From Pseudalkalibacillus salsuginis (GTDB taxonomy: Bacteria > Bacillota > Bacilli > Bacillales > Fictibacillaceae), in NCBI RefSeq assembly GCF_021646685.1, contig NZ_JAKJHW010000003.1:1-64000 (forward strand): 64,000 bases of DNA, written 5' to 3'. The notes under the pieces were generated by a model that saw only the letters and a list, made by a program, of their open reading frames with translations, made no database searches and was not told where the DNA came from. Made by a program: the position numbers and the translations under genes. Shown here in pieces: positions 1 through 64,000 of this stretch. How positions within the stretch are numbered: position 1 is the first letter of the stretch; the number at the start of each line of letters is the position of its first letter.

Positions 1-634
1 CAAGATTAAAGTGAATCGTAAAACCGTTCAAAAAGTCATGCAGAAATACCAGATCCAATGCAGAGTTAAGGTGAAAAAGAAAGTTTATATTGCAGGTGAA
101 AGCAAGATCGTAGTTCCTAATCGTCTTAATCAAAATTTCTTAGCCGAAAAACCTAATCAAAAATGGGTAACGGACATTACCTATCTAACTTATGGAGAGA
201 AAACGCTATATCTATCTACGATTATGGACTTGTTTAATAACGAGATCATTGCCTATAAGGTAAGTGATACACAAGAGGTTAGCCTCGTCTTTGATACGCT
301 TGAAGCAGCATGTAGAGGAAGAGAGACCCATGAAGTCATCTTACACAGTGATCAAGGTGCCCAATACACCTCCTATGATTTTCAGGAGCTAGCTAAAGAA
401 AAAGGCATTACCACAAGCATGTCCCGTAAAGGAAATTGCTTTGATAATGCCGTAATCGAATCCTTCCACTCCTCGCTAAAGTCGGAAGAATTCAACACCC
501 AATCAAGGGTGAACCTAACAAATTCTATTGTACTAGAAAAAGTACATTCGTACATGTATTATTACAACTATATACGACCGTTTATTAAATTAAACTGCCA
601 CAGTCCCGTTGAATTCAGGGTTGCGGCAGCATAG
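1..634 (+). CDS. IS3-family transposase OrfB, 5' partial
   Basis: This is the DDE integrase-type catalytic subunit of an IS3-family transposase, the part that cuts and joins DNA ends. Visible motifs are the first acidic block WVTDITYL, the second block HSDQGAQYTS, and the block NCFDNAVIESFHSSLKSE that carries the catalytic glutamate. The tail, with YYNYIRP and a SPVEFR-like end, is typical of the family. The frame stays open to base 2 without a stop, so the GTG at 11 is probably internal and the start lies outside the window. In this family OrfB is usually made by programmed frameshifting from OrfA, which is also outside. The catalytic residues are intact, so the protein could be active. Confidence 0.9.
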   Translation, partial: KIKVNRKTVQKVMQKYQIQCRVKVKKKVYIAGESKIVVPNRLNQNFLAEKPNQKWVTDITYLTYGEKTLYLSTIMDLFNNEIIAYKVSDTQEVSLVFDTLEAACRGRETHEVILHSDQGAQYTSYDFQELAKEKGITTSMSRKGNCFDNAVIESFHSSLKSEEFNTQSRVNLTNSIVLEKVHSYMYYYNYIRPFIKLNCHSPVEFRVAAA

Positions 635-671
635 GTGTTTTTTTCGTGTTCCATTCTACTGGGTCAGTTCA
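1..671 (+). mobile_element. IS3-family insertion sequence, right-hand part
   Basis: The left edge of the window cuts into an insertion sequence whose transposase frame is open from the first bases. After the transposase stop at 634 about 37 bases follow and end in GGGTCAGTTCA at 661-671. Read from the other strand this is TGAACTGACCC, the kind of terminus seen in many IS3-family elements. The left end and any target duplication lie outside the window. The element ends 19 bases from the restored stop of the neighbouring fic gene, so it inserted just downstream of that gene. The exact boundary is inferred from the terminal sequence only. Confidence 0.75.
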
Positions 672-724
672 CAGCCTCTCAACGTTTTTTTATAAGTTCT
701 TAATTGCTGTGAGTATAATTTGAC

Positions 725-1276
725 TTAGGTCCTTATGGTCGTAGAAGATTTAATGGAAGCTTCGAGCAGTTTATTGCCATTAATTTTGTCCCAGTCCAGG
801 TGATATCCATTTTTTAATGCTAATTGACGGATAAATTCCCTTTGGGTTCTTCCATTTCCTTCTCTGAAGGGATGAAGGATATTAATTTCAGCCATATAAT
901 AAGCTGCACGATCAGAAAACTGGACTACATCTAAGTCCAAAAGATATGCTTCTTCCTTAAGCTGTTTAAAAAGGGCATTTGAATTTTCGATTAGGTGAAG
1001 TGGATGTGCAAAGGGAGTACTATCTTTGGTGATTTGTTCATCTCGGGGATTTCCTGCAAAGTCGTATATATCCTGAAATAGAAACTTATGTATATTTCGC
1101 AAATGTGCTAAATCGAAATTACCAGGCAAAGGTTCAAGATGAAGTTCAGCCAATCGTCTACCACTAAGAATCCTTTCAGCTTGATTGAGCTTGTCTTCAT
1201 CTTGAATACCTAGTTTATTGATTAGGACATTGGTTCCTTCATAACAATATTTCGATTGAGGGTTGTACTTATCCAT
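725..1276 (-). CDS. fic: Fic-domain toxin, probable frameshift at the C-terminus
   Basis: Fic proteins transfer AMP or another nucleotide group onto hydroxyl side chains of target proteins. The signature HPFREGNGR is complete at residues 135-143, including the catalytic His135. The ATG directly abuts the stop of the upstream antitoxin gene (TAAATG), which suggests translational coupling. As read, the protein is 183 aa and ends in a short tail, SSTTIRT. A one-base shift near 742-747 opens another frame that runs on as YDHKDLSQIILTAIKNL to a stop at 690-692, which looks like a more natural Fic end. This points to a recent frameshift or a base error. The active-site motif lies upstream of the shift, so activity may survive. 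Confidence 0.85.
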   Translation of the reverse strand: MDKYNPQSKYCYEGTNVLINKLGIQDEDKLNQAERILSGRRLAELHLEPLPGNFDLAHLRNIHKFLFQDIYDFAGNPRDEQITKDSTPFAHPLHLIENSNALFKQLKEEAYLLDLDVVQFSDRAAYYMAEINILHPFREGNGRTQREFIRQLALKNGYHLDWDKINGNKLLEASIKSSTTIRT

Positions 1277-1438
1277 TTAATAATCCATAACCTTCTTCTT
1301 GAATTCATTTTCAGAGATATCTCCGTTTAATCTTTGTTTAATTAAGGATTCTTCCTTATCACTTAGGTGCATTCCTTCTATTGCTAAAGAAGCTTTGGCA
1401 GAACGAACAGCTTTATTTATGCGTTCTTCCTTTTTCAT
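1277..1438 (-). CDS. VbhA/FicA-like antitoxin
   Basis: This small protein of 53 aa sits immediately upstream of the Fic toxin. It carries the inhibitory motif of class I Fic antitoxins, (S/T)xxxE(G/N), here S17-L-A-I-E21-G22 within SAKASLAIEGM. In known complexes the motif glutamate reaches into the Fic active site and blocks productive ATP binding. The family name follows from this motif and the gene order. The start is the ATG at 1438. A longer frame to 1510 exists, but its extra N-terminus is unlike the family and its ATG lacks a ribosome binding site. GGGTAAGAGG lies just before the chosen ATG, although close to it. Its stop touches the toxin start. Confidence 0.8.
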   Translation of the reverse strand: MKKEERINKAVRSAKASLAIEGMHLSDKEESLIKQRLNGDISENEFKKKVMDY

Positions 1439-1592
1439 ACCTCTTACCCGCTTTCCAGTTATTAGAGTATTACCATTCTGGACAAGACTCACAGGAAACA
1501 ATCCTTTCATTTAGATATTTATTAACGAACATAGAACTTCATGACTACTTCCATTATACAACAATCCACGGTGTACATCATTTTTAACGATT

Positions 1593-1615
1593 GGGGACGG
1601 TTCTCATGCTTCCCT
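1593..1615. repeat. GGGGACGGTTCTC-type repeat end
   Basis: The sequence GGGGACGGTTCTC followed by atgcttcc resembles a short motif found at the edges of REP-like elements and RAYT-linked sequences in Bacillus genomes. Only one copy was noticed here. The link to a mobile family is recalled from general knowledge and not demonstrated. Confidence 0.35.
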
Positions 1616-1687
1616 TTAGGTTCTTTCTAATAAAGGCTCTACTTCAGGATTCTTGCGTAGCATGTGTTTCGAATGGAGCCTAATGAA

Positions 1688-1775
1688 TGTCGAAAAAGAA
1701 AAGCGGACTATAGTCTTTCTCCTACCGATTCTTGTCACAAGTAGGTGTTGAACGATTGCGTTTAACATCTTATTT
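1688..1775. repeat. Dispersed repeat, copy 1 (GACTATAGTC element)
   Basis: From TGTCGAAAAAG onward this stretch closely matches 63175-63260. Both copies contain a GGACTATAGTC core, a CTCC-ACCGATT block and a later AACGATTG block. The two copies have diverged by substitutions and small gaps. An 88-codon minus-strand frame (1616-1882) runs through the element but looks like a chance frame. The repeat probably belongs to a noncoding intergenic family of the host. Confidence 0.6.
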
Positions 1776-1882
1776 GCGGCTTTTTCGCCATCAACATGTA
1801 AATGATTTGCTATTTTTAAATAAACAGGAAATATGTTGTGTTTAACTTGTAAGTATCCGAAAAATCTATCAAAATTCGACAC

Positions 1883-6293
<4,411 letters not shown>

Positions 6294-6307
6294 ATCTGAA
6301 ATTTGAG

Positions 6308-6329
6308 GGGCTGCCTTTTGCAGCCCTTC
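6308..6329 (+). terminator. Hairpin between GH2 and GH92 genes
   Basis: GGGCTGC and GCAGCCC form a seven-pair stem with a five-base loop. It is followed only by TTCATAT, not a T run, so it is more likely a partial terminator or an mRNA-stabilising hairpin than a full stop. Readthrough into the GH92 gene is expected. Confidence 0.5.
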
Positions 6330-6377
6330 ATATATAGGAAAATAGGTTTTTAAGACGAATCTTTCTGGGAGGATAAG

Positions 6378-9300
6378 ATGAGTAAAAGCAATTTCTTTTC
6401 AGTTTTTTTATGTTTCAGCTTGCTGATCCCGATGTTTTCAATTCCTGGCAGGCAGACCGCTTCAGCCGAAGAGGACACCGGAGCCGATTTTTTCACCTCT
6501 TTTGAAGAAGGCGATCCCCCATTGACATGGGAAAATACCGTTGAAATCGATCCTTCAGGGGAAGAAAAGGCATCAGGAGTATCCGGGTATGTCCCTTACG
6601 ATATGATCCAAGGGGATATCACGGACCAGGTGGAGGAAGTGACGGCAAGCGCAAACAATCCGCCGAATGAAATCGAAGCCAACCTGGTTGACCGGAGCGC
6701 CCAAACGAAATGGCTTGCCTTTGAACCGACGGCCTGGCTTCAGTTCAAGTTCCCTGAACCGGTCAATATCGTAAAATACGCCTTCACCTCAGCGAATGAC
6801 GCACCGGGAAGGGATCCGAAGAATTGGAAGCTTTATGGCTCGAATGATGGTGAAGATTGGACAGAAATTGACAGCCGGACAGACGAAGGTTTTGAAAAAC
6901 GTTTTGAACGTAAAATCTATGAATTCGAGAATAAAGACAGCTATACCCATTATAAGTTCGATATTACTGAAAATGCTGGCGACGGACTTACGCAGCTAGC
7001 GGAAATCGCCTTATCAAACGGGATTGATGCCCCACCACCAGAATCATCCGATCATATGACAACGGAACTGGGAGATGGCCCGACGAACAGTTACACTGGA
7101 AAGACGAATGTCGGCTGGACAGGGAAGAAGACATTGACATATGAAGGAATGCATGAGGCGGATGGACGAGCTTATTCCTACAATAAAATCGTCGATGTCA
7201 ACCTTAAGGTGGAACAGGAAACAGCCCTTTCCTATATGATCCATCCCCAATTCGCTGACAAGGATCATTTGGATTATTCCAGTACATATGTATCTGTCGA
7301 CCTTGCTTTTACAGATGGTACTTATCTGAGCGATCTGGATGGACGGGACCAGCACGGCGTAAAATTGAACCCGCAGGCACAGGGTGAATCGAAAACCCTC
7401 TATCCAAACCAATGGAACGTCAAACGTGCTTCGATCGGTGAAGTGGCAGAAGGGAAGACGATCGATCGGATCCTAGTCGCCTATGATAAAAATGAAGGAC
7501 CTGGTGTTTTCAAGGGATCGATCGACGATATTAGAATCGATGACAATCCAGACAAAGAAATGTATGAAAGCCCGGTGGATTATGTCAATATCCTGCGCGG
7601 GACGAATTCCAATTCGACTTTTTCAAGGGGAAACAATTTTCCTGCCGTTGCGGTGCCGCATGGGTTCAACTTCTGGACGCCGGTAACGAACGCAGGCTCG
7701 ACAAGCTGGCTGTACAGCTACCAGCAATCGAACAACAGCGACAACCTGCCGGAAATCCAGGCATTTTCACTAAGCCATGAAACAAGCCCGTGGATGGGGG
7801 ATCGTCAAACCTTCCAGGTGATGCCTTCTGCTTCGACGGCAAATGAGCCATCAGCGGACCGTAAAAAGCGGGCTCTAACATTCAAGCATGAGAATGAAAT
7901 CGCGAAACCCCATTATTATGGTGTGACGTTTGAAAATGGGATCAAGACCGAGATGACACCGACAAATCGAGCGGCGATGTTCCGCTTCACGTTTCCAGGT
8001 GATACATCGAACCTCATTTTCGACAATGTGAACAATAATGGCGGGCTTACGCTAGACCCTGACAACCAGAGCCTTTCTGGTTTTACAGATGTCCGGAGCG
8101 GCCTTTCGGCAGGGGCGACAAGGATGTTCGTCTATGCAGAGTTTGATGAACCTGTCATTGAAAGCGGCAAATTGACGGGCGAGGGCAGAGATGATGTGTC
8201 CGGCTTTTTCCGTTTCGATACATCCGATGACGATAAAACCGTGACGATGAAAATCGCGACGTCATTGCTGAGTGTTGATCAGGCCAAAAAGAACCTGGCC
8301 CAGGATATGAAAGAAGACGATCAATTTGACGATCTTAAAAAGCGTGCCGGAGAGCTTTGGAATGACAAACTCGGCATCATCGAAGTCGAAGGGGCTAGCA
8401 AAGAGGAGCTTGTGACCCTATACTCCAACATGTATCGGCTTTTTCTGTATCCGAACATCGGGTATGAAAACACAGGGACAGAGGGTGCTCCTGAATACAA
8501 ATATGCAAGTCCTTTTTCAGATCCAGTTGAGGAAAACACAGCTACAGAAACTGGGGCGAAAATTGTAGAGGGAAAACCATACATCAATAACGGTTTCTGG
8601 GATACGTATCGGACTTCCTGGCCTGCTTATACTTTGTTCACCCCGACACAGGCAGGTGAAATGATCGATGGGTTTGTCCAGCAATATAAAGATGGCGGCT
8701 GGATCTCCAGATGGTCTTCTCCTGGTTATGCCAACTTGATGGTCGGGACGAGCTCAGATGTCGCTTTTGCAGATGCGTATTTGAAGGGTGTCCGTAATTT
8801 TGATGTCGAGGCATTCTATGATTCAGCAGTGAAAAACGCGGCTGTCTTTAGTGAAGATGCGAGTGTCGGCAGGAAAGGGTTGGCCACATCCATATTCGAT
8901 GGGTACACGAGCAATACGACAGGTGAAGGCATGTCGTGGGCGATGGACGGTTATATCAATGATTTCGCTATCGCCAATATGGCAAAAGCACTTTCTGAAA
9001 AAGATCCGTCCAATGAACAGGTGAAGACGGATTACGAATACTATATCAATCGGGCGAAAAATTACGTGAACATGTTCAACCCGGATGTCGAATTCTTTAT
9101 GGGGAAAGATCCTTCTGGGGAATGGCGTTCGACACCTGAAGATTATGATCCTGAGGAGTGGGGCGGCGATTATACGGAAACGAACGCCTGGAACATGGCT
9201 TTCCATGTCCCTCAGGACGGACAAGGGCTCGCCAATCTCTATGGAGGCAGGGATGGATTGACAGACAAGCTTGATCAGTTCTTCTCAACCCCTGAAACAG

Positions 9301-11501
9301 CGCTGCATCCTGGCCATTACGGGGGAGTCATCCATGAAATGCGCGAGGCGAGGGATGTAAGAATGGGTATGTATGGGCACAGCAACCAGCCTTCCCATCA
9401 CATTCCGTACATGTATAATTACGTCGGCCAACCGTGGAAGACACAGGAAAAGGTGCGGGAAGTCCTGTCACGCCTTTACATCGGCAGTGAAATCGGACAA
9501 GGTTATCCAGGCGATGAGGATAACGGCGAAATGTCTGCGTGGTACCTTTTAAGTGCCGCTGGATTCTATCCGCTTCAAATGGGGCTTCCGGAGTACGCAA
9601 TCGGCGCACCTTATTTTGAGAAAATGACTATCCATCTAGAAAACGGGAAAGACATCGTTATCCGGGCACCTGAAGTGAGCGATAAGAACAAATATGTGCA
9701 AAGCTTGAAAGTCAATGGCAAGGCATATGATAAGCTCTCCATTCCGCATGACGTCCTGGCAGAAGGCGCCACGTTGGACTTCAGGATGGGACCGGAACCG
9801 TCTGAATGGGGAACATCGGATGATGCACTGCCAGAATCGATCACAGACACTTCCACAGATGGCTCGACTCTGCTTCCGGATCCGATGGAAGATCTGACCG
9901 ATAAGGCAGAAGGGATGTCGATCCATAGTGATGAAGGTGTTGCGAAGGCTTTATTTGACAATTCCTCCCGAACTGGTTTGACTTTTGAGAGCAAGCGCCC
10001 ATGGATCCAATATCACTTCAAGGATCAGTCTGGAAAGGCACTTATGTACACGATTACATCCGGTGATGATAAAAAGCAGGATCCGAAAAGCTGGGTGCTG
10101 ATCGGATCGAAGGATGGAAACGACTGGACCGTCCTTGATGAACGGACAGACGAGGACTTCAAATGGCGGAAATTCACCAAACCATTTGAAATCAAAAACC
10201 CTGGTGAATATGCGTATTACCGATTGATCATCGAGGATAACCAGGGGGCATCTTCTACTTCATTGGCGGAGATCGAACTTCTCGGGTTTGATGATATCCA
10301 TAAAACATTCAACGAATTCGAGGGCATCTATCAATCGTTCGTTAAAGAGGGCAAAATCGAAGGCCCATTGAAGAAGCAGCTTGATGAGAAATTGCAACAG
10401 ATCAGGGAACACCTTGAAAAAGGAAACTTCGATCAGGCAGTCAAGCATTCCGAAGATTTCCTGAAGTTGATAAACAAGAAAAAGCCGGGCCGTATCACCG
10501 AGGATGCGAAAGAAGAGCTAAACGCAGATGGTAATGCATTGATCGAATGTATCACCCGTTACGGTAAAAGAGTACAGCAGGGAGGCTGGGCTTATGAAGG
10601 GGAAGTGCCACAAGTACCGGTCTTCGAACTATCGAACCTTGTGACGGGTCAGGTTGATCCTGGTGAAGATGCCACCATCTCAGCCGACGTGTCCAATATC
10701 GGTTCAATGGAAGGCGAAAAACAACTCGATTTTTATTTTGATGGTGAACTGGTCGAATCGAAGACGGTCCAGCTTGAAGCAGGGGACAGTGAAACGGTGT
10801 CCTTTACAGTGCAAGATGTGGCGCTTGGCATCCATGAGGTGGAGCTGAACGATTTGACTGGAACGTTGAAAGCATTGTATCGTGATGAGCCGGTATTGTC
10901 CTTGACGTTCGATGAAGAGAACGATGGTACGGTAAAAGATCATTCACCATATGGGCATGATGGCGAACTGGTTGGAAATGCCGCCCTGGCAGACGGGAAA
11001 TTCGGCCAGGCTGTGCAACTGGATGGCGGCTGGATTGAAGTATCGTCCAATGAGCTCCTGGATGGTGGGGATGAACTGACGATCGGCCTGTGGGTCAATC
11101 TTGAAGACCCGGAATCGGATCAAAAGATCATCGGCAAGACGAACATCGGAGATGGGTATGTGCTTGGTGTCAACAAAGGCCTCTACCCGGAACTCTGGGC
11201 TGAGAATGGACGCTATTCATTCAATCAGGGCGAAATTCCAGCTGGTGAGTGGGCACATTTAGCGATGACCTGGAAAAAGGATGGACGGATCATCGGCTAT
11301 ATGAATGGAAAAGAGATCGCCAACGTACCAGCAGGACCAACCTCGATCAAACCGAATGACAATCCATTGATCATCGGTGGTGCCCCATGGAATCCTGAGG
11401 GACTTCAGATGAAAGGATCAGTCGATGAAGTGAAGGTGTATAAAGAGGCATTGACCGCCGAACAGATTGGGAAGCTATACAAGGAAAACACCATTAAATA
11501 G
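6378..11501 (+). CDS. Secreted multidomain GH92 alpha-mannosidase
   Basis: This is a 1707-aa extracellular glycoside hydrolase family 92 enzyme. Members are calcium-dependent exo-acting alpha-mannosidases, often acting on N-glycans or mannans. A signal peptide ends near TASA-EED. Domains in order: F5/8 type C (discoidin-like) module (about 80-215), a sandwich region (220-395), GH92 catalytic core (400-1140), second F5/8 type C module (1168-1304), a helical FIMAH-like segment (1305-1385), a CARDB-like Ig domain (1412-1498) and a C-terminal LamG domain (1506-1700). Family motifs include GFWDTYRTSWPAYTLF, NAWNMAFHVPQD, GHSNQPSHHIPYMYNY and the acidic GYPGDEDNGEMSAWY. The start has GGGAGG a few bases upstream. 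The linkage specificity is not visible. No anchoring LPXTG motif is present, so it is probably secreted. Confidence 0.9.
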   Translation: MSKSNFFSVFLCFSLLIPMFSIPGRQTASAEEDTGADFFTSFEEGDPPLTWENTVEIDPSGEEKASGVSGYVPYDMIQGDITDQVEEVTASANNPPNEIEANLVDRSAQTKWLAFEPTAWLQFKFPEPVNIVKYAFTSANDAPGRDPKNWKLYGSNDGEDWTEIDSRTDEGFEKRFERKIYEFENKDSYTHYKFDITENAGDGLTQLAEIALSNGIDAPPPESSDHMTTELGDGPTNSYTGKTNVGWTGKKTLTYEGMHEADGRAYSYNKIVDVNLKVEQETALSYMIHPQFADKDHLDYSSTYVSVDLAFTDGTYLSDLDGRDQHGVKLNPQAQGESKTLYPNQWNVKRASIGEVAEGKTIDRILVAYDKNEGPGVFKGSIDDIRIDDNPDKEMYESPVDYVNILRGTNSNSTFSRGNNFPAVAVPHGFNFWTPVTNAGSTSWLYSYQQSNNSDNLPEIQAFSLSHETSPWMGDRQTFQVMPSASTANEPSADRKKRALTFKHENEIAKPHYYGVTFENGIKTEMTPTNRAAMFRFTFPGDTSNLIFDNVNNNGGLTLDPDNQSLSGFTDVRSGLSAGATRMFVYAEFDEPVIESGKLTGEGRDDVSGFFRFDTSDDDKTVTMKIATSLLSVDQAKKNLAQDMKEDDQFDDLKKRAGELWNDKLGIIEVEGASKEELVTLYSNMYRLFLYPNIGYENTGTEGAPEYKYASPFSDPVEENTATETGAKIVEGKPYINNGFWDTYRTSWPAYTLFTPTQAGEMIDGFVQQYKDGGWISRWSSPGYANLMVGTSSDVAFADAYLKGVRNFDVEAFYDSAVKNAAVFSEDASVGRKGLATSIFDGYTSNTTGEGMSWAMDGYINDFAIANMAKALSEKDPSNEQVKTDYEYYINRAKNYVNMFNPDVEFFMGKDPSGEWRSTPEDYDPEEWGGDYTETNAWNMAFHVPQDGQGLANLYGGRDGLTDKLDQFFSTPETALHPGHYGGVIHEMREARDVRMGMYGHSNQPSHHIPYMYNYVGQPWKTQEKVREVLSRLYIGSEIGQGYPGDEDNGEMSAWYLLSAAGFYPLQMGLPEYAIGAPYFEKMTIHLENGKDIVIRAPEVSDKNKYVQSLKVNGKAYDKLSIPHDVLAEGATLDFRMGPEPSEWGTSDDALPESITDTSTDGSTLLPDPMEDLTDKAEGMSIHSDEGVAKALFDNSSRTGLTFESKRPWIQYHFKDQSGKALMYTITSGDDKKQDPKSWVLIGSKDGNDWTVLDERTDEDFKWRKFTKPFEIKNPGEYAYYRLIIEDNQGASSTSLAEIELLGFDDIHKTFNEFEGIYQSFVKEGKIEGPLKKQLDEKLQQIREHLEKGNFDQAVKHSEDFLKLINKKKPGRITEDAKEELNADGNALIECITRYGKRVQQGGWAYEGEVPQVPVFELSNLVTGQVDPGEDATISADVSNIGSMEGEKQLDFYFDGELVESKTVQLEAGDSETVSFTVQDVALGIHEVELNDLTGTLKALYRDEPVLSLTFDEENDGTVKDHSPYGHDGELVGNAALADGKFGQAVQLDGGWIEVSSNELLDGGDELTIGLWVNLEDPESDQKIIGKTNIGDGYVLGVNKGLYPELWAENGRYSFNQGEIPAGEWAHLAMTWKKDGRIIGYMNGKEIANVPAGPTSIKPNDNPLIIGGAPWNPEGLQMKGSVDEVKVYKEALTAEQIGKLYKENTIK

Positions 11502-11515
11502 ATTGATAGGTTTTG

Positions 11516-11552
11516 AACTGCCACAGCAGAATGTTGCTGTGGCAGTTTTTTA
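11516..11552 (+). terminator. Rho-independent terminator after GH92 gene
   Basis: AACTGCCACAGC (11516-11527) pairs perfectly with GCTGTGGCAGTT (11536-11547), followed by a run of T. This should end the beta-galactosidase/mannosidase transcript. It lies between that operon and the convergent regulator gene. Confidence 0.9.
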
Positions 11553-11663
11553 TTATGGAAAAGAAAATCATAGGCTATCCAAGGTTTTTTTGTTACTCCA
11601 TATTAAAGTTTTGCTTATTTCCTATTTGTCGAACCGATCTAATATCGCTATATCGACCTAAAT

Positions 11664-12995
11664 CTAATCCGTCATTCCGATATACAACATTATTCTATAT
11701 ATCTTCTTTGGTCTTCCTCGTAGTTTTTGCTGCTTTTTATATACAACCTCGGCTTTACCAGCTTCCTCCAATTTATTCAAAATCCGATTCGTGCTGCGTG
11801 TCGAAACACCTAAATAAGCAGCTAAATCATCCGCGGAAAATTCATTCGTGTTGCTTTTTTGCATTGTTGCCAGTATTTTTTTGATTTTTAGCGAAGCTAC
11901 ACCTGTTTGCTGACTCAACTTCTCGATTTCAGGATCCAAGTTGTGTGAAACAGTTAAACAATTACTCTCTCCCAAAGGACCGATAATTTGTTCATCCTCC
12001 GTAATGATGAATGAAGCTTGTTCTTCACGGTCTTCTGACAACTGGCTGGCAAGCAATGCGTTCGTCCTGGCAACATCAATCGTATTTCCGATGCCCCAGC
12101 CTATGTTGAATGAAAACGGTAGTTCTTGTTTTAGATATTCGTAAAGTGAACAGCTGGTGAAATTATTAGTGACTCCCTTTAAATCCCCATATGATGTAAT
12201 GATATCGAAGTGATTCAGGTTTTTTTGAATGATGAAGGAATACTCACCGTTTTCAATGTATTCCAGCAGTGCTTTGTTCATTTTGATCCGTTGTAATTCC
12301 AAGTGATTATTGTTGGGTGACTCTTCCGTTTTTCTAATCGAAATATTCCCCATTACTATCTGACTGTCTGACAGTCGAATCAGATCGATCTCTTTAATGA
12401 GTTGATGGAACTTTTCAAGCATGGACTCCGCTGACGGGAACATAACGATGTGGTTGATACCGTAGTCAGCCAGCTTTTCCGTCAGGCCGGAGGTCCTGGT
12501 GAAAGACAGGTCTATTTTTCCCGAATCCCACAATGTTTGATGCCTTTCGAACATTTCTTCATAAATCGTATCCGATTTGTAATCCTCGAGTGATTCACCA
12601 AAATGATAAGGAAATTGTTGTTTATTTAGGAAATCGTTCAATCCTAGGTAGTGATTATCTTTAAAAATGAAATCAATCAACGTTCTAGAAAAATCAAACT
12701 GACGTTCTTGAACCATCACTTTACAGATCGTTTTATAAAAATCCTTTTGGCCCACATCGAAATAAACCGTAGGGACAGGAAAGGTTCCACATTCTTTTTC
12801 AATTAAAACATAAGGCAATTGACCACTAAAAATCATCCCGTCAAAAAAAAGATGGTTTTTCAAATAAAGAGGTTTGATTTCAGAGGGATGAGCGTAACTC
12901 ATATAAAAAAGCTCGCATTGATCGTTTACGAAGGGTTCGATTTTTTTTATCCATTTCAACGATTGTTTTGTAGCTATGACACCGATTCTATACAT
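11664..12995 (-). CDS. Transcriptional regulator with degenerate GGDEF-like domain and C-terminal HTH
   Basis: The 443-aa product was not assigned to a named regulator. Residues 1-170 look like a sensor part with alpha/beta character (start MYRIGVIAT; FDGMIFSGQLPY). Residues about 210-335 resemble a nucleotide-cyclase or GTP-cyclohydrolase III-like fold, with GWGIGNTIDVARTNALLAS in place of a catalytic GGDEF signature. Residues about 370-435 form a winged helix-turn-helix (AAYLGVSTRSTNRILNKLEEAGKAE) with a basic tail RGRPKK. It is divergent from the abgBTA-like operon with about 220 bases between, so it probably controls that operon. E. coli abg genes are controlled by a LysR protein instead, so this is a different regulator type. 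Function is inferred from architecture and position. Confidence 0.6.
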   Translation of the reverse strand: MYRIGVIATKQSLKWIKKIEPFVNDQCELFYMSYAHPSEIKPLYLKNHLFFDGMIFSGQLPYVLIEKECGTFPVPTVYFDVGQKDFYKTICKVMVQERQFDFSRTLIDFIFKDNHYLGLNDFLNKQQFPYHFGESLEDYKSDTIYEEMFERHQTLWDSGKIDLSFTRTSGLTEKLADYGINHIVMFPSAESMLEKFHQLIKEIDLIRLSDSQIVMGNISIRKTEESPNNNHLELQRIKMNKALLEYIENGEYSFIIQKNLNHFDIITSYGDLKGVTNNFTSCSLYEYLKQELPFSFNIGWGIGNTIDVARTNALLASQLSEDREEQASFIITEDEQIIGPLGESNCLTVSHNLDPEIEKLSQQTGVASLKIKKILATMQKSNTNEFSADDLAAYLGVSTRSTNRILNKLEEAGKAEVVYKKQQKLRGRPKKIYRIMLYIGMTD

Positions 12996-13064
12996 AGCCG
13001 ATATCTCCTTTCATGCCACACTAATTATATTAACAAAAAAGGGAGTATAAAATATTCCGAAAAC

Positions 13065-13080
13065 TGTTGCAATTCCAACA
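13065..13080. promoter_or_regulatory. Candidate operator, imperfect palindrome in divergent abg promoter region
   Basis: TGTTGCAATTCCAACA is a 16-base palindrome with only the sixth and eleventh positions unmatched. It sits between the divergent regulator gene and abgB. It is a natural candidate for the binding site of the regulator encoded at 11664-12995. The assignment rests on position and symmetry alone. Confidence 0.4.
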
Positions 13081-13215
13081 ACTACTATATTACACTTATT
13101 TACGACATGTCAAAAAGGTGGCCAAAAAGTCGATTAAATAGTTAAAGGCTTTATAGGTAAATTAAAGTAAAAATTTATTGAATATTCTGTATTGTTCTGC
13201 TTAAGGAGGAGTACA

Positions 13216-14649
13216 ATGGCTAGCAACTTTACAAAAACATATTTAGCAGAAAACAAAGAACTTTTCGAGAGAATCAGTAAATACGTATACTATCATCCGG
13301 AAACTAGATTTGAAGAATATTCCTCCGCTGAGTTCTTAGCCTCAGAGTGTGAAAAAGCAGGATTTCAGGTTGAACGAAATGCGGGAAACATTGAGACTGC
13401 TTTCATCGCATCTTATGGTAGTGGATCTCCTGTAATCGGATTCCTTGGAGAATTCGATGCACTGTCCGGCTTAGGGCAGGAGCCTAACAATACATCCTAT
13501 GAGCCGACAGAGAAAAATGTCGGTCACGGATGCGGGCACAACCTACTGGGGACTGGCGCCTTTGCGGCAGCATACGCCACCAAAAAATTCTTAGAAGAAA
13601 ACGATCTCCCAGGTACCGTCAAGTTTTTTGGATGTCCTGGTGAAGAGGGAGGATCCGGAAAGACATTCATGGTCCGGGAAGGTGTTTTTGATGGAGTGGA
13701 CGTGGCACTGTCCTGGCATCCATCCCCGGTAAACAGCATCATGAGCCTTTCCAGTCTAGCAAACTATCAAGTTTATTTCAGATTTAAGGGATTATCCTCC
13801 CATGCAGCAAACTCGCCACACCTCGGGCGAAGTGCACTGGATGCGGTCGAGCTTATGAATGTAGGAGTCAACTATCTTCGTGAGCATATCATACCAGAAG
13901 CACGGGTGCACTATGCCATTACCAATACTGGAGGTATTTCCCCGAACGTTATTCAGTCAGAGGCAGAGGTACTTTATTTAATCCGATCACCAAAGATCAA
14001 GCAGGTTGATGAAATTTATAAACGGGTTTGTAAAATAGCTGAAGGTGCCGCACTGATGACAGAAACAGAACTGGCAATTGAGTTCGACAAAGCATGTTCC
14101 AACTATATTCCAAACCGCAGTTTAGAAAAGATTTTGTATGAAAACCTGCTAGAGACTGGTATCGAAAAATCGAGCGAGGATGAAATCACTTTTGCTGAAA
14201 AACTTTGGTATACCCTATCAGAAGGCGAAAAGGACAGTTATTTGGATATTTTGAAAGGGTTTGGTTACAAAGGGGACGGTAGTGAATTTGAAGGAAAATT
14301 CCTGGCTGATACCATCTCACCATATGAACCGACGAATGAGATTCTTCCGGGATCAACTGATGTATCCGATGTAAGCTGGGTAGTTCCGACTGCCCAATTG
14401 ACAGCATCGACTTCAGCATTGGGAACACCATTGCACACTTGGCAGATGACGACACAAGGCATCAGCAGCAATGCACATAAAGGTATGTTGCGGGCCGCAG
14501 AAGCAATGGCGCTTACTGCAGTTAGCGTGCTGACCAACAAGGAAGACCTGGAATCTGTTAAACAGGAATTCAATGCATTCAGAGAAAAGAATCCATACTC
14601 ATGTCCGATTCCAGAGGATGTCAAGCCTTCCAAATTAACGCAAAGCTGA
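13216..14649 (+). CDS. abgB: M20-family amidohydrolase, AbgB-like
   Basis: The 477-aa protein is a metal-dependent M20 peptidase/amidohydrolase close to the AbgB subunit of p-aminobenzoyl-glutamate hydrolase. That enzyme cleaves a folate breakdown product to p-aminobenzoate and glutamate. Family features are GFLGEFDALSGLGQEP, the metal-binding GHGCGHNLLGTGAFAAA and the PGEEGGSGKT segment with the catalytic Glu. The start is ATG 13216 after AAGGAGGA; an upstream in-frame TTG at 13192 lies before the ribosome binding site and is unlikely. It begins an operon with the AbgT transporter and an AbgA-like protein. Because M20 proteins have many substrates, the aminobenzoyl-glutamate role rests mainly on the AbgT neighbour. 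Confidence 0.82.
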   Translation: MASNFTKTYLAENKELFERISKYVYYHPETRFEEYSSAEFLASECEKAGFQVERNAGNIETAFIASYGSGSPVIGFLGEFDALSGLGQEPNNTSYEPTEKNVGHGCGHNLLGTGAFAAAYATKKFLEENDLPGTVKFFGCPGEEGGSGKTFMVREGVFDGVDVALSWHPSPVNSIMSLSSLANYQVYFRFKGLSSHAANSPHLGRSALDAVELMNVGVNYLREHIIPEARVHYAITNTGGISPNVIQSEAEVLYLIRSPKIKQVDEIYKRVCKIAEGAALMTETELAIEFDKACSNYIPNRSLEKILYENLLETGIEKSSEDEITFAEKLWYTLSEGEKDSYLDILKGFGYKGDGSEFEGKFLADTISPYEPTNEILPGSTDVSDVSWVVPTAQLTASTSALGTPLHTWQMTTQGISSNAHKGMLRAAEAMALTAVSVLTNKEDLESVKQEFNAFREKNPYSCPIPEDVKPSKLTQS

Positions 14650-14680
14650 TATTTAATAATTGAAAAGTGAGGGGAGAAGA

Positions 14681-16201
14681 GTGGAAAATACAAAGAACAA
14701 AAAGGGGATTGCGCAGAAATTCCTTAACGGGATTGAAATAGCCGGTAACAAACTTCCAGATCCGTTTATTTTGTTTGCTGCGTTGGCTATCCTCGTCATT
14801 ATTGTTTCGGCCATCTTCAATATGTTTGGTGCGACAGTCATACACCCTGGTACTGGGGAAGAGCTGCAGGTTAAAAGTCTAGCATCTGGTGAGGGTCTTC
14901 AGTTCATCTTGACGTCAATGCTCGACAACTTTACCGGATTTGCACCGCTAGGACTGGTACTGTCAATGATGCTTGGTATCGGACTTGCAGAAAAAGTTGG
15001 AATGCTCGATTATGCAATCAAGAAAACGATTTTGAAATCGCCGCCAGCGTTAATCACGTACACCGTAATTTTTGTTGGTATCATGGGTAACATTGCATCC
15101 GATGCAGCGATGGTTCTCGTGCCGCCGTTGGCAGCGATGGTATTTTACAAAGTTGGCCGTAATCCGATCGCTGGTTTGGTAGCGGGGTACGCAGCAGCTG
15201 GTGCTGGTTTTACGGCAAACCTTTTGATTGCAGGTACAGATGCGTTGCTTGCAGGTATTTCGACGGAAGCAGCCCAAATCGTCAATGAGGATATTGTCGT
15301 TACACCTGTCGATAACTGGTACTTCAATATTGTTTCTGTGTTTGTTCTTACCGTTGTTGGTGGCCTTGTTACAAACAAATTCATCGAACCGCGGCTTGGC
15401 GAATATAAGGGTGAAGAGGTCGAGGAAGCTGTAGCGGAAGACCCTTTAAAAGCAGGTAAGGCTTTACGAAATGCAGTGATTGCAGGGGGGGTATATTGGG
15501 CCATTATCCTGGTGACGATCTTTTTACCAGATAGTCCTTTGCGTAATAAGGAGGGCGGCATCATCCCATCCCCATTCCTTGATGGTATTGTGCCTATCAT
15601 TCTCTTCTTCTTTATCACAATCGGTGTTACGTACGGTATTACCGTTGGAAACATCAAGACAAGTAAAGATGTTGGGAAATTTATGGCTGAGTCGATGAAA
15701 GATATGTCAAGTTACATTGTTCTGATCTTTGCGATTGCTCAATTTATCGCATACTTCAGCTGGTCTAATATTGCAACATGGGTCGCAGTAAATGGTGCTG
15801 AAGTTCTGAAAGATATTGAATTTACGGGTATAGGACTGATCATAGGTTACATTATTTTTACGGCATTATTGAATTTCCTTATCACTTCAGGGTCTGCGAA
15901 GTGGGCGCTTGAAGCACCTGTGTTCGTACCGATGTTCATGCAGCTTGGCTATCACCCTGCATTTACGCAAGTGGCATACCGGGTTGCGGATTCATCGACC
16001 AATATCGTCACACCTTTGATGCCGTACATGGTCATCGCTTTATCATTCATGCAGAAGTATGATAAGAAAGCGGGTATCGGAACATTCATTTCGTTAATGC
16101 TCCCTTACTCTGTATGTTTCTTGTTGACATGGATCGTACTGATATTGATTTTCTTCTTCTTAGGAATTCCGTTTGGTCCAGGGATCGATCCATTCTTATA
16201 A
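14681..16201 (+). CDS. abgT: AbgT-family transporter (p-aminobenzoyl-glutamate type)
   Basis: This is a polytopic inner-membrane protein of about 506 aa from the AbgT family. Its members import p-aminobenzoyl-glutamate or export antimetabolites such as sulphonamides. The sequence shows many hydrophobic helices and family-typical stretches such as GNKLPDPFILF near the N-terminus, GNIASDAAMVLVPPL, and RVADSSTNIVTPLMPY. The start chosen is GTG 14681, preceded by GAGGGGAGAAGA. An in-frame TTG at 14660 would put that ribosome binding site inside the gene. It lies between the two M20 hydrolase genes, which supports uptake of the substrate that those enzymes split. Confidence 0.88.
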   Translation: MENTKNKKGIAQKFLNGIEIAGNKLPDPFILFAALAILVIIVSAIFNMFGATVIHPGTGEELQVKSLASGEGLQFILTSMLDNFTGFAPLGLVLSMMLGIGLAEKVGMLDYAIKKTILKSPPALITYTVIFVGIMGNIASDAAMVLVPPLAAMVFYKVGRNPIAGLVAGYAAAGAGFTANLLIAGTDALLAGISTEAAQIVNEDIVVTPVDNWYFNIVSVFVLTVVGGLVTNKFIEPRLGEYKGEEVEEAVAEDPLKAGKALRNAVIAGGVYWAIILVTIFLPDSPLRNKEGGIIPSPFLDGIVPIILFFFITIGVTYGITVGNIKTSKDVGKFMAESMKDMSSYIVLIFAIAQFIAYFSWSNIATWVAVNGAEVLKDIEFTGIGLIIGYIIFTALLNFLITSGSAKWALEAPVFVPMFMQLGYHPAFTQVAYRVADSSTNIVTPLMPYMVIALSFMQKYDKKAGIGTFISLMLPYSVCFLLTWIVLILIFFFLGIPFGPGIDPFL

Positions 16202-16222
16202 TAGGATACTAGGAGTGAATAG

Positions 16223-17500
16223 ATGATGAGTGATTTGGAAAAAAAGTTGATCGAATGGCGTCGTGATTTTCACCGTCATCCGGAAACAGGTTTTATGGAA
16301 ATGCGTACAGCTTCCATTGTGGCGTCCATTCTTGACAAGCTGGGATTTCAGCTCGAAATGGGAAAACAAGTCATGTCCCCTGAGTATTGTATGGGTAAGC
16401 CAGATCACGAAGAGACGAAAGCACATTACCAATGGGCACTCGAAAATGGGGCGAATAAAGATTATATTGAACACTTTTCAGAAGGCTATACAGGAATCGT
16501 CGCTACAATGGATACAAAAAAAGAAGGCCCGACGATCGCCTTCCGAATCGATATGGATGCACTGGATATCCATGAATCGGAAGCAAACAGCCACTTCCCG
16601 AAAAAGGAAGGGTTCAGGTCGACGGTTCCAAACAAAATGCATGCCTGTGCACACGATGGACATACAACAATCGGTCTTGGTCTTGCAACGTTGATTTCCG
16701 AAAACAAATCGAGCTTAAAGGGTAAAATCAAATTGATTTTTCAGCCTGCCGAGGAGGGCACTCGCGGTGCACGGTCAATGGTCGAAGCTAAAGTTGTCGA
16801 TGATGTTGATTACTTTATTGCGACTCATCTTGGGACAGGCGTACCTGATGGCCATTTTGTTGCATCGAATAACGGCTTCCTTGCAACCTCGAAGCTTGAT
16901 GTCACGTTCAAAGGGGTGGCCTCTCATGCGGGCGGAAAGCCTGAAGAGGGAAGAAATGCCCTACTGGCGGCTGCCTCAGCAGCATTGAACATTTATGCCG
17001 TTCCCCGCCATTCAGAAGGCTCGACACGAATCAATGTTGGTGAATTGCATGCTGGTTCCGGACGTAATATCATTGCTGACAAGGCTTCTCTCAAGGTTGA
17101 GACACGGGGGGAAAACACCGAAATCAACCAATTCGTGAAAAACCAGGTGGAAGCAATTATCGCGGGATCTGCTCAAATGTATCAGGTAGATTACGAGATC
17201 AAGACTGTAGGTGAAGGAGTAAGCACCCAGGGTTCTAAAGAATTGGCAGAGGTATTGTGTGCATGTGCAGAAGAGTCCCCTGCTATTGAGGCAAGCATGG
17301 TCGAAGATAATACACCGGCCGGTTCTGAGGATGCAACCTTTTTTATGGAACGGGTTAAACAGAATGGCGGGCAAGCAACCTACTGTATCTTCGGAACGGA
17401 ACTTTCTGCGGGTCATCATAATGAGAAGTTTGATATTAACGAAGATACATTGCTGTCTGCAGTCAACCTGCTGTTTGATTCAATCAAAAAACTAGGTTGA
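16223..17500 (+). CDS. abgA: M20-family amidohydrolase, AbgA-like
   Basis: This 425-aa M20-type metallohydrolase resembles AbgA, the partner subunit of p-aminobenzoyl-glutamate hydrolase. Visible features are FHRHPETGFMEMRTAS near the N-terminus, AFRIDMDALDI, the metal-binding MHACAHDGHTTIGLG and QPAEEGTRGARSM with the catalytic Glu pair. The dimerisation domain follows (ASHAGGKPEEGRNAL). There are two adjacent ATGs at 16223 and 16226; AGGAGTGAATAG precedes both. It is the last gene of the operon, ahead of a terminator. E. coli has the order abgA-abgB-abgT, so this locus has a rearranged order. Confidence 0.83.
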   Translation: MMSDLEKKLIEWRRDFHRHPETGFMEMRTASIVASILDKLGFQLEMGKQVMSPEYCMGKPDHEETKAHYQWALENGANKDYIEHFSEGYTGIVATMDTKKEGPTIAFRIDMDALDIHESEANSHFPKKEGFRSTVPNKMHACAHDGHTTIGLGLATLISENKSSLKGKIKLIFQPAEEGTRGARSMVEAKVVDDVDYFIATHLGTGVPDGHFVASNNGFLATSKLDVTFKGVASHAGGKPEEGRNALLAAASAALNIYAVPRHSEGSTRINVGELHAGSGRNIIADKASLKVETRGENTEINQFVKNQVEAIIAGSAQMYQVDYEIKTVGEGVSTQGSKELAEVLCACAEESPAIEASMVEDNTPAGSEDATFFMERVKQNGGQATYCIFGTELSAGHHNEKFDINEDTLLSAVNLLFDSIKKLG

Positions 17501-17551
17501 ATTCAGGGTGAAAGAGAGTCTCTATCTGGTAGAGGTTCTTGGGGCACGATC

Positions 17552-17589
17552 AGCCACTTGAAGTAGATGTTTTCTTCGAGTGGCTTTTC
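17552..17589 (+). terminator. Rho-independent terminator after abgA-like gene
   Basis: AGCCACTTGAAG (17552-17563) pairs with CTTCGAGTGGCT (17574-17585) with one wobble pair, followed by TTTT. It ends the abgBTA-like operon. Confidence 0.82.
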
Positions 17590-18257
17590 GATCTACCTTC
17601 TATTTTTCTTCTCATATGAGTCATTTGTTCGGAAACATCTGCTGCAGCTATTTTAGTGACTTAATCAAAGATGAGGTGCTCTGCAGATTGATGCATGAGG
17701 TGGGCCAGTAATACTGACAAAGCAATCATGGAGGTATCTTCTATCGATGGACGAGACCCACTATGCATTTCCTCTACGCTCAGTACGTAACCTTGATGAG
17801 GGAACGTCGTAAAGATGGCTAATAAAATTCTAGAAAAGATAGGGAAAGCAAATCATAAGAAAATCACTGCCAAAGAACAAAGACAGCTTAGGAACATAGG
17901 AACCTATTGCTGTAATTCGAGCTATTAATTTAAGCTTAAACATTCACCCTAAATGAAATTATTTACCTCCTATTTTCACACTTACTATTATGACTTGGTG
18001 CTAATTTTTGATTAAAAATACCCAATTAACCTAAATACCAAGATGTTTTCCTACTTAAATATTATTGTCAGTTAGTTTAAATGAATTTCTTCACAATTTC
18101 ACAATATATTGCATCATATATAGCTATTATCATCTTGAAGGCACTTTCAATCAACGATTCGACATAATGGAAGCCAAATTCCAAGTCATTTTCCGTATTT
18201 TAAGAAAATTTATGCTAAACTAGTAGAAACAACTCAACTTCTGGGGTGGAGTGCACA
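17590..18257. other. Intergenic stretch without a recognisable gene
   Basis: About 670 bases carry no long frame. Short stretches such as the region around 17655-17830 have coding-like flavour but are broken by stops in every frame and were not identified. The right half (17940-18230) is strongly AT-rich and probably holds the promoter of the three-component sensor operon. A ribosome binding site GGGGTGGA lies at 18243-18250. Confidence 0.5.
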
Positions 18258-19253
18258 ATGGGCAGATTGATCATCGGCGTTTTCATAGTCATTTTTGTAA
18301 CCGCTTTCTCCAGCTTCGTCTACTTTTCTATCAAATCCTTCAATATCGAGTCGACCCAGGCTCAAGAACCGTATACGAAACCGAACTATCATCTCGTATT
18401 GGTGCCAGAGGAAATCAACAATGATTATTGGAAACTGGTCGAAAAGGGTGCTCGTTCAGCAGCGGAAAAACTAGGTGTTACGCTTGAATATGCCGGGCCG
18501 AAGCAAGCCAATCTGGAAGAGCATATGAGGACCATCGAAATGGCTGCAGCCGCAAAGGTCGATGGAATCATGACACAGGGATTGAGTGAAGAGCAATTCA
18601 CTCCCTTGATCAATAGCACCATTCAAAAAGGCATTCCAGTCATCACTGTCGATACGGACGCACCGAAAAGTGAGCGGCTGGCTTATATAGGAACAGATAA
18701 TTATTATGCGGGTCTGCTAGCTGGTAAAGCCCTGTTGGCTGATACGGAAGGCGAAGTGAACGTCGCCATCATAACCGGTAGATTTGACGCAACCCACCAA
18801 AAGCTGCGGGTCGAAGGTTTTAAAGATGCGATAAAAGAACAAGATCGTGTAAAAGTGACTGCGATTGAAGATTCCCATATCACACGGATCCAGGCTGCTG
18901 AAAAAACGTATAAGATCCTACAGGAATACCCTGATGTGACAGCCTTTTACGGGACGAGTGCACTCGATGCGATCGGGATTTCACAAGTTCTCGAGCAAAT
19001 GGGGAAGACGGACAATGTCTATGTGATCGGATTCGATATTCTACCAGAGACGATCAAGCTGCTCCAGTCCGGAAAGATCGAGGCGACCGTCATCCAACAA
19101 CCTTATGAAATGGGATATCGATCTGTGGAAACGATGGTTCAGATTCTGGAGGGGAAAACGATCGATGAAATCAACCATACCGAAACGAAAGTGATCCATC
19201 GAGAGGATCTGCCATTACAGGAAAATGAAATACTCGAGGTTCTTCAGAAATGA
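18258..19253 (+). CDS. Membrane-anchored periplasmic-type sugar-binding protein (sensor component)
   Basis: The 331-aa protein is a family-1 periplasmic binding protein of the RbsB/XylF type. Typical stretches are NDYWKLVEKGARSAAEKLG, a DGIMTQGL segment and VITVDTDAPKSERLAYIGTD. It has one N-terminal hydrophobic helix (about residues 3-25) and no lipobox cysteine, so it is probably held in the membrane by an uncleaved anchor. No permease or ATPase gene is nearby. Instead a histidine kinase gene overlaps its 3' end by four bases. This matches XylFII-type binding proteins that present a sugar to a LytS-like kinase. The ATG at 18258 follows GGGGTGGA; the GTG at 18246 overlaps that site. The ligand is unknown, a pentose or hexose by family. 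Confidence 0.8.
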   Translation: MGRLIIGVFIVIFVTAFSSFVYFSIKSFNIESTQAQEPYTKPNYHLVLVPEEINNDYWKLVEKGARSAAEKLGVTLEYAGPKQANLEEHMRTIEMAAAAKVDGIMTQGLSEEQFTPLINSTIQKGIPVITVDTDAPKSERLAYIGTDNYYAGLLAGKALLADTEGEVNVAIITGRFDATHQKLRVEGFKDAIKEQDRVKVTAIEDSHITRIQAAEKTYKILQEYPDVTAFYGTSALDAIGISQVLEQMGKTDNVYVIGFDILPETIKLLQSGKIEATVIQQPYEMGYRSVETMVQILEGKTIDEINHTETKVIHREDLPLQENEILEVLQK

Positions 19254-20731
19254 TCCGGATCAGAACGAAGATCATGATATTTGTCACCGTTCTCGTCCTT
19301 TTAGTGAATGGAGTGACGTTCTACCTTTACCACAGCAGCCAACGGACGATCGATCAGTACCATGACAGCTTCGAGAGGTTCATCATCCTGAATCAGATTT
19401 CGAAACAGACGACCGAAGTCCATGAATCGATCAATGCGTATGTCATCGAAAAATCCCCTCGTTATTTGGATGACTATCATAGTCTGCGAGATCAATTGAT
19501 GAACGAAAAAGAGAAACTGATTGGTAAGGTTGAAAATAAAGACAATTATCCGACTGTTACGAATTACTACAACATGATTGAGAGTTTTTTGGAAGAGTGT
19601 GAACGTACGATCGAGGCGTTTCAAGCTGAAGATTTGAATCAGTATTCATTTCATTTGAATGAAGCTGCGAAGGTATCACGTTTTATCCAGGATACGACCT
19701 TAAGCCTTCTTAACAGTGAATTGACAAGCTACCGTGCCTTTTACCACGCGATGGAACAGAAAAACCTCTATCTGCAGGCGATGGGGATCTCCTTGTTCGT
19801 CACAACGATCTGCCTGAGCTTGTTGACCGCCCTCTGGTTTTCGAGAGGGATAACAAGACCGATCAGCCTACTTTCGTCATCTGCCAGGAAAATTTCGAAA
19901 GGGGATTTTTCCGGGGATGATGTAGAGGTACGGACGGGTGATGAAATGAAACTCCTGGCAGGAACATTCAACCAGATGAGAAGGAATATCCGGGAGTTGA
20001 TCATGGAAATCAAGGATCAGTCAGAACTCGATCGCTTGCTGAAGGAAATGGAATTGAAGAGTCTGCAGAGCCAGATCAATCCTCACTTCCTTTTCAACAC
20101 ATTGAACACGATTTCTAGGATGGCCTATCTTGAAGGCTCGGAAAAGACAAGCGATCTGATCAGCTCAGTTTCCGCGTTGCTCCGATACAATCTAGGCAAT
20201 CTGGATAAACCGACAACCTTACGCGATGAAGTCCGGATCGTGAAAGAATACTTTTTCATCCAGCAGACACGGTTCGGGGATCGGGTCATATTCAAAACGG
20301 ACATCGATGATACCTGTCTGGATATTGAAATCCCTATTTTAACCCTTCAACCCATTGTTGAAAATGCCTTCATCCACGGGATTGAGTCATGCGAAAGTGA
20401 TGCCGAAATCAGGCTGGGCGTCTATTCGGAAAATGGACGGGTGATCATCGAGATCCAGGATAATGGTGTCGGGATGGAGGAGCATGTGAAAGAGCGATTG
20501 CTCAAAAAAGGGGGTAAAGGGGAAGAAGGAAATCCAGAACTTCAATCACAGGGACACTCAACAGGGATCGGGATGAAAAATGTAGTCAAACGGTTAGAGC
20601 TGTTTTACAAGAATCAGAGTGATATCGAGATCGAATCGGCGGTCAATCAAGGGACGATAGTCAGGATTGCAATACCATGTACTGTGGAAAAAAGGGGAGG
20701 TCAGTATGTTGCGTATTATGGTAGTGGATGA
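19250..20731 (+). CDS. YesM/LytS-type sensor histidine kinase
   Basis: This 493-aa membrane kinase has helices near residues 5-27 and 175-197 enclosing an extracellular helical sensor region. A HAMP domain (about 198-250) and a His_kinase domain follow. The phospho-accepting residue is His279 in INPHFLFNTLNTISRM. The ATPase domain has QPIVENAFIHG (N box) and IQDNGVGM, with a STGIGMKNV glycine-rich loop. It starts at an ATG overlapping the stop of the binding-protein gene and itself overlaps the response regulator gene. It presumably reads the sugar-bound state of the anchored binding protein and phosphorylates the YesN-like regulator. Confidence 0.9.
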   Translation: MIRIRTKIMIFVTVLVLLVNGVTFYLYHSSQRTIDQYHDSFERFIILNQISKQTTEVHESINAYVIEKSPRYLDDYHSLRDQLMNEKEKLIGKVENKDNYPTVTNYYNMIESFLEECERTIEAFQAEDLNQYSFHLNEAAKVSRFIQDTTLSLLNSELTSYRAFYHAMEQKNLYLQAMGISLFVTTICLSLLTALWFSRGITRPISLLSSSARKISKGDFSGDDVEVRTGDEMKLLAGTFNQMRRNIRELIMEIKDQSELDRLLKEMELKSLQSQINPHFLFNTLNTISRMAYLEGSEKTSDLISSVSALLRYNLGNLDKPTTLRDEVRIVKEYFFIQQTRFGDRVIFKTDIDDTCLDIEIPILTLQPIVENAFIHGIESCESDAEIRLGVYSENGRVIIEIQDNGVGMEEHVKERLLKKGGKGEEGNPELQSQGHSTGIGMKNVVKRLELFYKNQSDIEIESAVNQGTIVRIAIPCTVEKRGGQYVAYYGSG

Positions 20732-22274
20732 CGAGCGGATTGAAAGAGAAGCATTGAAAATGATGATCAGCCGAGAGATGGAAGGGGTTGAGATCGTTGC
20801 TGAGGCAAGGAACGGACGGCAGGCGATCGAAAGGGCCAAAGCACAGCACCCTGATCTTATTTTAATGGATATAAAAATGCCTGGAATCGATGGCGTAGAG
20901 GCAGTGAAGCAAATCAAAAGGGATCTGCCGGATATCCGGTTCATCATGGTTTCTGCGTTCGATACGTTTGAGTACGCCAAAAAAGTGATGCAGCAGGGTG
21001 TCAAAGAGTATTTGCTGAAACCGAGCAAGAAGGAGGAAGTCATCGAAGCCATCCGACGCGTACAAATGGAGGTTGAACAACAACGCAAGGAGCTGGAAGA
21101 TAAGCAGCAGCTCGAGCGTAAGTTCAATAAAGCCCTGGATTTCATGCAGTCTGAATGGGCGGTTTCCTTACTCGTCGACCATGTTCAGGAATTGGACTTG
21201 AACGAATGGGGGGAGCTTCTGGACATCAACTTCAAATGCGGCTATGCCCTCGTGGTTAAGGTGAATGTGCGGGAAGTTGATCGCAGGGCATGGTTGGAAT
21301 GGCTGAAGGATCATGTCAATCTCCATTCCCCTGATTCGACCCTTTTAAGCCCGAATCATGAAGAGAAACTTCCTCTCTTTTTTCTGACGGATCAAATCGA
21401 TGGAGAGGATAAGAACGAATTCAAAGCATACATTCTGCCGTTCATACGGAATTTGATTCACCAGTGTGAACAGAGTTTTCACTTCAAGCCGCATGTCGGG
21501 ATCGGTTTCCCGTACCGGTCTGTCCACCAGCTCAGCAGATCCTACTATGAAGCCTTGCATGCATTAGAGAGCATCCGATCAGATCAAATTGTCACCTACA
21601 CGTTCTCGTCGGATGAAAGTATTGTGGAGAATGAGACTGCAGTCACTTTCCAGAAAGAAAAGGAACTGCTGGAAACCATCAAGAACGGGGACGTGAGAAG
21701 TGCCCTTCAAAAGTTTGAATTCTATCTGGATGAATTGTCCAGCGACACTTCGATGGATTTGAACCGTTCACTGTCTTCTTTGAATGAGTTTTTCATCATT
21801 GCTACTCGTATGATCAACGACTTAGGCATTCCTGTGGACCGTTTTATACCCTACAACCAGATTTCATCCTATCAAGAGCTTGGGGAGGAAAGTACTCGGA
21901 TATTAAGGAAGATCGTAGAAAAAGTGCAAACATGGCGGATGGTCCAGGCGAAAGGAAAACTGGAATGCGCGAAGGAGTACATCGAAGAGCACTTCAGTGA
22001 TCCATTGACGCTTGAAATGGTTGCAAGTCATGTTGAATTAAGCCCTTACTATCTAAGTAAACTTTTTAAAGAGAAGAAGGGGATCACGTTCATTGATTTT
22101 CTGACTCATGTACGGATCGAAAAGGCGAAGGCGTATATGCTGGATACTGAAATCAGTATAAAAGAAGTTTGCTTCAAAGTCGGATATAAAGACCCCAACT
22201 ATTTCAGCAGGGTGTTTAAAAAGAATGTCGGCCAAAGCCCGAAACAATACCGTGCCGTATTACATCCGTTCTGA
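20706..22274 (+). CDS. YesN-type response regulator with AraC DNA-binding domain
   Basis: The 522-aa protein has an N-terminal receiver domain (VVDDERIERE; phosphorylation site Asp55 in LILMDIKMPG; K in YLLKPSKKEE). A long central linker follows, then a C-terminal AraC/XylS double helix-turn-helix (YIEEHFSDPLTLEMVASHVELSPYYLSKLFK, ending in GYKDPNYFSRVFKKNVGQSPKQYR). The ATG at 20706 follows GGGGAGGTCAGT and lies inside the kinase gene. It is probably activated by the upstream kinase to switch on sugar uptake or degradation genes. AraC-type regulators often bind direct repeats, so it is one candidate for the ATACAGGT repeats found further right. Confidence 0.9.
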   Translation: MLRIMVVDDERIEREALKMMISREMEGVEIVAEARNGRQAIERAKAQHPDLILMDIKMPGIDGVEAVKQIKRDLPDIRFIMVSAFDTFEYAKKVMQQGVKEYLLKPSKKEEVIEAIRRVQMEVEQQRKELEDKQQLERKFNKALDFMQSEWAVSLLVDHVQELDLNEWGELLDINFKCGYALVVKVNVREVDRRAWLEWLKDHVNLHSPDSTLLSPNHEEKLPLFFLTDQIDGEDKNEFKAYILPFIRNLIHQCEQSFHFKPHVGIGFPYRSVHQLSRSYYEALHALESIRSDQIVTYTFSSDESIVENETAVTFQKEKELLETIKNGDVRSALQKFEFYLDELSSDTSMDLNRSLSSLNEFFIIATRMINDLGIPVDRFIPYNQISSYQELGEESTRILRKIVEKVQTWRMVQAKGKLECAKEYIEEHFSDPLTLEMVASHVELSPYYLSKLFKEKKGITFIDFLTHVRIEKAKAYMLDTEISIKEVCFKVGYKDPNYFSRVFKKNVGQSPKQYRAVLHPF

Positions 22275-22365
22275 GGAGTATCACTGAAAAGCCTCAATGG
22301 ACACCCGAGATCTTAATTCCATAAAAACCATTAAAAAGCCTTCCTAAACTCGAATAGCGGAACAG

Positions 22366-22861
22366 ATGTCCTCTAGTATTAATAGCCTGGTAAACAAGGG
22401 AGCACCTGTAATTATAAGCACCGTTATTTTACTTTTATCGACAACTGTATTTGGCTTTTTTATAAATATCGGAAATGAACGTACAAGTGAACAGGCGGAG
22501 AGTGCATACCAAATAGGCAACATTGTCGAGAATGATCCTAGCGTTACGAAAGCATCGAATACGAAAATCGAAGACTTAATAAAAGATGCGAGTTATATCA
22601 AACAAATAAATGTTTATCTGGACGGTGAAACAAAAACGCCTGTCTATAACTTTGAAAGAGGTTCGAATGGGAGATCCTCTATATTTTTCAGTGATTATTC
22701 TTATGGTAGTGGGAATAGCTTTTGTAGAGGTACATTTTCTCGATTATCGGGATGTTGCATTCGTATCATTATTATTAAGTGTAACGTGTTTTACCATTCT
22801 TTTTTCCATATGGGCTGTCGTAAACACATGTCATAGAAGAAAAGCAACAGTGAATACTTGA
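22366..22861 (+). pseudogene. Broken gene for a small membrane protein
   Basis: A frame from ATG 22366 begins with a hydrophobic helix (VIISTVILLLSTTVFGFF) and a soluble segment to about residue 100. Its tail after the segment VYNFERG then turns into low-complexity shadow sequence. In a second frame a hydrophobic two-helix stretch (LYFSVIILMVVGIAFVEVHF and VSLLLSVTCFTILFSIW) continues from about 22668 to 22861. Either a frameshift near 22665 split one gene, or a separate 60-residue membrane protein starts at the ATG near 22668 after AAAGAGGT. No good ribosome binding site precedes 22366. Decay is the more likely reading. Function is unknown. Confidence 0.5.
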
Positions 22862-22928
22862 GTTTTAGTTATTCCGTTAAAGGGTGGTAAAAGCCGAAGA
22901 TCGAATGAAAAGTCTTTAGCTTTTTATT

Positions 22929-23293
22929 GCTCAAGATTTAGACAGGATAACGATTGAACCATTTGTATTAATAGACAACAATAAAGGTATACGAACCGCT
23001 GATACTATAGGTAGTATCAGTATTATGAATCGAAAATTAAAAGAAGCAAATTCAATCTAGTTGTGATGATTCAACCACCACATCCTATTGAAGATTCTAT
23101 CAGCTATGAATCTCAAGTCGAAGCAATTGAAGAATTTGCTAATGATAGTGAAATTTTATTTTTAAACCACTGGGAAAATTGGCCTGATGGCGAAGAAGTT
23201 GGTCAATACTTAAATGATGATCAATCTGGACCTAATAAACAAGGTAATCAGGTTTGGGCAGAATATATACTGAATTATTTCACAGGAAAGTGA
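22929..23293 (+). pseudogene. Remnant of an SGNH/GDSL-like hydrolase gene
   Basis: One frame from about 22929 reads LDRITIEPFVLIDNNKGI and continues to KLKEANSI before a stop at 23058. The neighbouring frame continues it as NLVVMIQPPHPIEDSI down to a stop at 23293. The end NQVWAEYILNYF and the central QPPHPI look like the C-terminal half of SGNH-type hydrolases. The N-terminal half with the catalytic serine is missing or unrecognisable. At least one frameshift (near 23050) is present. It lies at the edge of the AT-rich uronate locus. Confidence 0.5.
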
Positions 23294-23436
23294 AGAAAAT
23301 GACAAACGGGAAAATTCAATTGGCAGGGGAAAATAATTAAATAGTATTTGGTTGGATTGCTTTGCATTAGTATTTATAGGTATATTGAACCAATTTAACA
23401 AAGTTGACAAAATTCAGAATCTTAAATAATAATTGT

Positions 23437-23455
23437 ATACAGGTAAATTACAGGT
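23437..23455 (+). promoter_or_regulatory. ATACAGGT direct repeat, site a
   Basis: ATACAGGT (23437-23444) and TTACAGGT (23448-23455) repeat with an 11-base period. A TTGACA box lies at 23404-23409, so the repeat probably overlaps or just follows the transcription start of the operon that begins with the beta-propeller gene at 23563. The same arrangement recurs at four further sites in this locus. Confidence 0.65.
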
Positions 23456-23562
23456 AATCGTTTAATCGAGAGCAGCCATATGTATGTTAAGACTTACCAC
23501 ATCTCAAAAATCTATCAGTGAGGAAAAATATGGGTTATTTTAAAAGTTGGGAGGGTAATGGA

Positions 23563-25395
23563 ATGAAGGACTTGGGAATTATGGCAAATGTAACAGAAAC
23601 AAGAACAGCTGCAGTTTGCAAAAATAATGCTGGTCGAGAAAAACTGGTAATCGCAGCAAAAGGCTTTTTGGCCGTTGTAGATCCTGAGAACGATAGCAGT
23701 AGTCAGGTTAGGTTCCCTTCAGGTATTAATGAATATCCATACATATGTTTTGCGGATTCTAACGGGTATTTTTATACCGGTTCAGGGAACGCTTTCATTG
23801 TCTTTGATCCCTTTGAAAATGTAATCATCGATATTCAACTCCCTTTACCACAAGAAGAAGCGGTGGTTTTTGCATTGGCTGAGGGAAGAAACGGTGAGAT
23901 TTTTACATGTACATATCCTAGTCTTTTTTTACTCGAATACAGACCGAATACACAATCATTCCATAATCATGGTAAATTAGATGAAACAGAGAAATATGCT
24001 GGGACAATTGCAGTAGACGACCTAGGTTGGGTTTATATTGGAATTGGTACAGAAAATAACGACATTAAAGCATACCATCCTCCTAGTAAAAAGAAAAAGT
24101 CATTGCTACAGGAAAGAGGCCGAGGTACTGGGTATGTACATTTAGGTAAGGATGGAAATGTTTATGCCCAGATCATTTCTGGGAATTTGCGAAAACCATC
24201 CCCCCATGAACAATGGTTTCAATTAAAAGGAGGACAATTATACTCAATAGATAAAAAAGTGGTTGTACCTTCGCATTATTCAGGGGAAGGTTTTCAAGTG
24301 TGTCATCAGGCGTTATCTAACTTTGAAATTTCCTCACTAGACTTAACTACGAAAGAAGTTCTTCTTTGTTGTAAAAAGACAAACCTGAAGAAAAATATAC
24401 CTATTGACTATGACTCTGAAGGCGCCCAACTTTCAATTTTAACTCAGGGACCAAACGGATTACTATATGGCACATCAATGCATCCTCTTCACTTTTATCA
24501 ATATGATCCTAGTAAAGATGAGAAAGAAAATTTTGGTTCAGTGGCTATTCAAGAGGGGGGAGGTGGTAATATAGGCGCCTTTGCTACTCAAAATAGGACG
24601 ATGATAGGTGCAGCTTATGCTGGTGGAAAGGTGCATAAATTCGATTTCACAGAACCCTTCGAATTTTACTCTGATAAAAAAAGAAACCCCCAACTAGTGT
24701 GTTCCCATGAATCGATTCACCGTCCACGTACTGCAATTTCCCATCCAGATCAGGAACATATTGTGATTGGTGGTTATCCTGGCTATGGTATGGTAGGGGG
24801 TGGGCTGGGGATTTTTAACACAAGAATGAATAAGATGACACTGATAAGTCATGAACGTACGCTACCGTACCATAGTACGATTTCGCTTGCTGTAAAGAAG
24901 AATGGTGATCTTATTGGAGGTACAAGTATTCTAACACCAGGTGGTGGGACACGGAGGGCAATTGAAGCAAAACTTTATGTTATGGATTGGAGCTCTAGGC
25001 AGGTTTTAAAGGAAGAAGTACCAGTGAAGGGTGCAGAAGCAATTGTTGATATAACAGTTGATCAATATAATCGTATTCATGGTATCACGTCGGATGGTAT
25101 CTATTTCGTTAACGATTCTAATATTGAAAACGCATTGGTAACTGAAGATCTATCCAACCTAGGATTGCCAGTTCGAAAATCCTTTATAGATAATGAGAAT
25201 ACACTGTATTGTCTATTAACTCATGCTATTATAAGAATAAATAAGCTAAGCGGCGATATTCGAGTTATTCACCCTACCGAACATACGATTACAAGTGGTG
25301 GAGTACTTGTCAACATGAAGCTTTATTTTACAGTTGGTAGTCATTTATTTAGTTTTCAATTAAATAAGGGGGGAGCGGAAGAAAGTGAGTTATAA
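23563..25395 (+). CDS. Cytoplasmic beta-propeller protein of the uronate locus
   Basis: The 610-aa product lacks a signal peptide and is built of repeating short strands with motifs such as DSNGYFYTGSGN, DDLGWVYIGIGT, GPNGLLYGTSMHP and GYPGYGMVGGGLGIFN. This is the pattern of a beta-propeller. It is visibly related to the secreted protein at 28018 across the propeller. Several polysaccharide lyase families have propeller folds, and the neighbours are lyase, GH88 and Kdu genes. A lyase or oligosaccharide-binding role is therefore possible but not shown. No catalytic motif was recognised. The ATG at 23563 follows TGGGAGGG; an upstream in-frame GTG at 23518 is less likely. The next gene overlaps its end by 11 bases. 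Confidence 0.7.
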   Translation: MKDLGIMANVTETRTAAVCKNNAGREKLVIAAKGFLAVVDPENDSSSQVRFPSGINEYPYICFADSNGYFYTGSGNAFIVFDPFENVIIDIQLPLPQEEAVVFALAEGRNGEIFTCTYPSLFLLEYRPNTQSFHNHGKLDETEKYAGTIAVDDLGWVYIGIGTENNDIKAYHPPSKKKKSLLQERGRGTGYVHLGKDGNVYAQIISGNLRKPSPHEQWFQLKGGQLYSIDKKVVVPSHYSGEGFQVCHQALSNFEISSLDLTTKEVLLCCKKTNLKKNIPIDYDSEGAQLSILTQGPNGLLYGTSMHPLHFYQYDPSKDEKENFGSVAIQEGGGGNIGAFATQNRTMIGAAYAGGKVHKFDFTEPFEFYSDKKRNPQLVCSHESIHRPRTAISHPDQEHIVIGGYPGYGMVGGGLGIFNTRMNKMTLISHERTLPYHSTISLAVKKNGDLIGGTSILTPGGGTRRAIEAKLYVMDWSSRQVLKEEVPVKGAEAIVDITVDQYNRIHGITSDGIYFVNDSNIENALVTEDLSNLGLPVRKSFIDNENTLYCLLTHAIIRINKLSGDIRVIHPTEHTITSGGVLVNMKLYFTVGSHLFSFQLNKGGAEESEL

Positions 25396-26398
25396 ATTAG
25401 ATGATTTATTGCATCAAGGAGTTCCCTCTCTTTCTAGTGAAATCAATACATTAGAACAATGGTCAGCAAAACGAAAGAAAATACAATCTGTATGGCTTCA
25501 CTACATTGGCGGCCTCTCAAAACCGATAGAAACATCATATACAATCAATAGATCAGAAGAGACAAGAACATACAAACGTCAACATATTACTTACAAAACG
25601 GCTTTTGGTGACAAGGTAACGGCGAATTTACTTATTCCCAAAAGAATTGAAGATGAGAAATTTCCAGCGATGCTAGCTCTACATTCGACTGATTCTAAAG
25701 GTAAAGATGATGTTTCTCATCCAAAAGGTAGAAAGAATCGAAATTATGGAATCGAACTTTGTGAACGGGGATATGTCGTTCTAGCGCCTGATGCAATTAC
25801 CGCTGGTGAGCGTGTCTATAAGGGCGCCGAACCATTTCAAACAAAAGAGTTCTATGAGCAGCATTCGAATTGGAGCGCTGTAGGAAAAATGTTGACTGAC
25901 CATATACAGGGTTTAGACCTGTTGCAATGCCTTGACTTTGTTGATGAAGATAAGCTTGGGGCTATCGGACACTCCCTTGGAGGTTATAATGCCTTTTTTC
26001 TTGGTGGATTAGATGAACGTGTTAAAGTAGTCGTATCAAGTTGCGGTTTAAGTGTTCTTTCAGGTGATCCTGAAGTACACAGGTGGGGTCATCGTTCATG
26101 GTTCAGCCATATACCAATGTTAAGCGAAGTTATTAAAAAGGGCTATGTACCATTTGAGTTCCATGAGATAGCCGCACTTGTTTTCCCAAAACCATTTTTC
26201 AACTGGTCGTGTATGAATGATCATATTTTTCCGCACTGGGAACCTATCATGAAAGGTCTAAAAGAAATGAATGATTTATACCAAAAGTTTGATGAAGACC
26301 AAAAATTCATGCCTTTAGTTGGGAATGCAGGTCATGATTTCCCAGAAGGAATAAGGGAATTAGCATATTCATTTATCGACCGTTGGTTAAAGGCCTAA
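25385..26398 (+). CDS. Alpha/beta hydrolase, probable sugar esterase
   Basis: This 337-aa cytoplasmic protein has the alpha/beta hydrolase fold of the dienelactone hydrolase/acetyl-xylan-esterase-like group. The nucleophile elbow is GHSLGG with Ser197. The strand AMLALHSTDSKG probably shapes the oxyanion hole, and GNAGHDFPEG near the C-terminus supplies the likely catalytic His. The GTG start at 25385 lies inside the end of the propeller gene, so the two are translationally coupled. In a uronate-degrading operon it may remove acetyl or methyl esters from imported oligosaccharides. The substrate is inferred from context only. Confidence 0.75.
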   Translation: MSYKLDDLLHQGVPSLSSEINTLEQWSAKRKKIQSVWLHYIGGLSKPIETSYTINRSEETRTYKRQHITYKTAFGDKVTANLLIPKRIEDEKFPAMLALHSTDSKGKDDVSHPKGRKNRNYGIELCERGYVVLAPDAITAGERVYKGAEPFQTKEFYEQHSNWSAVGKMLTDHIQGLDLLQCLDFVDEDKLGAIGHSLGGYNAFFLGGLDERVKVVVSSCGLSVLSGDPEVHRWGHRSWFSHIPMLSEVIKKGYVPFEFHEIAALVFPKPFFNWSCMNDHIFPHWEPIMKGLKEMNDLYQKFDEDQKFMPLVGNAGHDFPEGIRELAYSFIDRWLKA

Positions 26399-26420
26399 TA
26401 TAAAGTTAGAGGAGCTGTAC

Positions 26421-27845
26421 ATGGTGTTAAAGAGAGAGAATACATTCGAAAAAAAATATAACATATTTTTGACAGAATTAAAAAATGAAATCATAAGTGG
26501 GAGAATCAAGTGCGGAGAGTTTATTCTTCCTGAAAATCAATTAAGCAGACAATATGAATTAAGCCGGGTATCAATCAGGAAAGCACTTGCGAATCTTGTG
26601 GAAGAAGGCTTGATTGAGAAAATACCTGGGAAAGGAAACAGGGTAGTGTTCAGTGAAAAAATCTCTCGGCAAACCATTAAGCTCGCATGGTTTTCGACCT
26701 CTTATGAACTGGATATCATACAGAGGATCATTACTGAGTATGAAGAACATAACCCGTATGTTAAAGTAGATTTTCAAATTCTTCCTGAAGTAGAATATGT
26801 CGATCAGCTTACTCGACAAATGGAACAAGGTAAGGGGCCAGACTTATTTATGGTTTCCGATTCACAGTTTCGCGAACTGATGGAAGCTGGAAAAATGAAT
26901 CTAATTGAACCTTATTTGTCGTCTAATTTAGACGAAGATAGGGACAGTTATCGACAAGTATTTGGAATGTTTTCTTATCATGGAAAAATGGTAGCAACAC
27001 CTCTTTTATTTTCTCCCGTTGTCATTTGTTATAATGAAAAAATTTTTGAAGAAACGGGTTTGAACGTAGATTCGATTAATAATTGGGATGAACTATTGGA
27101 AGTTGCTAAAAAATGTACGAAAGACCTTGATGGTGATGGTCTTGTTGAGCAATACGGTTTTTCTTTTTCATCCTCTTACCATAGATGGCCCGTTTTTTTA
27201 TTACAAAACCATGGACGATTAATGACAGCTAATCGAAATCGTTTTACTTTTGCAGATAAGGCAAATGTTGAAGCATTACAATATTGCATTGATTTAATGT
27301 ATAGGTACAACGTTTCTCCAATCTTTACCCATGGAAGTAATCAGCTTGCTGAAGATATTTTTCAGAAAGAGCGTGCTGCTATGATTTTGACAACTTATTA
27401 CTATTTAAACGAATTTAGAGGAAAGAACATACGCTGGGATGTTCTCCCGGTTCCCAAGAAAGAATTGCCATCAACTTTGTTGCTAGGTGGAGGGCTCGCT
27501 ATTAATAAAAATTCTAAAGTTAAAGCGGTCGCTCAGGATATGATCGATTTTATGGTTAGTAAAAAGGCTCAAACCATTTTAAAGAAATTTGGTTGTACAA
27601 TTCCTGTATTACGTTCAGTGGCAGAAGACAATTCTCTTCTTGATGACAAAGTTCACCCCAAAAATTATAATGCATTTATTGAAGTACTCCCATATGCACA
27701 TACCATCAATGAACTAAACCTTACTTCATCAGAAGTTAAACTTTTGCAAAGTGAATTAAACCTCCTATGGGCCAATATGGAAAGCCCGAAAGAAGCTTGT
27801 TTAAGGATCGAAAAGATGATGAATCAACAGTTAGCCGAATCATAA
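26421..27845 (+). CDS. GntR-type regulator fused to a solute-binding domain
   Basis: Residues about 10-75 form a GntR-family winged helix (IISGRIKCGEFILPENQLSRQYELSRVSIRKALANLVEEGLIEKIPGKG, shown here as QLSRQYELSRVSIRKALANL). Residues about 85-470 are an extracellular-type family-1 solute-binding domain (YEEHNPYVKVDFQIL, GPDLFMVSDSQFRELM, GLVEQYGFSFSSSYHRWP). There is no signal peptide, so the binding domain should act in the cytosol as an effector sensor, as LacI-type regulators use another binding-protein fold. It follows the esterase gene after 22 bases and ends in a terminator that overlaps its stop. It is the likely local regulator of the uronate locus, sensing an imported oligosaccharide. 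That role is inferred. Confidence 0.82.
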   Translation: MVLKRENTFEKKYNIFLTELKNEIISGRIKCGEFILPENQLSRQYELSRVSIRKALANLVEEGLIEKIPGKGNRVVFSEKISRQTIKLAWFSTSYELDIIQRIITEYEEHNPYVKVDFQILPEVEYVDQLTRQMEQGKGPDLFMVSDSQFRELMEAGKMNLIEPYLSSNLDEDRDSYRQVFGMFSYHGKMVATPLLFSPVVICYNEKIFEETGLNVDSINNWDELLEVAKKCTKDLDGDGLVEQYGFSFSSSYHRWPVFLLQNHGRLMTANRNRFTFADKANVEALQYCIDLMYRYNVSPIFTHGSNQLAEDIFQKERAAMILTTYYYLNEFRGKNIRWDVLPVPKKELPSTLLLGGGLAINKNSKVKAVAQDMIDFMVSKKAQTILKKFGCTIPVLRSVAEDNSLLDDKVHPKNYNAFIEVLPYAHTINELNLTSSEVKLLQSELNLLWANMESPKEACLRIEKMMNQQLAES

Positions 27846-27863
27846 GACTCGGCTTTTATTTTT
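27833..27863 (+). terminator. Rho-independent terminator overlapping a stop codon
   Basis: AGCCGAATC (27833-27841) pairs with GACTCGGCT (27846-27854) with one wobble pair, followed by TTTTATTTTT. The stop codon of the GntR fusion gene lies in the hairpin. It separates the first transcription unit of the uronate locus from the next. Confidence 0.85.
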
Positions 27864-27980
27864 GGTTATACGACTTAAGACCCACCACCGCCCCTTTTTA
27901 CAGCCTAAAGCCTTATTTATGGTTGTAATTTTCTGAATATTATTGACAAACTACATAAAATGACATTAATTTAGTCTTGT

Positions 27981-27999
27981 ATACAAGTAAAATACAAGT
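27981..27999 (+). promoter_or_regulatory. ATACAGGT-type direct repeat, site b
   Basis: ATACAAGT occurs at 27981-27988 and 27992-27999, an 11-base period. The first copy is also part of the perfect palindrome CTTGTATACAAG (27977-27988), a shape often bound by GntR-family proteins. A TTGACA box lies at 27943-27948. The repeat ends 18 bases before the start of the secreted propeller gene, so it sits in the early transcribed region. Confidence 0.65.
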
Positions 28000-28017
28000 A
28001 TATTTAGGAGGTAGATG

Positions 28018-30921
28018 ATGAGACGGAAAATACCGCGTAGTTTGTTAGGGATCGTTATTCTGTTATTATGTTTCTTAAGTTTTGGTGGTACTTTTGCTAA
28101 GGAAAGTCCTGAAAAAGATGAATTAGACTGGATTAAAATTGTCCCTCAATCATTAAATTTAAAGGTTTCTGATACAAAGCAGGTGCAAGTGATCGGGAAG
28201 AACAAAAATGACAACGCTTTTAAAGTTAAAGATTTTTTATTAGATTCTGATAATAAAAATGTTTTACGAGTTGAGGGGAAAAATGTTGTAGGAATTTCAG
28301 AAGGAAACACCACTCTTAAAGCTACATATTTGGGAAAAACAGATGAGATTGATGTAACTGTGAGAAATGTTCCTCAAAATAAATCAGATTATCAAGTAAA
28401 ATTTCTCTTTCCCGACAGTGTTGGAACAGGAGAGCAGACACCGGTTCCAATTACCATAAGCACAATAGAGGAGAAGAAGCACGGTTATAATAATGTTCAT
28501 TATTCATTTGAAAAAATAGCTGGACCTGGTGATGTACTCGTAAATTTAGAACAGAATGAAGAACTTAACACCTATAAAAATTCGTTTCAAACTGATTCAT
28601 TTAATCTACCTTCCAACTATGAAGAAACATTAAAAACAACCATGAAATTTACCGTTACCGGTTCCTATGCAATTTCCTTTAAAATACTTTCGGATGAAGG
28701 GAAGCTGATTGCAGAAGGATATGAAGTTATTGATATTAAACCGGCTTTTAAGGACTTAGGTACTCAAATTGAAAAACTTACGATCATGAAAGGTGCTTTT
28801 GGAAAAGATGAAAATGGCAGGGAAGTAGCTTATACGGTCATTGCCGGAGATCCTGCAAAGCTGGCTATTGTTGATCTTGAAACAGAAGAGGTAATAAAAA
28901 CGCTGTCTCTTCCTGAAGCGGAAGTGGCATGGGCAATTACTGTAGCCAGCGATGGAACAGTATATGCTGGATCAACTCCAAATGGAAGTCTTTATAAGTA
29001 TGTCCCAGGCTCTGGAGAGGTTGTTAATCTAGGAAAGCCTGTACCAGGGCAAACGGTTATCTGGGATCTAACCCCTGGTAAAGATGGAAAGGTTTATGGA
29101 GGAACATATTATGATGGTCATACCTTTGAATATGATCCTCAAGAAGGATTCACTGATTTTGGTGTGATGCAACAAGGCGAAGAATATGTACGAAGCGTTG
29201 CGTATGATGAAGAGGAACATGTTCTTTATGCGGGCGTAGGCGCACACGCACACTTAATCAAATATGATATCAATACTGGAACAAAGGAAAACATTCTGCC
29301 TGAAAAATATAAAGATTACATTTCTGTCTATGATTTAAACTTAGAAGGTGGAAAACTATTTGTAAAACTCGAGCCGAATTTTCAAATGTTCGTAATGGAT
29401 AAAGAAACAGGTGAAATAGACTATGAAATGAATGTTCATTCTCGAGGTGTGTCCCCTCTATCACCTGATGGGACAAAAATTTATTATACCTATGCAGGAA
29501 TACTCTATGAGTACAATCTCATCCAAAAAGAGGCGACAGAGGTAAAAATAGGTGGTAAAACAGTGAACCTCGGTGGGGCTGTTATCGGTTTTGCTTATCC
29601 AGAACTTTCTGGAGATGCATTTAACGGAACAAACCTTGTTGGATTTGTAGGCAATTATAATGGCGATTTTTTCAAATACAACCTTAATACGAGTGCTTTG
29701 AAAAAGTCAGTACTGGACCTGCCTCCTCAACCAACAGACATTTATAATATCGGTGCCGGACCGGACGGTAAGATTTACAGCTCCGGATTCATCGGAGGGG
29801 GGGTTGGGATTTATAATCCAACGACAGATCAAACCGTACAAGAAACGGGTCTTGGTCAGATGGAAGGCATGGCATCCATAGGTAATAAAATTTACTTTGG
29901 TGTTTATCCAGGAGCCAGATTATATGAGTATGATACAACCAGACCATGGGATAGAAGGAGAAACCTGAATCACTTGTTCTCATTACATGATGAGTTTGAG
30001 CAAAATCGTACCGTTGCCATTGAAGCGGTCGAAGAAAGGAATGAGCTTTACATTGCATCTACCCCGGACTATGGAAAGCTAGGAGGAGCACTTTCGATAT
30101 ATAACACCACAACAGGAGAGATTGACGTATATCGTCATATTGTGCAAAACCAAAGTGTGATTTCTTTAGCAGAAAAAGAAAATAAAATATGGGCTGGAAC
30201 AAGTGTATATGGTGGAACAGGGCAGGAACCAGTAGAAACAGAAGCGAAATTATTTTCCTGGGATATCGAGTCTAGTGAAAAAGAATATGAATCTGTTCCG
30301 GTACCTGGGAAAACATCAATTGGAGCTCTAATTAAGGGTCCAGAGGGTCACTTATGGGGGCTTGCACAGGATACATTGTTTATATTTGATCCAAACAAAG
30401 GAGAAACAGTATATTCATCAGTTGAATTTCCGGGAGCACACATTAAGCGTGTAGGTGCATCCCTAGTTCTTGGACAAGATGGAAATATATACGGAACGGT
30501 AGACCAAAAGTTCTTCCGAATTAATGCTGAAACGAAGGAAGTCACTATTCTAAAAGAAAATGCCAAACGTCTCGCAAAAGATAATTATGGCAATATCTAT
30601 TTTATTGAAGGAGGCGTATTATCGAACGGTAATAACATTTGGCGGTATACCTTTGAGGATCATGTCGTAAAAGTGACAGGGGTTACAATGTCTGAAAGTG
30701 ATGTGACATTAACAGTTGATGAAACTTATAAGCTGGAAGCCAGTGTTAAGCCTTCTTTTGCAACGGTGCAAGGTATCAACTGGAGTTCGAGTAACAGTGG
30801 GGTTGCTGAAGTAAGTAGCGATGGAACGGTAACTGCTATTTCCACCGGTAAAGCCACGATTACTGCTGAAAGCGTTGATGGAGAGAAAACGGTAACAGCG
30901 ACAATCACGGTAACAGATTAA
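28018..30921 (+). CDS. Secreted beta-propeller protein with two BIG2-like domains
   Basis: The 967-aa product has a signal peptide (hydrophobic LLGIVILLLCFLSFGGTFA, then KES). Domains: an N-terminal Ig/BIG2-like domain (about 35-120), a sandwich region (125-250), a large beta-propeller (about 255-880) with blades such as ASDGTVYAGSTPNGSLYKY and TPGKDGKVYGGTYYDGHTFEY, and a C-terminal BIG2 domain (VTGVTMSESDVTLTVDETYK). It is homologous to the cytoplasmic protein at 23563 in the propeller. It may bind or cleave the polysaccharide outside the cell. No catalytic residue was recognised, so a lyase role is a hypothesis. ATG 28018 fits AGGAGG at 28006 better than ATG 28015. A terminator hairpin follows at once. 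Confidence 0.72.
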   Translation: MRRKIPRSLLGIVILLLCFLSFGGTFAKESPEKDELDWIKIVPQSLNLKVSDTKQVQVIGKNKNDNAFKVKDFLLDSDNKNVLRVEGKNVVGISEGNTTLKATYLGKTDEIDVTVRNVPQNKSDYQVKFLFPDSVGTGEQTPVPITISTIEEKKHGYNNVHYSFEKIAGPGDVLVNLEQNEELNTYKNSFQTDSFNLPSNYEETLKTTMKFTVTGSYAISFKILSDEGKLIAEGYEVIDIKPAFKDLGTQIEKLTIMKGAFGKDENGREVAYTVIAGDPAKLAIVDLETEEVIKTLSLPEAEVAWAITVASDGTVYAGSTPNGSLYKYVPGSGEVVNLGKPVPGQTVIWDLTPGKDGKVYGGTYYDGHTFEYDPQEGFTDFGVMQQGEEYVRSVAYDEEEHVLYAGVGAHAHLIKYDINTGTKENILPEKYKDYISVYDLNLEGGKLFVKLEPNFQMFVMDKETGEIDYEMNVHSRGVSPLSPDGTKIYYTYAGILYEYNLIQKEATEVKIGGKTVNLGGAVIGFAYPELSGDAFNGTNLVGFVGNYNGDFFKYNLNTSALKKSVLDLPPQPTDIYNIGAGPDGKIYSSGFIGGGVGIYNPTTDQTVQETGLGQMEGMASIGNKIYFGVYPGARLYEYDTTRPWDRRRNLNHLFSLHDEFEQNRTVAIEAVEERNELYIASTPDYGKLGGALSIYNTTTGEIDVYRHIVQNQSVISLAEKENKIWAGTSVYGGTGQEPVETEAKLFSWDIESSEKEYESVPVPGKTSIGALIKGPEGHLWGLAQDTLFIFDPNKGETVYSSVEFPGAHIKRVGASLVLGQDGNIYGTVDQKFFRINAETKEVTILKENAKRLAKDNYGNIYFIEGGVLSNGNNIWRYTFEDHVVKVTGVTMSESDVTLTVDETYKLEASVKPSFATVQGINWSSSNSGVAEVSSDGTVTAISTGKATITAESVDGEKTVTATITVTD

Positions 30922-30923
30922 GG

Positions 30924-30949
30924 AAAGCCAGGCGCTGGCCTGGCTTTTC
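30924..30949 (+). terminator. Terminator after the secreted propeller gene
   Basis: AAAGCCAGGC (30924-30933) pairs with GCCTGGCTTTT (30938-30948), a strong GC-rich stem followed by TTTTC. It could end the single-gene transcript or partly attenuate readthrough into the heparinase-like gene. Confidence 0.8.
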
Positions 30950-30992
30950 AATTCATGTTATTGCTTAAGAAGTATCGTTATACTGACTTAAA

Positions 30993-31011
30993 ATACAAAT
31001 TAAATACAGGT
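30993..31011 (+). promoter_or_regulatory. ATACAGGT direct repeat, site c
   Basis: ATACAAAT (30993-31000) and ATACAGGT (31004-31011) repeat with an 11-base period. The second copy ends 14 bases before the ATG at 31026 and touches the ribosome binding site AAGGTGGGGGAG. A protein bound here could block transcription start or elongation. Confidence 0.55.
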
Positions 31012-31025
31012 AAGGTGGGGGAGAA

Positions 31026-33545
31026 ATGATTAAAAACAATAAAAAACAGGATGTGGAGCTGACCGATATTAATACATTAGAAGTTGGTGAGGAAACTAGG
31101 TTTTCTATTTACCCTTCACCGGAAATGGTAAATGCTATAGTCGAAGATGAGGATATATTAAAGTGGGAAGGCAATAAACTCATAGCAATAACTCAAGGGG
31201 AGACAAAGGTTCGCATCGAAGTCCATTTAAAGGAACAGAAAATTCAATTCGTAAAGAATATTAAAGTCTTGCCTCCTGTTAAAGCTATTTTTTCATTAAA
31301 AGAAACCTCTCATCCTAGACTGTTATTTAATAAGCATGAATTAGAAAAGATGAAGCGATATTTAAATAATGAAGACTTCTGGTTGAAGGACAACTGGACT
31401 AAGTTAGAAAACATAGCTGACAATTTTTCAAATGAAGAATCGTTTGTCATTAAATATGCCACAACTCCGTATGAACTTGAAATTCCTCTTCCGATCACAC
31501 AACTTGCTTACATGGGTGACCCTCCTGGATTTGACGATTATCCATATTGGACGATGTATTCGAGAGCCATTGAAAAACGAATTAAAATCCTTTCTATTGC
31601 TTACCTTATGACCCAAAAGTCGAAATATGCGAATATAGTGAAAGAGTATCTTTTAGCCTTATCAACATTTACGAGATGGTATGAATTCCCATATCGCAAT
31701 GCGGAAGGTAACTTGAGCAACGCCCATTTCACACTTGGCGCTGCCGTTGGATTCGATAGTATATACAATACGCTCTCTTCAAGTGAACGGCTCATAATCA
31801 GTGAGGCTATCAGGGATAAGGGATTAAAACCTCTGGCAATTGATATCGGAAATTTTGATCCACATAATATAATTGCCTCTAAGCAAGTGGCCATGCTGGT
31901 TGGTAGTCTGACAATTGCCGATAAAGTACCTTTCTTAAATAAATATATCAATTCGTCGTATGAGTATTTGAAAACTTATCTGGATAAACGACTGACTACT
32001 ACAGAAACGGAAGGATTATTATATACGAACGTAGCTGCCAGGCATATTATACTCGCAGCTGATGTTTTAAACAGGGTAACTGGGGAGGGTTCTTTGATTC
32101 ACCATGAGTATTTTAAAGAGCAGCTTCCAGAACAATTTATTTATTTTATGGGTACTGGTGAAAAGAATTCATTTGCAAACTTATCAGATTCCTTTTATAA
32201 GTTGGATCTGATGTATTTAATGGCTGTTTTTGCAAGTACGAATAATTATCCGGTTGGATATTGGTATTTACAGAAATATGAAAATGAAAATCCCGAATTA
32301 ATTATCCATTTGAAAAATCAAGGAACAGCTGTTTCACCTGACGAATTTTATAAAAAGAATAAGTCAAAAGTATTTAGCAAAATCGGATGGGCGAGCCTTA
32401 GAAGCGGCTGGGGAAAAGACGACCATTTTCTTGGGTTTACCTCCTCGGCTTCAAACAGGGGACACAACCATTTTGACCAAAATAATTTCGTTCTAAATGT
32501 AGGCGGTGACTGGTTGCTGATCAATCCGGGCTACCAGGACTATGTTCCGGGTCCCGGAAATGACTTTACAACTGGTACGGTAGGGCATAACTGTATGTTA
32601 ATTGGAGAAATGGGCCAAACGAAAAGAGGGGGAGGAAAGATATCTGCTCAGTTCATATCAGCAACTTATAGCTATGTAGAAGGAGATGCGACAAAAAGCT
32701 ACGATGTATATTTAGATCTATGGAAACGTAAGGTGCTGTTTATTGATCAAGCATTTTACCTGATTATTGATAGAGTAGTAGGTGCAGAAGAACATCCACT
32801 AAACTTTCTATTCCATACTCAATCAAAACTCTTTCAAAACGGTAAGGAAATAAAAGTCGGTACTGATGTATCGAATGATATATTAACTTTTAAAGGCGAA
32901 ACAGGACAAGTTGATTTCAAGAGCTTTTCGCCACAAGAAACAATTATTACATTAGAGGAATATGCTGGAGCAGAAAAATACGGACCTTATGTGAATATAA
33001 ATTTTCCTCAGTATCAACCAAAGCGAAATCTAGTTACTTTACTTCTACCGTATCGAAAAGAACAGCTCCCCAAAATCGATGTTTATTCAGTTGTGTTCAA
33101 TAAAGGTTTCGTAAAGCTTGACTATTTATATGAAGATGAAGTAGGTATTCTATATGACGCTTTAGATGATGAATATTATATGGACAGAACCCAAAAGACC
33201 AATGATTTAGAATTCAAAGCTAAACAGTTTCATATAAGATTCGATAAGGAGACCGAAGAATTGCAGAGCTTTGCAGTTATTTCCGGTTCAGAAGTGATAT
33301 GGAAACAAAGAACTTTGGTAGCGTCAAATCATCCTATAAGCATGACTATTGTTCACGAAAAAACCAAAATGACATGTAAATTAACCCTTAATGAAGAGAC
33401 GAAGTTATCTATTTTTTATCCAGATAAGCCTTTAGTCACAATAAATGGAGATTTATACGAAACTAGGTACAATTTTACCGATTCTTGCCTAAATTTGTCC
33501 CTTAAAAAGGGAAATTACGAGCTTGAAATCGAAAGGGAATTTTAA
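31026..33545 (+). CDS. Heparinase II/III-family polysaccharide lyase, cytoplasmic
   Basis: The 839-aa protein has an Ig-like N-terminal segment (about 1-90), an alpha/alpha toroid region (about 110-440) and a C-terminal beta-sandwich with heparinase II/III features. Family motifs are GHNHFDQNNFVLNVGGDWLL and GTVGHNCMLI, carrying conserved histidines. Members cleave uronic-acid-containing polysaccharides such as heparin-like chains or alginate by beta-elimination. No signal peptide is present, so it should act on imported oligosaccharides in the cytosol. With GH88, KduI and KduD it forms a coherent pathway. Which polysaccharide is attacked cannot be told. The downstream yesL-like gene follows after 22 bases. 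Confidence 0.82.
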   Translation: MIKNNKKQDVELTDINTLEVGEETRFSIYPSPEMVNAIVEDEDILKWEGNKLIAITQGETKVRIEVHLKEQKIQFVKNIKVLPPVKAIFSLKETSHPRLLFNKHELEKMKRYLNNEDFWLKDNWTKLENIADNFSNEESFVIKYATTPYELEIPLPITQLAYMGDPPGFDDYPYWTMYSRAIEKRIKILSIAYLMTQKSKYANIVKEYLLALSTFTRWYEFPYRNAEGNLSNAHFTLGAAVGFDSIYNTLSSSERLIISEAIRDKGLKPLAIDIGNFDPHNIIASKQVAMLVGSLTIADKVPFLNKYINSSYEYLKTYLDKRLTTTETEGLLYTNVAARHIILAADVLNRVTGEGSLIHHEYFKEQLPEQFIYFMGTGEKNSFANLSDSFYKLDLMYLMAVFASTNNYPVGYWYLQKYENENPELIIHLKNQGTAVSPDEFYKKNKSKVFSKIGWASLRSGWGKDDHFLGFTSSASNRGHNHFDQNNFVLNVGGDWLLINPGYQDYVPGPGNDFTTGTVGHNCMLIGEMGQTKRGGGKISAQFISATYSYVEGDATKSYDVYLDLWKRKVLFIDQAFYLIIDRVVGAEEHPLNFLFHTQSKLFQNGKEIKVGTDVSNDILTFKGETGQVDFKSFSPQETIITLEEYAGAEKYGPYVNINFPQYQPKRNLVTLLLPYRKEQLPKIDVYSVVFNKGFVKLDYLYEDEVGILYDALDDEYYMDRTQKTNDLEFKAKQFHIRFDKETEELQSFAVISGSEVIWKQRTLVASNHPISMTIVHEKTKMTCKLTLNEETKLSIFYPDKPLVTINGDLYETRYNFTDSCLNLSLKKGNYELEIEREF

Positions 33546-33567
33546 AACACGCTAGGAGGAAACGAGA

Positions 33568-34170
33568 ATGGCGGGCATTATGGGTAAAGTGAACGTTCTG
33601 CTTGAATGGATGATTAAGCTTACATATATAAATATTCTTTGGGGGATATTCACCATAGTAGGGGTAGGGATCTTTGGTATAGTACCTGCAACGGTTAGTC
33701 TTTTTGCAGTTATGAGGCAATGGCTGAAAGGGAATGAGCCGAAGACTTTTGAGGTATTTAAAACATATTACATCAAGGAATTTTTCAAGTCTAATAAACT
33801 TGGATTTTGTTTAACTGTTCTTGGTTTTATACTTTACTTTGATTTGAGCTTTTTCCGTTCCATGAATCATATCATATTTCTGATCCTGACCTATTTTACT
33901 TTTCTATTAATAGTTTTGTATCTTTCATTACTCCTGATCATTTTTCCACTTTATGTTCATCAGAATTTAAAAATTTCACAGTATCTAAAAAATGGTTTTT
34001 ATATAGTAATGTCTAATCCAATGGTGCCAGTATTAATTTTTGCAGGTGTCCTTGGAATTAACGCTTTGATTTTCTTTGTTCCAGGTTTGATCCCTTTTTT
34101 TGCAATTAGTGCTCCAGCTCTTTTTATCATGTGGTTTGCAAATAAGTTATTCATTAAACTCCACCAATAA
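33568..34170 (+). CDS. YesL-like DUF624 membrane protein
   Basis: This 200-aa integral membrane protein has about five hydrophobic helices and the DUF624 pattern (an N-terminal helix with YINILWGIFTIVGVGIFG, then PATVSLFAVMRQWLKG). Such proteins are found next to LplABC/YesOPQ-type oligosaccharide importers in Bacillus carbohydrate loci, B. subtilis YesL being an example. Their molecular role is not established. AGGAGGAAACGAG precedes the ATG at 33568. Here it lies between the lyase gene and the importer genes. Confidence 0.8.
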   Translation: MAGIMGKVNVLLEWMIKLTYINILWGIFTIVGVGIFGIVPATVSLFAVMRQWLKGNEPKTFEVFKTYYIKEFFKSNKLGFCLTVLGFILYFDLSFFRSMNHIIFLILTYFTFLLIVLYLSLLLIIFPLYVHQNLKISQYLKNGFYIVMSNPMVPVLIFAGVLGINALIFFVPGLIPFFAISAPALFIMWFANKLFIKLHQ

Positions 34171-34267
34171 CCCCAAAAAAGTAGAATAGATTCAACTAAA
34201 AATTAAAAAGGTTTTAAATAATTAGAAAATTATGTTGAAATAAGCATTTATTTGATTTACTCTATAT

Positions 34268-34286
34268 ATACAGGTTATATACAGGT
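34268..34286 (+). promoter_or_regulatory. ATACAGGT direct repeat, site d
   Basis: ATACAGGT occurs twice, at 34268-34275 and 34279-34286, in perfect copies with an 11-base period. This is the cleanest site. It lies about 45 bases upstream of the first permease gene, in an AT-rich gap of 160 bases that probably holds a promoter. Confidence 0.7.
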
Positions 34287-34331
34287 ATCAAATACATATT
34301 TATTAAAAGAGCAAGGGGGAGGTTGAAGTCA

Positions 34332-35312
34332 GTGGAAAATCAAACTACGATCACCAATTCCACTAAGAAAGATACAGAAATAACAATAGCAAAACCTATT
34401 AGTAAGCCAATGAAAATTGGGAAAAAGATATGGAAACAGCGTTTCTTATTCCTTCTTTTATTGCCTGGCCTTGTCTATTTTATAGTTTACAAGTATATTC
34501 CTATGTTTGGACTTGTTATTGCATTTAAAGACTATAACCCATTTCAGGGCATATGGGAAAGCGAGTGGGTAGGGCTTAAGCATTTTAAAAATATATTTGC
34601 TACACCGGATGTTTTACAGGTTATTTGGAACACGTTGAATATTTCATTTTTGCAAATATTGTTTGCATTTCCAGTTCCTATCATTCTGGCACTTATGCTC
34701 AATGAACTGAGGGGAAATTTTTATAAGCGTATCATCCAGTCAATTATTTATTTGCCGCATTTTCTATCATGGGTAATTGTTGTGGGGATAACAGTAGTTT
34801 TCTTAAGAAGCGAAGGGTTAATTAATGCTTTTCTACATTCAACATTTGGGTGGGAAGCAATTCCTTTTTTAACTGACCCAGCTTATTTTAAGCCATTAAT
34901 TATTCTTCAAGTTATTTGGAAGGAGTCGGGGTGGGGAACGATTATTTTTTTGGCAGCACTCTCCGGTATAAACCCCCAGCTATATGAAGCGGCTATCATA
35001 GATGGTGCAAACAGATGGCGGCAAATCTGGCACATCACATTACCAGCTTTAAAAAGTACAATCGTTATCCTGGTTATATTAAGACTCGGAAATGTACTCG
35101 ATACAGGATTCGAACAAATCTTTCTGATGTTAAATCCATTCAATATGGAAATTGGAAATGTACTTGATACGTTTGTGTTCTTTAAAGGTATTCAGCAGGC
35201 GGATTATAGCTTTGCAACCGCTGTTGGCCTATTTAAAGGTGCTGTAGGTCTTATACTTGTTGTTTTGGCAAACAGACTAGCAAGACGCTTTGGAAATGAG
35301 GGGCTATATTAA
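34332..35312 (+). CDS. ABC sugar importer permease, LplB-like
   Basis: The 326-aa protein is a binding-protein-dependent permease with six predicted helices. It carries the EAA loop with EAAIIDGANRWRQIWHITLPALK that docks on the ATPase. The N-terminal features VYKYIPMFGLVIAFKDYNPF and GWGTIIFLAALSGI are typical of the LplB/YesP-type group that imports oligosaccharides such as uronides or xylo-oligomers. GTG 34332 is chosen because AAGGGGGAGG lies at a good distance; the TTG at 34323 is too close. It pairs with the next permease and the lipoprotein at 36283. No ATPase gene is in this locus, so a shared MsmX-type ATPase is expected. Confidence 0.88.
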   Translation: MENQTTITNSTKKDTEITIAKPISKPMKIGKKIWKQRFLFLLLLPGLVYFIVYKYIPMFGLVIAFKDYNPFQGIWESEWVGLKHFKNIFATPDVLQVIWNTLNISFLQILFAFPVPIILALMLNELRGNFYKRIIQSIIYLPHFLSWVIVVGITVVFLRSEGLINAFLHSTFGWEAIPFLTDPAYFKPLIILQVIWKESGWGTIIFLAALSGINPQLYEAAIIDGANRWRQIWHITLPALKSTIVILVILRLGNVLDTGFEQIFLMLNPFNMEIGNVLDTFVFFKGIQQADYSFATAVGLFKGAVGLILVVLANRLARRFGNEGLY

Positions 35313-35342
35313 CTCCAAACGTATACGAAAGGTGGGGTTTTG

Positions 35343-36221
35343 GTGCATCATCGCTCGATTAGTGAAAGGATTGCCGACAACCTGAATGTTTTTATTCTTG
35401 CTATTGTTGCAGTTATCATGATTTTTCCGTTCTTTTATATTTTTGCCGTTTCTTTTTCAACACTATCCGACTTTTTGCAAAATGAATTTTTCCTCTGGCC
35501 CAAACGTTGGGTAACAGATGCTTATGAGTACATATTAAGCTCTGAAAACTTTATCCGTTCTCTTGGAATATCGACTTTTGTAACTATCGTTGGTACATTG
35601 ATTAACTTGTTTTTTACCTCAACGATGGCGTATGCCTTATCTAGACCGATTGCTGGGCAGAGGTTCTTTCTGTTCTTTGTATTATTTACCGTGCTGTTTA
35701 ATGCAGGAATGATTCCTACTTACTTAATTGTCAAGGAGACTGGATTAATTGATTCTGTATGGTCATTAATCATTCCGATTGCAATTAGTCCCTTTTATTT
35801 AATCGTTATGCGTCAGTTCTTTAAAAATGTCCCTGATGATATTCATGAAGCAGCTTTAATCGATGGTGCAAATGAATTACAGATTTTCTGGAAAATCATG
35901 ATTCCACTTTCAAAACCTGCACTTGCTGCATTTGGGCTGTTCTACGCCGTAATGCATTGGAACAACTATTTTACAGGAATTTTGTATATTAATGATCCAG
36001 CAAAATGGCCAGTTCAGGTCGTCTTAAGGCAAATAGTAGTTGTTAACGAACCGAATGCTGCGCTTGGCACTGCATCTGAGCTGTTAATGGATAATCCACC
36101 ACCGCCAGAAACCATTCAGATGGCAGCGATCTTACTTGCAACTTTACCGATATTAATCGTTTATCCGTTCTTGCAAAAGCATTTTGCTAAAGGGGTGTTG
36201 CTTGGGTCCGTAAAAGGATAA
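35343..36221 (+). CDS. ABC sugar importer permease, YtcP/LplC-like
   Basis: This 293-aa permease is the second membrane subunit. It shows the N-terminal helix with FPFFYIFAVSFST, the EAA loop EAALIDGANELQIFWKIMIPLSKP, and the ending FLQKHFAKGVLLGSVKG typical of this group. GTG 35343 is preferred over the adjacent TTG 35340 because of the distance from GGTGGGG. It follows the first permease gene by 30 bases, so the two are co-transcribed. Confidence 0.88.
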   Translation: MHHRSISERIADNLNVFILAIVAVIMIFPFFYIFAVSFSTLSDFLQNEFFLWPKRWVTDAYEYILSSENFIRSLGISTFVTIVGTLINLFFTSTMAYALSRPIAGQRFFLFFVLFTVLFNAGMIPTYLIVKETGLIDSVWSLIIPIAISPFYLIVMRQFFKNVPDDIHEAALIDGANELQIFWKIMIPLSKPALAAFGLFYAVMHWNNYFTGILYINDPAKWPVQVVLRQIVVVNEPNAALGTASELLMDNPPPPETIQMAAILLATLPILIVYPFLQKHFAKGVLLGSVKG

Positions 36222-36282
36222 TAAGAAGTTGGCGCTATATGGATGATTCTACACAAATTTCAATGATGGAGGGGAATGAAAA

Positions 36283-37833
36283 ATGCTAAGAAAACGTCTC
36301 AATCTTAGTGTAGTGATTTTGGCTTTATTATTAATGTTGGCTGCTTGTTCGTTCATGGGAGAAACCGATGATTCTGATAAAGCTACAGACAATAAATTAA
36401 AAATCACAGCGATGGATTACCGATATGGGGATCCACCACCAAAGGACGGTCCAGGGTTAAAAATGATCAATAAGAAGTTTAATGTTGATTACCAACCCCA
36501 ATTTGTCCCGCAAGGAGATTATGACGAAAAACTTACAGCGGTTGTTGCCTCAGGAGATCTTCCAGATTTGATTGGGTTTAAAGGAGATGACATGAAATAT
36601 TACAAGTGGGCTGGTCAGGGTGCATTCTTGCCTTTAAATGATTACATAGATAAATACCCAACTTTAAAAGATGTACCTGACTATGTCTGGGATGCTATGA
36701 AAGTCGACGGGGAAATTTATGGGATTCCAACATATTATCCGATCTATGATTTGACTCCTGTTATACGCAAGGATTGGCTTGATAAACTAGGCCTTAAAGT
36801 ACCAACTGATTATGAAGAGCTAAAAGAAGTAGCCCTCGCTTTTACGAAAGAAGATCCAGATGGTAATGGTAAGAATGATACGTACGGAATAGCTATAGGT
36901 GAAATGATTAACCCGGATTATGATATGGGTGCCTATTGGAATGCTGATACCTGGATTCATAAAAATGAAGACGGAGAATATATTCCGGGGTATATATCAG
37001 ATGCAAGAAAAGATTTGATCGAGTTGTTTGCAGATTTATATGATGAAAAGGCTATTACACCTGATTTTTCAGTTATTAATTGGGCGGATACGAATAAAGA
37101 ATTCTATTCTGGCAAAGCAGGTATTTTTATAGGTGCACCTCGCGGGATGTCAGAGGCATATATGCAAAGCCTTCTAGAAATTAATCCTGATGCAGAGTTT
37201 GCACCAATATACCCGTTTAAAGACCCTGAAGGAAATACTGGTTATACGGCACATCCGGGTTATGGGGGGATTATTGCGTTATCTGCTGAAATGGCAAAGG
37301 ATCCAGATAAAATCAAAAAAGTTCTTGAAGTGCTTGATTTTGGGCGTACATTTTATCCAAGAGATCAGCGTAATTCCAATAATGATGACTTTGACTGGTG
37401 GTGGGGTCATGAAGGAACAGGCTACACTATGCAGGATGATAAAGCTGTACTAGTTGAAAACTTTGCTAGTGATGGCCTCGCACCTTCTACTTACTTAGTA
37501 GACAATTCAATGTGGGCACCTTCTGATGAAATGAATGAGTATTCAAAGGACTATAATGTTGATAAACTTTCGAGCCTAGTAGCAGATTTGGAAAAAATGC
37601 ACTCAGATACAAAACATTACGTTAATCCCATTAATGGGATAGTATCAGAAACTGCCCAGCAAAAAGGCGGAGAACTTAATCAGTTATTAATTAATGAACA
37701 AACAAAAATGATAGTAGGTCAGAGACCGATTTCTGACTGGGATAAAATGGTGGAAGAATATATGCAAAAAGGTGGAGCTAAGATTATCGAAGAATATAAC
37801 AAACAAATTAATGATAAAAATTATTGGAAGTAA
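36283..37833 (+). CDS. Sugar-binding lipoprotein of the importer, LplA-like
   Basis: The 516-aa product begins with a lipoprotein signal and lipobox LLAAC. The mature part is a large family-1 solute-binding protein (PDLIGFKGDDMKYYKWAGQGAFLPLNDYIDKYPTL, shown as GAFLPLNDYIDKYPTL). Proteins of this 500-residue class partner LplB/LplC permeases and bind oligosaccharides, for example uronic acid oligomers. It is downstream of both permease genes and upstream of GH88. AGGGG precedes the ATG. The ligand is inferred to be an unsaturated or saturated uronide oligomer from the neighbouring enzymes. Confidence 0.87.
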   Translation: MLRKRLNLSVVILALLLMLAACSFMGETDDSDKATDNKLKITAMDYRYGDPPPKDGPGLKMINKKFNVDYQPQFVPQGDYDEKLTAVVASGDLPDLIGFKGDDMKYYKWAGQGAFLPLNDYIDKYPTLKDVPDYVWDAMKVDGEIYGIPTYYPIYDLTPVIRKDWLDKLGLKVPTDYEELKEVALAFTKEDPDGNGKNDTYGIAIGEMINPDYDMGAYWNADTWIHKNEDGEYIPGYISDARKDLIELFADLYDEKAITPDFSVINWADTNKEFYSGKAGIFIGAPRGMSEAYMQSLLEINPDAEFAPIYPFKDPEGNTGYTAHPGYGGIIALSAEMAKDPDKIKKVLEVLDFGRTFYPRDQRNSNNDDFDWWWGHEGTGYTMQDDKAVLVENFASDGLAPSTYLVDNSMWAPSDEMNEYSKDYNVDKLSSLVADLEKMHSDTKHYVNPINGIVSETAQQKGGELNQLLINEQTKMIVGQRPISDWDKMVEEYMQKGGAKIIEEYNKQINDKNYWK

Positions 37834-37842
37834 GGTTAGATC

Positions 37843-37880
37843 AGAAATGACCGGGGTATTTCAACCGGTTATTTCTACCT
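37843..37880 (+). terminator. Hairpin between binding-protein gene and GH88 gene
   Basis: AGAAATGACCGG (37843-37854) pairs with CCGGTTATTTCT (37865-37876) with one wobble. Only ACCTTTT follows, so it is probably a partial terminator or an mRNA 3' stabiliser that lets the binding-protein message accumulate. A small palindrome CCTTTTAAAAGG directly downstream covers the ribosome binding site of the next gene. Confidence 0.55.
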
Positions 37881-37900
37881 TTTAAAAGGTGGTGTCAGCT

Positions 37901-39118
37901 TTGACTGTATACGTAAAAGATGAGGGTATGATAAATCCGACTTTTAAAAAGTCGTATAAAATTGAGGAACAATTAATTCAGAAAGCAATTAAGACTGCAT
38001 TATTAAAAACGAAGAACAACCTTCAAAAGTTTTATGCTAAATATCCTCACGACCATACAATAGATAACATTTACCCCATACGAATGAGGGAAGATACAGG
38101 GGAAACAACAGCAGAAAATATCGGTTGGACGACTGGGTTCTGGACTGGGATCAACTGGCTTGCGTTTGAGTTGTCTAATGACTCTGAGTTCAGGGATGCA
38201 GGTTCTGCACAAGTTGAGACATTCATCCAAAGAATTGAAAAGATGATCGATTGTAATCATCATGATCTTGGCTTCCTCTATACACTTTCTTGTGTTGCTT
38301 CTAATAACTTGATATCAGATATAAAAGCCAAGGAAGCGGCACTTAAGGCAGCAGATGCATTAATGAATCGTTACTTCGAAGAAGCTTTAATTCTACAGGC
38401 ATGGGGAGATTTGAGGGATCCAAATCAAAGAGGAAGGATTATAATCGACTGTCTGATGAACTTGCCGTTGCTATATTGGGCAACAGAAGTTACGAATGAC
38501 ATGACCTATAAAAATGCTGCCGCTCATCATGCGACAAAAACAATGGAAACCATCATTAGAGAAAATGGCAGTACGTTCCATACGTACTATTTTGATACTG
38601 AAACAGGAAAGCCTTTGTATGGTAAAACACACCAGGGATTCACTGATAAGTCAAGCTGGGCAAGGGGTCAGGCCTGGGCAATCTATGGTTTTATACTAAG
38701 CTATAAATATACGAACAAAAAAGATTTTTTACAAATGTCGAAAACAACAGCCAATTACTTTTTAAACCGTATTTCTGAAGACCTCGTAGTCTATTGGGAT
38801 TTGGATTTTACAGAGGACGATCATGAAGAAAAGGACAGTTCTGCATCCGCCATAGCGGTTTGTGGGTTATTGGAACTTGTGAAATGGCTCCCTGAGGGAG
38901 CAGAAAAATCGTATTACACTAGTGCGGCCAATCAAATACTATACTCATTAATAAAAAATTACTCAACTACTGAGAAAGAGGAGTCCAACGCTTTATTGTT
39001 GCACGGGGTATATTACAAAAAGGGCAATATTGGAGTCGATGAGGGGTGTTTGTGGGGAGATTATTTTTATTTAGAAGCATTGACGCGAATGACTAAGGAA
39101 TGGGATCTGTACTGGTAA
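37901..39118 (+). CDS. GH88 unsaturated glucuronyl hydrolase
   Basis: This family 88 hydrolase of about 405 aa removes the unsaturated 4,5-uronate left at the non-reducing end by polysaccharide lyases. Two conserved acids are seen, Asp122 in HHDLGFLY and Asp183 in IIIDCLMNLPLLYWA. Their spacing of 61 residues equals that of the catalytic pair Asp88/Asp149 in the characterised Bacillus sp. GL1 enzyme. GWTTGFWTGINWLAFE is also typical. No signal peptide is present, so it works in the cytosol. The TTG at 37901 fits the ribosome binding site AAAGGTGGTG; in-frame GTG codons at 37889 and 37892 lie within that site. Confidence 0.88.
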   Translation: MTVYVKDEGMINPTFKKSYKIEEQLIQKAIKTALLKTKNNLQKFYAKYPHDHTIDNIYPIRMREDTGETTAENIGWTTGFWTGINWLAFELSNDSEFRDAGSAQVETFIQRIEKMIDCNHHDLGFLYTLSCVASNNLISDIKAKEAALKAADALMNRYFEEALILQAWGDLRDPNQRGRIIIDCLMNLPLLYWATEVTNDMTYKNAAAHHATKTMETIIRENGSTFHTYYFDTETGKPLYGKTHQGFTDKSSWARGQAWAIYGFILSYKYTNKKDFLQMSKTTANYFLNRISEDLVVYWDLDFTEDDHEEKDSSASAIAVCGLLELVKWLPEGAEKSYYTSAANQILYSLIKNYSTTEKEESNALLLHGVYYKKGNIGVDEGCLWGDYFYLEALTRMTKEWDLYW

Positions 39119-39138
39119 AAATTTTTGATGATGATATT

Positions 39139-39157
39139 ATACATGTGTAATACAGGT
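39139..39157 (+). promoter_or_regulatory. ATACAGGT direct repeat, site e
   Basis: ATACATGT (39139-39146) and ATACAGGT (39150-39157) repeat with an 11-base period. The site lies in the 56-base gap between GH88 and kduI and ends 17 bases before the kduI start. It may mark an internal promoter or a roadblock site. Confidence 0.55.
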
Positions 39158-39174
39158 TAGAAAGGAGTTTCAAT

Positions 39175-40005
39175 TTGGATATACGATATGCAACGAATCC
39201 AGAGGAGACTAAACATTACACTACTGAAAAACAAAGAAAGGAATTTCTAATAGAAGGTCTGTTTATCCCGGGTGACATGCATTTAACATATACCCATCAT
39301 GACAGGGTTATTATCGGAGGTGTATGTCCAACAGAAAATACATTACATCTTAATGCAGGAGATACTTTGAAAACAGATTATTTTCTTGAACGAAGAGAAA
39401 TAGGGATTATCAATATTGGAGAGCGGGGGACGGTCATCGTAGAAGGTGATAACTATGAGTTGGAACAAAAAGATTGTTTATATATAGGTCTAGGAAACAA
39501 AGAGGTTAAATTCAAAAGTGAAAATGATGGTAAGCCAGCTAAGTTTTATCTTGTCTCATCTTTAGCTCATAAGGAATATCCGGTCCAAAAGCTTACGATT
39601 AATCGAGCTGAACCTGTTCATTTAGGTTCAATTGAAGAATCGAATGAAAGAACGATTTATAAATACATTCATGCTGACGGATTGCAAAGCTGCCAGTTAA
39701 TGATGGGAATGACATTACTTAAGCCGAATAACATGTGGAATACGATGCCTGCACACCTTCATGATAGGCGAATGGAAGCGTATCTGTATTTCAATATGCC
39801 GGAAAAAGGCCGTGTCTTTCACTTTATGGGAGAACCGAATGAAACTCGGCATTTGGTCGTCAGCAATGAACAGGCGGTAATTTCGCCAAGCTGGTCAATA
39901 CATTCTGGATGTGGGACTAGTAACTATACCTTTATCTGGGCGATGGCTGGTGAAAACTATACCTTTATCGATATGGAAGCAGTTGAGATGAGTAAGCTAC
40001 GATAG
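39175..40005 (+). CDS. kduI: 5-dehydro-4-deoxy-D-glucuronate isomerase
   Basis: KduI converts 5-keto-4-deoxyuronate, released by lyase and GH88 action, to 3-deoxy-D-glycero-2,5-hexodiulosonate. The 276-aa length is normal for the family. The zinc-site segment MPAHLHDRRMEAYLYF supplies two His and the Glu, and the C-terminal WSIHSGCGTSNY supplies a further conserved His. The start is TTG 39175 with GAAAGGAG upstream. It is followed after 12 bases by kduD, the next step of the pathway. Confidence 0.93.
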   Translation: MDIRYATNPEETKHYTTEKQRKEFLIEGLFIPGDMHLTYTHHDRVIIGGVCPTENTLHLNAGDTLKTDYFLERREIGIINIGERGTVIVEGDNYELEQKDCLYIGLGNKEVKFKSENDGKPAKFYLVSSLAHKEYPVQKLTINRAEPVHLGSIEESNERTIYKYIHADGLQSCQLMMGMTLLKPNNMWNTMPAHLHDRRMEAYLYFNMPEKGRVFHFMGEPNETRHLVVSNEQAVISPSWSIHSGCGTSNYTFIWAMAGENYTFIDMEAVEMSKLR

Positions 40006-40017
40006 GCGGTGATTTAA

Positions 40018-40764
40018 ATGTTTTCATTAGAAGGAAAAATAGCTCTTGTAACTGGTGCAAGAACTGGCATTGGACAGGGGATAGCAGTGGCTATGGCAAA
40101 GGCAGGGGCAGATCTTCTATTACATGGGCATAGGAATAATATGCAAGAGACGGAGAGGCTTATAAAACATGAGGGACGACAGGTACATACGGTCCTTCAG
40201 GATCTAGTAGAAGTAAAAGAGATTGATAACTTTGCAGAGCGTATTTTATCCGAAACTAAGATTGATATTGTTGTAAATAATGCAGGTATTATTCGTCGTG
40301 AGCCAGCTATTGGATTCTCGAGAGAAAATTGGGAGTCCGTTATTGATGTCAATTTAAATTCACTTTTTTATTTAACGCAACAATTGGCAAAGCCTATGCT
40401 TGAACGTAACGATGGGAAAATCATTAATATCGCATCATTGCTTGCGTTTCAGGGTGGTATAACTGTCCCTTCATATACAGCAAGCAAACATGCAGTGGCA
40501 GGCTTAACTAAATCATTAGCTAATGAATGGGCTCCCCATGATGTAAACGTTAATGCAATTGCTCCCGGGTACATCGCGACTAATAACACAGAAGCGATTC
40601 AGAGTAACGAGGAACGAAATCATTCTATTCTAAACAGAATTCCTGCAGGCCGATGGGGGAAGCCAGAGGATATTGGGGGTACAGCTGTATTTTTGGCATC
40701 CAGAGCTTCTGATTATGTACATGGTCACGTTCTTACCGTCGACGGAGGATGGATGGCTCGTTAA
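40018..40764 (+). CDS. kduD: 2-dehydro-3-deoxy-D-gluconate 5-dehydrogenase
   Basis: KduD is a short-chain dehydrogenase of 248 aa. It reduces the KduI product to 2-keto-3-deoxygluconate with NAD(P)H. It shows the nucleotide motif TGARTGIGQGIA, the NNAG motif, the catalytic Ser in NIASLLAFQGG and the Tyr-x3-Lys pair in YTASKHAV. GGATGGMA-type ends and VDGGWMAR at the C-terminus fit the family. Its position directly after kduI makes the assignment firm within a large family. Confidence 0.9.
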   Translation: MFSLEGKIALVTGARTGIGQGIAVAMAKAGADLLLHGHRNNMQETERLIKHEGRQVHTVLQDLVEVKEIDNFAERILSETKIDIVVNNAGIIRREPAIGFSRENWESVIDVNLNSLFYLTQQLAKPMLERNDGKIINIASLLAFQGGITVPSYTASKHAVAGLTKSLANEWAPHDVNVNAIAPGYIATNNTEAIQSNEERNHSILNRIPAGRWGKPEDIGGTAVFLASRASDYVHGHVLTVDGGWMAR

Positions 40765-40834
40765 TCTTCATTCAAGGTGGTTGTACTGGTTCCGAAATAC
40801 AATGAAAAATTAACCGATGAAGGTGTGGATACAC

Positions 40835-42535
40835 ATGGAAATGGCGAAAATCGGAATATTGTTTGACAAGGATGAAGCAAGAAAAAGATATGGGAATTCT
40901 GAAAATACATTCTCTATCTACATAGGAGAAATCCTCAGTCATTTCGGAGCTCCTTACGTATGGATTACTCATTTAAATCAAATTCAAAGCGAAATTGATG
41001 TATTGATCGTGGCATTAGCTAATGGAAGTGAAAAGGAAGTTGAAAGCATCATTAATTTTACAACAAACGGTGGAACGGTTATTACTTTATCCGAATACCC
41101 TGGACTTGCTACTAAGCTGGGATTTGATGAAATTAGCTTAAATGAAGTGGGTTACGCAACATTTGATAATTTTCATAAAGAACAACCTCTTAGATTTTTA
41201 AAAAGCAACATCTGGGATAAGAGGAATCATTTTATTGAAAAAAGCGGTCAGCTTATAAGCGATTATCCAAAAGGAGAATCTACTACCCCTGCCTTAATCA
41301 CACATAAAGTCGGAAAAGGGTTAATTGATCACTGGAATGTAGATATTCCATCTACGATAGTAGGAATTCAACAAGGTCAAAAGCCAGTGACTAAAGATGG
41401 AGAGCCAGCTCCAGATGGTACTGCTAACCTTGATGAAGGGATTTTAAAGGCTGATGATGGATTTGAGCTCGACTGGAACCTCGACCGATCTAGAACAGAA
41501 ACTGGAATTCCATACTTTACTTATCCGTATGCTGATCTATGGAGAGAAGTATTCTTTCATTATCTATTAAAAAGAATCATCGATAAAAAGTTAACTTTAC
41601 CATTCATTGGTTACTGGCCTGAAGGAACAAAACATATAGCAACAATCTCTCATGACAGTGATATAAACATAGATGAATCTGCACGAATAACCCTTCAATC
41701 TTTGAAAGATGCTGGAGTACGATCCACCTGGTGCATGATAGAACCGGGCTACAGCAAAGAAATTTATGAAAAAGTCAAAACAGCCGACCATGAGCTTGCT
41801 TTTCATTATAATGCACTTGAAAAAGAAAATGGAAACTGGAGCGAAGCAGAATTCAACCGGCAGCTGAAATGGTTGAAAGGTGCAACTGAGTTAGAGGAAA
41901 TCCACTCAAATAAAAATCATTACACTCGTTTTCAAGGGTGGGGAGACTTGTTTGAATGGTGCGAACGAGCTGGGATTCAGTTAGATCAATCAAGAGGCCC
42001 AAGTAAAAAAGGTAATATAGGATTTTTATTTGGGACTGCACACCCGTACTTTCCAGTTGCTTCCTATCAAGACCAAAATCGACTGTATGATGTTCTCGAA
42101 CTTGGATTTTTAACACAGGATTTAAATCATGAGACCCTTGCCGATACAAGTGTAATCGATCCTTTTTTAGCACAAGTAAAGAAGGTGGATGGTGTAGCGC
42201 ATTTCCTATTCCATCAAATCCATCTCTTGCGTCAGCTTCCGGTACGAGGAGCAATCGGAGAAGTTGCTAGGAAAGCTAAAGAGCAAGGTTTTGAGTTTTG
42301 GACTTCAAAGGAAATTAATCATTGGGAAAGGGTTAGAAGGAAAGTAAAGATAATAAATGTTTACAATGATGAAAAATTGATGATTGATAATCCTGAAAAT
42401 ATTGAAAATGTAATCGTATGGATTCCAATTTCAAGGCATAACGCGACTCGATATAACCCTGAACGTGTTCAAGAAAAGTTCGGTATTCCATGTATTAAGA
42501 AGGTTTTAAACAAGTTAAATGCTCATCTGATTTAG
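40835..42535 (+). CDS. Two-domain protein with NodB-like deacetylase fold
   Basis: The 566-aa protein has an N-terminal part (about 1-240) with a Rossmann-like or glutamine-amidotransferase-like feel (VDVLIVALANGSEKEVESIINFTTNGGTVITLSEYPG, in short TNGGTVITLSEYPG). A polysaccharide-deacetylase-like barrel (about 260-510) follows. ATISHDSDINIDESARI matches the metal-binding acidic motif, and HELAFHYNAL is placed like the His motif. The next blocks are RFQGWGDLFEWCERAGI and FLFHQIHLLRQL. There is no signal peptide. The ATG at 40835 has GAAGGTG upstream; ATG 40817 is less well placed. Its role is not known. Deacetylation of a sugar intermediate, or a catalytically altered relative, are options. 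Confidence 0.55.
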   Translation: MEMAKIGILFDKDEARKRYGNSENTFSIYIGEILSHFGAPYVWITHLNQIQSEIDVLIVALANGSEKEVESIINFTTNGGTVITLSEYPGLATKLGFDEISLNEVGYATFDNFHKEQPLRFLKSNIWDKRNHFIEKSGQLISDYPKGESTTPALITHKVGKGLIDHWNVDIPSTIVGIQQGQKPVTKDGEPAPDGTANLDEGILKADDGFELDWNLDRSRTETGIPYFTYPYADLWREVFFHYLLKRIIDKKLTLPFIGYWPEGTKHIATISHDSDINIDESARITLQSLKDAGVRSTWCMIEPGYSKEIYEKVKTADHELAFHYNALEKENGNWSEAEFNRQLKWLKGATELEEIHSNKNHYTRFQGWGDLFEWCERAGIQLDQSRGPSKKGNIGFLFGTAHPYFPVASYQDQNRLYDVLELGFLTQDLNHETLADTSVIDPFLAQVKKVDGVAHFLFHQIHLLRQLPVRGAIGEVARKAKEQGFEFWTSKEINHWERVRRKVKIINVYNDEKLMIDNPENIENVIVWIPISRHNATRYNPERVQEKFGIPCIKKVLNKLNAHLI

Positions 42536-42712
42536 AGTGGAGTGAAACGATTTCGATTGGTAAACAAATATTTCCCTAAATAGGGAATAAGGTATTAACA
42601 ATTTCCTTTGTACTGGTAAACGAATTAAACAGAGGGGTGAAGGAAGCTTTTAATTGAGAAGATGTATTAATAGGCTAACAGAAAATATCTTTATCAAAAA
42701 GGAGGAGAAAAA

Positions 42713-43729
42713 GTGAAGACGGTATATGAATTGGAGGAAAGGCTTTCTAGCCCATCTTCTGCCTTAGTAAGTAATATAAAAGACATTAAAGGAGATATCA
42801 TGATCCTTGGTGTTGGAGGGAAAATGGGGCCGACTTTGGCAAAGCTAACAAAAAATGCAATAGATAAAGCCCATATTAAGAAGAAAATTATTGGTGTTTC
42901 GCGCTTTTCCAATGCTAATTTGCAGGGCGAGTTGGAAAATTACGGAATTAACACGATTTCAACAGATCTTCTGAATGATGTCCGATTAAATGACCTGCCT
43001 GAGGTAGAGAATGTGATCTATATGGCAGGAAATAAATTTGGAACGAAGGGAAATGAGCATTTTACATGGGCTATGAATACTTATTTACCGGGACGAGTGG
43101 CGGAGAAGTTTAGAAACTCGAGAATTGTTTCTTTTTCAACAGGAAATGTTTATCCTCTGTCACCAATTTCGATGGGCGGAACCCCAGAGGAATTTCTTCC
43201 TGGACCAGTAGGGGAATATGCTCAGTCCTGTTTGGGAAGAGAGCGTGTTTTCACCTACTTTAGCCATAAATATAAAATCCCTATGGTCCATTTTAGATTA
43301 AATTATGCAATAGATCTTCGTTATGGTATTCTTTTGGAAATTGCAAAATCCGTAAAAGGGCAGCGGCCAATTGATTTAAGGATGGGTCATGCAAATGTTA
43401 TTTGGCAAGGTGATGCGAATGAAATGGCAATTCGATCATTGCTTGTGTGTGGCACCCCGCCAAAGCTATTAAATATAACAGGGCCAGAAACGGTGTCTAT
43501 TCGTTGGCTTGCCGAAAAGTTTGGTGACATTTTTGGGATGACGCCTGTCTTTATTAATGAAGAAAGCGGTACGGCTCTCCTTAACAATGCATCACGTTCA
43601 CACCAGTTATTTGGATATCCAAAGGTATCTCTTCGAGAAATGGTCGAATGGACAGCTGATTGGGTACAAAATGGTGGTTCAACCCTTAACAAACCGACGC
43701 ATTTCCAGGAACGTCAAGGTGCTTTTTAA
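42713..43729 (+). CDS. NAD-dependent epimerase/dehydratase family protein
   Basis: This extended short-chain dehydrogenase of 338 aa has the dinucleotide motif ILGVGGKMGPTLAKL, with the glycine-rich pattern slightly unusual for the family. VIYMAGNKFGTKGNEH comes next, then SFSTGNVYPLSP in the catalytic Ser region. No clear YxxxK was assigned; YAQSCLGRERV occupies that area, so the lysine may be replaced. GTG 42713 follows AAGGAGGAG. It ends the uronate locus and precedes a terminator. Its substrate is unknown. The possibly altered catalytic lysine deserves attention. Confidence 0.65.
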   Translation: MKTVYELEERLSSPSSALVSNIKDIKGDIMILGVGGKMGPTLAKLTKNAIDKAHIKKKIIGVSRFSNANLQGELENYGINTISTDLLNDVRLNDLPEVENVIYMAGNKFGTKGNEHFTWAMNTYLPGRVAEKFRNSRIVSFSTGNVYPLSPISMGGTPEEFLPGPVGEYAQSCLGRERVFTYFSHKYKIPMVHFRLNYAIDLRYGILLEIAKSVKGQRPIDLRMGHANVIWQGDANEMAIRSLLVCGTPPKLLNITGPETVSIRWLAEKFGDIFGMTPVFINEESGTALLNNASRSHQLFGYPKVSLREMVEWTADWVQNGGSTLNKPTHFQERQGAF

Positions 43730-43741
43730 TATGTGTAACAG

Positions 43742-43773
43742 AAAACCATCCTCCAATTGCTAAGGGTGGTTTT
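43742..43773 (+). terminator. Terminator ending the uronate locus
   Basis: AAAACCATCC (43742-43751) pairs with GGGTGGTTTT (43764-43773) with one wobble. The 3' arm ends in TTTT. It lies 12 bases after the SDR gene stop. Confidence 0.75.
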
Positions 43774-43849
43774 ACTTATCCACTCCGTCGTCCTCTATTC
43801 GTTTTGTGATCAGTATCTCCCGGAGGCTCCCGCCCTTTATTACCACTTA

Positions 43850-44100
43850 TTAATTTGTACGTTTAATATTTGCCTTATCAATTTTTGCTTTAGCAGCTTC
43901 AAAGTCTCCATTTTTGAGCAATTGACTTGTTTCATCCATCAAGTCAAAATAGCTAGATTTTTAGGGTAGTATTCTTTCAAATCCAACACAAAAGTTTTAG
44001 TTTGATGCCCCCAAGCTTGAGCTGCTCCCATTCTATCATAAGATTCTGATGGTTCTTCGTTAAAAAAGGATAAGAGCTTTTCTTCATTTGACTTCCTCAT
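43850..44100 (-). pseudogene. Small frameshifted gene, function unknown
   Basis: An ATG at 44098-44100 follows an excellent ribosome binding site (AAGGAGGGA on the minus strand). The frame reads RKSNEEKLLSFFNEEPSES and goes on to AWGHQTKTFVLDLKEYYPKN, then stops at 43939. The adjacent frame continues naturally as YFDLMDETSQLLKNGDFEAA to a stop at 43850. A single frameshift near 43950 therefore splits an acidic helical protein of about 83 aa. It is downstream of another decayed minus-strand gene. An immunity-type partner is conceivable but not shown. Confidence 0.5.
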
Positions 44101-44127
44101 GATCTATTCCCTCCTTGCTTTCATCCG

Positions 44128-44460
44128 TTATTCATAGTAGATATACATATAGGCTTGTGTGTTAAAGTGGTAGCTAAACTTATCTGAATCCGAAGTAAAG
44201 CTAATAGAAACTGGACCAACGCTAAACGAAATACCAGAAGATACATTACTTTGAGTATGCTATTTAAGTCATATTCTTCTTGATCCATGTAATAGATCTT
44301 CATCAGTAAAACCTAGTTTTAGCAATCTATTTTTTTGTCCTGCGCTTATTTTAATACCATGATCGTTCGTAAATGTTGCTAAGATCCCGTTTACAGGACT
44401 TTTTTGCTATCATTTGAAATTTCGTCAATAACCTTCACAACAATTGAATATATGTCAATG
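44128..44460 (-). pseudogene. Decayed minus-strand gene, function unknown
   Basis: Fragments in three frames follow one another on the minus strand: DIYSIVVKVIDEISNDSK, then SPVNGILATFTNDHGIKIS up to RLLKLGFTDEDLL, then EYDLNSIL, then SSGISFSVGPVSISFTSDSD to a stop at 44128. At least two or three frameshifts are needed to join them. The fragments read as one protein tail that precedes the small gene at 44100 by 27 bases. The family was not recognised. Confidence 0.45.
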
Positions 44461-44469
44461 ATTTATTGG

Positions 44470-45069
44470 GAAAAAGTACCCTTTAACTTAATACCACTAT
44501 TTCAAATAATTGCACAATTCCTACTCCATAATCTGGCCCTTTAACGGAATACTTCAATTCTTAATGATGAATAAAAATAACAATTCATTCATTGCTTAAA
44601 TGTGTAATCATACTCATTTATTAATAAACATACTGCCAAATCATACATAGATTAAATGCCATATACACTTCAACTTCAACTTATATCTCCTGTAAGGTCA
44701 TATTAAAAAATATTAATTTACTAAGATGCTACTGAAAAAACTGCTGGCTTCTAGGGGATAAATAAAAAAAGCAGCCATTTGGGAACTTTCTTTCCAAATA
44801 GGCTATTTTTTTCCTGTATTTTTCGAAAACTTAACTAAATTGTGTCCATGAAACTATGCTAACATCACTCTAGGATGCTGTTTTATTCATCAGAAAGGCA
44901 AGTTTCGATCAATTTGAATCATCATATTCAATTCTAATGTTTATTAACAAAAGTGGTTTTTATATTTGGGGACAAATCAATTACTGTCTCAAGCGCAATA
45001 TCATACAAGAAAAGTTTTATAATAAATGATATTTTTAGAATTGTCATTACAGTATAGGAGGATAGCTGG
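44470..45069. other. AT-rich intergenic stretch, no gene
   Basis: No frame of interest is seen in these 600 bases. One hairpin lies at 44772-44812. A ribosome binding site TAGGAGG for the AraC gene lies at 45055-45061. Confidence 0.6.
44772..44812. terminator. Orphan hairpin terminator, possibly bidirectional
   Basis: GCC-ATTTGG and CCAAAT-A-GGC form a stem with one bulged base. A T run follows on the plus strand (TATTTTTTT) and an A run precedes it, so it could work in both directions. No intact gene ends beside it, in line with the decay of the flanking region. Confidence 0.5.
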
Positions 45070-45897
45070 ATGTTAAATGAAATCCGAACGGTTTATCTTG
45101 ATTCTGATTTAAACATCGAAGCCTATCGATTTAAGGGAATCATGCAGAAGTTTCCTGCTCACTTTCATGAATATTATGTGATCGGCTTTATTGAAGAAGG
45201 GCAGCGTCATTTGGTTTGTAAAGGTGAAGAATACATTATTAATCCAGGAGATTTATTATTGTTTAACCCTTATGATACTCACAGTTGCGAGCAGATAGAC
45301 GGCAAAACGCTGGATTATCGCTGCATCAATGTGAAACCAGGAGTCATGAAAAAGGCAGTTCTAGAAATTAATGGTAATGAAAACCTTCCATGCTTCAAAC
45401 AAAGCGTTTTATACCATAGCGAGATTGTATCCAATTTAAGAGAGCTACATTTAAAAATCTCGCAGGATGAGAGTGAGTTTAAGAAAGAGGAGTTATTTTT
45501 ATACTTATTGGAAGAGCTCATTCAGACGCATTCGGATCTTACAATCCTTCCACCGGTTTCCGAAACCTCTTATGAAATAAAAACAGTGTGTGACTATTTG
45601 GAGGAAAATTATACAAAAACGATTACGCTTAATGATTTAAGTGTCCTAACGGGATGGAGCAAATATCACTTACTAAGATCTTTCACAAAACAAAAGGGAA
45701 TCTCTCCTTACAGCTATTTGGAAACGATTCGAGTAAATCATGCAAAAAAGCTTTTGGAAAAAGGTATAAAGCCCATCGAAGTTACTTTTTTAACAGGATT
45801 TAGTGATCAAAGTCACTTAACTAAATTTTTTAAAAGACTGGTTGGATTAACACCAAAACAATACATGAGGATTTTTGAAAGTAAAGGAGAAACGTAA
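45070..45897 (+). CDS. AraC-family transcriptional regulator
   Basis: The 275-aa protein has an N-terminal cupin ligand domain (AHFHEYYVIGFIEEG, INPGDLLLFNPYDTHSC) and a C-terminal AraC double helix-turn-helix (LNDLSVLTGWSKYHLLRSFTKQKGISPYSYL; GFSDQSHLTKFFKRLVGLTPKQY). Its gene overlaps the DUF2000 gene by one base, and a LysE exporter follows. This trio is often kept together in bacilli. It probably controls the exporter in response to a small metabolite, which is inferred from the arrangement. Confidence 0.88.
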   Translation: MLNEIRTVYLDSDLNIEAYRFKGIMQKFPAHFHEYYVIGFIEEGQRHLVCKGEEYIINPGDLLLFNPYDTHSCEQIDGKTLDYRCINVKPGVMKKAVLEINGNENLPCFKQSVLYHSEIVSNLRELHLKISQDESEFKKEELFLYLLEELIQTHSDLTILPPVSETSYEIKTVCDYLEENYTKTITLNDLSVLTGWSKYHLLRSFTKQKGISPYSYLETIRVNHAKKLLEKGIKPIEVTFLTGFSDQSHLTKFFKRLVGLTPKQYMRIFESKGET

Positions 45898-46319
45898 TGA
45901 ATAATCCTGAAACAAAATGTGTGCTAATCATTGATGAGAATTTACCTTTAGGCTTGATCGCCAACACAGCAGCTATCCTGGGTGTAACACTTGGAAAGTA
46001 TGCTCCCGAGATGGTTGGCAATAGTGTAGAAGACCGTTCAGGTATCGAACATTTGGGAATTGTGAAAAAACCGGTTCCAATCTTAAAAGGGAGCACTGAC
46101 CTTCTCCACGAACTAAGAGATACGACCATGACAGAACCGTTTGCAGATCTGCTTGTCGTAGATTTTTCAGATACTGCGCAAAGCTGTAAAACGTATGATG
46201 AGTACATAGCAAAACTGCAGAAAACATCAAAAGCCGGCTATAGTTACTTTGGACTTGGTATCTATGGAGAAAAGAAAAAAGTAAACCGTTTAACTGGAAG
46301 CTTTTCTCTACTGAGGTAA
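45897..46319 (+). CDS. DUF2000 family protein
   Basis: This 140-aa cytosolic protein of the DUF2000 family shows VLIIDENLPLGLIANTAAIL near its N-terminus and a DLLVVDFSDTAQSCKTYDEY block later. The family has a peptidyl-tRNA-hydrolase-like fold but no established activity. Its ATG overlaps the AraC gene stop (taATGa), which indicates translational coupling. The exporter gene follows after about 130 bases. Confidence 0.8.
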   Translation: MNNPETKCVLIIDENLPLGLIANTAAILGVTLGKYAPEMVGNSVEDRSGIEHLGIVKKPVPILKGSTDLLHELRDTTMTEPFADLLVVDFSDTAQSCKTYDEYIAKLQKTSKAGYSYFGLGIYGEKKKVNRLTGSFSLLR

Positions 46320-46446
46320 ACAGGGTGCAGATTATAGAATTGAATTTTTATCTTAACCAGTTAGTTTTCTTGTTTTGATAAGAGTGGAGATTACAACTTA
46401 TGACTTGGCAGCTGATTTGAACAATGGATGAACGAGGAGGAGTAAG

Positions 46447-47076
46447 ATGGATAACTTACTTGCATATATCATAATGGCCCTAATGATGTCTATGTTGCCC
46501 GGTACAGATACGGTACTTATTATGAAAAATACACTTAACTACGGAGCAAAAGGGCGTTATACGATACTCGGAATGGCGACAGGTCTTACTTTCTGGACGA
46601 TTACAGCCGTTCTCGGTTTGTCAGTTGTCATTACCCAGTCAGTATTTCTTTTCAATATAATCAAGTATTTGGGAGCTGCATACTTGTTTTACTTAGGTGT
46701 AAGAGCGTTTCTAACTAAAAGTACACTTTCATTAGAGGCTGTTCAAGCTGATAGTCCCCGTTCTATTGTCCAGTCATCGTACCGCCATTATAAAGAGTCC
46801 TATTTACAAGGAGCAATCAGTAATATTCTTAACCCTAAGACCGTTTTGGTTTATATTACTTTTATGCCTCAATTCATTGATCTTAATGGAAATACAAATC
46901 ATCAACTGATTGAATTAGGATTAATCCTTACTTTAATAGCAGTAGGATGGTTTTTGATCCTGGTTTATCTATTAGATCATGTGAGAAAATGGCTGAAAAA
47001 ACCTAAATCTCAAAAAGCCTTTCAAAAATCTACTGGAGTAATGTTAATAGGGTTTGGAGTAAAAACGGTCATTTAA
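46447..47076 (+). CDS. LysE/RhtB-family amino acid exporter
   Basis: This 209-aa membrane protein with about six helices shows the family start MLPGTDTVLIMKNTLNYGAKGR and the later NILNPKTVLVYITFMPQF. Members export amino acids or derivatives. GAGGAGTAAG precedes the ATG. It is likely co-regulated with the AraC regulator upstream. The exported compound is unknown. Confidence 0.87.
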   Translation: MDNLLAYIIMALMMSMLPGTDTVLIMKNTLNYGAKGRYTILGMATGLTFWTITAVLGLSVVITQSVFLFNIIKYLGAAYLFYLGVRAFLTKSTLSLEAVQADSPRSIVQSSYRHYKESYLQGAISNILNPKTVLVYITFMPQFIDLNGNTNHQLIELGLILTLIAVGWFLILVYLLDHVRKWLKKPKSQKAFQKSTGVMLIGFGVKTVI

Positions 47077-47243
47077 TGTAAATGTACAATCCAAGATAGT
47101 TCAGGATTGGTGAAAAGAGAAGCCTATATTTCAAACACTTACCTATTGCTGACATTATTGTAAAAACTGAACCCTCATTACTAACAATACGTAGTACGAA
47201 AATAATAAAAGGTAAGGTAATATTTATTAGGATGTGATGCTCA

Positions 47244-47546
47244 ATGTTGAGATGTGCCTGGTGTATGAAAAAAATCAAAGATAATAAACCAGTATTTGGA
47301 TTAAGTGTTAAGTTTGCTGAAGGCGCAAATTTCTCGAATAGTGAAGGTACGATCACTCAAATAAAGCTACATACTCGTAATACTAGTGTTCCTATGATTG
47401 TAACAGCTAGTGACTCAAAAGCTAAGAATCAAGGAACTGATGGTATATTTACTTTATGTAGTGAGAGATGTGGAGAGAAAATGAAAGATACCGTTAAAAA
47501 GGAATTAACAACGTTCAAAGAGTTCAAAGATATTTCTCTAAAATAA
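47244..47546 (+). CDS. Small Cys-pair protein, function unknown
   Basis: The 100-aa protein has a CAWC pair at the N-terminus and a CSERC pair near residue 73, as in a zinc-ribbon or treble-clef-like metal site. In between lies a beta-rich segment (FGLSVKFAEGANFSNSEG). An ATG at 47244 has the spaced upstream stretch GGATGTGATG, which is a modest ribosome binding site. No family was recognised. Codon use and the cysteine pairs support a real gene. Confidence 0.6.
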   Translation: MLRCAWCMKKIKDNKPVFGLSVKFAEGANFSNSEGTITQIKLHTRNTSVPMIVTASDSKAKNQGTDGIFTLCSERCGEKMKDTVKKELTTFKEFKDISLK

Positions 47547-47672
47547 GAGAAGTTAAAGTAATCAAACAAAGTAGGAAGTATTTATTACAACCCGCCATGA
47601 TATGATGATGCAATAGAATAGGATTTCTCAAGGGTGGTCGGCACACTCCCAGCAGAAAGGGGGTGGTGCTGT

Positions 47673-47756
47673 ATGACAGTATTTGAAGCGTTGATGTTCG
47701 TATGTGCGTTTGCAACGTTAATTGTTGTAGTACTGTCGTTTAACCAAAAAAAATAA
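47673..47756 (+). CDS. Holin-like type I toxin peptide
   Basis: This 27-residue peptide starts MTVFEALMFVCAFATL, continues with a hydrophobic VVV stretch and ends LSFNQKK. This is the pattern of small membrane toxins annotated as putative holin-like toxins in Bacilli (short N-terminal EALM segment, one transmembrane helix, polar NQKK end). A strong Shine-Dalgarno GAAAGGGGGTGG precedes the ATG. It is shorter than usual gene-calling limits. Downstream the locus has convergent transcripts with two terminators, as type I toxin-antitoxin loci do. The toxin role is by family resemblance. Confidence 0.75.
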   Translation: MTVFEALMFVCAFATLIVVVLSFNQKK

Positions 47757-47887
47757 TCCACCCTTGAGTTAGAGGCTCTGGTGGATTATTCTACCCTTAG
47801 CCGATCCCCCTTGATGGGAACCGTCTATTGCATGACCGTTGGTGTTAGCAGCACAGACGGTCTTTTTTAATATATGCGAACTTTCTA
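47746..47887 (-). ncRNA. Candidate antisense antitoxin RNA
   Basis: On the minus strand a -10 box TATAAT (plus 47893-47898) and a weak -35 TTGTTG 18 bases upstream suggest a start near 47887. The transcript would run left to a strong terminator: stem TAATCCACC (47754-47762) with GGTGGATTA (47780-47788), followed on this strand by eight T (47753-47746). The RNA would overlap the 3' part of the toxin message by about 120 bases, including its terminator hairpin. This is the layout of Fst/par-like type I antitoxins. Promoter strength is uncertain. Confidence 0.6.
47820..47868 (+). terminator. Terminator of the toxin mRNA
   Basis: ACCGTCT (47820-47826) can pair with AGACGGT (47855-47861), and an alternative inner pairing of GACCGT (47834-47839) with ACGGTC (47857-47862) is possible. 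A TTTTTT run follows. The competing stems lie in the region shared with the antisense RNA. Confidence 0.7.
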
Positions 47888-48081
47888 TTTTTATTATAAC
47901 CGATATAACCAAAAAACAACAACTGTCACCTTTTATATCAAAAAGTCTATTAGGCAAGTGGCCGGAGCACGTTAATTCCTCTTTTAGACACAGGATCATT
48001 TTCCTGTTTTTAGGAATTTCAGAAATAGAAAGAGGAAATCTGCCATTTATCGAAAATTAGACATTAAAGACGAATTACTTC

Positions 48082-52630
<4,549 letters not shown>

Positions 52631-52642
52631 TAGGAAAGAGGG

Positions 52643-52669
52643 CTGACTAATGACGGTCAGTTCTTTTTT
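52643..52669 (+). terminator. Weak terminator after second GH2 gene
   Basis: CTGAC (52643-52647) pairs with GTCAG (52656-52660), followed by TTCTTTTTT. The stem has only five pairs, so termination may be partial. Confidence 0.55.
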
Positions 52670-52823
52670 CTGTTCCAGCAGGGCTGTATTTTGGTGGATT
52701 ATCGTGATTGATCCTCAGCATTCTGTCCCTAAATCTTCAACCATGACAAAATAATGAAGATGATAGCAAGATAGTGCAGGGATTTCCTGCACTTCCTCTT
52801 CCTATTAGGTGGTAAGCTTGAAT

Positions 52824-52837
52824 TGTTAGCGTTTACA
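52824..52837. promoter_or_regulatory. cre-like catabolite control site
   Basis: TGTTAGCGTTTACA fits the relaxed CcpA-binding pattern TGNNANCGNTNNCA at every fixed position. It lies about 30 bases before the start of the sugar-binding protein gene, where CcpA would repress transcription when glucose is present. Confidence 0.6.
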
Positions 52838-52867
52838 TTTTAATTCAATTAAGGGGGAACTGTTGGA

Positions 52868-54148
52868 ATGAAAGTGAGAAAACTGAAATTCATGTCCTTA
52901 TTGCTTGTCCTTGCGATGGTTTTGGCAGCATGTAATTCAGATTCCAGTTCAGGAGATGAAAAAAAAGACAAGGATGCCAAACTTGATATCTTCAGCTGGT
53001 GGACTGGAGCTGGTGAAGAAGATGGCCTGAACGCGTTGATCGACCTTTTCAAAGAGAAACACCCTGATGTGAAAGTGGAAAATGCAGCAGTAGCAGGCGG
53101 GGCTGGCACAAATGCAAAAGCAGTGCTTGCGAGCCGTATGCAAGGGGATGATCCTCCAGCGACCTTCCAGGTCCATGGCGGAGCGGAGCTGAATGAAGGC
53201 TGGGTAGCCGCTGGAAAAATGGAACCGTTGAACGACCTATATGATGAAGAGGGCTGGAACGATAAGTTTCCGCAAGATTTGATCGATATGGTAAGTAAAG
53301 ACGGGAATATCTACTCTGTTCCAGTGAATATCCACCGTGGAAATGTGCTCTGGTATAATACAAAAGTTTTTGAGGAAAATGGCATTGAGGTTCCGACGAC
53401 ATTTGATGAGTGGTTTGCAGCTGCTGACAAGCTGAAGGAAGCAGGGGTTACCCCACTAGCGCTTGGAGACAAAGAACCGTGGACGGCTACTCAGCTTTTT
53501 GAATCAACCTTATTAGGTGTACTCGGTCCAGATGACTATAATAAATTGTTCACCGGTGAACTGTCTTTTAAAGACGATAAAGTAAAAGAAGCAGCAGAAA
53601 CATTCAAGAAGATGCTTTCTTATATCAACGAAGACCATAGCTCCCGTAACTGGCAGGATGCTTCCCAAATGGTTGCAAACGGCGAAGCGGCGATGAATGT
53701 AATGGGTGACTGGGCCAAAGGTTATTTTGTCAACGACCTGAACCTTAAAGTGAAAGAAGACTTCGGATGGACTGAAACACCTGAAACAGAAGGTGAATTC
53801 ATGGTCATTACAGACACATTCGGACTTCCAAAAGGCGTTTCGAATCCTGATGATGTGAAAAAATTCTTATCTGTACTCGGTTCTGTTGAAGGTCAGGACG
53901 TTTTCAATCCGTTGAAAGGATCGATTCCTGCACGTACAGATTCGGATGTATCCAAATATGATGCATACGGACAAGAAACAATCGAGGATTTCAAACAAGC
54001 TTCTCTAGTACCAAGTCTTGCCCACGGATCTGCAGCTCCTGAAGGTTTCTTGACGAAAGTGAACCAGGCCGTAAACATTTTTGTTACACAACAAGATGTT
54101 GAACAGTTCACTGATTCGCTTGATCAAGCTTCAGGTGAATTAAAATAA
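52868..54148 (+). CDS. Sugar ABC importer binding lipoprotein
   Basis: The 426-aa product has a lipoprotein signal with lipobox VLAAC at residues 18-22. The mature part is a family-1 solute-binding protein (FSWWTGAGEEDGLNALIDLF, then KEKHPDVKVENAAVAGG and VNIHRGNVLWYN). It is the ligand-binding part of the importer whose permeases follow at 54418 and 55395. GGGGGAAC precedes the ATG. Given the secreted beta-galactosidase upstream and the Leloir genes downstream, the ligand is probably a galactoside or galactose-containing oligosaccharide. This is inferred from neighbours. Confidence 0.88.
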   Translation: MKVRKLKFMSLLLVLAMVLAACNSDSSSGDEKKDKDAKLDIFSWWTGAGEEDGLNALIDLFKEKHPDVKVENAAVAGGAGTNAKAVLASRMQGDDPPATFQVHGGAELNEGWVAAGKMEPLNDLYDEEGWNDKFPQDLIDMVSKDGNIYSVPVNIHRGNVLWYNTKVFEENGIEVPTTFDEWFAAADKLKEAGVTPLALGDKEPWTATQLFESTLLGVLGPDDYNKLFTGELSFKDDKVKEAAETFKKMLSYINEDHSSRNWQDASQMVANGEAAMNVMGDWAKGYFVNDLNLKVKEDFGWTETPETEGEFMVITDTFGLPKGVSNPDDVKKFLSVLGSVEGQDVFNPLKGSIPARTDSDVSKYDAYGQETIEDFKQASLVPSLAHGSAAPEGFLTKVNQAVNIFVTQQDVEQFTDSLDQASGELK

Positions 54149-54163
54149 CATTGAAATCGGTAG

Positions 54164-54193
54164 GGGGAAGGAGGTTATTCTCTTCCCCTTTTT
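54164..54193 (+). terminator. Terminator between binding-protein and permease genes
   Basis: GGGGAAG (54164-54170) pairs with CTTCCCC (54182-54188), followed by TTTTT. It probably lets only part of the transcripts continue, giving more binding protein than permease. Confidence 0.75.
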
Positions 54194-54205
54194 CTAAGGA
54201 TAAGG

Positions 54206-54352
54206 AAGTATAAAAATTTTTGTTGCGGTGAAGTGCTCTCACGCCCACCCACTTGGATCACTTCAGTCCTCCTGCGGCGGCGGCAGCCTCCTCGCGTCGG
54301 ACTTCCAGTGACCTTCGTGGCTGATCAGGGCGCTTGCGCTTTTCTTGAATTT
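54206..54352. repeat. Dispersed repeat, copy A (GCGCTTGCGC element)
   Basis: This element shares long stretches with 62702-62911: AGTATAAAA-rich lead, GTTGCGGTGAAGTG, CCAC-CACTTG, CCTCCTGCGGC, CGGACTTCCAGTGACC, TTCGTGG and GGGCGCTTGCGCTTTTCTTG. Part of it recurs at 63131. The GCGCTTGCGC core and other complementary blocks suggest a folded RNA. It sits inside the importer operon, between the terminator and the first permease gene. Such elements are recalled as common intergenic repeats in Bacillus relatives. Confidence 0.75.
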
Positions 54353-54417
54353 AAGGGCTCCTTGGAAAAATCAATATCACCATTAATTCAGGATTTCATA
54401 CAGAAGGAGGTTCAATC

Positions 54418-55395
54418 ATGGATCCGGTTCGTTCATCAGTGAAACATACTCCCTCAGAATTGAAAGTTGCAACTAAGAGAACAAAAAAAGCCCTGACGAA
54501 AGATCATCTCATGGCGATCGGGTTTCTAACACCATCCTTGATTTTGATCGCTGTTTTCGTTTATGGATTCATTGGATGGACAGGTTATGTATCGTTAAGC
54601 AATTGGAATAGTCTCGTACCTGATTTTTCATTTGCCGGACTTCAAAATTACATCTATCTGTTCAAGGATTTCCGATTCCAGGCTGACTTGAGGAACACAC
54701 TGTTTTTTACGATTCTATTCATCTTGACGGTCATCGTTATCGGTATCGTCCTGGCGATCTTGCTGGATCAGAAAATCAGACAAGAATCTTTATTCCGGAA
54801 CATTTTCTTTTTTCCAATGGCGTTATCATTTGTCGTTACGGGTGTCGTCTGGCAATGGCTTCTGAATCCATCTACGGGCGTAAACCTTTTTTTAAGTAAA
54901 ATCGGTCTGGATTCCAAATGGTACACGGATACGACCATTATTCCAGGGGTATCATGGGGGAAGATTGAATTCGGTATCCCCGTTGCCATCATTGCGATTG
55001 TCATCGCGGCTGTCTGGCAAATGACAGGATTTTCGGTGGCGATGTACCTTGCAGGGTTGCGGGGAATTCCGGAAGAAGTGAGAGAAGCTGCCCGTATAGA
55101 CGGGGCATCAGAGTTCCAGGTATACTGGAAAGTCATTTTACCTTTACTTCGTCCGATCACAATCAGTGTGGTGATCATCATGGCCCATATCTCACTGAAG
55201 ATTTTCGATTTGATTTATGCGATGACAGGTTCGGGGGCAAATTATGTAACAGACGTTCCCGGCGTTTATATGTATGAAACAACTTTTAGAGGAAATTATT
55301 ACGCAAACGGGGCAGCAATTGCAATCATCATGTTATTGTCTGTAGCGATCTTTATCGTCCCGTATCTGATCTCAAGCAGAAAGGGTGAGTCCTGA
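54418..55395 (+). CDS. Sugar ABC importer permease, MalF/MsmF-type
   Basis: This 325-aa permease has six helices in the MalF-type pattern. GFLTPSLILIAVFVYGFIG lies near the N-terminus, and the EAA loop reads EAARIDGASEFQVYWKVILPLLRP. AGAAGGAGG precedes the ATG at 54418. A dispersed repeat and a terminator lie between it and the binding-protein gene. The next permease ATG overlaps its stop by one base. There is no ATPase gene nearby. Confidence 0.88.
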   Translation: MDPVRSSVKHTPSELKVATKRTKKALTKDHLMAIGFLTPSLILIAVFVYGFIGWTGYVSLSNWNSLVPDFSFAGLQNYIYLFKDFRFQADLRNTLFFTILFILTVIVIGIVLAILLDQKIRQESLFRNIFFFPMALSFVVTGVVWQWLLNPSTGVNLFLSKIGLDSKWYTDTTIIPGVSWGKIEFGIPVAIIAIVIAAVWQMTGFSVAMYLAGLRGIPEEVREAARIDGASEFQVYWKVILPLLRPITISVVIIMAHISLKIFDLIYAMTGSGANYVTDVPGVYMYETTFRGNYYANGAAIAIIMLLSVAIFIVPYLISSRKGES

Positions 55396-56216
55396 TGGTG
55401 ATTCGTACAATTACGCGGCCCCTTTTATACCTGCTATTGATTGCATTCAGTCTGTTTTATTTGATGCCGGTTTATGTCATGTTGGTCACAAGCTTGAAGC
55501 CCCTTGACCAAATCACGTTGGCACAAATGTGGCAGCTCCCGACTTCCATTGATTTCAGCAGTTATTCTGTGGCATTTACAAAACTTGCCCCTAATCTGAT
55601 GAATAGTTTATATCTTGTCATACCAGCGACGATCATTTCCGCTTTGCTGGGTGCTTTGAATGGCTATGTGCTTTCGAAATGGCAGTTTAAAGGCTCGAAT
55701 ACACTTTTTACAGCGATCTTATTCGGTATGTTCATTCCTTATCAAAGTATTCTGATTCCGTTGATTCAATTTTTAAGGGAGATCGGTCTTTATAACTCGA
55801 TTGCAGGGTTGGTTTTTGTGCATGTCGTTTATGGACTTCCGATCACCACCTTGATGTTCCGGAACTTTTATGCAAGTATACCGGTTTCGATGATCGAATC
55901 GGCTAAAATCGATGGGGCAGGATTCATGAGGATCTTCATTCATATCATGATGCCATTGTCGATTACCGGGTTTGTCGTAGTAGGAATATGGCAGTTTACG
56001 AATATCTGGAACGAGTTCTTATTTGCAGTAACCATCACGACCTCTGATCAACAGCCGGTCATGGTGGCCTTGCAGAATCTATCAGGAAGCCAGATCGTCC
56101 AGTGGAATGTACAAATGGCAGGCGCCTTGCTGGCTGCATTGCCGACACTGCTCGTATACATCTTGCTCGGAAAGTTCTTCGTAAAAGGACTGCTCGCAGG
56201 CTCAGTGAAAGGGTAA
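55395..56216 (+). CDS. Sugar ABC importer permease, MalG/MsmG-type
   Basis: This 273-aa permease is the second membrane subunit, with the start RPLLYLLLIAFSLFYLMPVY, the EAA loop ESAKIDGAGFMRIFIHIMMPLSI and the ending KFFVKGLLAGSVKG typical of the MalG-type group. Its ATG overlaps the previous stop (tgATGg). A long hairpin terminator with a T run follows at 56292. Confidence 0.9.
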   Translation: MVIRTITRPLLYLLLIAFSLFYLMPVYVMLVTSLKPLDQITLAQMWQLPTSIDFSSYSVAFTKLAPNLMNSLYLVIPATIISALLGALNGYVLSKWQFKGSNTLFTAILFGMFIPYQSILIPLIQFLREIGLYNSIAGLVFVHVVYGLPITTLMFRNFYASIPVSMIESAKIDGAGFMRIFIHIMMPLSITGFVVVGIWQFTNIWNEFLFAVTITTSDQQPVMVALQNLSGSQIVQWNVQMAGALLAALPTLLVYILLGKFFVKGLLAGSVKG

Positions 56217-56291
56217 CTTCGACGTCGTAGGTGAGCACCTTTAGACTGTACCAGGCACCATTTCAGAAGCCTTGGGGGAGAAGAGGTTTGG

Positions 56292-56363
56292 ATCGGTGCC
56301 AGGCACCATTTCAGAAGCCTTGCGCAGCAAGGGGTTTCGAATGGTGCCTGGTACCGATTTTTT
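56292..56363 (+). terminator. Long hairpin with T run, ends importer operon
   Basis: The outer arms ATCGGTGCCAGGCACCATT (56292-56310) and AATGGTGCCTGGTACCGAT (56340-56358) pair with one mismatch. Inner CAGAAGCCTTGC and GCAAGGGGTTTC extend the stem, and TTTTTT follows. Each outer arm also contains a smaller palindrome, GGTGCCAGGCACC or GGTGCCTGGTACC. An extra half copy (CAGGCACCATTTCAGAAGCC) lies at 56251-56270. Confidence 0.8.
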
Positions 56364-56382
56364 AAGGGGGAGCGGCGTCAAA

Positions 56383-56508
56383 AAATATATCGGTGCGATT
56401 CTGAAATATATCGGTGCAGATTCAAAATATATCGGTGCGATTCTGAAATATATCGGTGCAAATCAAAAATATATCGGTGCAAATCCGAAATTTATCGGTG
56501 ATTCCCCA
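56383..56508. repeat. Tandem repeat, six 21-bp units
   Basis: Units of the form AAATATATCGGTGC + 7 bases start at 56383, 56404, 56425, 56446, 56467 and 56488. The first and third units are identical; the last one has decayed. The period of 21 is two helical turns. In one frame they read as repeated KYIGA heptads, but no gene start or signal supports a protein. Variable-length arrays of this sort occur between Bacillus genes; their role is unknown. Confidence 0.9.
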
Positions 56509-56528
56509 TAATAGGCAAGGAATCTTGA

Positions 56529-57740
56529 TTAATGGCGTTCGAAGATTTCTTCAAGTATGAGGACGCATGATCCGAATGCTGAGGCATTTTCACCTAGTTT
56601 TGATAGGACGATCGGCGTTTCTTTCGCTTTTTTTGTCAACCCTCTTGAATGGAGGGTTTCTTTTATGCCATCCATCAAGAAATCCCCGGCCCTGGAGACC
56701 CCTCCACCAATGATGATTCTTTCAGGGTTCAAGGTATGGATGAGGTTGATCAGACCGATCCCCAAGTACCTTCCTGTCTGGTTCAATAGTTCAATGCTGA
56801 ATTCGTCCCCTGCACAGGCTGCTTCGTATACCACTTTACCGTCCACTATTTCAAGATCGCTGTCCACGATATCAAGGATCCGGGAATATTTTCCTGTCTT
56901 CAATTCTTTGATGGCACGAGCTGCAATAGCTGGCCCGCCAGCAAGCGCTTGAAGGCACCCATAATTTCCACATGTGCATTTCGGACCTGATAAATCGATG
57001 GTCACATGCCCGATTTCTCCAGCAATATCACTGTCTCCATGAAAGAGTCGGCCGTTGATCATGATTCCAGCCCCGATGCCATGCCCAACATTCACCCCAA
57101 CGATATGATCCTCGTTATTCCCATGCCCGAACCATGATTCTCCCAAAGTCATCGTACGCGCATCATTTTCAACTTTGATGAGCATGTCGAATTCCTTTTC
57201 CAGTTCTAATTTGATAGGGATATCGTAAAGCTGGAAGGATGGTGCAAAAAGGGAAATGCCCTTTTCGACATCGACGATCCCATGCATACCCACTCCGATA
57301 CCAAGAAACTTTTGGCCATTTTTTTCTCGTTCGAGCAGGGTATGGATTCCCTTTTTCATGGTGTTGAGGATATCCTCTTTGGTCGGATGTTCCTTGATCC
57401 TCAAAACATTCGAATCTTTGAGGTCTCCAAAAAGGTTCGACACGACGAAGTTCATCTTATATCTCCCTACATCTATTCCGATGATATAAAACTGATCAGC
57501 ATTGATCTCGAGCAAAGTCGGTTTTCTTCCTCCCTGGGAAGTCCCTTGTGTTGTCTCGATGACGAACTTACTCTCGATCAATTCCTTTACGATATTGCTG
57601 ACCGTTGGTGGGGTGAGGCTCGTTTGCTTGGCAATTTCTGCTCTGGAAATCGGGCCTTTTTCCCGGATCATATTCAATATCGAACTACGGTTGATCGATT
57701 TCATCAGCTGGAAGGTCCCTCTAGTATATTTCAACGACAT
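56529..57740 (-). CDS. ROK-family transcriptional repressor, XylR/NagC-like
   Basis: The 403-aa protein has an N-terminal winged helix (LNMIREKGPISRAEIAKQTSLTPPTVSNIVKEL, in short ISRAEIAKQTSLTPPTVSN) followed by a ROK sugar-kinase-like domain. The ROK zinc motif is CTCGNYGCLQALAGG; the acidic residue usually after GC is here Gln. IGIDVGRYKMNFVVSNLFGD marks the ATP/sugar fold start. It is divergent from the galK operon with a 246-base gap. It probably represses galactoside genes until a sugar binds. The sugar is not known; galactose or a related sugar is the reasonable guess from context. Confidence 0.85.
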   Translation of the reverse strand: MSLKYTRGTFQLMKSINRSSILNMIREKGPISRAEIAKQTSLTPPTVSNIVKELIESKFVIETTQGTSQGGRKPTLLEINADQFYIIGIDVGRYKMNFVVSNLFGDLKDSNVLRIKEHPTKEDILNTMKKGIHTLLEREKNGQKFLGIGVGMHGIVDVEKGISLFAPSFQLYDIPIKLELEKEFDMLIKVENDARTMTLGESWFGHGNNEDHIVGVNVGHGIGAGIMINGRLFHGDSDIAGEIGHVTIDLSGPKCTCGNYGCLQALAGGPAIAARAIKELKTGKYSRILDIVDSDLEIVDGKVVYEAACAGDEFSIELLNQTGRYLGIGLINLIHTLNPERIIIGGGVSRAGDFLMDGIKETLHSRGLTKKAKETPIVLSKLGENASAFGSCVLILEEIFERH

Positions 57741-57795
57741 CGTTTTTCCTCCAAGAATTCTAATTTAAATAATCATATCATACTGATTTTGCATA

Positions 57796-57941
57796 ACTTA
57801 AGTAAATTAATTAAAAAACGTACCTGTTAACCTTCCCAATATGGTTCTTCACTAAATCTAACGTAAAAATCCGAGCATTTTTTACAAAGACATGTAGAGA
57901 AATTTGTGATAGTATTAAGTAAATTAAATTAATTAATAAAG
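57796..57941. promoter_or_regulatory. Two candidate ROK operators in the divergent gap
   Basis: The 13-mer TTAAGTAAATTAA occurs twice on the same strand, at 57798-57810 (followed by TTAAAAAAC) and 57915-57927 (followed by ATTAATTAATAAAG). One copy is next to the ROK gene start and one is just before the galK gene. XylR/ROK operators in Firmicutes are AT-rich and of this style. The paired placement fits auto-repression and control of galK. Confidence 0.5.
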
Positions 57942-57986
57942 TTTTTCAGATCAGTTTAATTGATGATAGAAGCAGAGGTGGTCAGA

Positions 57987-59144
57987 ATGGATGAATTGAA
58001 AAGATCCTTCATAGAACAATTCGGTGATCAGGGCGGTTTAACGTCATATTTCGCCCCAGCCCGTGTGAACCTTATCGGGGAACACACGGACTATAATGGA
58101 GGCCATGTCTTCCCGTGCGCCCTTACGTTAGGTACATATGCCACAGCAAGAAAAAGGGAGGACAGGACCATCCGATTGTATTCGATGAACTTTGAGGAAT
58201 CAGGCATCATCGAAGTTCAACTCGATGATCTGCGTTTTATCGAAAACGACGATTGGGCGAACTATCCGAAAGGGGTAGCTGCTATTTTCCAACAGGCTGG
58301 TTATGAGATCGATTCAGGCTTTGATGTCGCGTTTTACGGAAATATCCCTAATGGATCAGGGTTATCATCATCAGCTTCGATAGAAATGCTCACAGCGGTC
58401 ATACTTAAAGATCTTTTTCACTTGGAAATCGGCCAGATCGAAATGGTAAAACTTGCCCAAAAAGCTGAAAATGAATTCATCGGTGTCAATTGTGGCATCA
58501 TGGATCAATTCTCGATCGGAATGGGGAAGAAAAACCATGCCATCCTGCTTGATTGTGACACGTTAGACTACCAGTATACACCGATCAATTTGAAAAATGA
58601 AAAGCTGATCCTGGCCAATACGAACAAACGCAGAGGATTGGCAAATTCCAAATACAACGAAAGAAGGCAGCAATGTGAAGCTGCTTTAAGCTCACTACAA
58701 GAGAAGCTCAATATCAAAACGCTTGGTGACCTGACAAGGGAAGAATTTGAAGCACACAAGCATCTGATACAAGATGAACTGATCCGAAAAAGAGCTAAAC
58801 ATGCCGTCTACGAGAATAATAGAACGATAGAGGCAGTTGAAAAATTGAATGCAGGCGATGTCAGAGGGTTCGGAAAGCTGATGAATGAATCTCACATCTC
58901 TCTGCGTGATGACTATGAAGTTACCGGAAAAGAATTGGATGTATTAGTGGAAGCTGCATGGAATGAAGGAGCGATTGGTTCGAGAATGACGGGTGCAGGA
59001 TTTGGAGGCTGTACCGTAAGCATCGTGCCGGATGATCGAGTAGATTCTTTTATAGAAGCGGTTGGAAAAACGTACAAAGCTGAAACAGGTCTTGAAGCTG
59101 AATTTTATGTAGCCGATATCGGGGATCAAGCGAAAAAATTATAA
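57987..59144 (+). CDS. galK: Galactokinase
   Basis: This GHMP kinase phosphorylates galactose at C1, the entry step of the Leloir pathway. The galactokinase signature ARVNLIGEHTDYNGG is complete, with the ATP loop IPNGSGLSSSAS and the C-terminal GSRMTGAGFGGC. The start is ATG 57987 after GAGGTGG; the in-frame TTG at 57960 lies upstream of that site. Length (386 aa) is normal. It is the first gene of a four-gene operon. Confidence 0.95.
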   Translation: MDELKRSFIEQFGDQGGLTSYFAPARVNLIGEHTDYNGGHVFPCALTLGTYATARKREDRTIRLYSMNFEESGIIEVQLDDLRFIENDDWANYPKGVAAIFQQAGYEIDSGFDVAFYGNIPNGSGLSSSASIEMLTAVILKDLFHLEIGQIEMVKLAQKAENEFIGVNCGIMDQFSIGMGKKNHAILLDCDTLDYQYTPINLKNEKLILANTNKRRGLANSKYNERRQQCEAALSSLQEKLNIKTLGDLTREEFEAHKHLIQDELIRKRAKHAVYENNRTIEAVEKLNAGDVRGFGKLMNESHISLRDDYEVTGKELDVLVEAAWNEGAIGSRMTGAGFGGCTVSIVPDDRVDSFIEAVGKTYKAETGLEAEFYVADIGDQAKKL

Positions 59145-59159
59145 GAGGAGGGAATAAGA

Positions 59160-60167
59160 ATGGCAGTATTAGTATGTGGTGGTGCAGGATATATCGGAAG
59201 CCATGCAGTCGCTCAACTGTTGGATCGGAATCAAGAGGTGATTGTGATCGATAACCTGCAAAAAGGACATCGGCCAGCCATATTGGAAGGTGCCGCCTTT
59301 TATAGAGGTGATCTGCGGGATCAGTCTTTCTTAGATGGTGTGTTCAAAGAAAACGAGATTGATGCTGTGATCCACTTTGCTGCTGATTCATTAGTGGGAG
59401 AAAGTGTGAATGATCCGCTGAAGTATTATGACAACAATGTATCCGGGACCACCTGCCTATTGCGTACGATGGTGAAATACGGAGTGAAGAACATTGTGTT
59501 TTCCTCAACGGCAGCTGTCTATGGGGAGCCTGAACAGATTCCAATCTATGAGACGGATGCTACCGTACCTACAAACCCTTATGGCGAAACGAAATTGGCC
59601 ATCGAGAAAATGCTGAAATGGGCCGAGCGAGCACATGGAATCCAGTACATCATCCTCCGTTACTTCAATGTAGCTGGTGCAGATTCCGAGGGAAGGTTAG
59701 GGGAAGATCATGACCCGGAAACCCATCTCATCCCGATCATCCTTCAGGTAGCCCTCGGTAAAAGGGAGAACATCCTTATTTTTGGAGATGACTACGAGAC
59801 GGAAGACGGAACATGTGTCAGGGATTATATCCACGTGACAGATCTGGTGGGAGCGCATTTGCTCGCCATTGAAAAATTAAAAGGCGGCCATGCCAGTTCG
59901 ATTTACAATCTCGGAAATGGAAAAGGATTTTCGGTCAAAGAAGTAATTGAAGCTGCAAGGAAGGTGACGGGGCATGAAATTCCTGCACAAGTTGTGGCAA
60001 GGAGGGCAGGAGACCCTGCCAAATTGGTTGCATCATCGGAAAAAGCCTATCGGGACCTCGGTTGGGAGCCGCAGTATGCGGATCTTGAGGGAATGCTCGG
60101 GACTGCCTGGAATTGGTTCAAAAGGAATCCGGACGGTTATAGCAACCAGAAAAAATCCTACGTATGA
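59160..60167 (+). CDS. galE: UDP-glucose 4-epimerase
   Basis: GalE interconverts UDP-galactose and UDP-glucose with bound NAD. It shows GGAGYIGSH, the FAADSLVGESV substrate block, the catalytic serine in FSSTAAVYGEP and the Tyr-x3-Lys pair in NPYGETKLAIE. Length 335 aa is normal. GAGGAGG precedes the ATG, and the gene follows galK by 15 bases. Confidence 0.95.
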   Translation: MAVLVCGGAGYIGSHAVAQLLDRNQEVIVIDNLQKGHRPAILEGAAFYRGDLRDQSFLDGVFKENEIDAVIHFAADSLVGESVNDPLKYYDNNVSGTTCLLRTMVKYGVKNIVFSSTAAVYGEPEQIPIYETDATVPTNPYGETKLAIEKMLKWAERAHGIQYIILRYFNVAGADSEGRLGEDHDPETHLIPIILQVALGKRENILIFGDDYETEDGTCVRDYIHVTDLVGAHLLAIEKLKGGHASSIYNLGNGKGFSVKEVIEAARKVTGHEIPAQVVARRAGDPAKLVASSEKAYRDLGWEPQYADLEGMLGTAWNWFKRNPDGYSNQKKSYV

Positions 60168-60182
60168 TGGGGGGATATTGGC

Positions 60183-61721
60183 GTGAACATCTACAAAGAA
60201 ATCGAACAGTTAATCCAATATGGGTTGCAAAAGAACATGATCTCTTTATGGGACGTCGATTATATACGAAATGCACTGTTGGAGGTTTTTGATCTTGGTG
60301 CAGCCGAGCCAGTGACCATAGAAGCAGAAAACCTTGAAACTCCGATCGATATTCTTAAAAAGATGCTTGATTATGCTGTAGAAAAGCGATTGATCCCGGA
60401 TGATACAGTGACCCAAAGGGATTTGTTCGATACGAAGATCATGGGGAGGCTGGTGCCGCGGCCTGGAGAAGTCATCCGTAAATTTTATGACCTCTACAAG
60501 AGAGCAGGTCCGGAAGAGGCGACTGATTATTTTTATGAGCTTTCAAAATCCTCCCATTATATACGGACGGACAGAATCGCCAAAAATGTCAGTTGGTCCA
60601 GTGCGACCTCTTATGGGGATTTGGAAATCACCATCAACCTTTCGAAACCGGAGAAGGACCCGAAAGCGATTGCGGCTGCAAAAGAGAATGCTTCGGTTTC
60701 CTATCCGAAATGTCTGCTCTGTAAGGAGAACGTAGGCTATGCAGGGCGACTCGACCACCCCGCCCGCCAGAACCATCGGATCATCCCGATCGAGCTATCG
60801 GGTCAAAGGTGGTTTTTACAATATTCACCCTATGTCTATTATAATGAGCATGCGATCGTCTTTTCGGAAGACCACAGTCCTATGAAAATATCAAAAGAAG
60901 GGTTTGAGCGGTTGCTGCATTTCGTTAAGCAATTTCCTCATTACTTTGTTGGTTCCAATGCAGATTTACCGATCGTCGGGGGATCGATTTTAAGCCATGA
61001 TCATTTTCAGGCAGGCCGGCATCCATTTCCGATGGAGAAAGCACCGATTGAGGAGTCCATGGATTTTGGGGATTATCCTGGTATCAAGGTCGGGAAGGTG
61101 AAATGGCCGATGTCCGTCATACGTCTGCAGGGTGAGGACAAAGAGGAAATCGCAGATCTTGCTGAAAAAATTCTTCATAGCTGGAAGGCTTATGATGATG
61201 ATCGTTTAGATATTGTCTCAGAAACAGATGGCACACCACATAATACGATTACACCAATCGCCCGTGTAAGGGAAGGGTTGTTCGAACTGGATCTGGTTCT
61301 ACGGAATAATCAGACGAGTACAGCCCATCCGATGGGTATTTTCCATCCTCATGAGGAAGTGCATCATATCAAAAAGGAAAACATCGGTCTCATTGAAGTG
61401 ATGGGCTTGGCCGTGCTTCCTGGTCGTTTAGTAGAAGAGATGGAGATCCTTGCCGGCTACATGCTGGAAAATGAGCTGGAAACGAAAGCGGTTAATGATG
61501 AACGAACAAGCAAACACGTCGATTGGGCAAAACAGATCATCGCTGCTCATCAACACTTGGACGAATACAACATCAAAGAAGTTTTAAAACAGGAAATCGG
61601 ACGGACCTTTTCAAAAGTGTTGGAGCATGCCGGGGTCTTCAAACGTACGCCAGAGGGTCAGGAAGGATTCAGGCGATTCTTGAAAACAGTTGAGCATGGT
61701 AGGCAGGAGGAACTTAGATGA
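60183..61721 (+). CDS. galT: UDP-glucose-hexose-1-phosphate uridylyltransferase, class II
   Basis: This 512-aa protein is the Firmicute-type (class II) galactose-1-phosphate uridylyltransferase that swaps UMP between UDP-glucose and galactose-1-phosphate. Family features are LVPRPGEVIRKFYDLY, the SSHYIRTDRIAKN segment, and the HHFQAGRHPFPME-like LSHDHFQAGRHPFPM block. GTG 60183 follows GGGG. Its stop overlaps the next ATG by four bases. It has no sequence resemblance to the histidine-triad class I enzyme. Confidence 0.93.
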   Translation: MNIYKEIEQLIQYGLQKNMISLWDVDYIRNALLEVFDLGAAEPVTIEAENLETPIDILKKMLDYAVEKRLIPDDTVTQRDLFDTKIMGRLVPRPGEVIRKFYDLYKRAGPEEATDYFYELSKSSHYIRTDRIAKNVSWSSATSYGDLEITINLSKPEKDPKAIAAAKENASVSYPKCLLCKENVGYAGRLDHPARQNHRIIPIELSGQRWFLQYSPYVYYNEHAIVFSEDHSPMKISKEGFERLLHFVKQFPHYFVGSNADLPIVGGSILSHDHFQAGRHPFPMEKAPIEESMDFGDYPGIKVGKVKWPMSVIRLQGEDKEEIADLAEKILHSWKAYDDDRLDIVSETDGTPHNTITPIARVREGLFELDLVLRNNQTSTAHPMGIFHPHEEVHHIKKENIGLIEVMGLAVLPGRLVEEMEILAGYMLENELETKAVNDERTSKHVDWAKQIIAAHQHLDEYNIKEVLKQEIGRTFSKVLEHAGVFKRTPEGQEGFRRFLKTVEHGRQEELR

Positions 61722-62653
61722 TCAAGCATTCGACATTCAAGGGAATCGATTCGATCATTTTAGAAAATGACCAGGTCCGATGTACAATCCTTCCGGCTTA
61801 CGGCGGGAAAATGACAAGCCTATTTGATAAACAGACAGGCTATGAGTGGCTGTATCAATCGAAGGGGGTACAATTGGAAATACCCCCTTATGGAGCTGAT
61901 TATGCCGCTTTTGATTCCAGCGGCTTCGATGAAATTTTTCCTGGGATCGACCAGGGACCACATCCGAATGAGTTAAAGATGATCCCGGATCATGGGGAAG
62001 TATGGGCATTACCCTGGGATATAAAAGAACGCACATATGGCTTGGATCTCGAAGTAAAAAGCCCGGTATTTCCCTATCGCCTATTGAAACAAATCCATTT
62101 GAAACCTGATGGGATCGAACTGAACTATGAAGCTTTGAACGAATCTGATGAGGATTTTCCGTTCATCTGGACAGCTCATTCCCTATTGAATATGAATCAG
62201 GCGACAAGCATTGCCCTTCCAATGGACCTATGTGAAGTCATGACGGTAGAGCATGGATCTAAACATCTTGGGGAGTGGGGGACGATCCACCCTTACCCCT
62301 TGACGACTTCCAAAAGCACCAATCAACCGATCGATTTGTCCCGGTTTGTTCCTCTGGAAACCGATAGCATGGAAAAATTCTATTTTACCGACCGTTTGAA
62401 AGAAGGATGGTGCAAGGTCGTCCAGGAGGACATCAGCCGGACGCTTACCTACCGCTACCCTCCAGAAAAGGTCCCATACCTGGGCATCTGGAAAACGGAA
62501 GGCGGCTACCGTGGAGAATATAACTTCGCCCTTGAGCCATGCACAGGGGTTTATGATGACGTTTATGTCGCCAATAAAATCGATAAAGTCTCAAAGATTC
62601 CAGCCAAAGGATCCTACACGTGGACGTTTACGATGGAGATAGGTGGTTTGTGA
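61718..62653 (+). CDS. Aldose 1-epimerase-like protein (galactose mutarotase)
   Basis: This 311-aa protein belongs to the aldose 1-epimerase superfamily, with ILPAYGGKMTSLFDK at the start, FPYRLLKQIHLKPDGIELNYE in the middle and the late block YLGIWKTEGGYRGEYNFALEP. Members interconvert sugar anomers or related phosphosugars; in this operon a galactose mutarotase role fits. It begins within the galT stop (ATGA) and precedes a terminator. Confidence 0.8.
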   Translation: MIKHSTFKGIDSIILENDQVRCTILPAYGGKMTSLFDKQTGYEWLYQSKGVQLEIPPYGADYAAFDSSGFDEIFPGIDQGPHPNELKMIPDHGEVWALPWDIKERTYGLDLEVKSPVFPYRLLKQIHLKPDGIELNYEALNESDEDFPFIWTAHSLLNMNQATSIALPMDLCEVMTVEHGSKHLGEWGTIHPYPLTTSKSTNQPIDLSRFVPLETDSMEKFYFTDRLKEGWCKVVQEDISRTLTYRYPPEKVPYLGIWKTEGGYRGEYNFALEPCTGVYDDVYVANKIDKVSKIPAKGSYTWTFTMEIGGL

Positions 62654-62660
62654 TGAAACA

Positions 62661-62692
62661 AGGACCTTTCATTGATGATCGGTCCTATTTTT
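62661..62692 (+). terminator. Terminator of the gal operon
   Basis: AGGACC (62661-62666) pairs with GGTCCT (62681-62686), followed by ATTTTT. It lies 7 bases after the stop of the mutarotase-like gene. Confidence 0.75.
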
Positions 62693-62701
62693 ACACGTTA
62701 A

Positions 62702-62911
62702 GATAGTATAAAAGTTTTGGTTGCGATGAAGTGAAGTCCAGCTCCAACGCCCAACCACTTGTATCACCTTAATCCTCCTGCGGCTGTCGACACATTGATT
62801 TAAATCGAAGCGTTTACCTACGTAGAACCGAATTTTGTTTGGTTCAAGCCTCCTCGTCGGACTTCCAGTGACCTTCGTGGTTAACCAGGGCATTTGCGCT
62901 TTTCTTGTGAT
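62702..62911. repeat. Dispersed repeat, copy B with inserted segment
   Basis: This matches the element at 54206 but carries about 60 extra bases (62787-62848) that start with TGTCGACACATTG and contain the small inverted repeat GAACC / GGTTC. The shared ends include GTTGCGATGAAGTG and GGACTTCCAGTGACC. The insertion shows that such repeats nest within each other. Confidence 0.7.
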
Positions 62912-63004
62912 TTACAATGTTAAAAATGACTGAATAGACCAAGAAAATAGAATCCAAGCGTCTAAAATATATGTTGAACGGGATAAGGGGCTATCGCGGA
63001 AAAC

Positions 63005-63100
63005 ATTATCCCGACAACTGAAGGGAAAAATCTTACAACTTTGAAATTATCCTGACAACTCGGAAATTATCTCAACAACTTTACATTTATCCTAACAACT
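63005..63100. repeat. Tandem repeat, 20-bp units with ACAACT
   Basis: ACAACT recurs at 63014, 63035, 63055, 63075 and 63095, giving a 20-base period (first step 21). Each unit contains a form of AATTATCC-GACAACT. The array resembles the 21-bp array at 56383 in style though not in sequence. No gene overlaps it. Confidence 0.8.
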
Positions 63101-63130
63101 CAAAAAACAAGGAGAAATGAGGAATAATTT

Positions 63131-63260
63131 CCAGTGGTCTTCGTGGCTGATTAGGGCATTTACGCTTTTCTTGATGTCGAAAAAGGAAAGAGGACTATAG
63201 TCGTTCTCCCACCGATTTATGTCAGCTTTTTGTTGTAAAACGATTGTCGTTTTACTCAAT
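63131..63260. repeat. Fused repeat: part of GCGCTTGCGC element plus copy 2 of GACTATAGTC element
   Basis: The first part (63131-63172) repeats the end of the element at 54206: CCAGTGGTCTTCGTGGCTGA and a degenerate TTTACGCTTTTCTTGA. From 63175 the sequence follows the element at 1688 (TGTCGAAAAAGGAAAG, GGACTATAGTC, CCACCGATT, AACGATTG). The direct junction indicates two repeat families joined head to tail. Confidence 0.65.
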
Positions 63261-63505
63261 AGATGCGATTTGAATGAGAGTTTTGGAACATTTTCAGTCC
63301 GCCTGGGAATAAGGGGTAGCGAAGCGGGGCAAAGTAGATGGATCGTATTAACAGAAAATTATTTAATCATAAAAAAGTTTATCCTAAAAGGAAAGCCGCA
63401 TTATCCCGATGGAATGCGGCTGTTTCAGGAAATAGTTTTTGGGATGTTCACACTGACCAGAAGACAATATTTTCCTTAGTTGATGGGCATGGGATAATAT
63501 ACCCT

Positions 63506-64000
63506 TCACAATGTCTCCGTATTCTCTTTTTGAAACCAGGTTTCTAGCAGCTCCAGCTCTCTTTCTTGTGAGATCCCTGCTTTTCGTTCTGTATCCTGTC
63601 TTGATTTCTCCCATTGATACACATCATGCACAGTATCTTCAAAAGGTCTTAAGGAAAGGCCAGCGTTAACGGCTTTTTCTATACTGATGAAAAAGGATCC
63701 TTTCCATGGTTCTGTTTCTCCGTCTAACGGGAAGTTTTCAGGAACCCATAGTGGCATTTCCGTCCATGGCTGTACTTTGTTCTCCATTAAAAACTGTTCT
63801 TCTACCCAAACAAATTCGGCATCGCTTTTCGTAACTGCCCTACAGGTATTCAATAGCTCTTCGATAGTCAGTTTGTATTTCGGACCTGTTACATTGAATG
63901 TACCTGCCTTTCTCTTTTCCGCCATATTGAAAGCCCATTTTGCTATATCTTTTACGTCAATTAATTGTACTGGTCGCTCTGAACGTCCCGGTACCAAAAC
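63506..64000 (-). CDS. NAD-dependent epimerase/dehydratase-type protein, partial
   Basis: The right edge of the window cuts a gene read on the minus strand, so only the C-terminal part (about 163 residues) is seen. PGRSERPVQLIDVKDIAKW and AGTFNVTGPKYKLTIEELL match the second half of atypical extended SDR proteins (the VDVRDLA and FN-VTGP region). The nucleotide-binding N-terminus is outside. The methionine at 63997 is probably internal. The substrate cannot be guessed. Confidence 0.75.
   Translation of the reverse strand, partial: VLVPGRSERPVQLIDVKDIAKWAFNMAEKRKAGTFNVTGPKYKLTIEELLNTCRAVTKSDAEFVWVEEQFLMENKVQPWTEMPLWVPENFPLDGETEPWKGSFFISIEKAVNAGLSLRPFEDTVHDVYQWEKSRQDTERKAGISQERELELLETWFQKENTETL

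Follow-up and report, generated by a model that had tools for sequence, protein, structure and literature searches.

Several GntR-type regulators resemble the one examined here, each in a different respect. In the sections available to us, the 2015 survey of the family (PMC4494728) sets out six subfamilies, none of which includes a fusion to a solute-binding protein (SBP). The same sections describe AraR, a regulator of sugar genes in Firmicutes with a GntR-type head and a binding-protein-like sensor, give GT-N4-AC as the form of most HutC sites, and list as exceptions the non-MocR proteins FarR, NagQ, and NanR, members of the FadR or HutC subfamily whose direct-repeat motifs use other words. 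MocR/GabR proteins place GntR heads on direct repeats, which the available part of PMC5320631 explains by head-to-tail dimers. A literature search, with most subscription papers outside its scope, returned no title or abstract opening on a GntR-SBP fusion, and searching the literature with five operator strings found none of them.

We analyzed a 64,000-nucleotide stretch of Pseudalkalibacillus salsuginis DNA (the window) containing a uronate locus (Table 1). Its putative regulator matched the Pfam models GntR (PF00392; 47.4 bits, cut-off 27) and SBP_bac_1 (117.3 bits, cut-off 26). A GntR winged helix was detected in all 41 fusions scanned, from a tree of 69, and Pfam found only GntR and SBP domains in the fusions, with no C-terminal domain of FadR, HutC, MocR, YtrA, AraR, or PlmA. 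The winged helix scored best with TreR and HutC models, and YvoA (4u0y) was the best match of the head among GntR structures. However, none of the NCBIfam GntR models attained its own cut-off (TreR reached 52.6 bits, far short of the curated 212), and Pfam places an SBP domain where HutC-type proteins (TreR, HutC, YvoA/NagR) have UTRA. The AlphaFold2 model (pLDDT 91.6) had 5f7v as its best Foldseek match (E 9.5e-30); the C-terminus resembles the SBPs Lmo0181 (5f7v) and AbnE (6rjy), with TM-scores of 0.84 and 0.81 by target length. Unlike importer SBPs, the fusion has a DNA-binding head in front and no signal peptide visible on reading its charged N-terminus, MVLKRENTFEKKYN, by eye; its first helix (residues 8-25) is part of the GntR head. 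One RefSeq relative, a single case, is annotated as an extracellular solute-binding protein. Because annotation may file the fusions under this name, their regulons would be missed.

Table 1 Candidate operators, putative regulator, and genes of the uronate locus in the window.
Feature	Position	Strand	Size (aa)	Description
Operator a (candidate)	23437..23455	+		ATACAGGT-AAA-TTACAGGT; 1 mismatch/16; matrix score 26.3
Gene behind operator a	23518..25395	+	625	without Pfam match
Acetyl-xylan-esterase-like hydrolase	25385..26398	+		between 23518 gene and regulator
GntR-SBP fusion regulator (putative)	26421..27845	+	474	N-terminal GntR winged helix, C-terminal MalE-type solute-binding domain
Operator b (candidate)	27981..27999	+		ATACAAGT-AAA-ATACAAGT; 2 mismatches/16; matrix score 28.0
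Gene behind operator b	28015..30921	+	968	Big_2 domain at C-terminus
Operator c (candidate)	30993..31011	+		ATACAAAT-TAA-ATACAGGT; 2 mismatches/16; matrix score 18.3
Heparinase II/III-like protein	31026..33545	+		behind operator c
Operator d (candidate)	34268..34286	+		ATACAGGT-TAT-ATACAGGT; perfect; matrix score 31.1
ABC importer	34323..37833	+		permeases 34323, 35340; solute-binding protein 36283; behind operator d
GH88	37889..39118	+		like unsaturated glucuronyl and chondroitin-disaccharide hydrolases
Operator e (candidate)	39139..39157	+		ATACATGT-GTA-ATACAGGT; 1 mismatch/16; matrix score 14.2, lowest of five
kduI + kduD	39175..40764	+		behind operator e
572-aa protein	40817..42535	+	572	without Pfam match

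Downstream of operator a come the 23518 gene, the esterase gene, and the GntR-SBP gene; their order and overlap suggest that the three share a transcript. The heparinase II/III-like product is probably a polysaccharide lyase, and the solute-binding protein of the importer resembles AlgQ and the 5gub/5xs8 binding proteins.

The first-pass annotation had described one 8-base word, repeated with an exact 11-base period at five coordinates about 14 to 110 bases before gene starts. The coordinates and the exact 11-bp period held, whereas the word is not identical everywhere: only site d has ATACAGGT in both copies. The distances from site end to listed ORF start proved narrower when measured (62, 15, 14, 36, and 17 bp for a to e). 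The annotation had noticed no further sites in the window. Allowing ≤3 mismatches gave 5 matches there, against a mean of 0.50 in dinucleotide shuffles (n = 100; largest 2; none reached 5), and a matrix built from other genomes alone ranked the five sites as the top five of the window. The genome-wide motif search that the annotation had proposed (19 contigs, 4.29 Mb) matched only these five at ≤2 mismatches. At ≤3 mismatches it gave 35 matches, compared with 33 for the reversed-pattern control, and the remaining 30, with exactly 3 mismatches, are at background level; among the 25 of these that were matrix-scored (L006-L030), none exceeded 13.6 bits, and the best lies within an ORF. Two scores ≥14 arose in one simulated Markov genome of the same size. 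The support for site e rests partly on its position before kduI, because its matrix score is the weakest and close to this simulated background. The five sites are real and exceed chance expectation.

We then compared loci carrying related fusions. Sites with ≤2 mismatches numbered 41 in 20 of the 24 named loci whose fusions are 50–62% identical (orthologs), and the reversed-pattern control found 0 there. None occurred in 25 loci with ~30% identical (diverged) fusions, nor in 29 unrelated GntR loci, where the reversed control gave 1 match at 2 mismatches. The repeats accompany fusion orthologs in Bacillus, Psychrobacillus, Fredinandcohnia, Ornithinibacillus, and Paenibacillus. Two loci from a second genus of the family (G010, G023) have sites upstream of lyase and transporter genes despite a different gene order, and each also has one directly after the regulator gene, as operator b is placed in the window. 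Several orthologs have a candidate operator across the regulator's own start, which is absent from the window. Among the 50 sites, 43 have a same-strand ORF start within -44 to +200 bp, mainly of permease, lyase, and associated genes. Homologs of the first permease were the commonest gene behind sites (17/45 outside the window, 18/50 with the window included), and homologs of the 572-aa protein had their own site upstream in 10 of the 45 cases outside it. This comparison, another check that the annotation had named, lends strong support to its proposal that one regulator serves all five sites of the uronate regulon. Very probably the five sites are switches of the GntR-SBP fusion, which gives a polyuronide locus found in Bacillaceae and Paenibacillus a candidate regulator with its operators.

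Loci with diverged fusions carry other words, ACCAG, GAGTCA, and TTAGATAT, at the unchanged 11-bp spacing. Wherever a word could be assigned (51 of 51 loci), it went with the type of recognition helix, as told by R, K, or N at residue 49. Shared descent accounts for part of this agreement, and some of these loci had also served to define the words. Merging these loci at 70% identity left 24 clusters, none mixed for helix versus word. For the other 18 of 69 fusions, the DNA examined contained no assignable word at ≤2 mismatches; L111 and L113, both in this group, have an inverted motif instead. A word-blind count behind promoter-like elements in the diverged loci gave 14 at period 11 versus 0-5 at the other periods from 8 to 26, whereas without promoter anchoring these loci showed no clear period-11 peak (16, versus 20 and 26 at periods 9 and 21). 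Among 17 loci of held-out fusions, 7 contained ACCAG-type matches at ≤2 mismatches, 10 in total, against 0 for the reversed control; the patterns used were consensuses from earlier loci but were written after the held-out word-blind listing had been seen. The seven positive fusions share ≤51% identity with any fusion used earlier. The word-blind search of the held-out loci gave a period-11 signal with one of three word settings: 7 of 89 promoter-like elements, versus 0-3 at other periods, for 7-base words sharing 6 bases. Exact 6-base words gave 0 at period 11, and 8-base words sharing 7 bases gave 2 there and no more than 2 at any other period. A plasmid-borne Mesobacillus fusion is likewise consistent with this picture.

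In our reading, the GntR-SBP fusions of Bacillota make up an undescribed GntR subfamily, which has captured a sugar-binding sensor and would bind head-to-tail at operators with one-turn spacing. The fusion differs from AraR in its sensor, which is of SBP_bac_1/MalE type rather than GalR/LacI type, and in its sites: AraR operators are palindromic, whereas the fusion sites repeat at 11 bp. Compared with MocR/GabR, it has a solute-binding instead of an aminotransferase fold as sensor, and the spacing of its sites is one helical turn (11 bp), not the two or three turns of MocR repeats. We lean somewhat towards the joint claim that a handful of residues in the recognition helix, with R, K, or N at position 49, set the operator word as a simple readable code and that the subfamily is an undescribed one, binding head-to-tail with an SBP as sensor. 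The agreement between helix and word would allow operators to be predicted from a fusion's sequence, and the SBP domain may lend itself to use as a modular sugar biosensor.

Judging from sequence, we hold it highly probable that the five repeats serve the fusion as operators, at which it would repress head-to-tail until an inducer binds. The fusion would be a cytosolic one-component regulator whose N-terminal winged helix reads DNA and whose C-terminal domain, a sugar-importer-type binding protein retained in the cytosol, senses the inducer, probably an unsaturated oligouronide freed by enzymes of the locus. Without inducer, two protomers in the same orientation would sit one helical turn apart on ATACA[GT]GT-N3-ATACA[GT]GT, just past the -10 element, where they would block transcription; binding of inducer would close the sugar-binding cleft and free the DNA. 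Under the joint subfamily claim above, the two protomers would not pair symmetrically, as SBP domains are usually monomeric, but would bind head-to-tail. One-turn head-to-tail operators, if true, would widen the range of binding geometries in a family known mainly for binding palindromes.

The strongest alternative, which we nevertheless regard as unlikely, is a conventional symmetric GntR dimer on the inverted repeat ATACATGT-N5-ACATGTAT, with the 11-bp direct repeat as a by-product. The core of the sites reads GT-N5-AC, and because a single ortholog box, ATACATGTAT, comes close to being a palindrome, the inverted reading fits too. Orthologs also conserve the bases that follow the second word (A 0.74, T 0.66), as a dyad requires; with the left word fixed alone, a direct partner at +11 occurred in 39 of 89 words and an inverted one at +13 in 37 of 89; and three sites read ATACAGG-N7-CCTGTAT. 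However, among 61 collapsed sites the direct repeat fitted better at 30 and the inverted one at 9, with 22 ties. Columns 5 and 16 are conserved A, and 6 and 17 mainly G/T, a direct pattern in sites selected with the direct-repeat pattern. The relatives' ACCAG, GAGTCA, and TTATGAA operators appear by eye to lack dyad symmetry, and behind promoters in diverged loci (words of 7) direct repeats numbered 12 at period 11 versus ≤5 elsewhere, while inverted ones reached at most 8/153 at a single offset (18) and 6 at several others. The palindrome CTTGTATACAAG at site b, earlier thought to favour GntR, is present but is not kept in orthologous sites.

Repression is likely because sites begin 2–22 bp past a -10-like element in 33 of 45 cases (promoter match ≤4 mismatches). 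A promoter-like pair (≤3 mismatches) lies near 32 of 48 sites, compared with 19.6% of random intergenic points (n = 1620). In the window, site a starts 3 bp past a -10-like AATAAT (TTGACA, spacer 18) and site b 10 bp past ATTAAT (TTGACA, spacer 16). Sites c and e overlap the -10; the best promoter match at c overlaps the site by 2 bp, and those at d and e are weak (4 mismatches each). That the fusion binds these sites but activates the promoters is improbable: some MocR-type direct-repeat GntR proteins do activate, according to the available part of PMC5320631, but the position past the -10 is one where bound protein would block polymerase.

It is far less probable that the sites are bound by the YesN-like AraC response regulator (20667-22274), the annotation's other candidate, or by a cupin AraC protein (45070-45897). 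Both genes are close to the locus. Direct repeats are frequent targets of AraC proteins, and this form had been taken as favouring AraC, a cue that failed here. AraC half-sites are 21 bp apart, whereas the period here is 11 bp, and the operator word tracks the GntR recognition helix. Moreover, a tblastn search (1e-5) of the DNA examined for 26 other ortholog loci detected no homologs of YesN, the kinase, the neighbouring SBP, or the cupin AraC protein at 24 of them, and most of these loci carry sites. On this co-occurrence an AraC/YesN binder was rejected, and of the two original candidates the fusion fits and the YesN-like protein does not. A period-21 excess in intergenic DNA (36 in orthologs, 26 in diverged fusions), considered as AraC-like spacing, reflects species-specific intergenic arrays, with many matches in coding DNA. 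Free motif discovery by EM returned only ribosome-binding sites and start codons. Finally, that the five sites are chance or AT-rich low-complexity repeats is a negligible prospect, since their words are rich in AT but the shuffles, the whole-genome count, and the reversed patterns all counter it.

The five candidate operators (sites a to e) each carry an 8-base word twice, as listed in the table below. The first-pass annotation had described the same word at all five; its coordinates and its exact 11-base period stood, but the identity of the word did not, the pair being perfect only at 34268. At ≤3 mismatches the window contained 5 matches, whereas 100 shuffled versions averaged 0.50 and none exceeded 2. 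The genome-wide motif search proposed in that annotation returned, at ≤2 mismatches, the five window sites alone in the whole 4.29 Mb genome. Another 30 genome matches had exactly 3 mismatches, and we treat these as background because a reversed pattern, used as control, gave 33 matches against 35 in all. Scored with a matrix built from 40 sites of other genomes, the five sites were the window's top five (31.1, 28.0, 26.3, 18.3 and 14.2); a single Markov-simulated genome of equal size yielded 2 scores ≥14 and none at 18.

Candidate operators in the window
Site	Position	Match to perfect word pair	Period
a	23437	1 or 2 mismatches in 16	11 bp
b	27981	1 or 2 mismatches in 16	11 bp
c	30993	1 or 2 mismatches in 16	11 bp
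d	34268	only site with ATACAGGT perfect twice	11 bp
e	39139	1 or 2 mismatches in 16	11 bp

In the protein encoded at 26421-27845, Pfam recognizes a GntR head fused to an SBP_bac_1 solute-binding domain. For its confidently predicted structure (pLDDT 91.6, pTM 0.87), the best 50 Foldseek matches listed were all binding proteins. A comparison with PDB sequences gave 41 matches at 1e-4, whose best stretch always fell within a single part of the protein, GntR or SBP, and never reached across both. No export signal was visible by eye at the N-terminus. Another GntR-SBP fusion (L186:3196-4614) bears the RefSeq label extracellular solute-binding protein despite a GntR-like head at its start.

A genome scan yielded 24 fusion orthologs (50-62% identity), together with 16 diverged fusions (26-32%) and 29 further GntR matches. 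Allowing ≤2 mismatches, we counted 41 copies of the repeat, spread over 20 of the 24 ortholog loci, and no copy of the reversed pattern there; 25 diverged-fusion loci (16 from the scan and 9 others) had neither, and the 29 other GntR loci had no repeat and 1 reversed-pattern match. Among 100 relatives searched, the genomes G010 and G023, from a different genus within the family, have orthologs at about 50% identity; their genes are ordered differently than in the window, yet both carry the repeat before the lyase-like gene that adjoins the regulator and also before a transporter operon. With the window, G010 and G023 included, 43 of 50 sites had an ORF start on the same strand within -44 to +200 bp, while the remaining 7 did not. 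Among genes downstream of the sites, homologs of the first permease were commonest (18), followed by those of the 40817 protein (10); the lyase-like protein, the 28015 protein and solute-binding or fusion-like genes accounted for 4 each, and 23518, KduI and 42713 (the last at over 9 kb) for 1 each; 7 sites had no window homolog. Of the two regulators put forward in the first-pass annotation, this co-occurrence favors the GntR-SBP fusion. The YesN-like AraC regulator was rejected as binder together with a cupin AraC protein, since homologs of both, and of the kinase and neighboring SBP, were undetected within the DNA examined for 24 of 26 other ortholog loci.

Judged from sequence, candidate operators beside diverged fusions retain the 11-bp spacing and alter the word. 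Following the -10 element, 11-bp repeats were found of GAGTCAGATAAGAGTCA at L103 (variants in L105, L109 and L114), TTAGATATAAATTAGATAT at L104 (partial in L097 and L098), TTATGAACGATTTATGAA at L106 and L107, and TACCAGnTATGAACCAG at L065-L073 (9/9 loci at ≤1 mismatch). We also counted repeats word-blind just after promoter-like elements (words of 7 with 6 identical, periods 8 to 26). Period 11 accounted for 14/162 in diverged loci (≤5 at any other period) and 19/182 in ortholog loci (≤6), with some promoters entered in more than one register; with registers collapsed, the values were 12/153 (≤5) and 21/174 (≤8). Without the promoter anchor, ortholog loci gave 60 at period 11 versus 5-15 elsewhere (36 at 21), and diverged loci only 16 versus 3-20 (26 at 21). 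Intergenic arrays of short words spaced by about 21 bp occur in L073, L084, L087, L093 and G010 (L061), their words varying by species (GTGCATAGA, TTACTACAAT, ATGGGCTAT, AATTTCACGA).

We compared recognition-helix residues 49-51 with the word assigned at ≤2 mismatches in 69 fusions. R.S went with the ATACAkGT type (26 RVS, 1 RTS), K.S with ACCAG (15 KNS, 2 KAS), and N at residue 49 with GAGTCA (6) or TTAGATAT (1). No helix class was paired with another class's word among the 51 loci with a word, although the pairs follow clades, so these agreements are not independent, and the word patterns derive partly from the same loci. After merging at 70% identity, 24 clusters had a word (9, 10, 4 and 1) and none was mixed. 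The 18 fusions without an assigned word comprised 2 RVS, 2 KNS, 6 NKS, 1 NNS, 1 NAS, 2 NIS, 2 RGS, 1 KSS and 1 KVS. By this comparison of sequences, the assigned word follows residues 49-51.

Once the words were known, 17 further stretches around fusions from genomes of the class were collected as a held-out set (the search matched 21 of 398 genomes); these fusions were ≤64% identical to any earlier one, except L182 (86%). Word-blind, one setting gave period 11 in 7/89 versus 0-3 elsewhere, and the other two settings gave no period-11 signal. At ≤2 mismatches, the ACCAG type had 10 matches in 7 loci (L170, L171, L172, L174, L178, L179 and L180), the L171 match lying inside a called ORF and the L178-L180 fusions being 92-99% identical to each other. 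GAGTCA had 2 matches (L169, L185) and ATACAkGT 4 in 3 places (L182, L184); the reversed patterns of all three types gave 0. Of four plasmid hits, just one covered most of the fusion; on this Mesobacillus foraminis plasmid the helix reads LSKNSVRK and GTACCAGATATAAACCAA, pieced from two ends of the circular record, lies 8 bp behind TTGACA-N18-TATGAT. The fusion at L184 8154, whose helix reads SRTSVRK, is at best 33% identical to the earlier fusions and has ATACAAGT-AGC-ATACAAGT nearby.

The ortholog box ATACATGTAT almost equals its own reverse complement; therefore, direct and inverted readings both fit. Among 61 collapsed sites, the direct form was better in 30, the inverted in 9, and 22 tied. 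With the left word alone fixed (n=89), a direct partner at +11 appeared in 39 and an inverted partner at +13 in 37. In sites chosen by the direct-repeat pattern, columns 5 and 16 (both A) and columns 6 and 17 (mostly G or T) correspond as expected of direct copies and unlike mirror images, and no dyad symmetry was seen by eye in the relatives' words. If the fusion binds, a head-to-tail arrangement is the reading we favor with fair confidence. Promoters beside two diverged fusions (L111 after 11293, L113 after 11335) carry inverted TGTAGTTTTT...AAAAATTACA and no 11-bp direct repeat.

The fusion carries a GntR domain and lacks the C-terminal domain of every named GntR subfamily, and we therefore file it, on sequence grounds, as a new variant within GntR outside those subfamilies. 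A 2015 survey lists FadR, HutC, MocR, YtrA, AraR and PlmA, gives FarR, NagQ, NanR and GabR as direct-repeat cases, and contains no word beginning "solute" (PMC4494728). MocR direct repeats, explained by head-to-tail dimers, lie two or three turns apart (PMC5320631), whereas the fusion sites have an 11-bp period. Titles and abstract openings in the open-access literature searched contained nothing on a GntR-SBP fusion, and none of five operator strings was found in that literature.

A -35/-10-like pair (≤3 mismatches) lay near 32 of 48 scored sites; for 1620 intergenic points drawn at random the share was 19.6%. When ≤4 mismatches were allowed, 45 sites had such a pair, 33 of them starting 2-22 bp downstream of the -10 and the other 12 lying elsewhere. 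In the window, sites a and b lie 3 and 10 bp behind TTGACA promoters, the best -10 match at c and at e shares bases with the site, and the promoter match at d is weak. A protein bound just behind the -10 would block polymerase, which makes repression likely. Repeat-like motifs (2-3 mismatches) also overlap the ribosome-binding site of the fusion gene itself, at about 9978-10000 in L078-L083, L090 and L092 and immediately upstream of that gene in L103, L109 and L114, possibly reflecting autoregulation.

By domain content (Pfam, NCBIfam), the window gene cluster is a uronate cluster, with a heparinase II/III-like protein, two ABC permeases, a solute-binding protein, GH88, KduI and KduD. Its substrate is probably a polyuronide, because the solute-binding protein of the transporter is similar to AlgQ and to the 5gub/5xs8 proteins, and GH88 has matches to hydrolases of the unsaturated glucuronyl and chondroitin-disaccharide types. 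At 18246-22274, an SBP, a histidine kinase and the YesN-like regulator stand in a row; none of them was detected in the DNA examined for 24 of 26 ortholog loci. The 338-aa protein at 42713-43729, without a Pfam match and with weak likeness to UDP-glucose 4-epimerase (3ehe), has homologs at 63-66% identity near diverged fusions in L065-L067 and also in G010 and G023.
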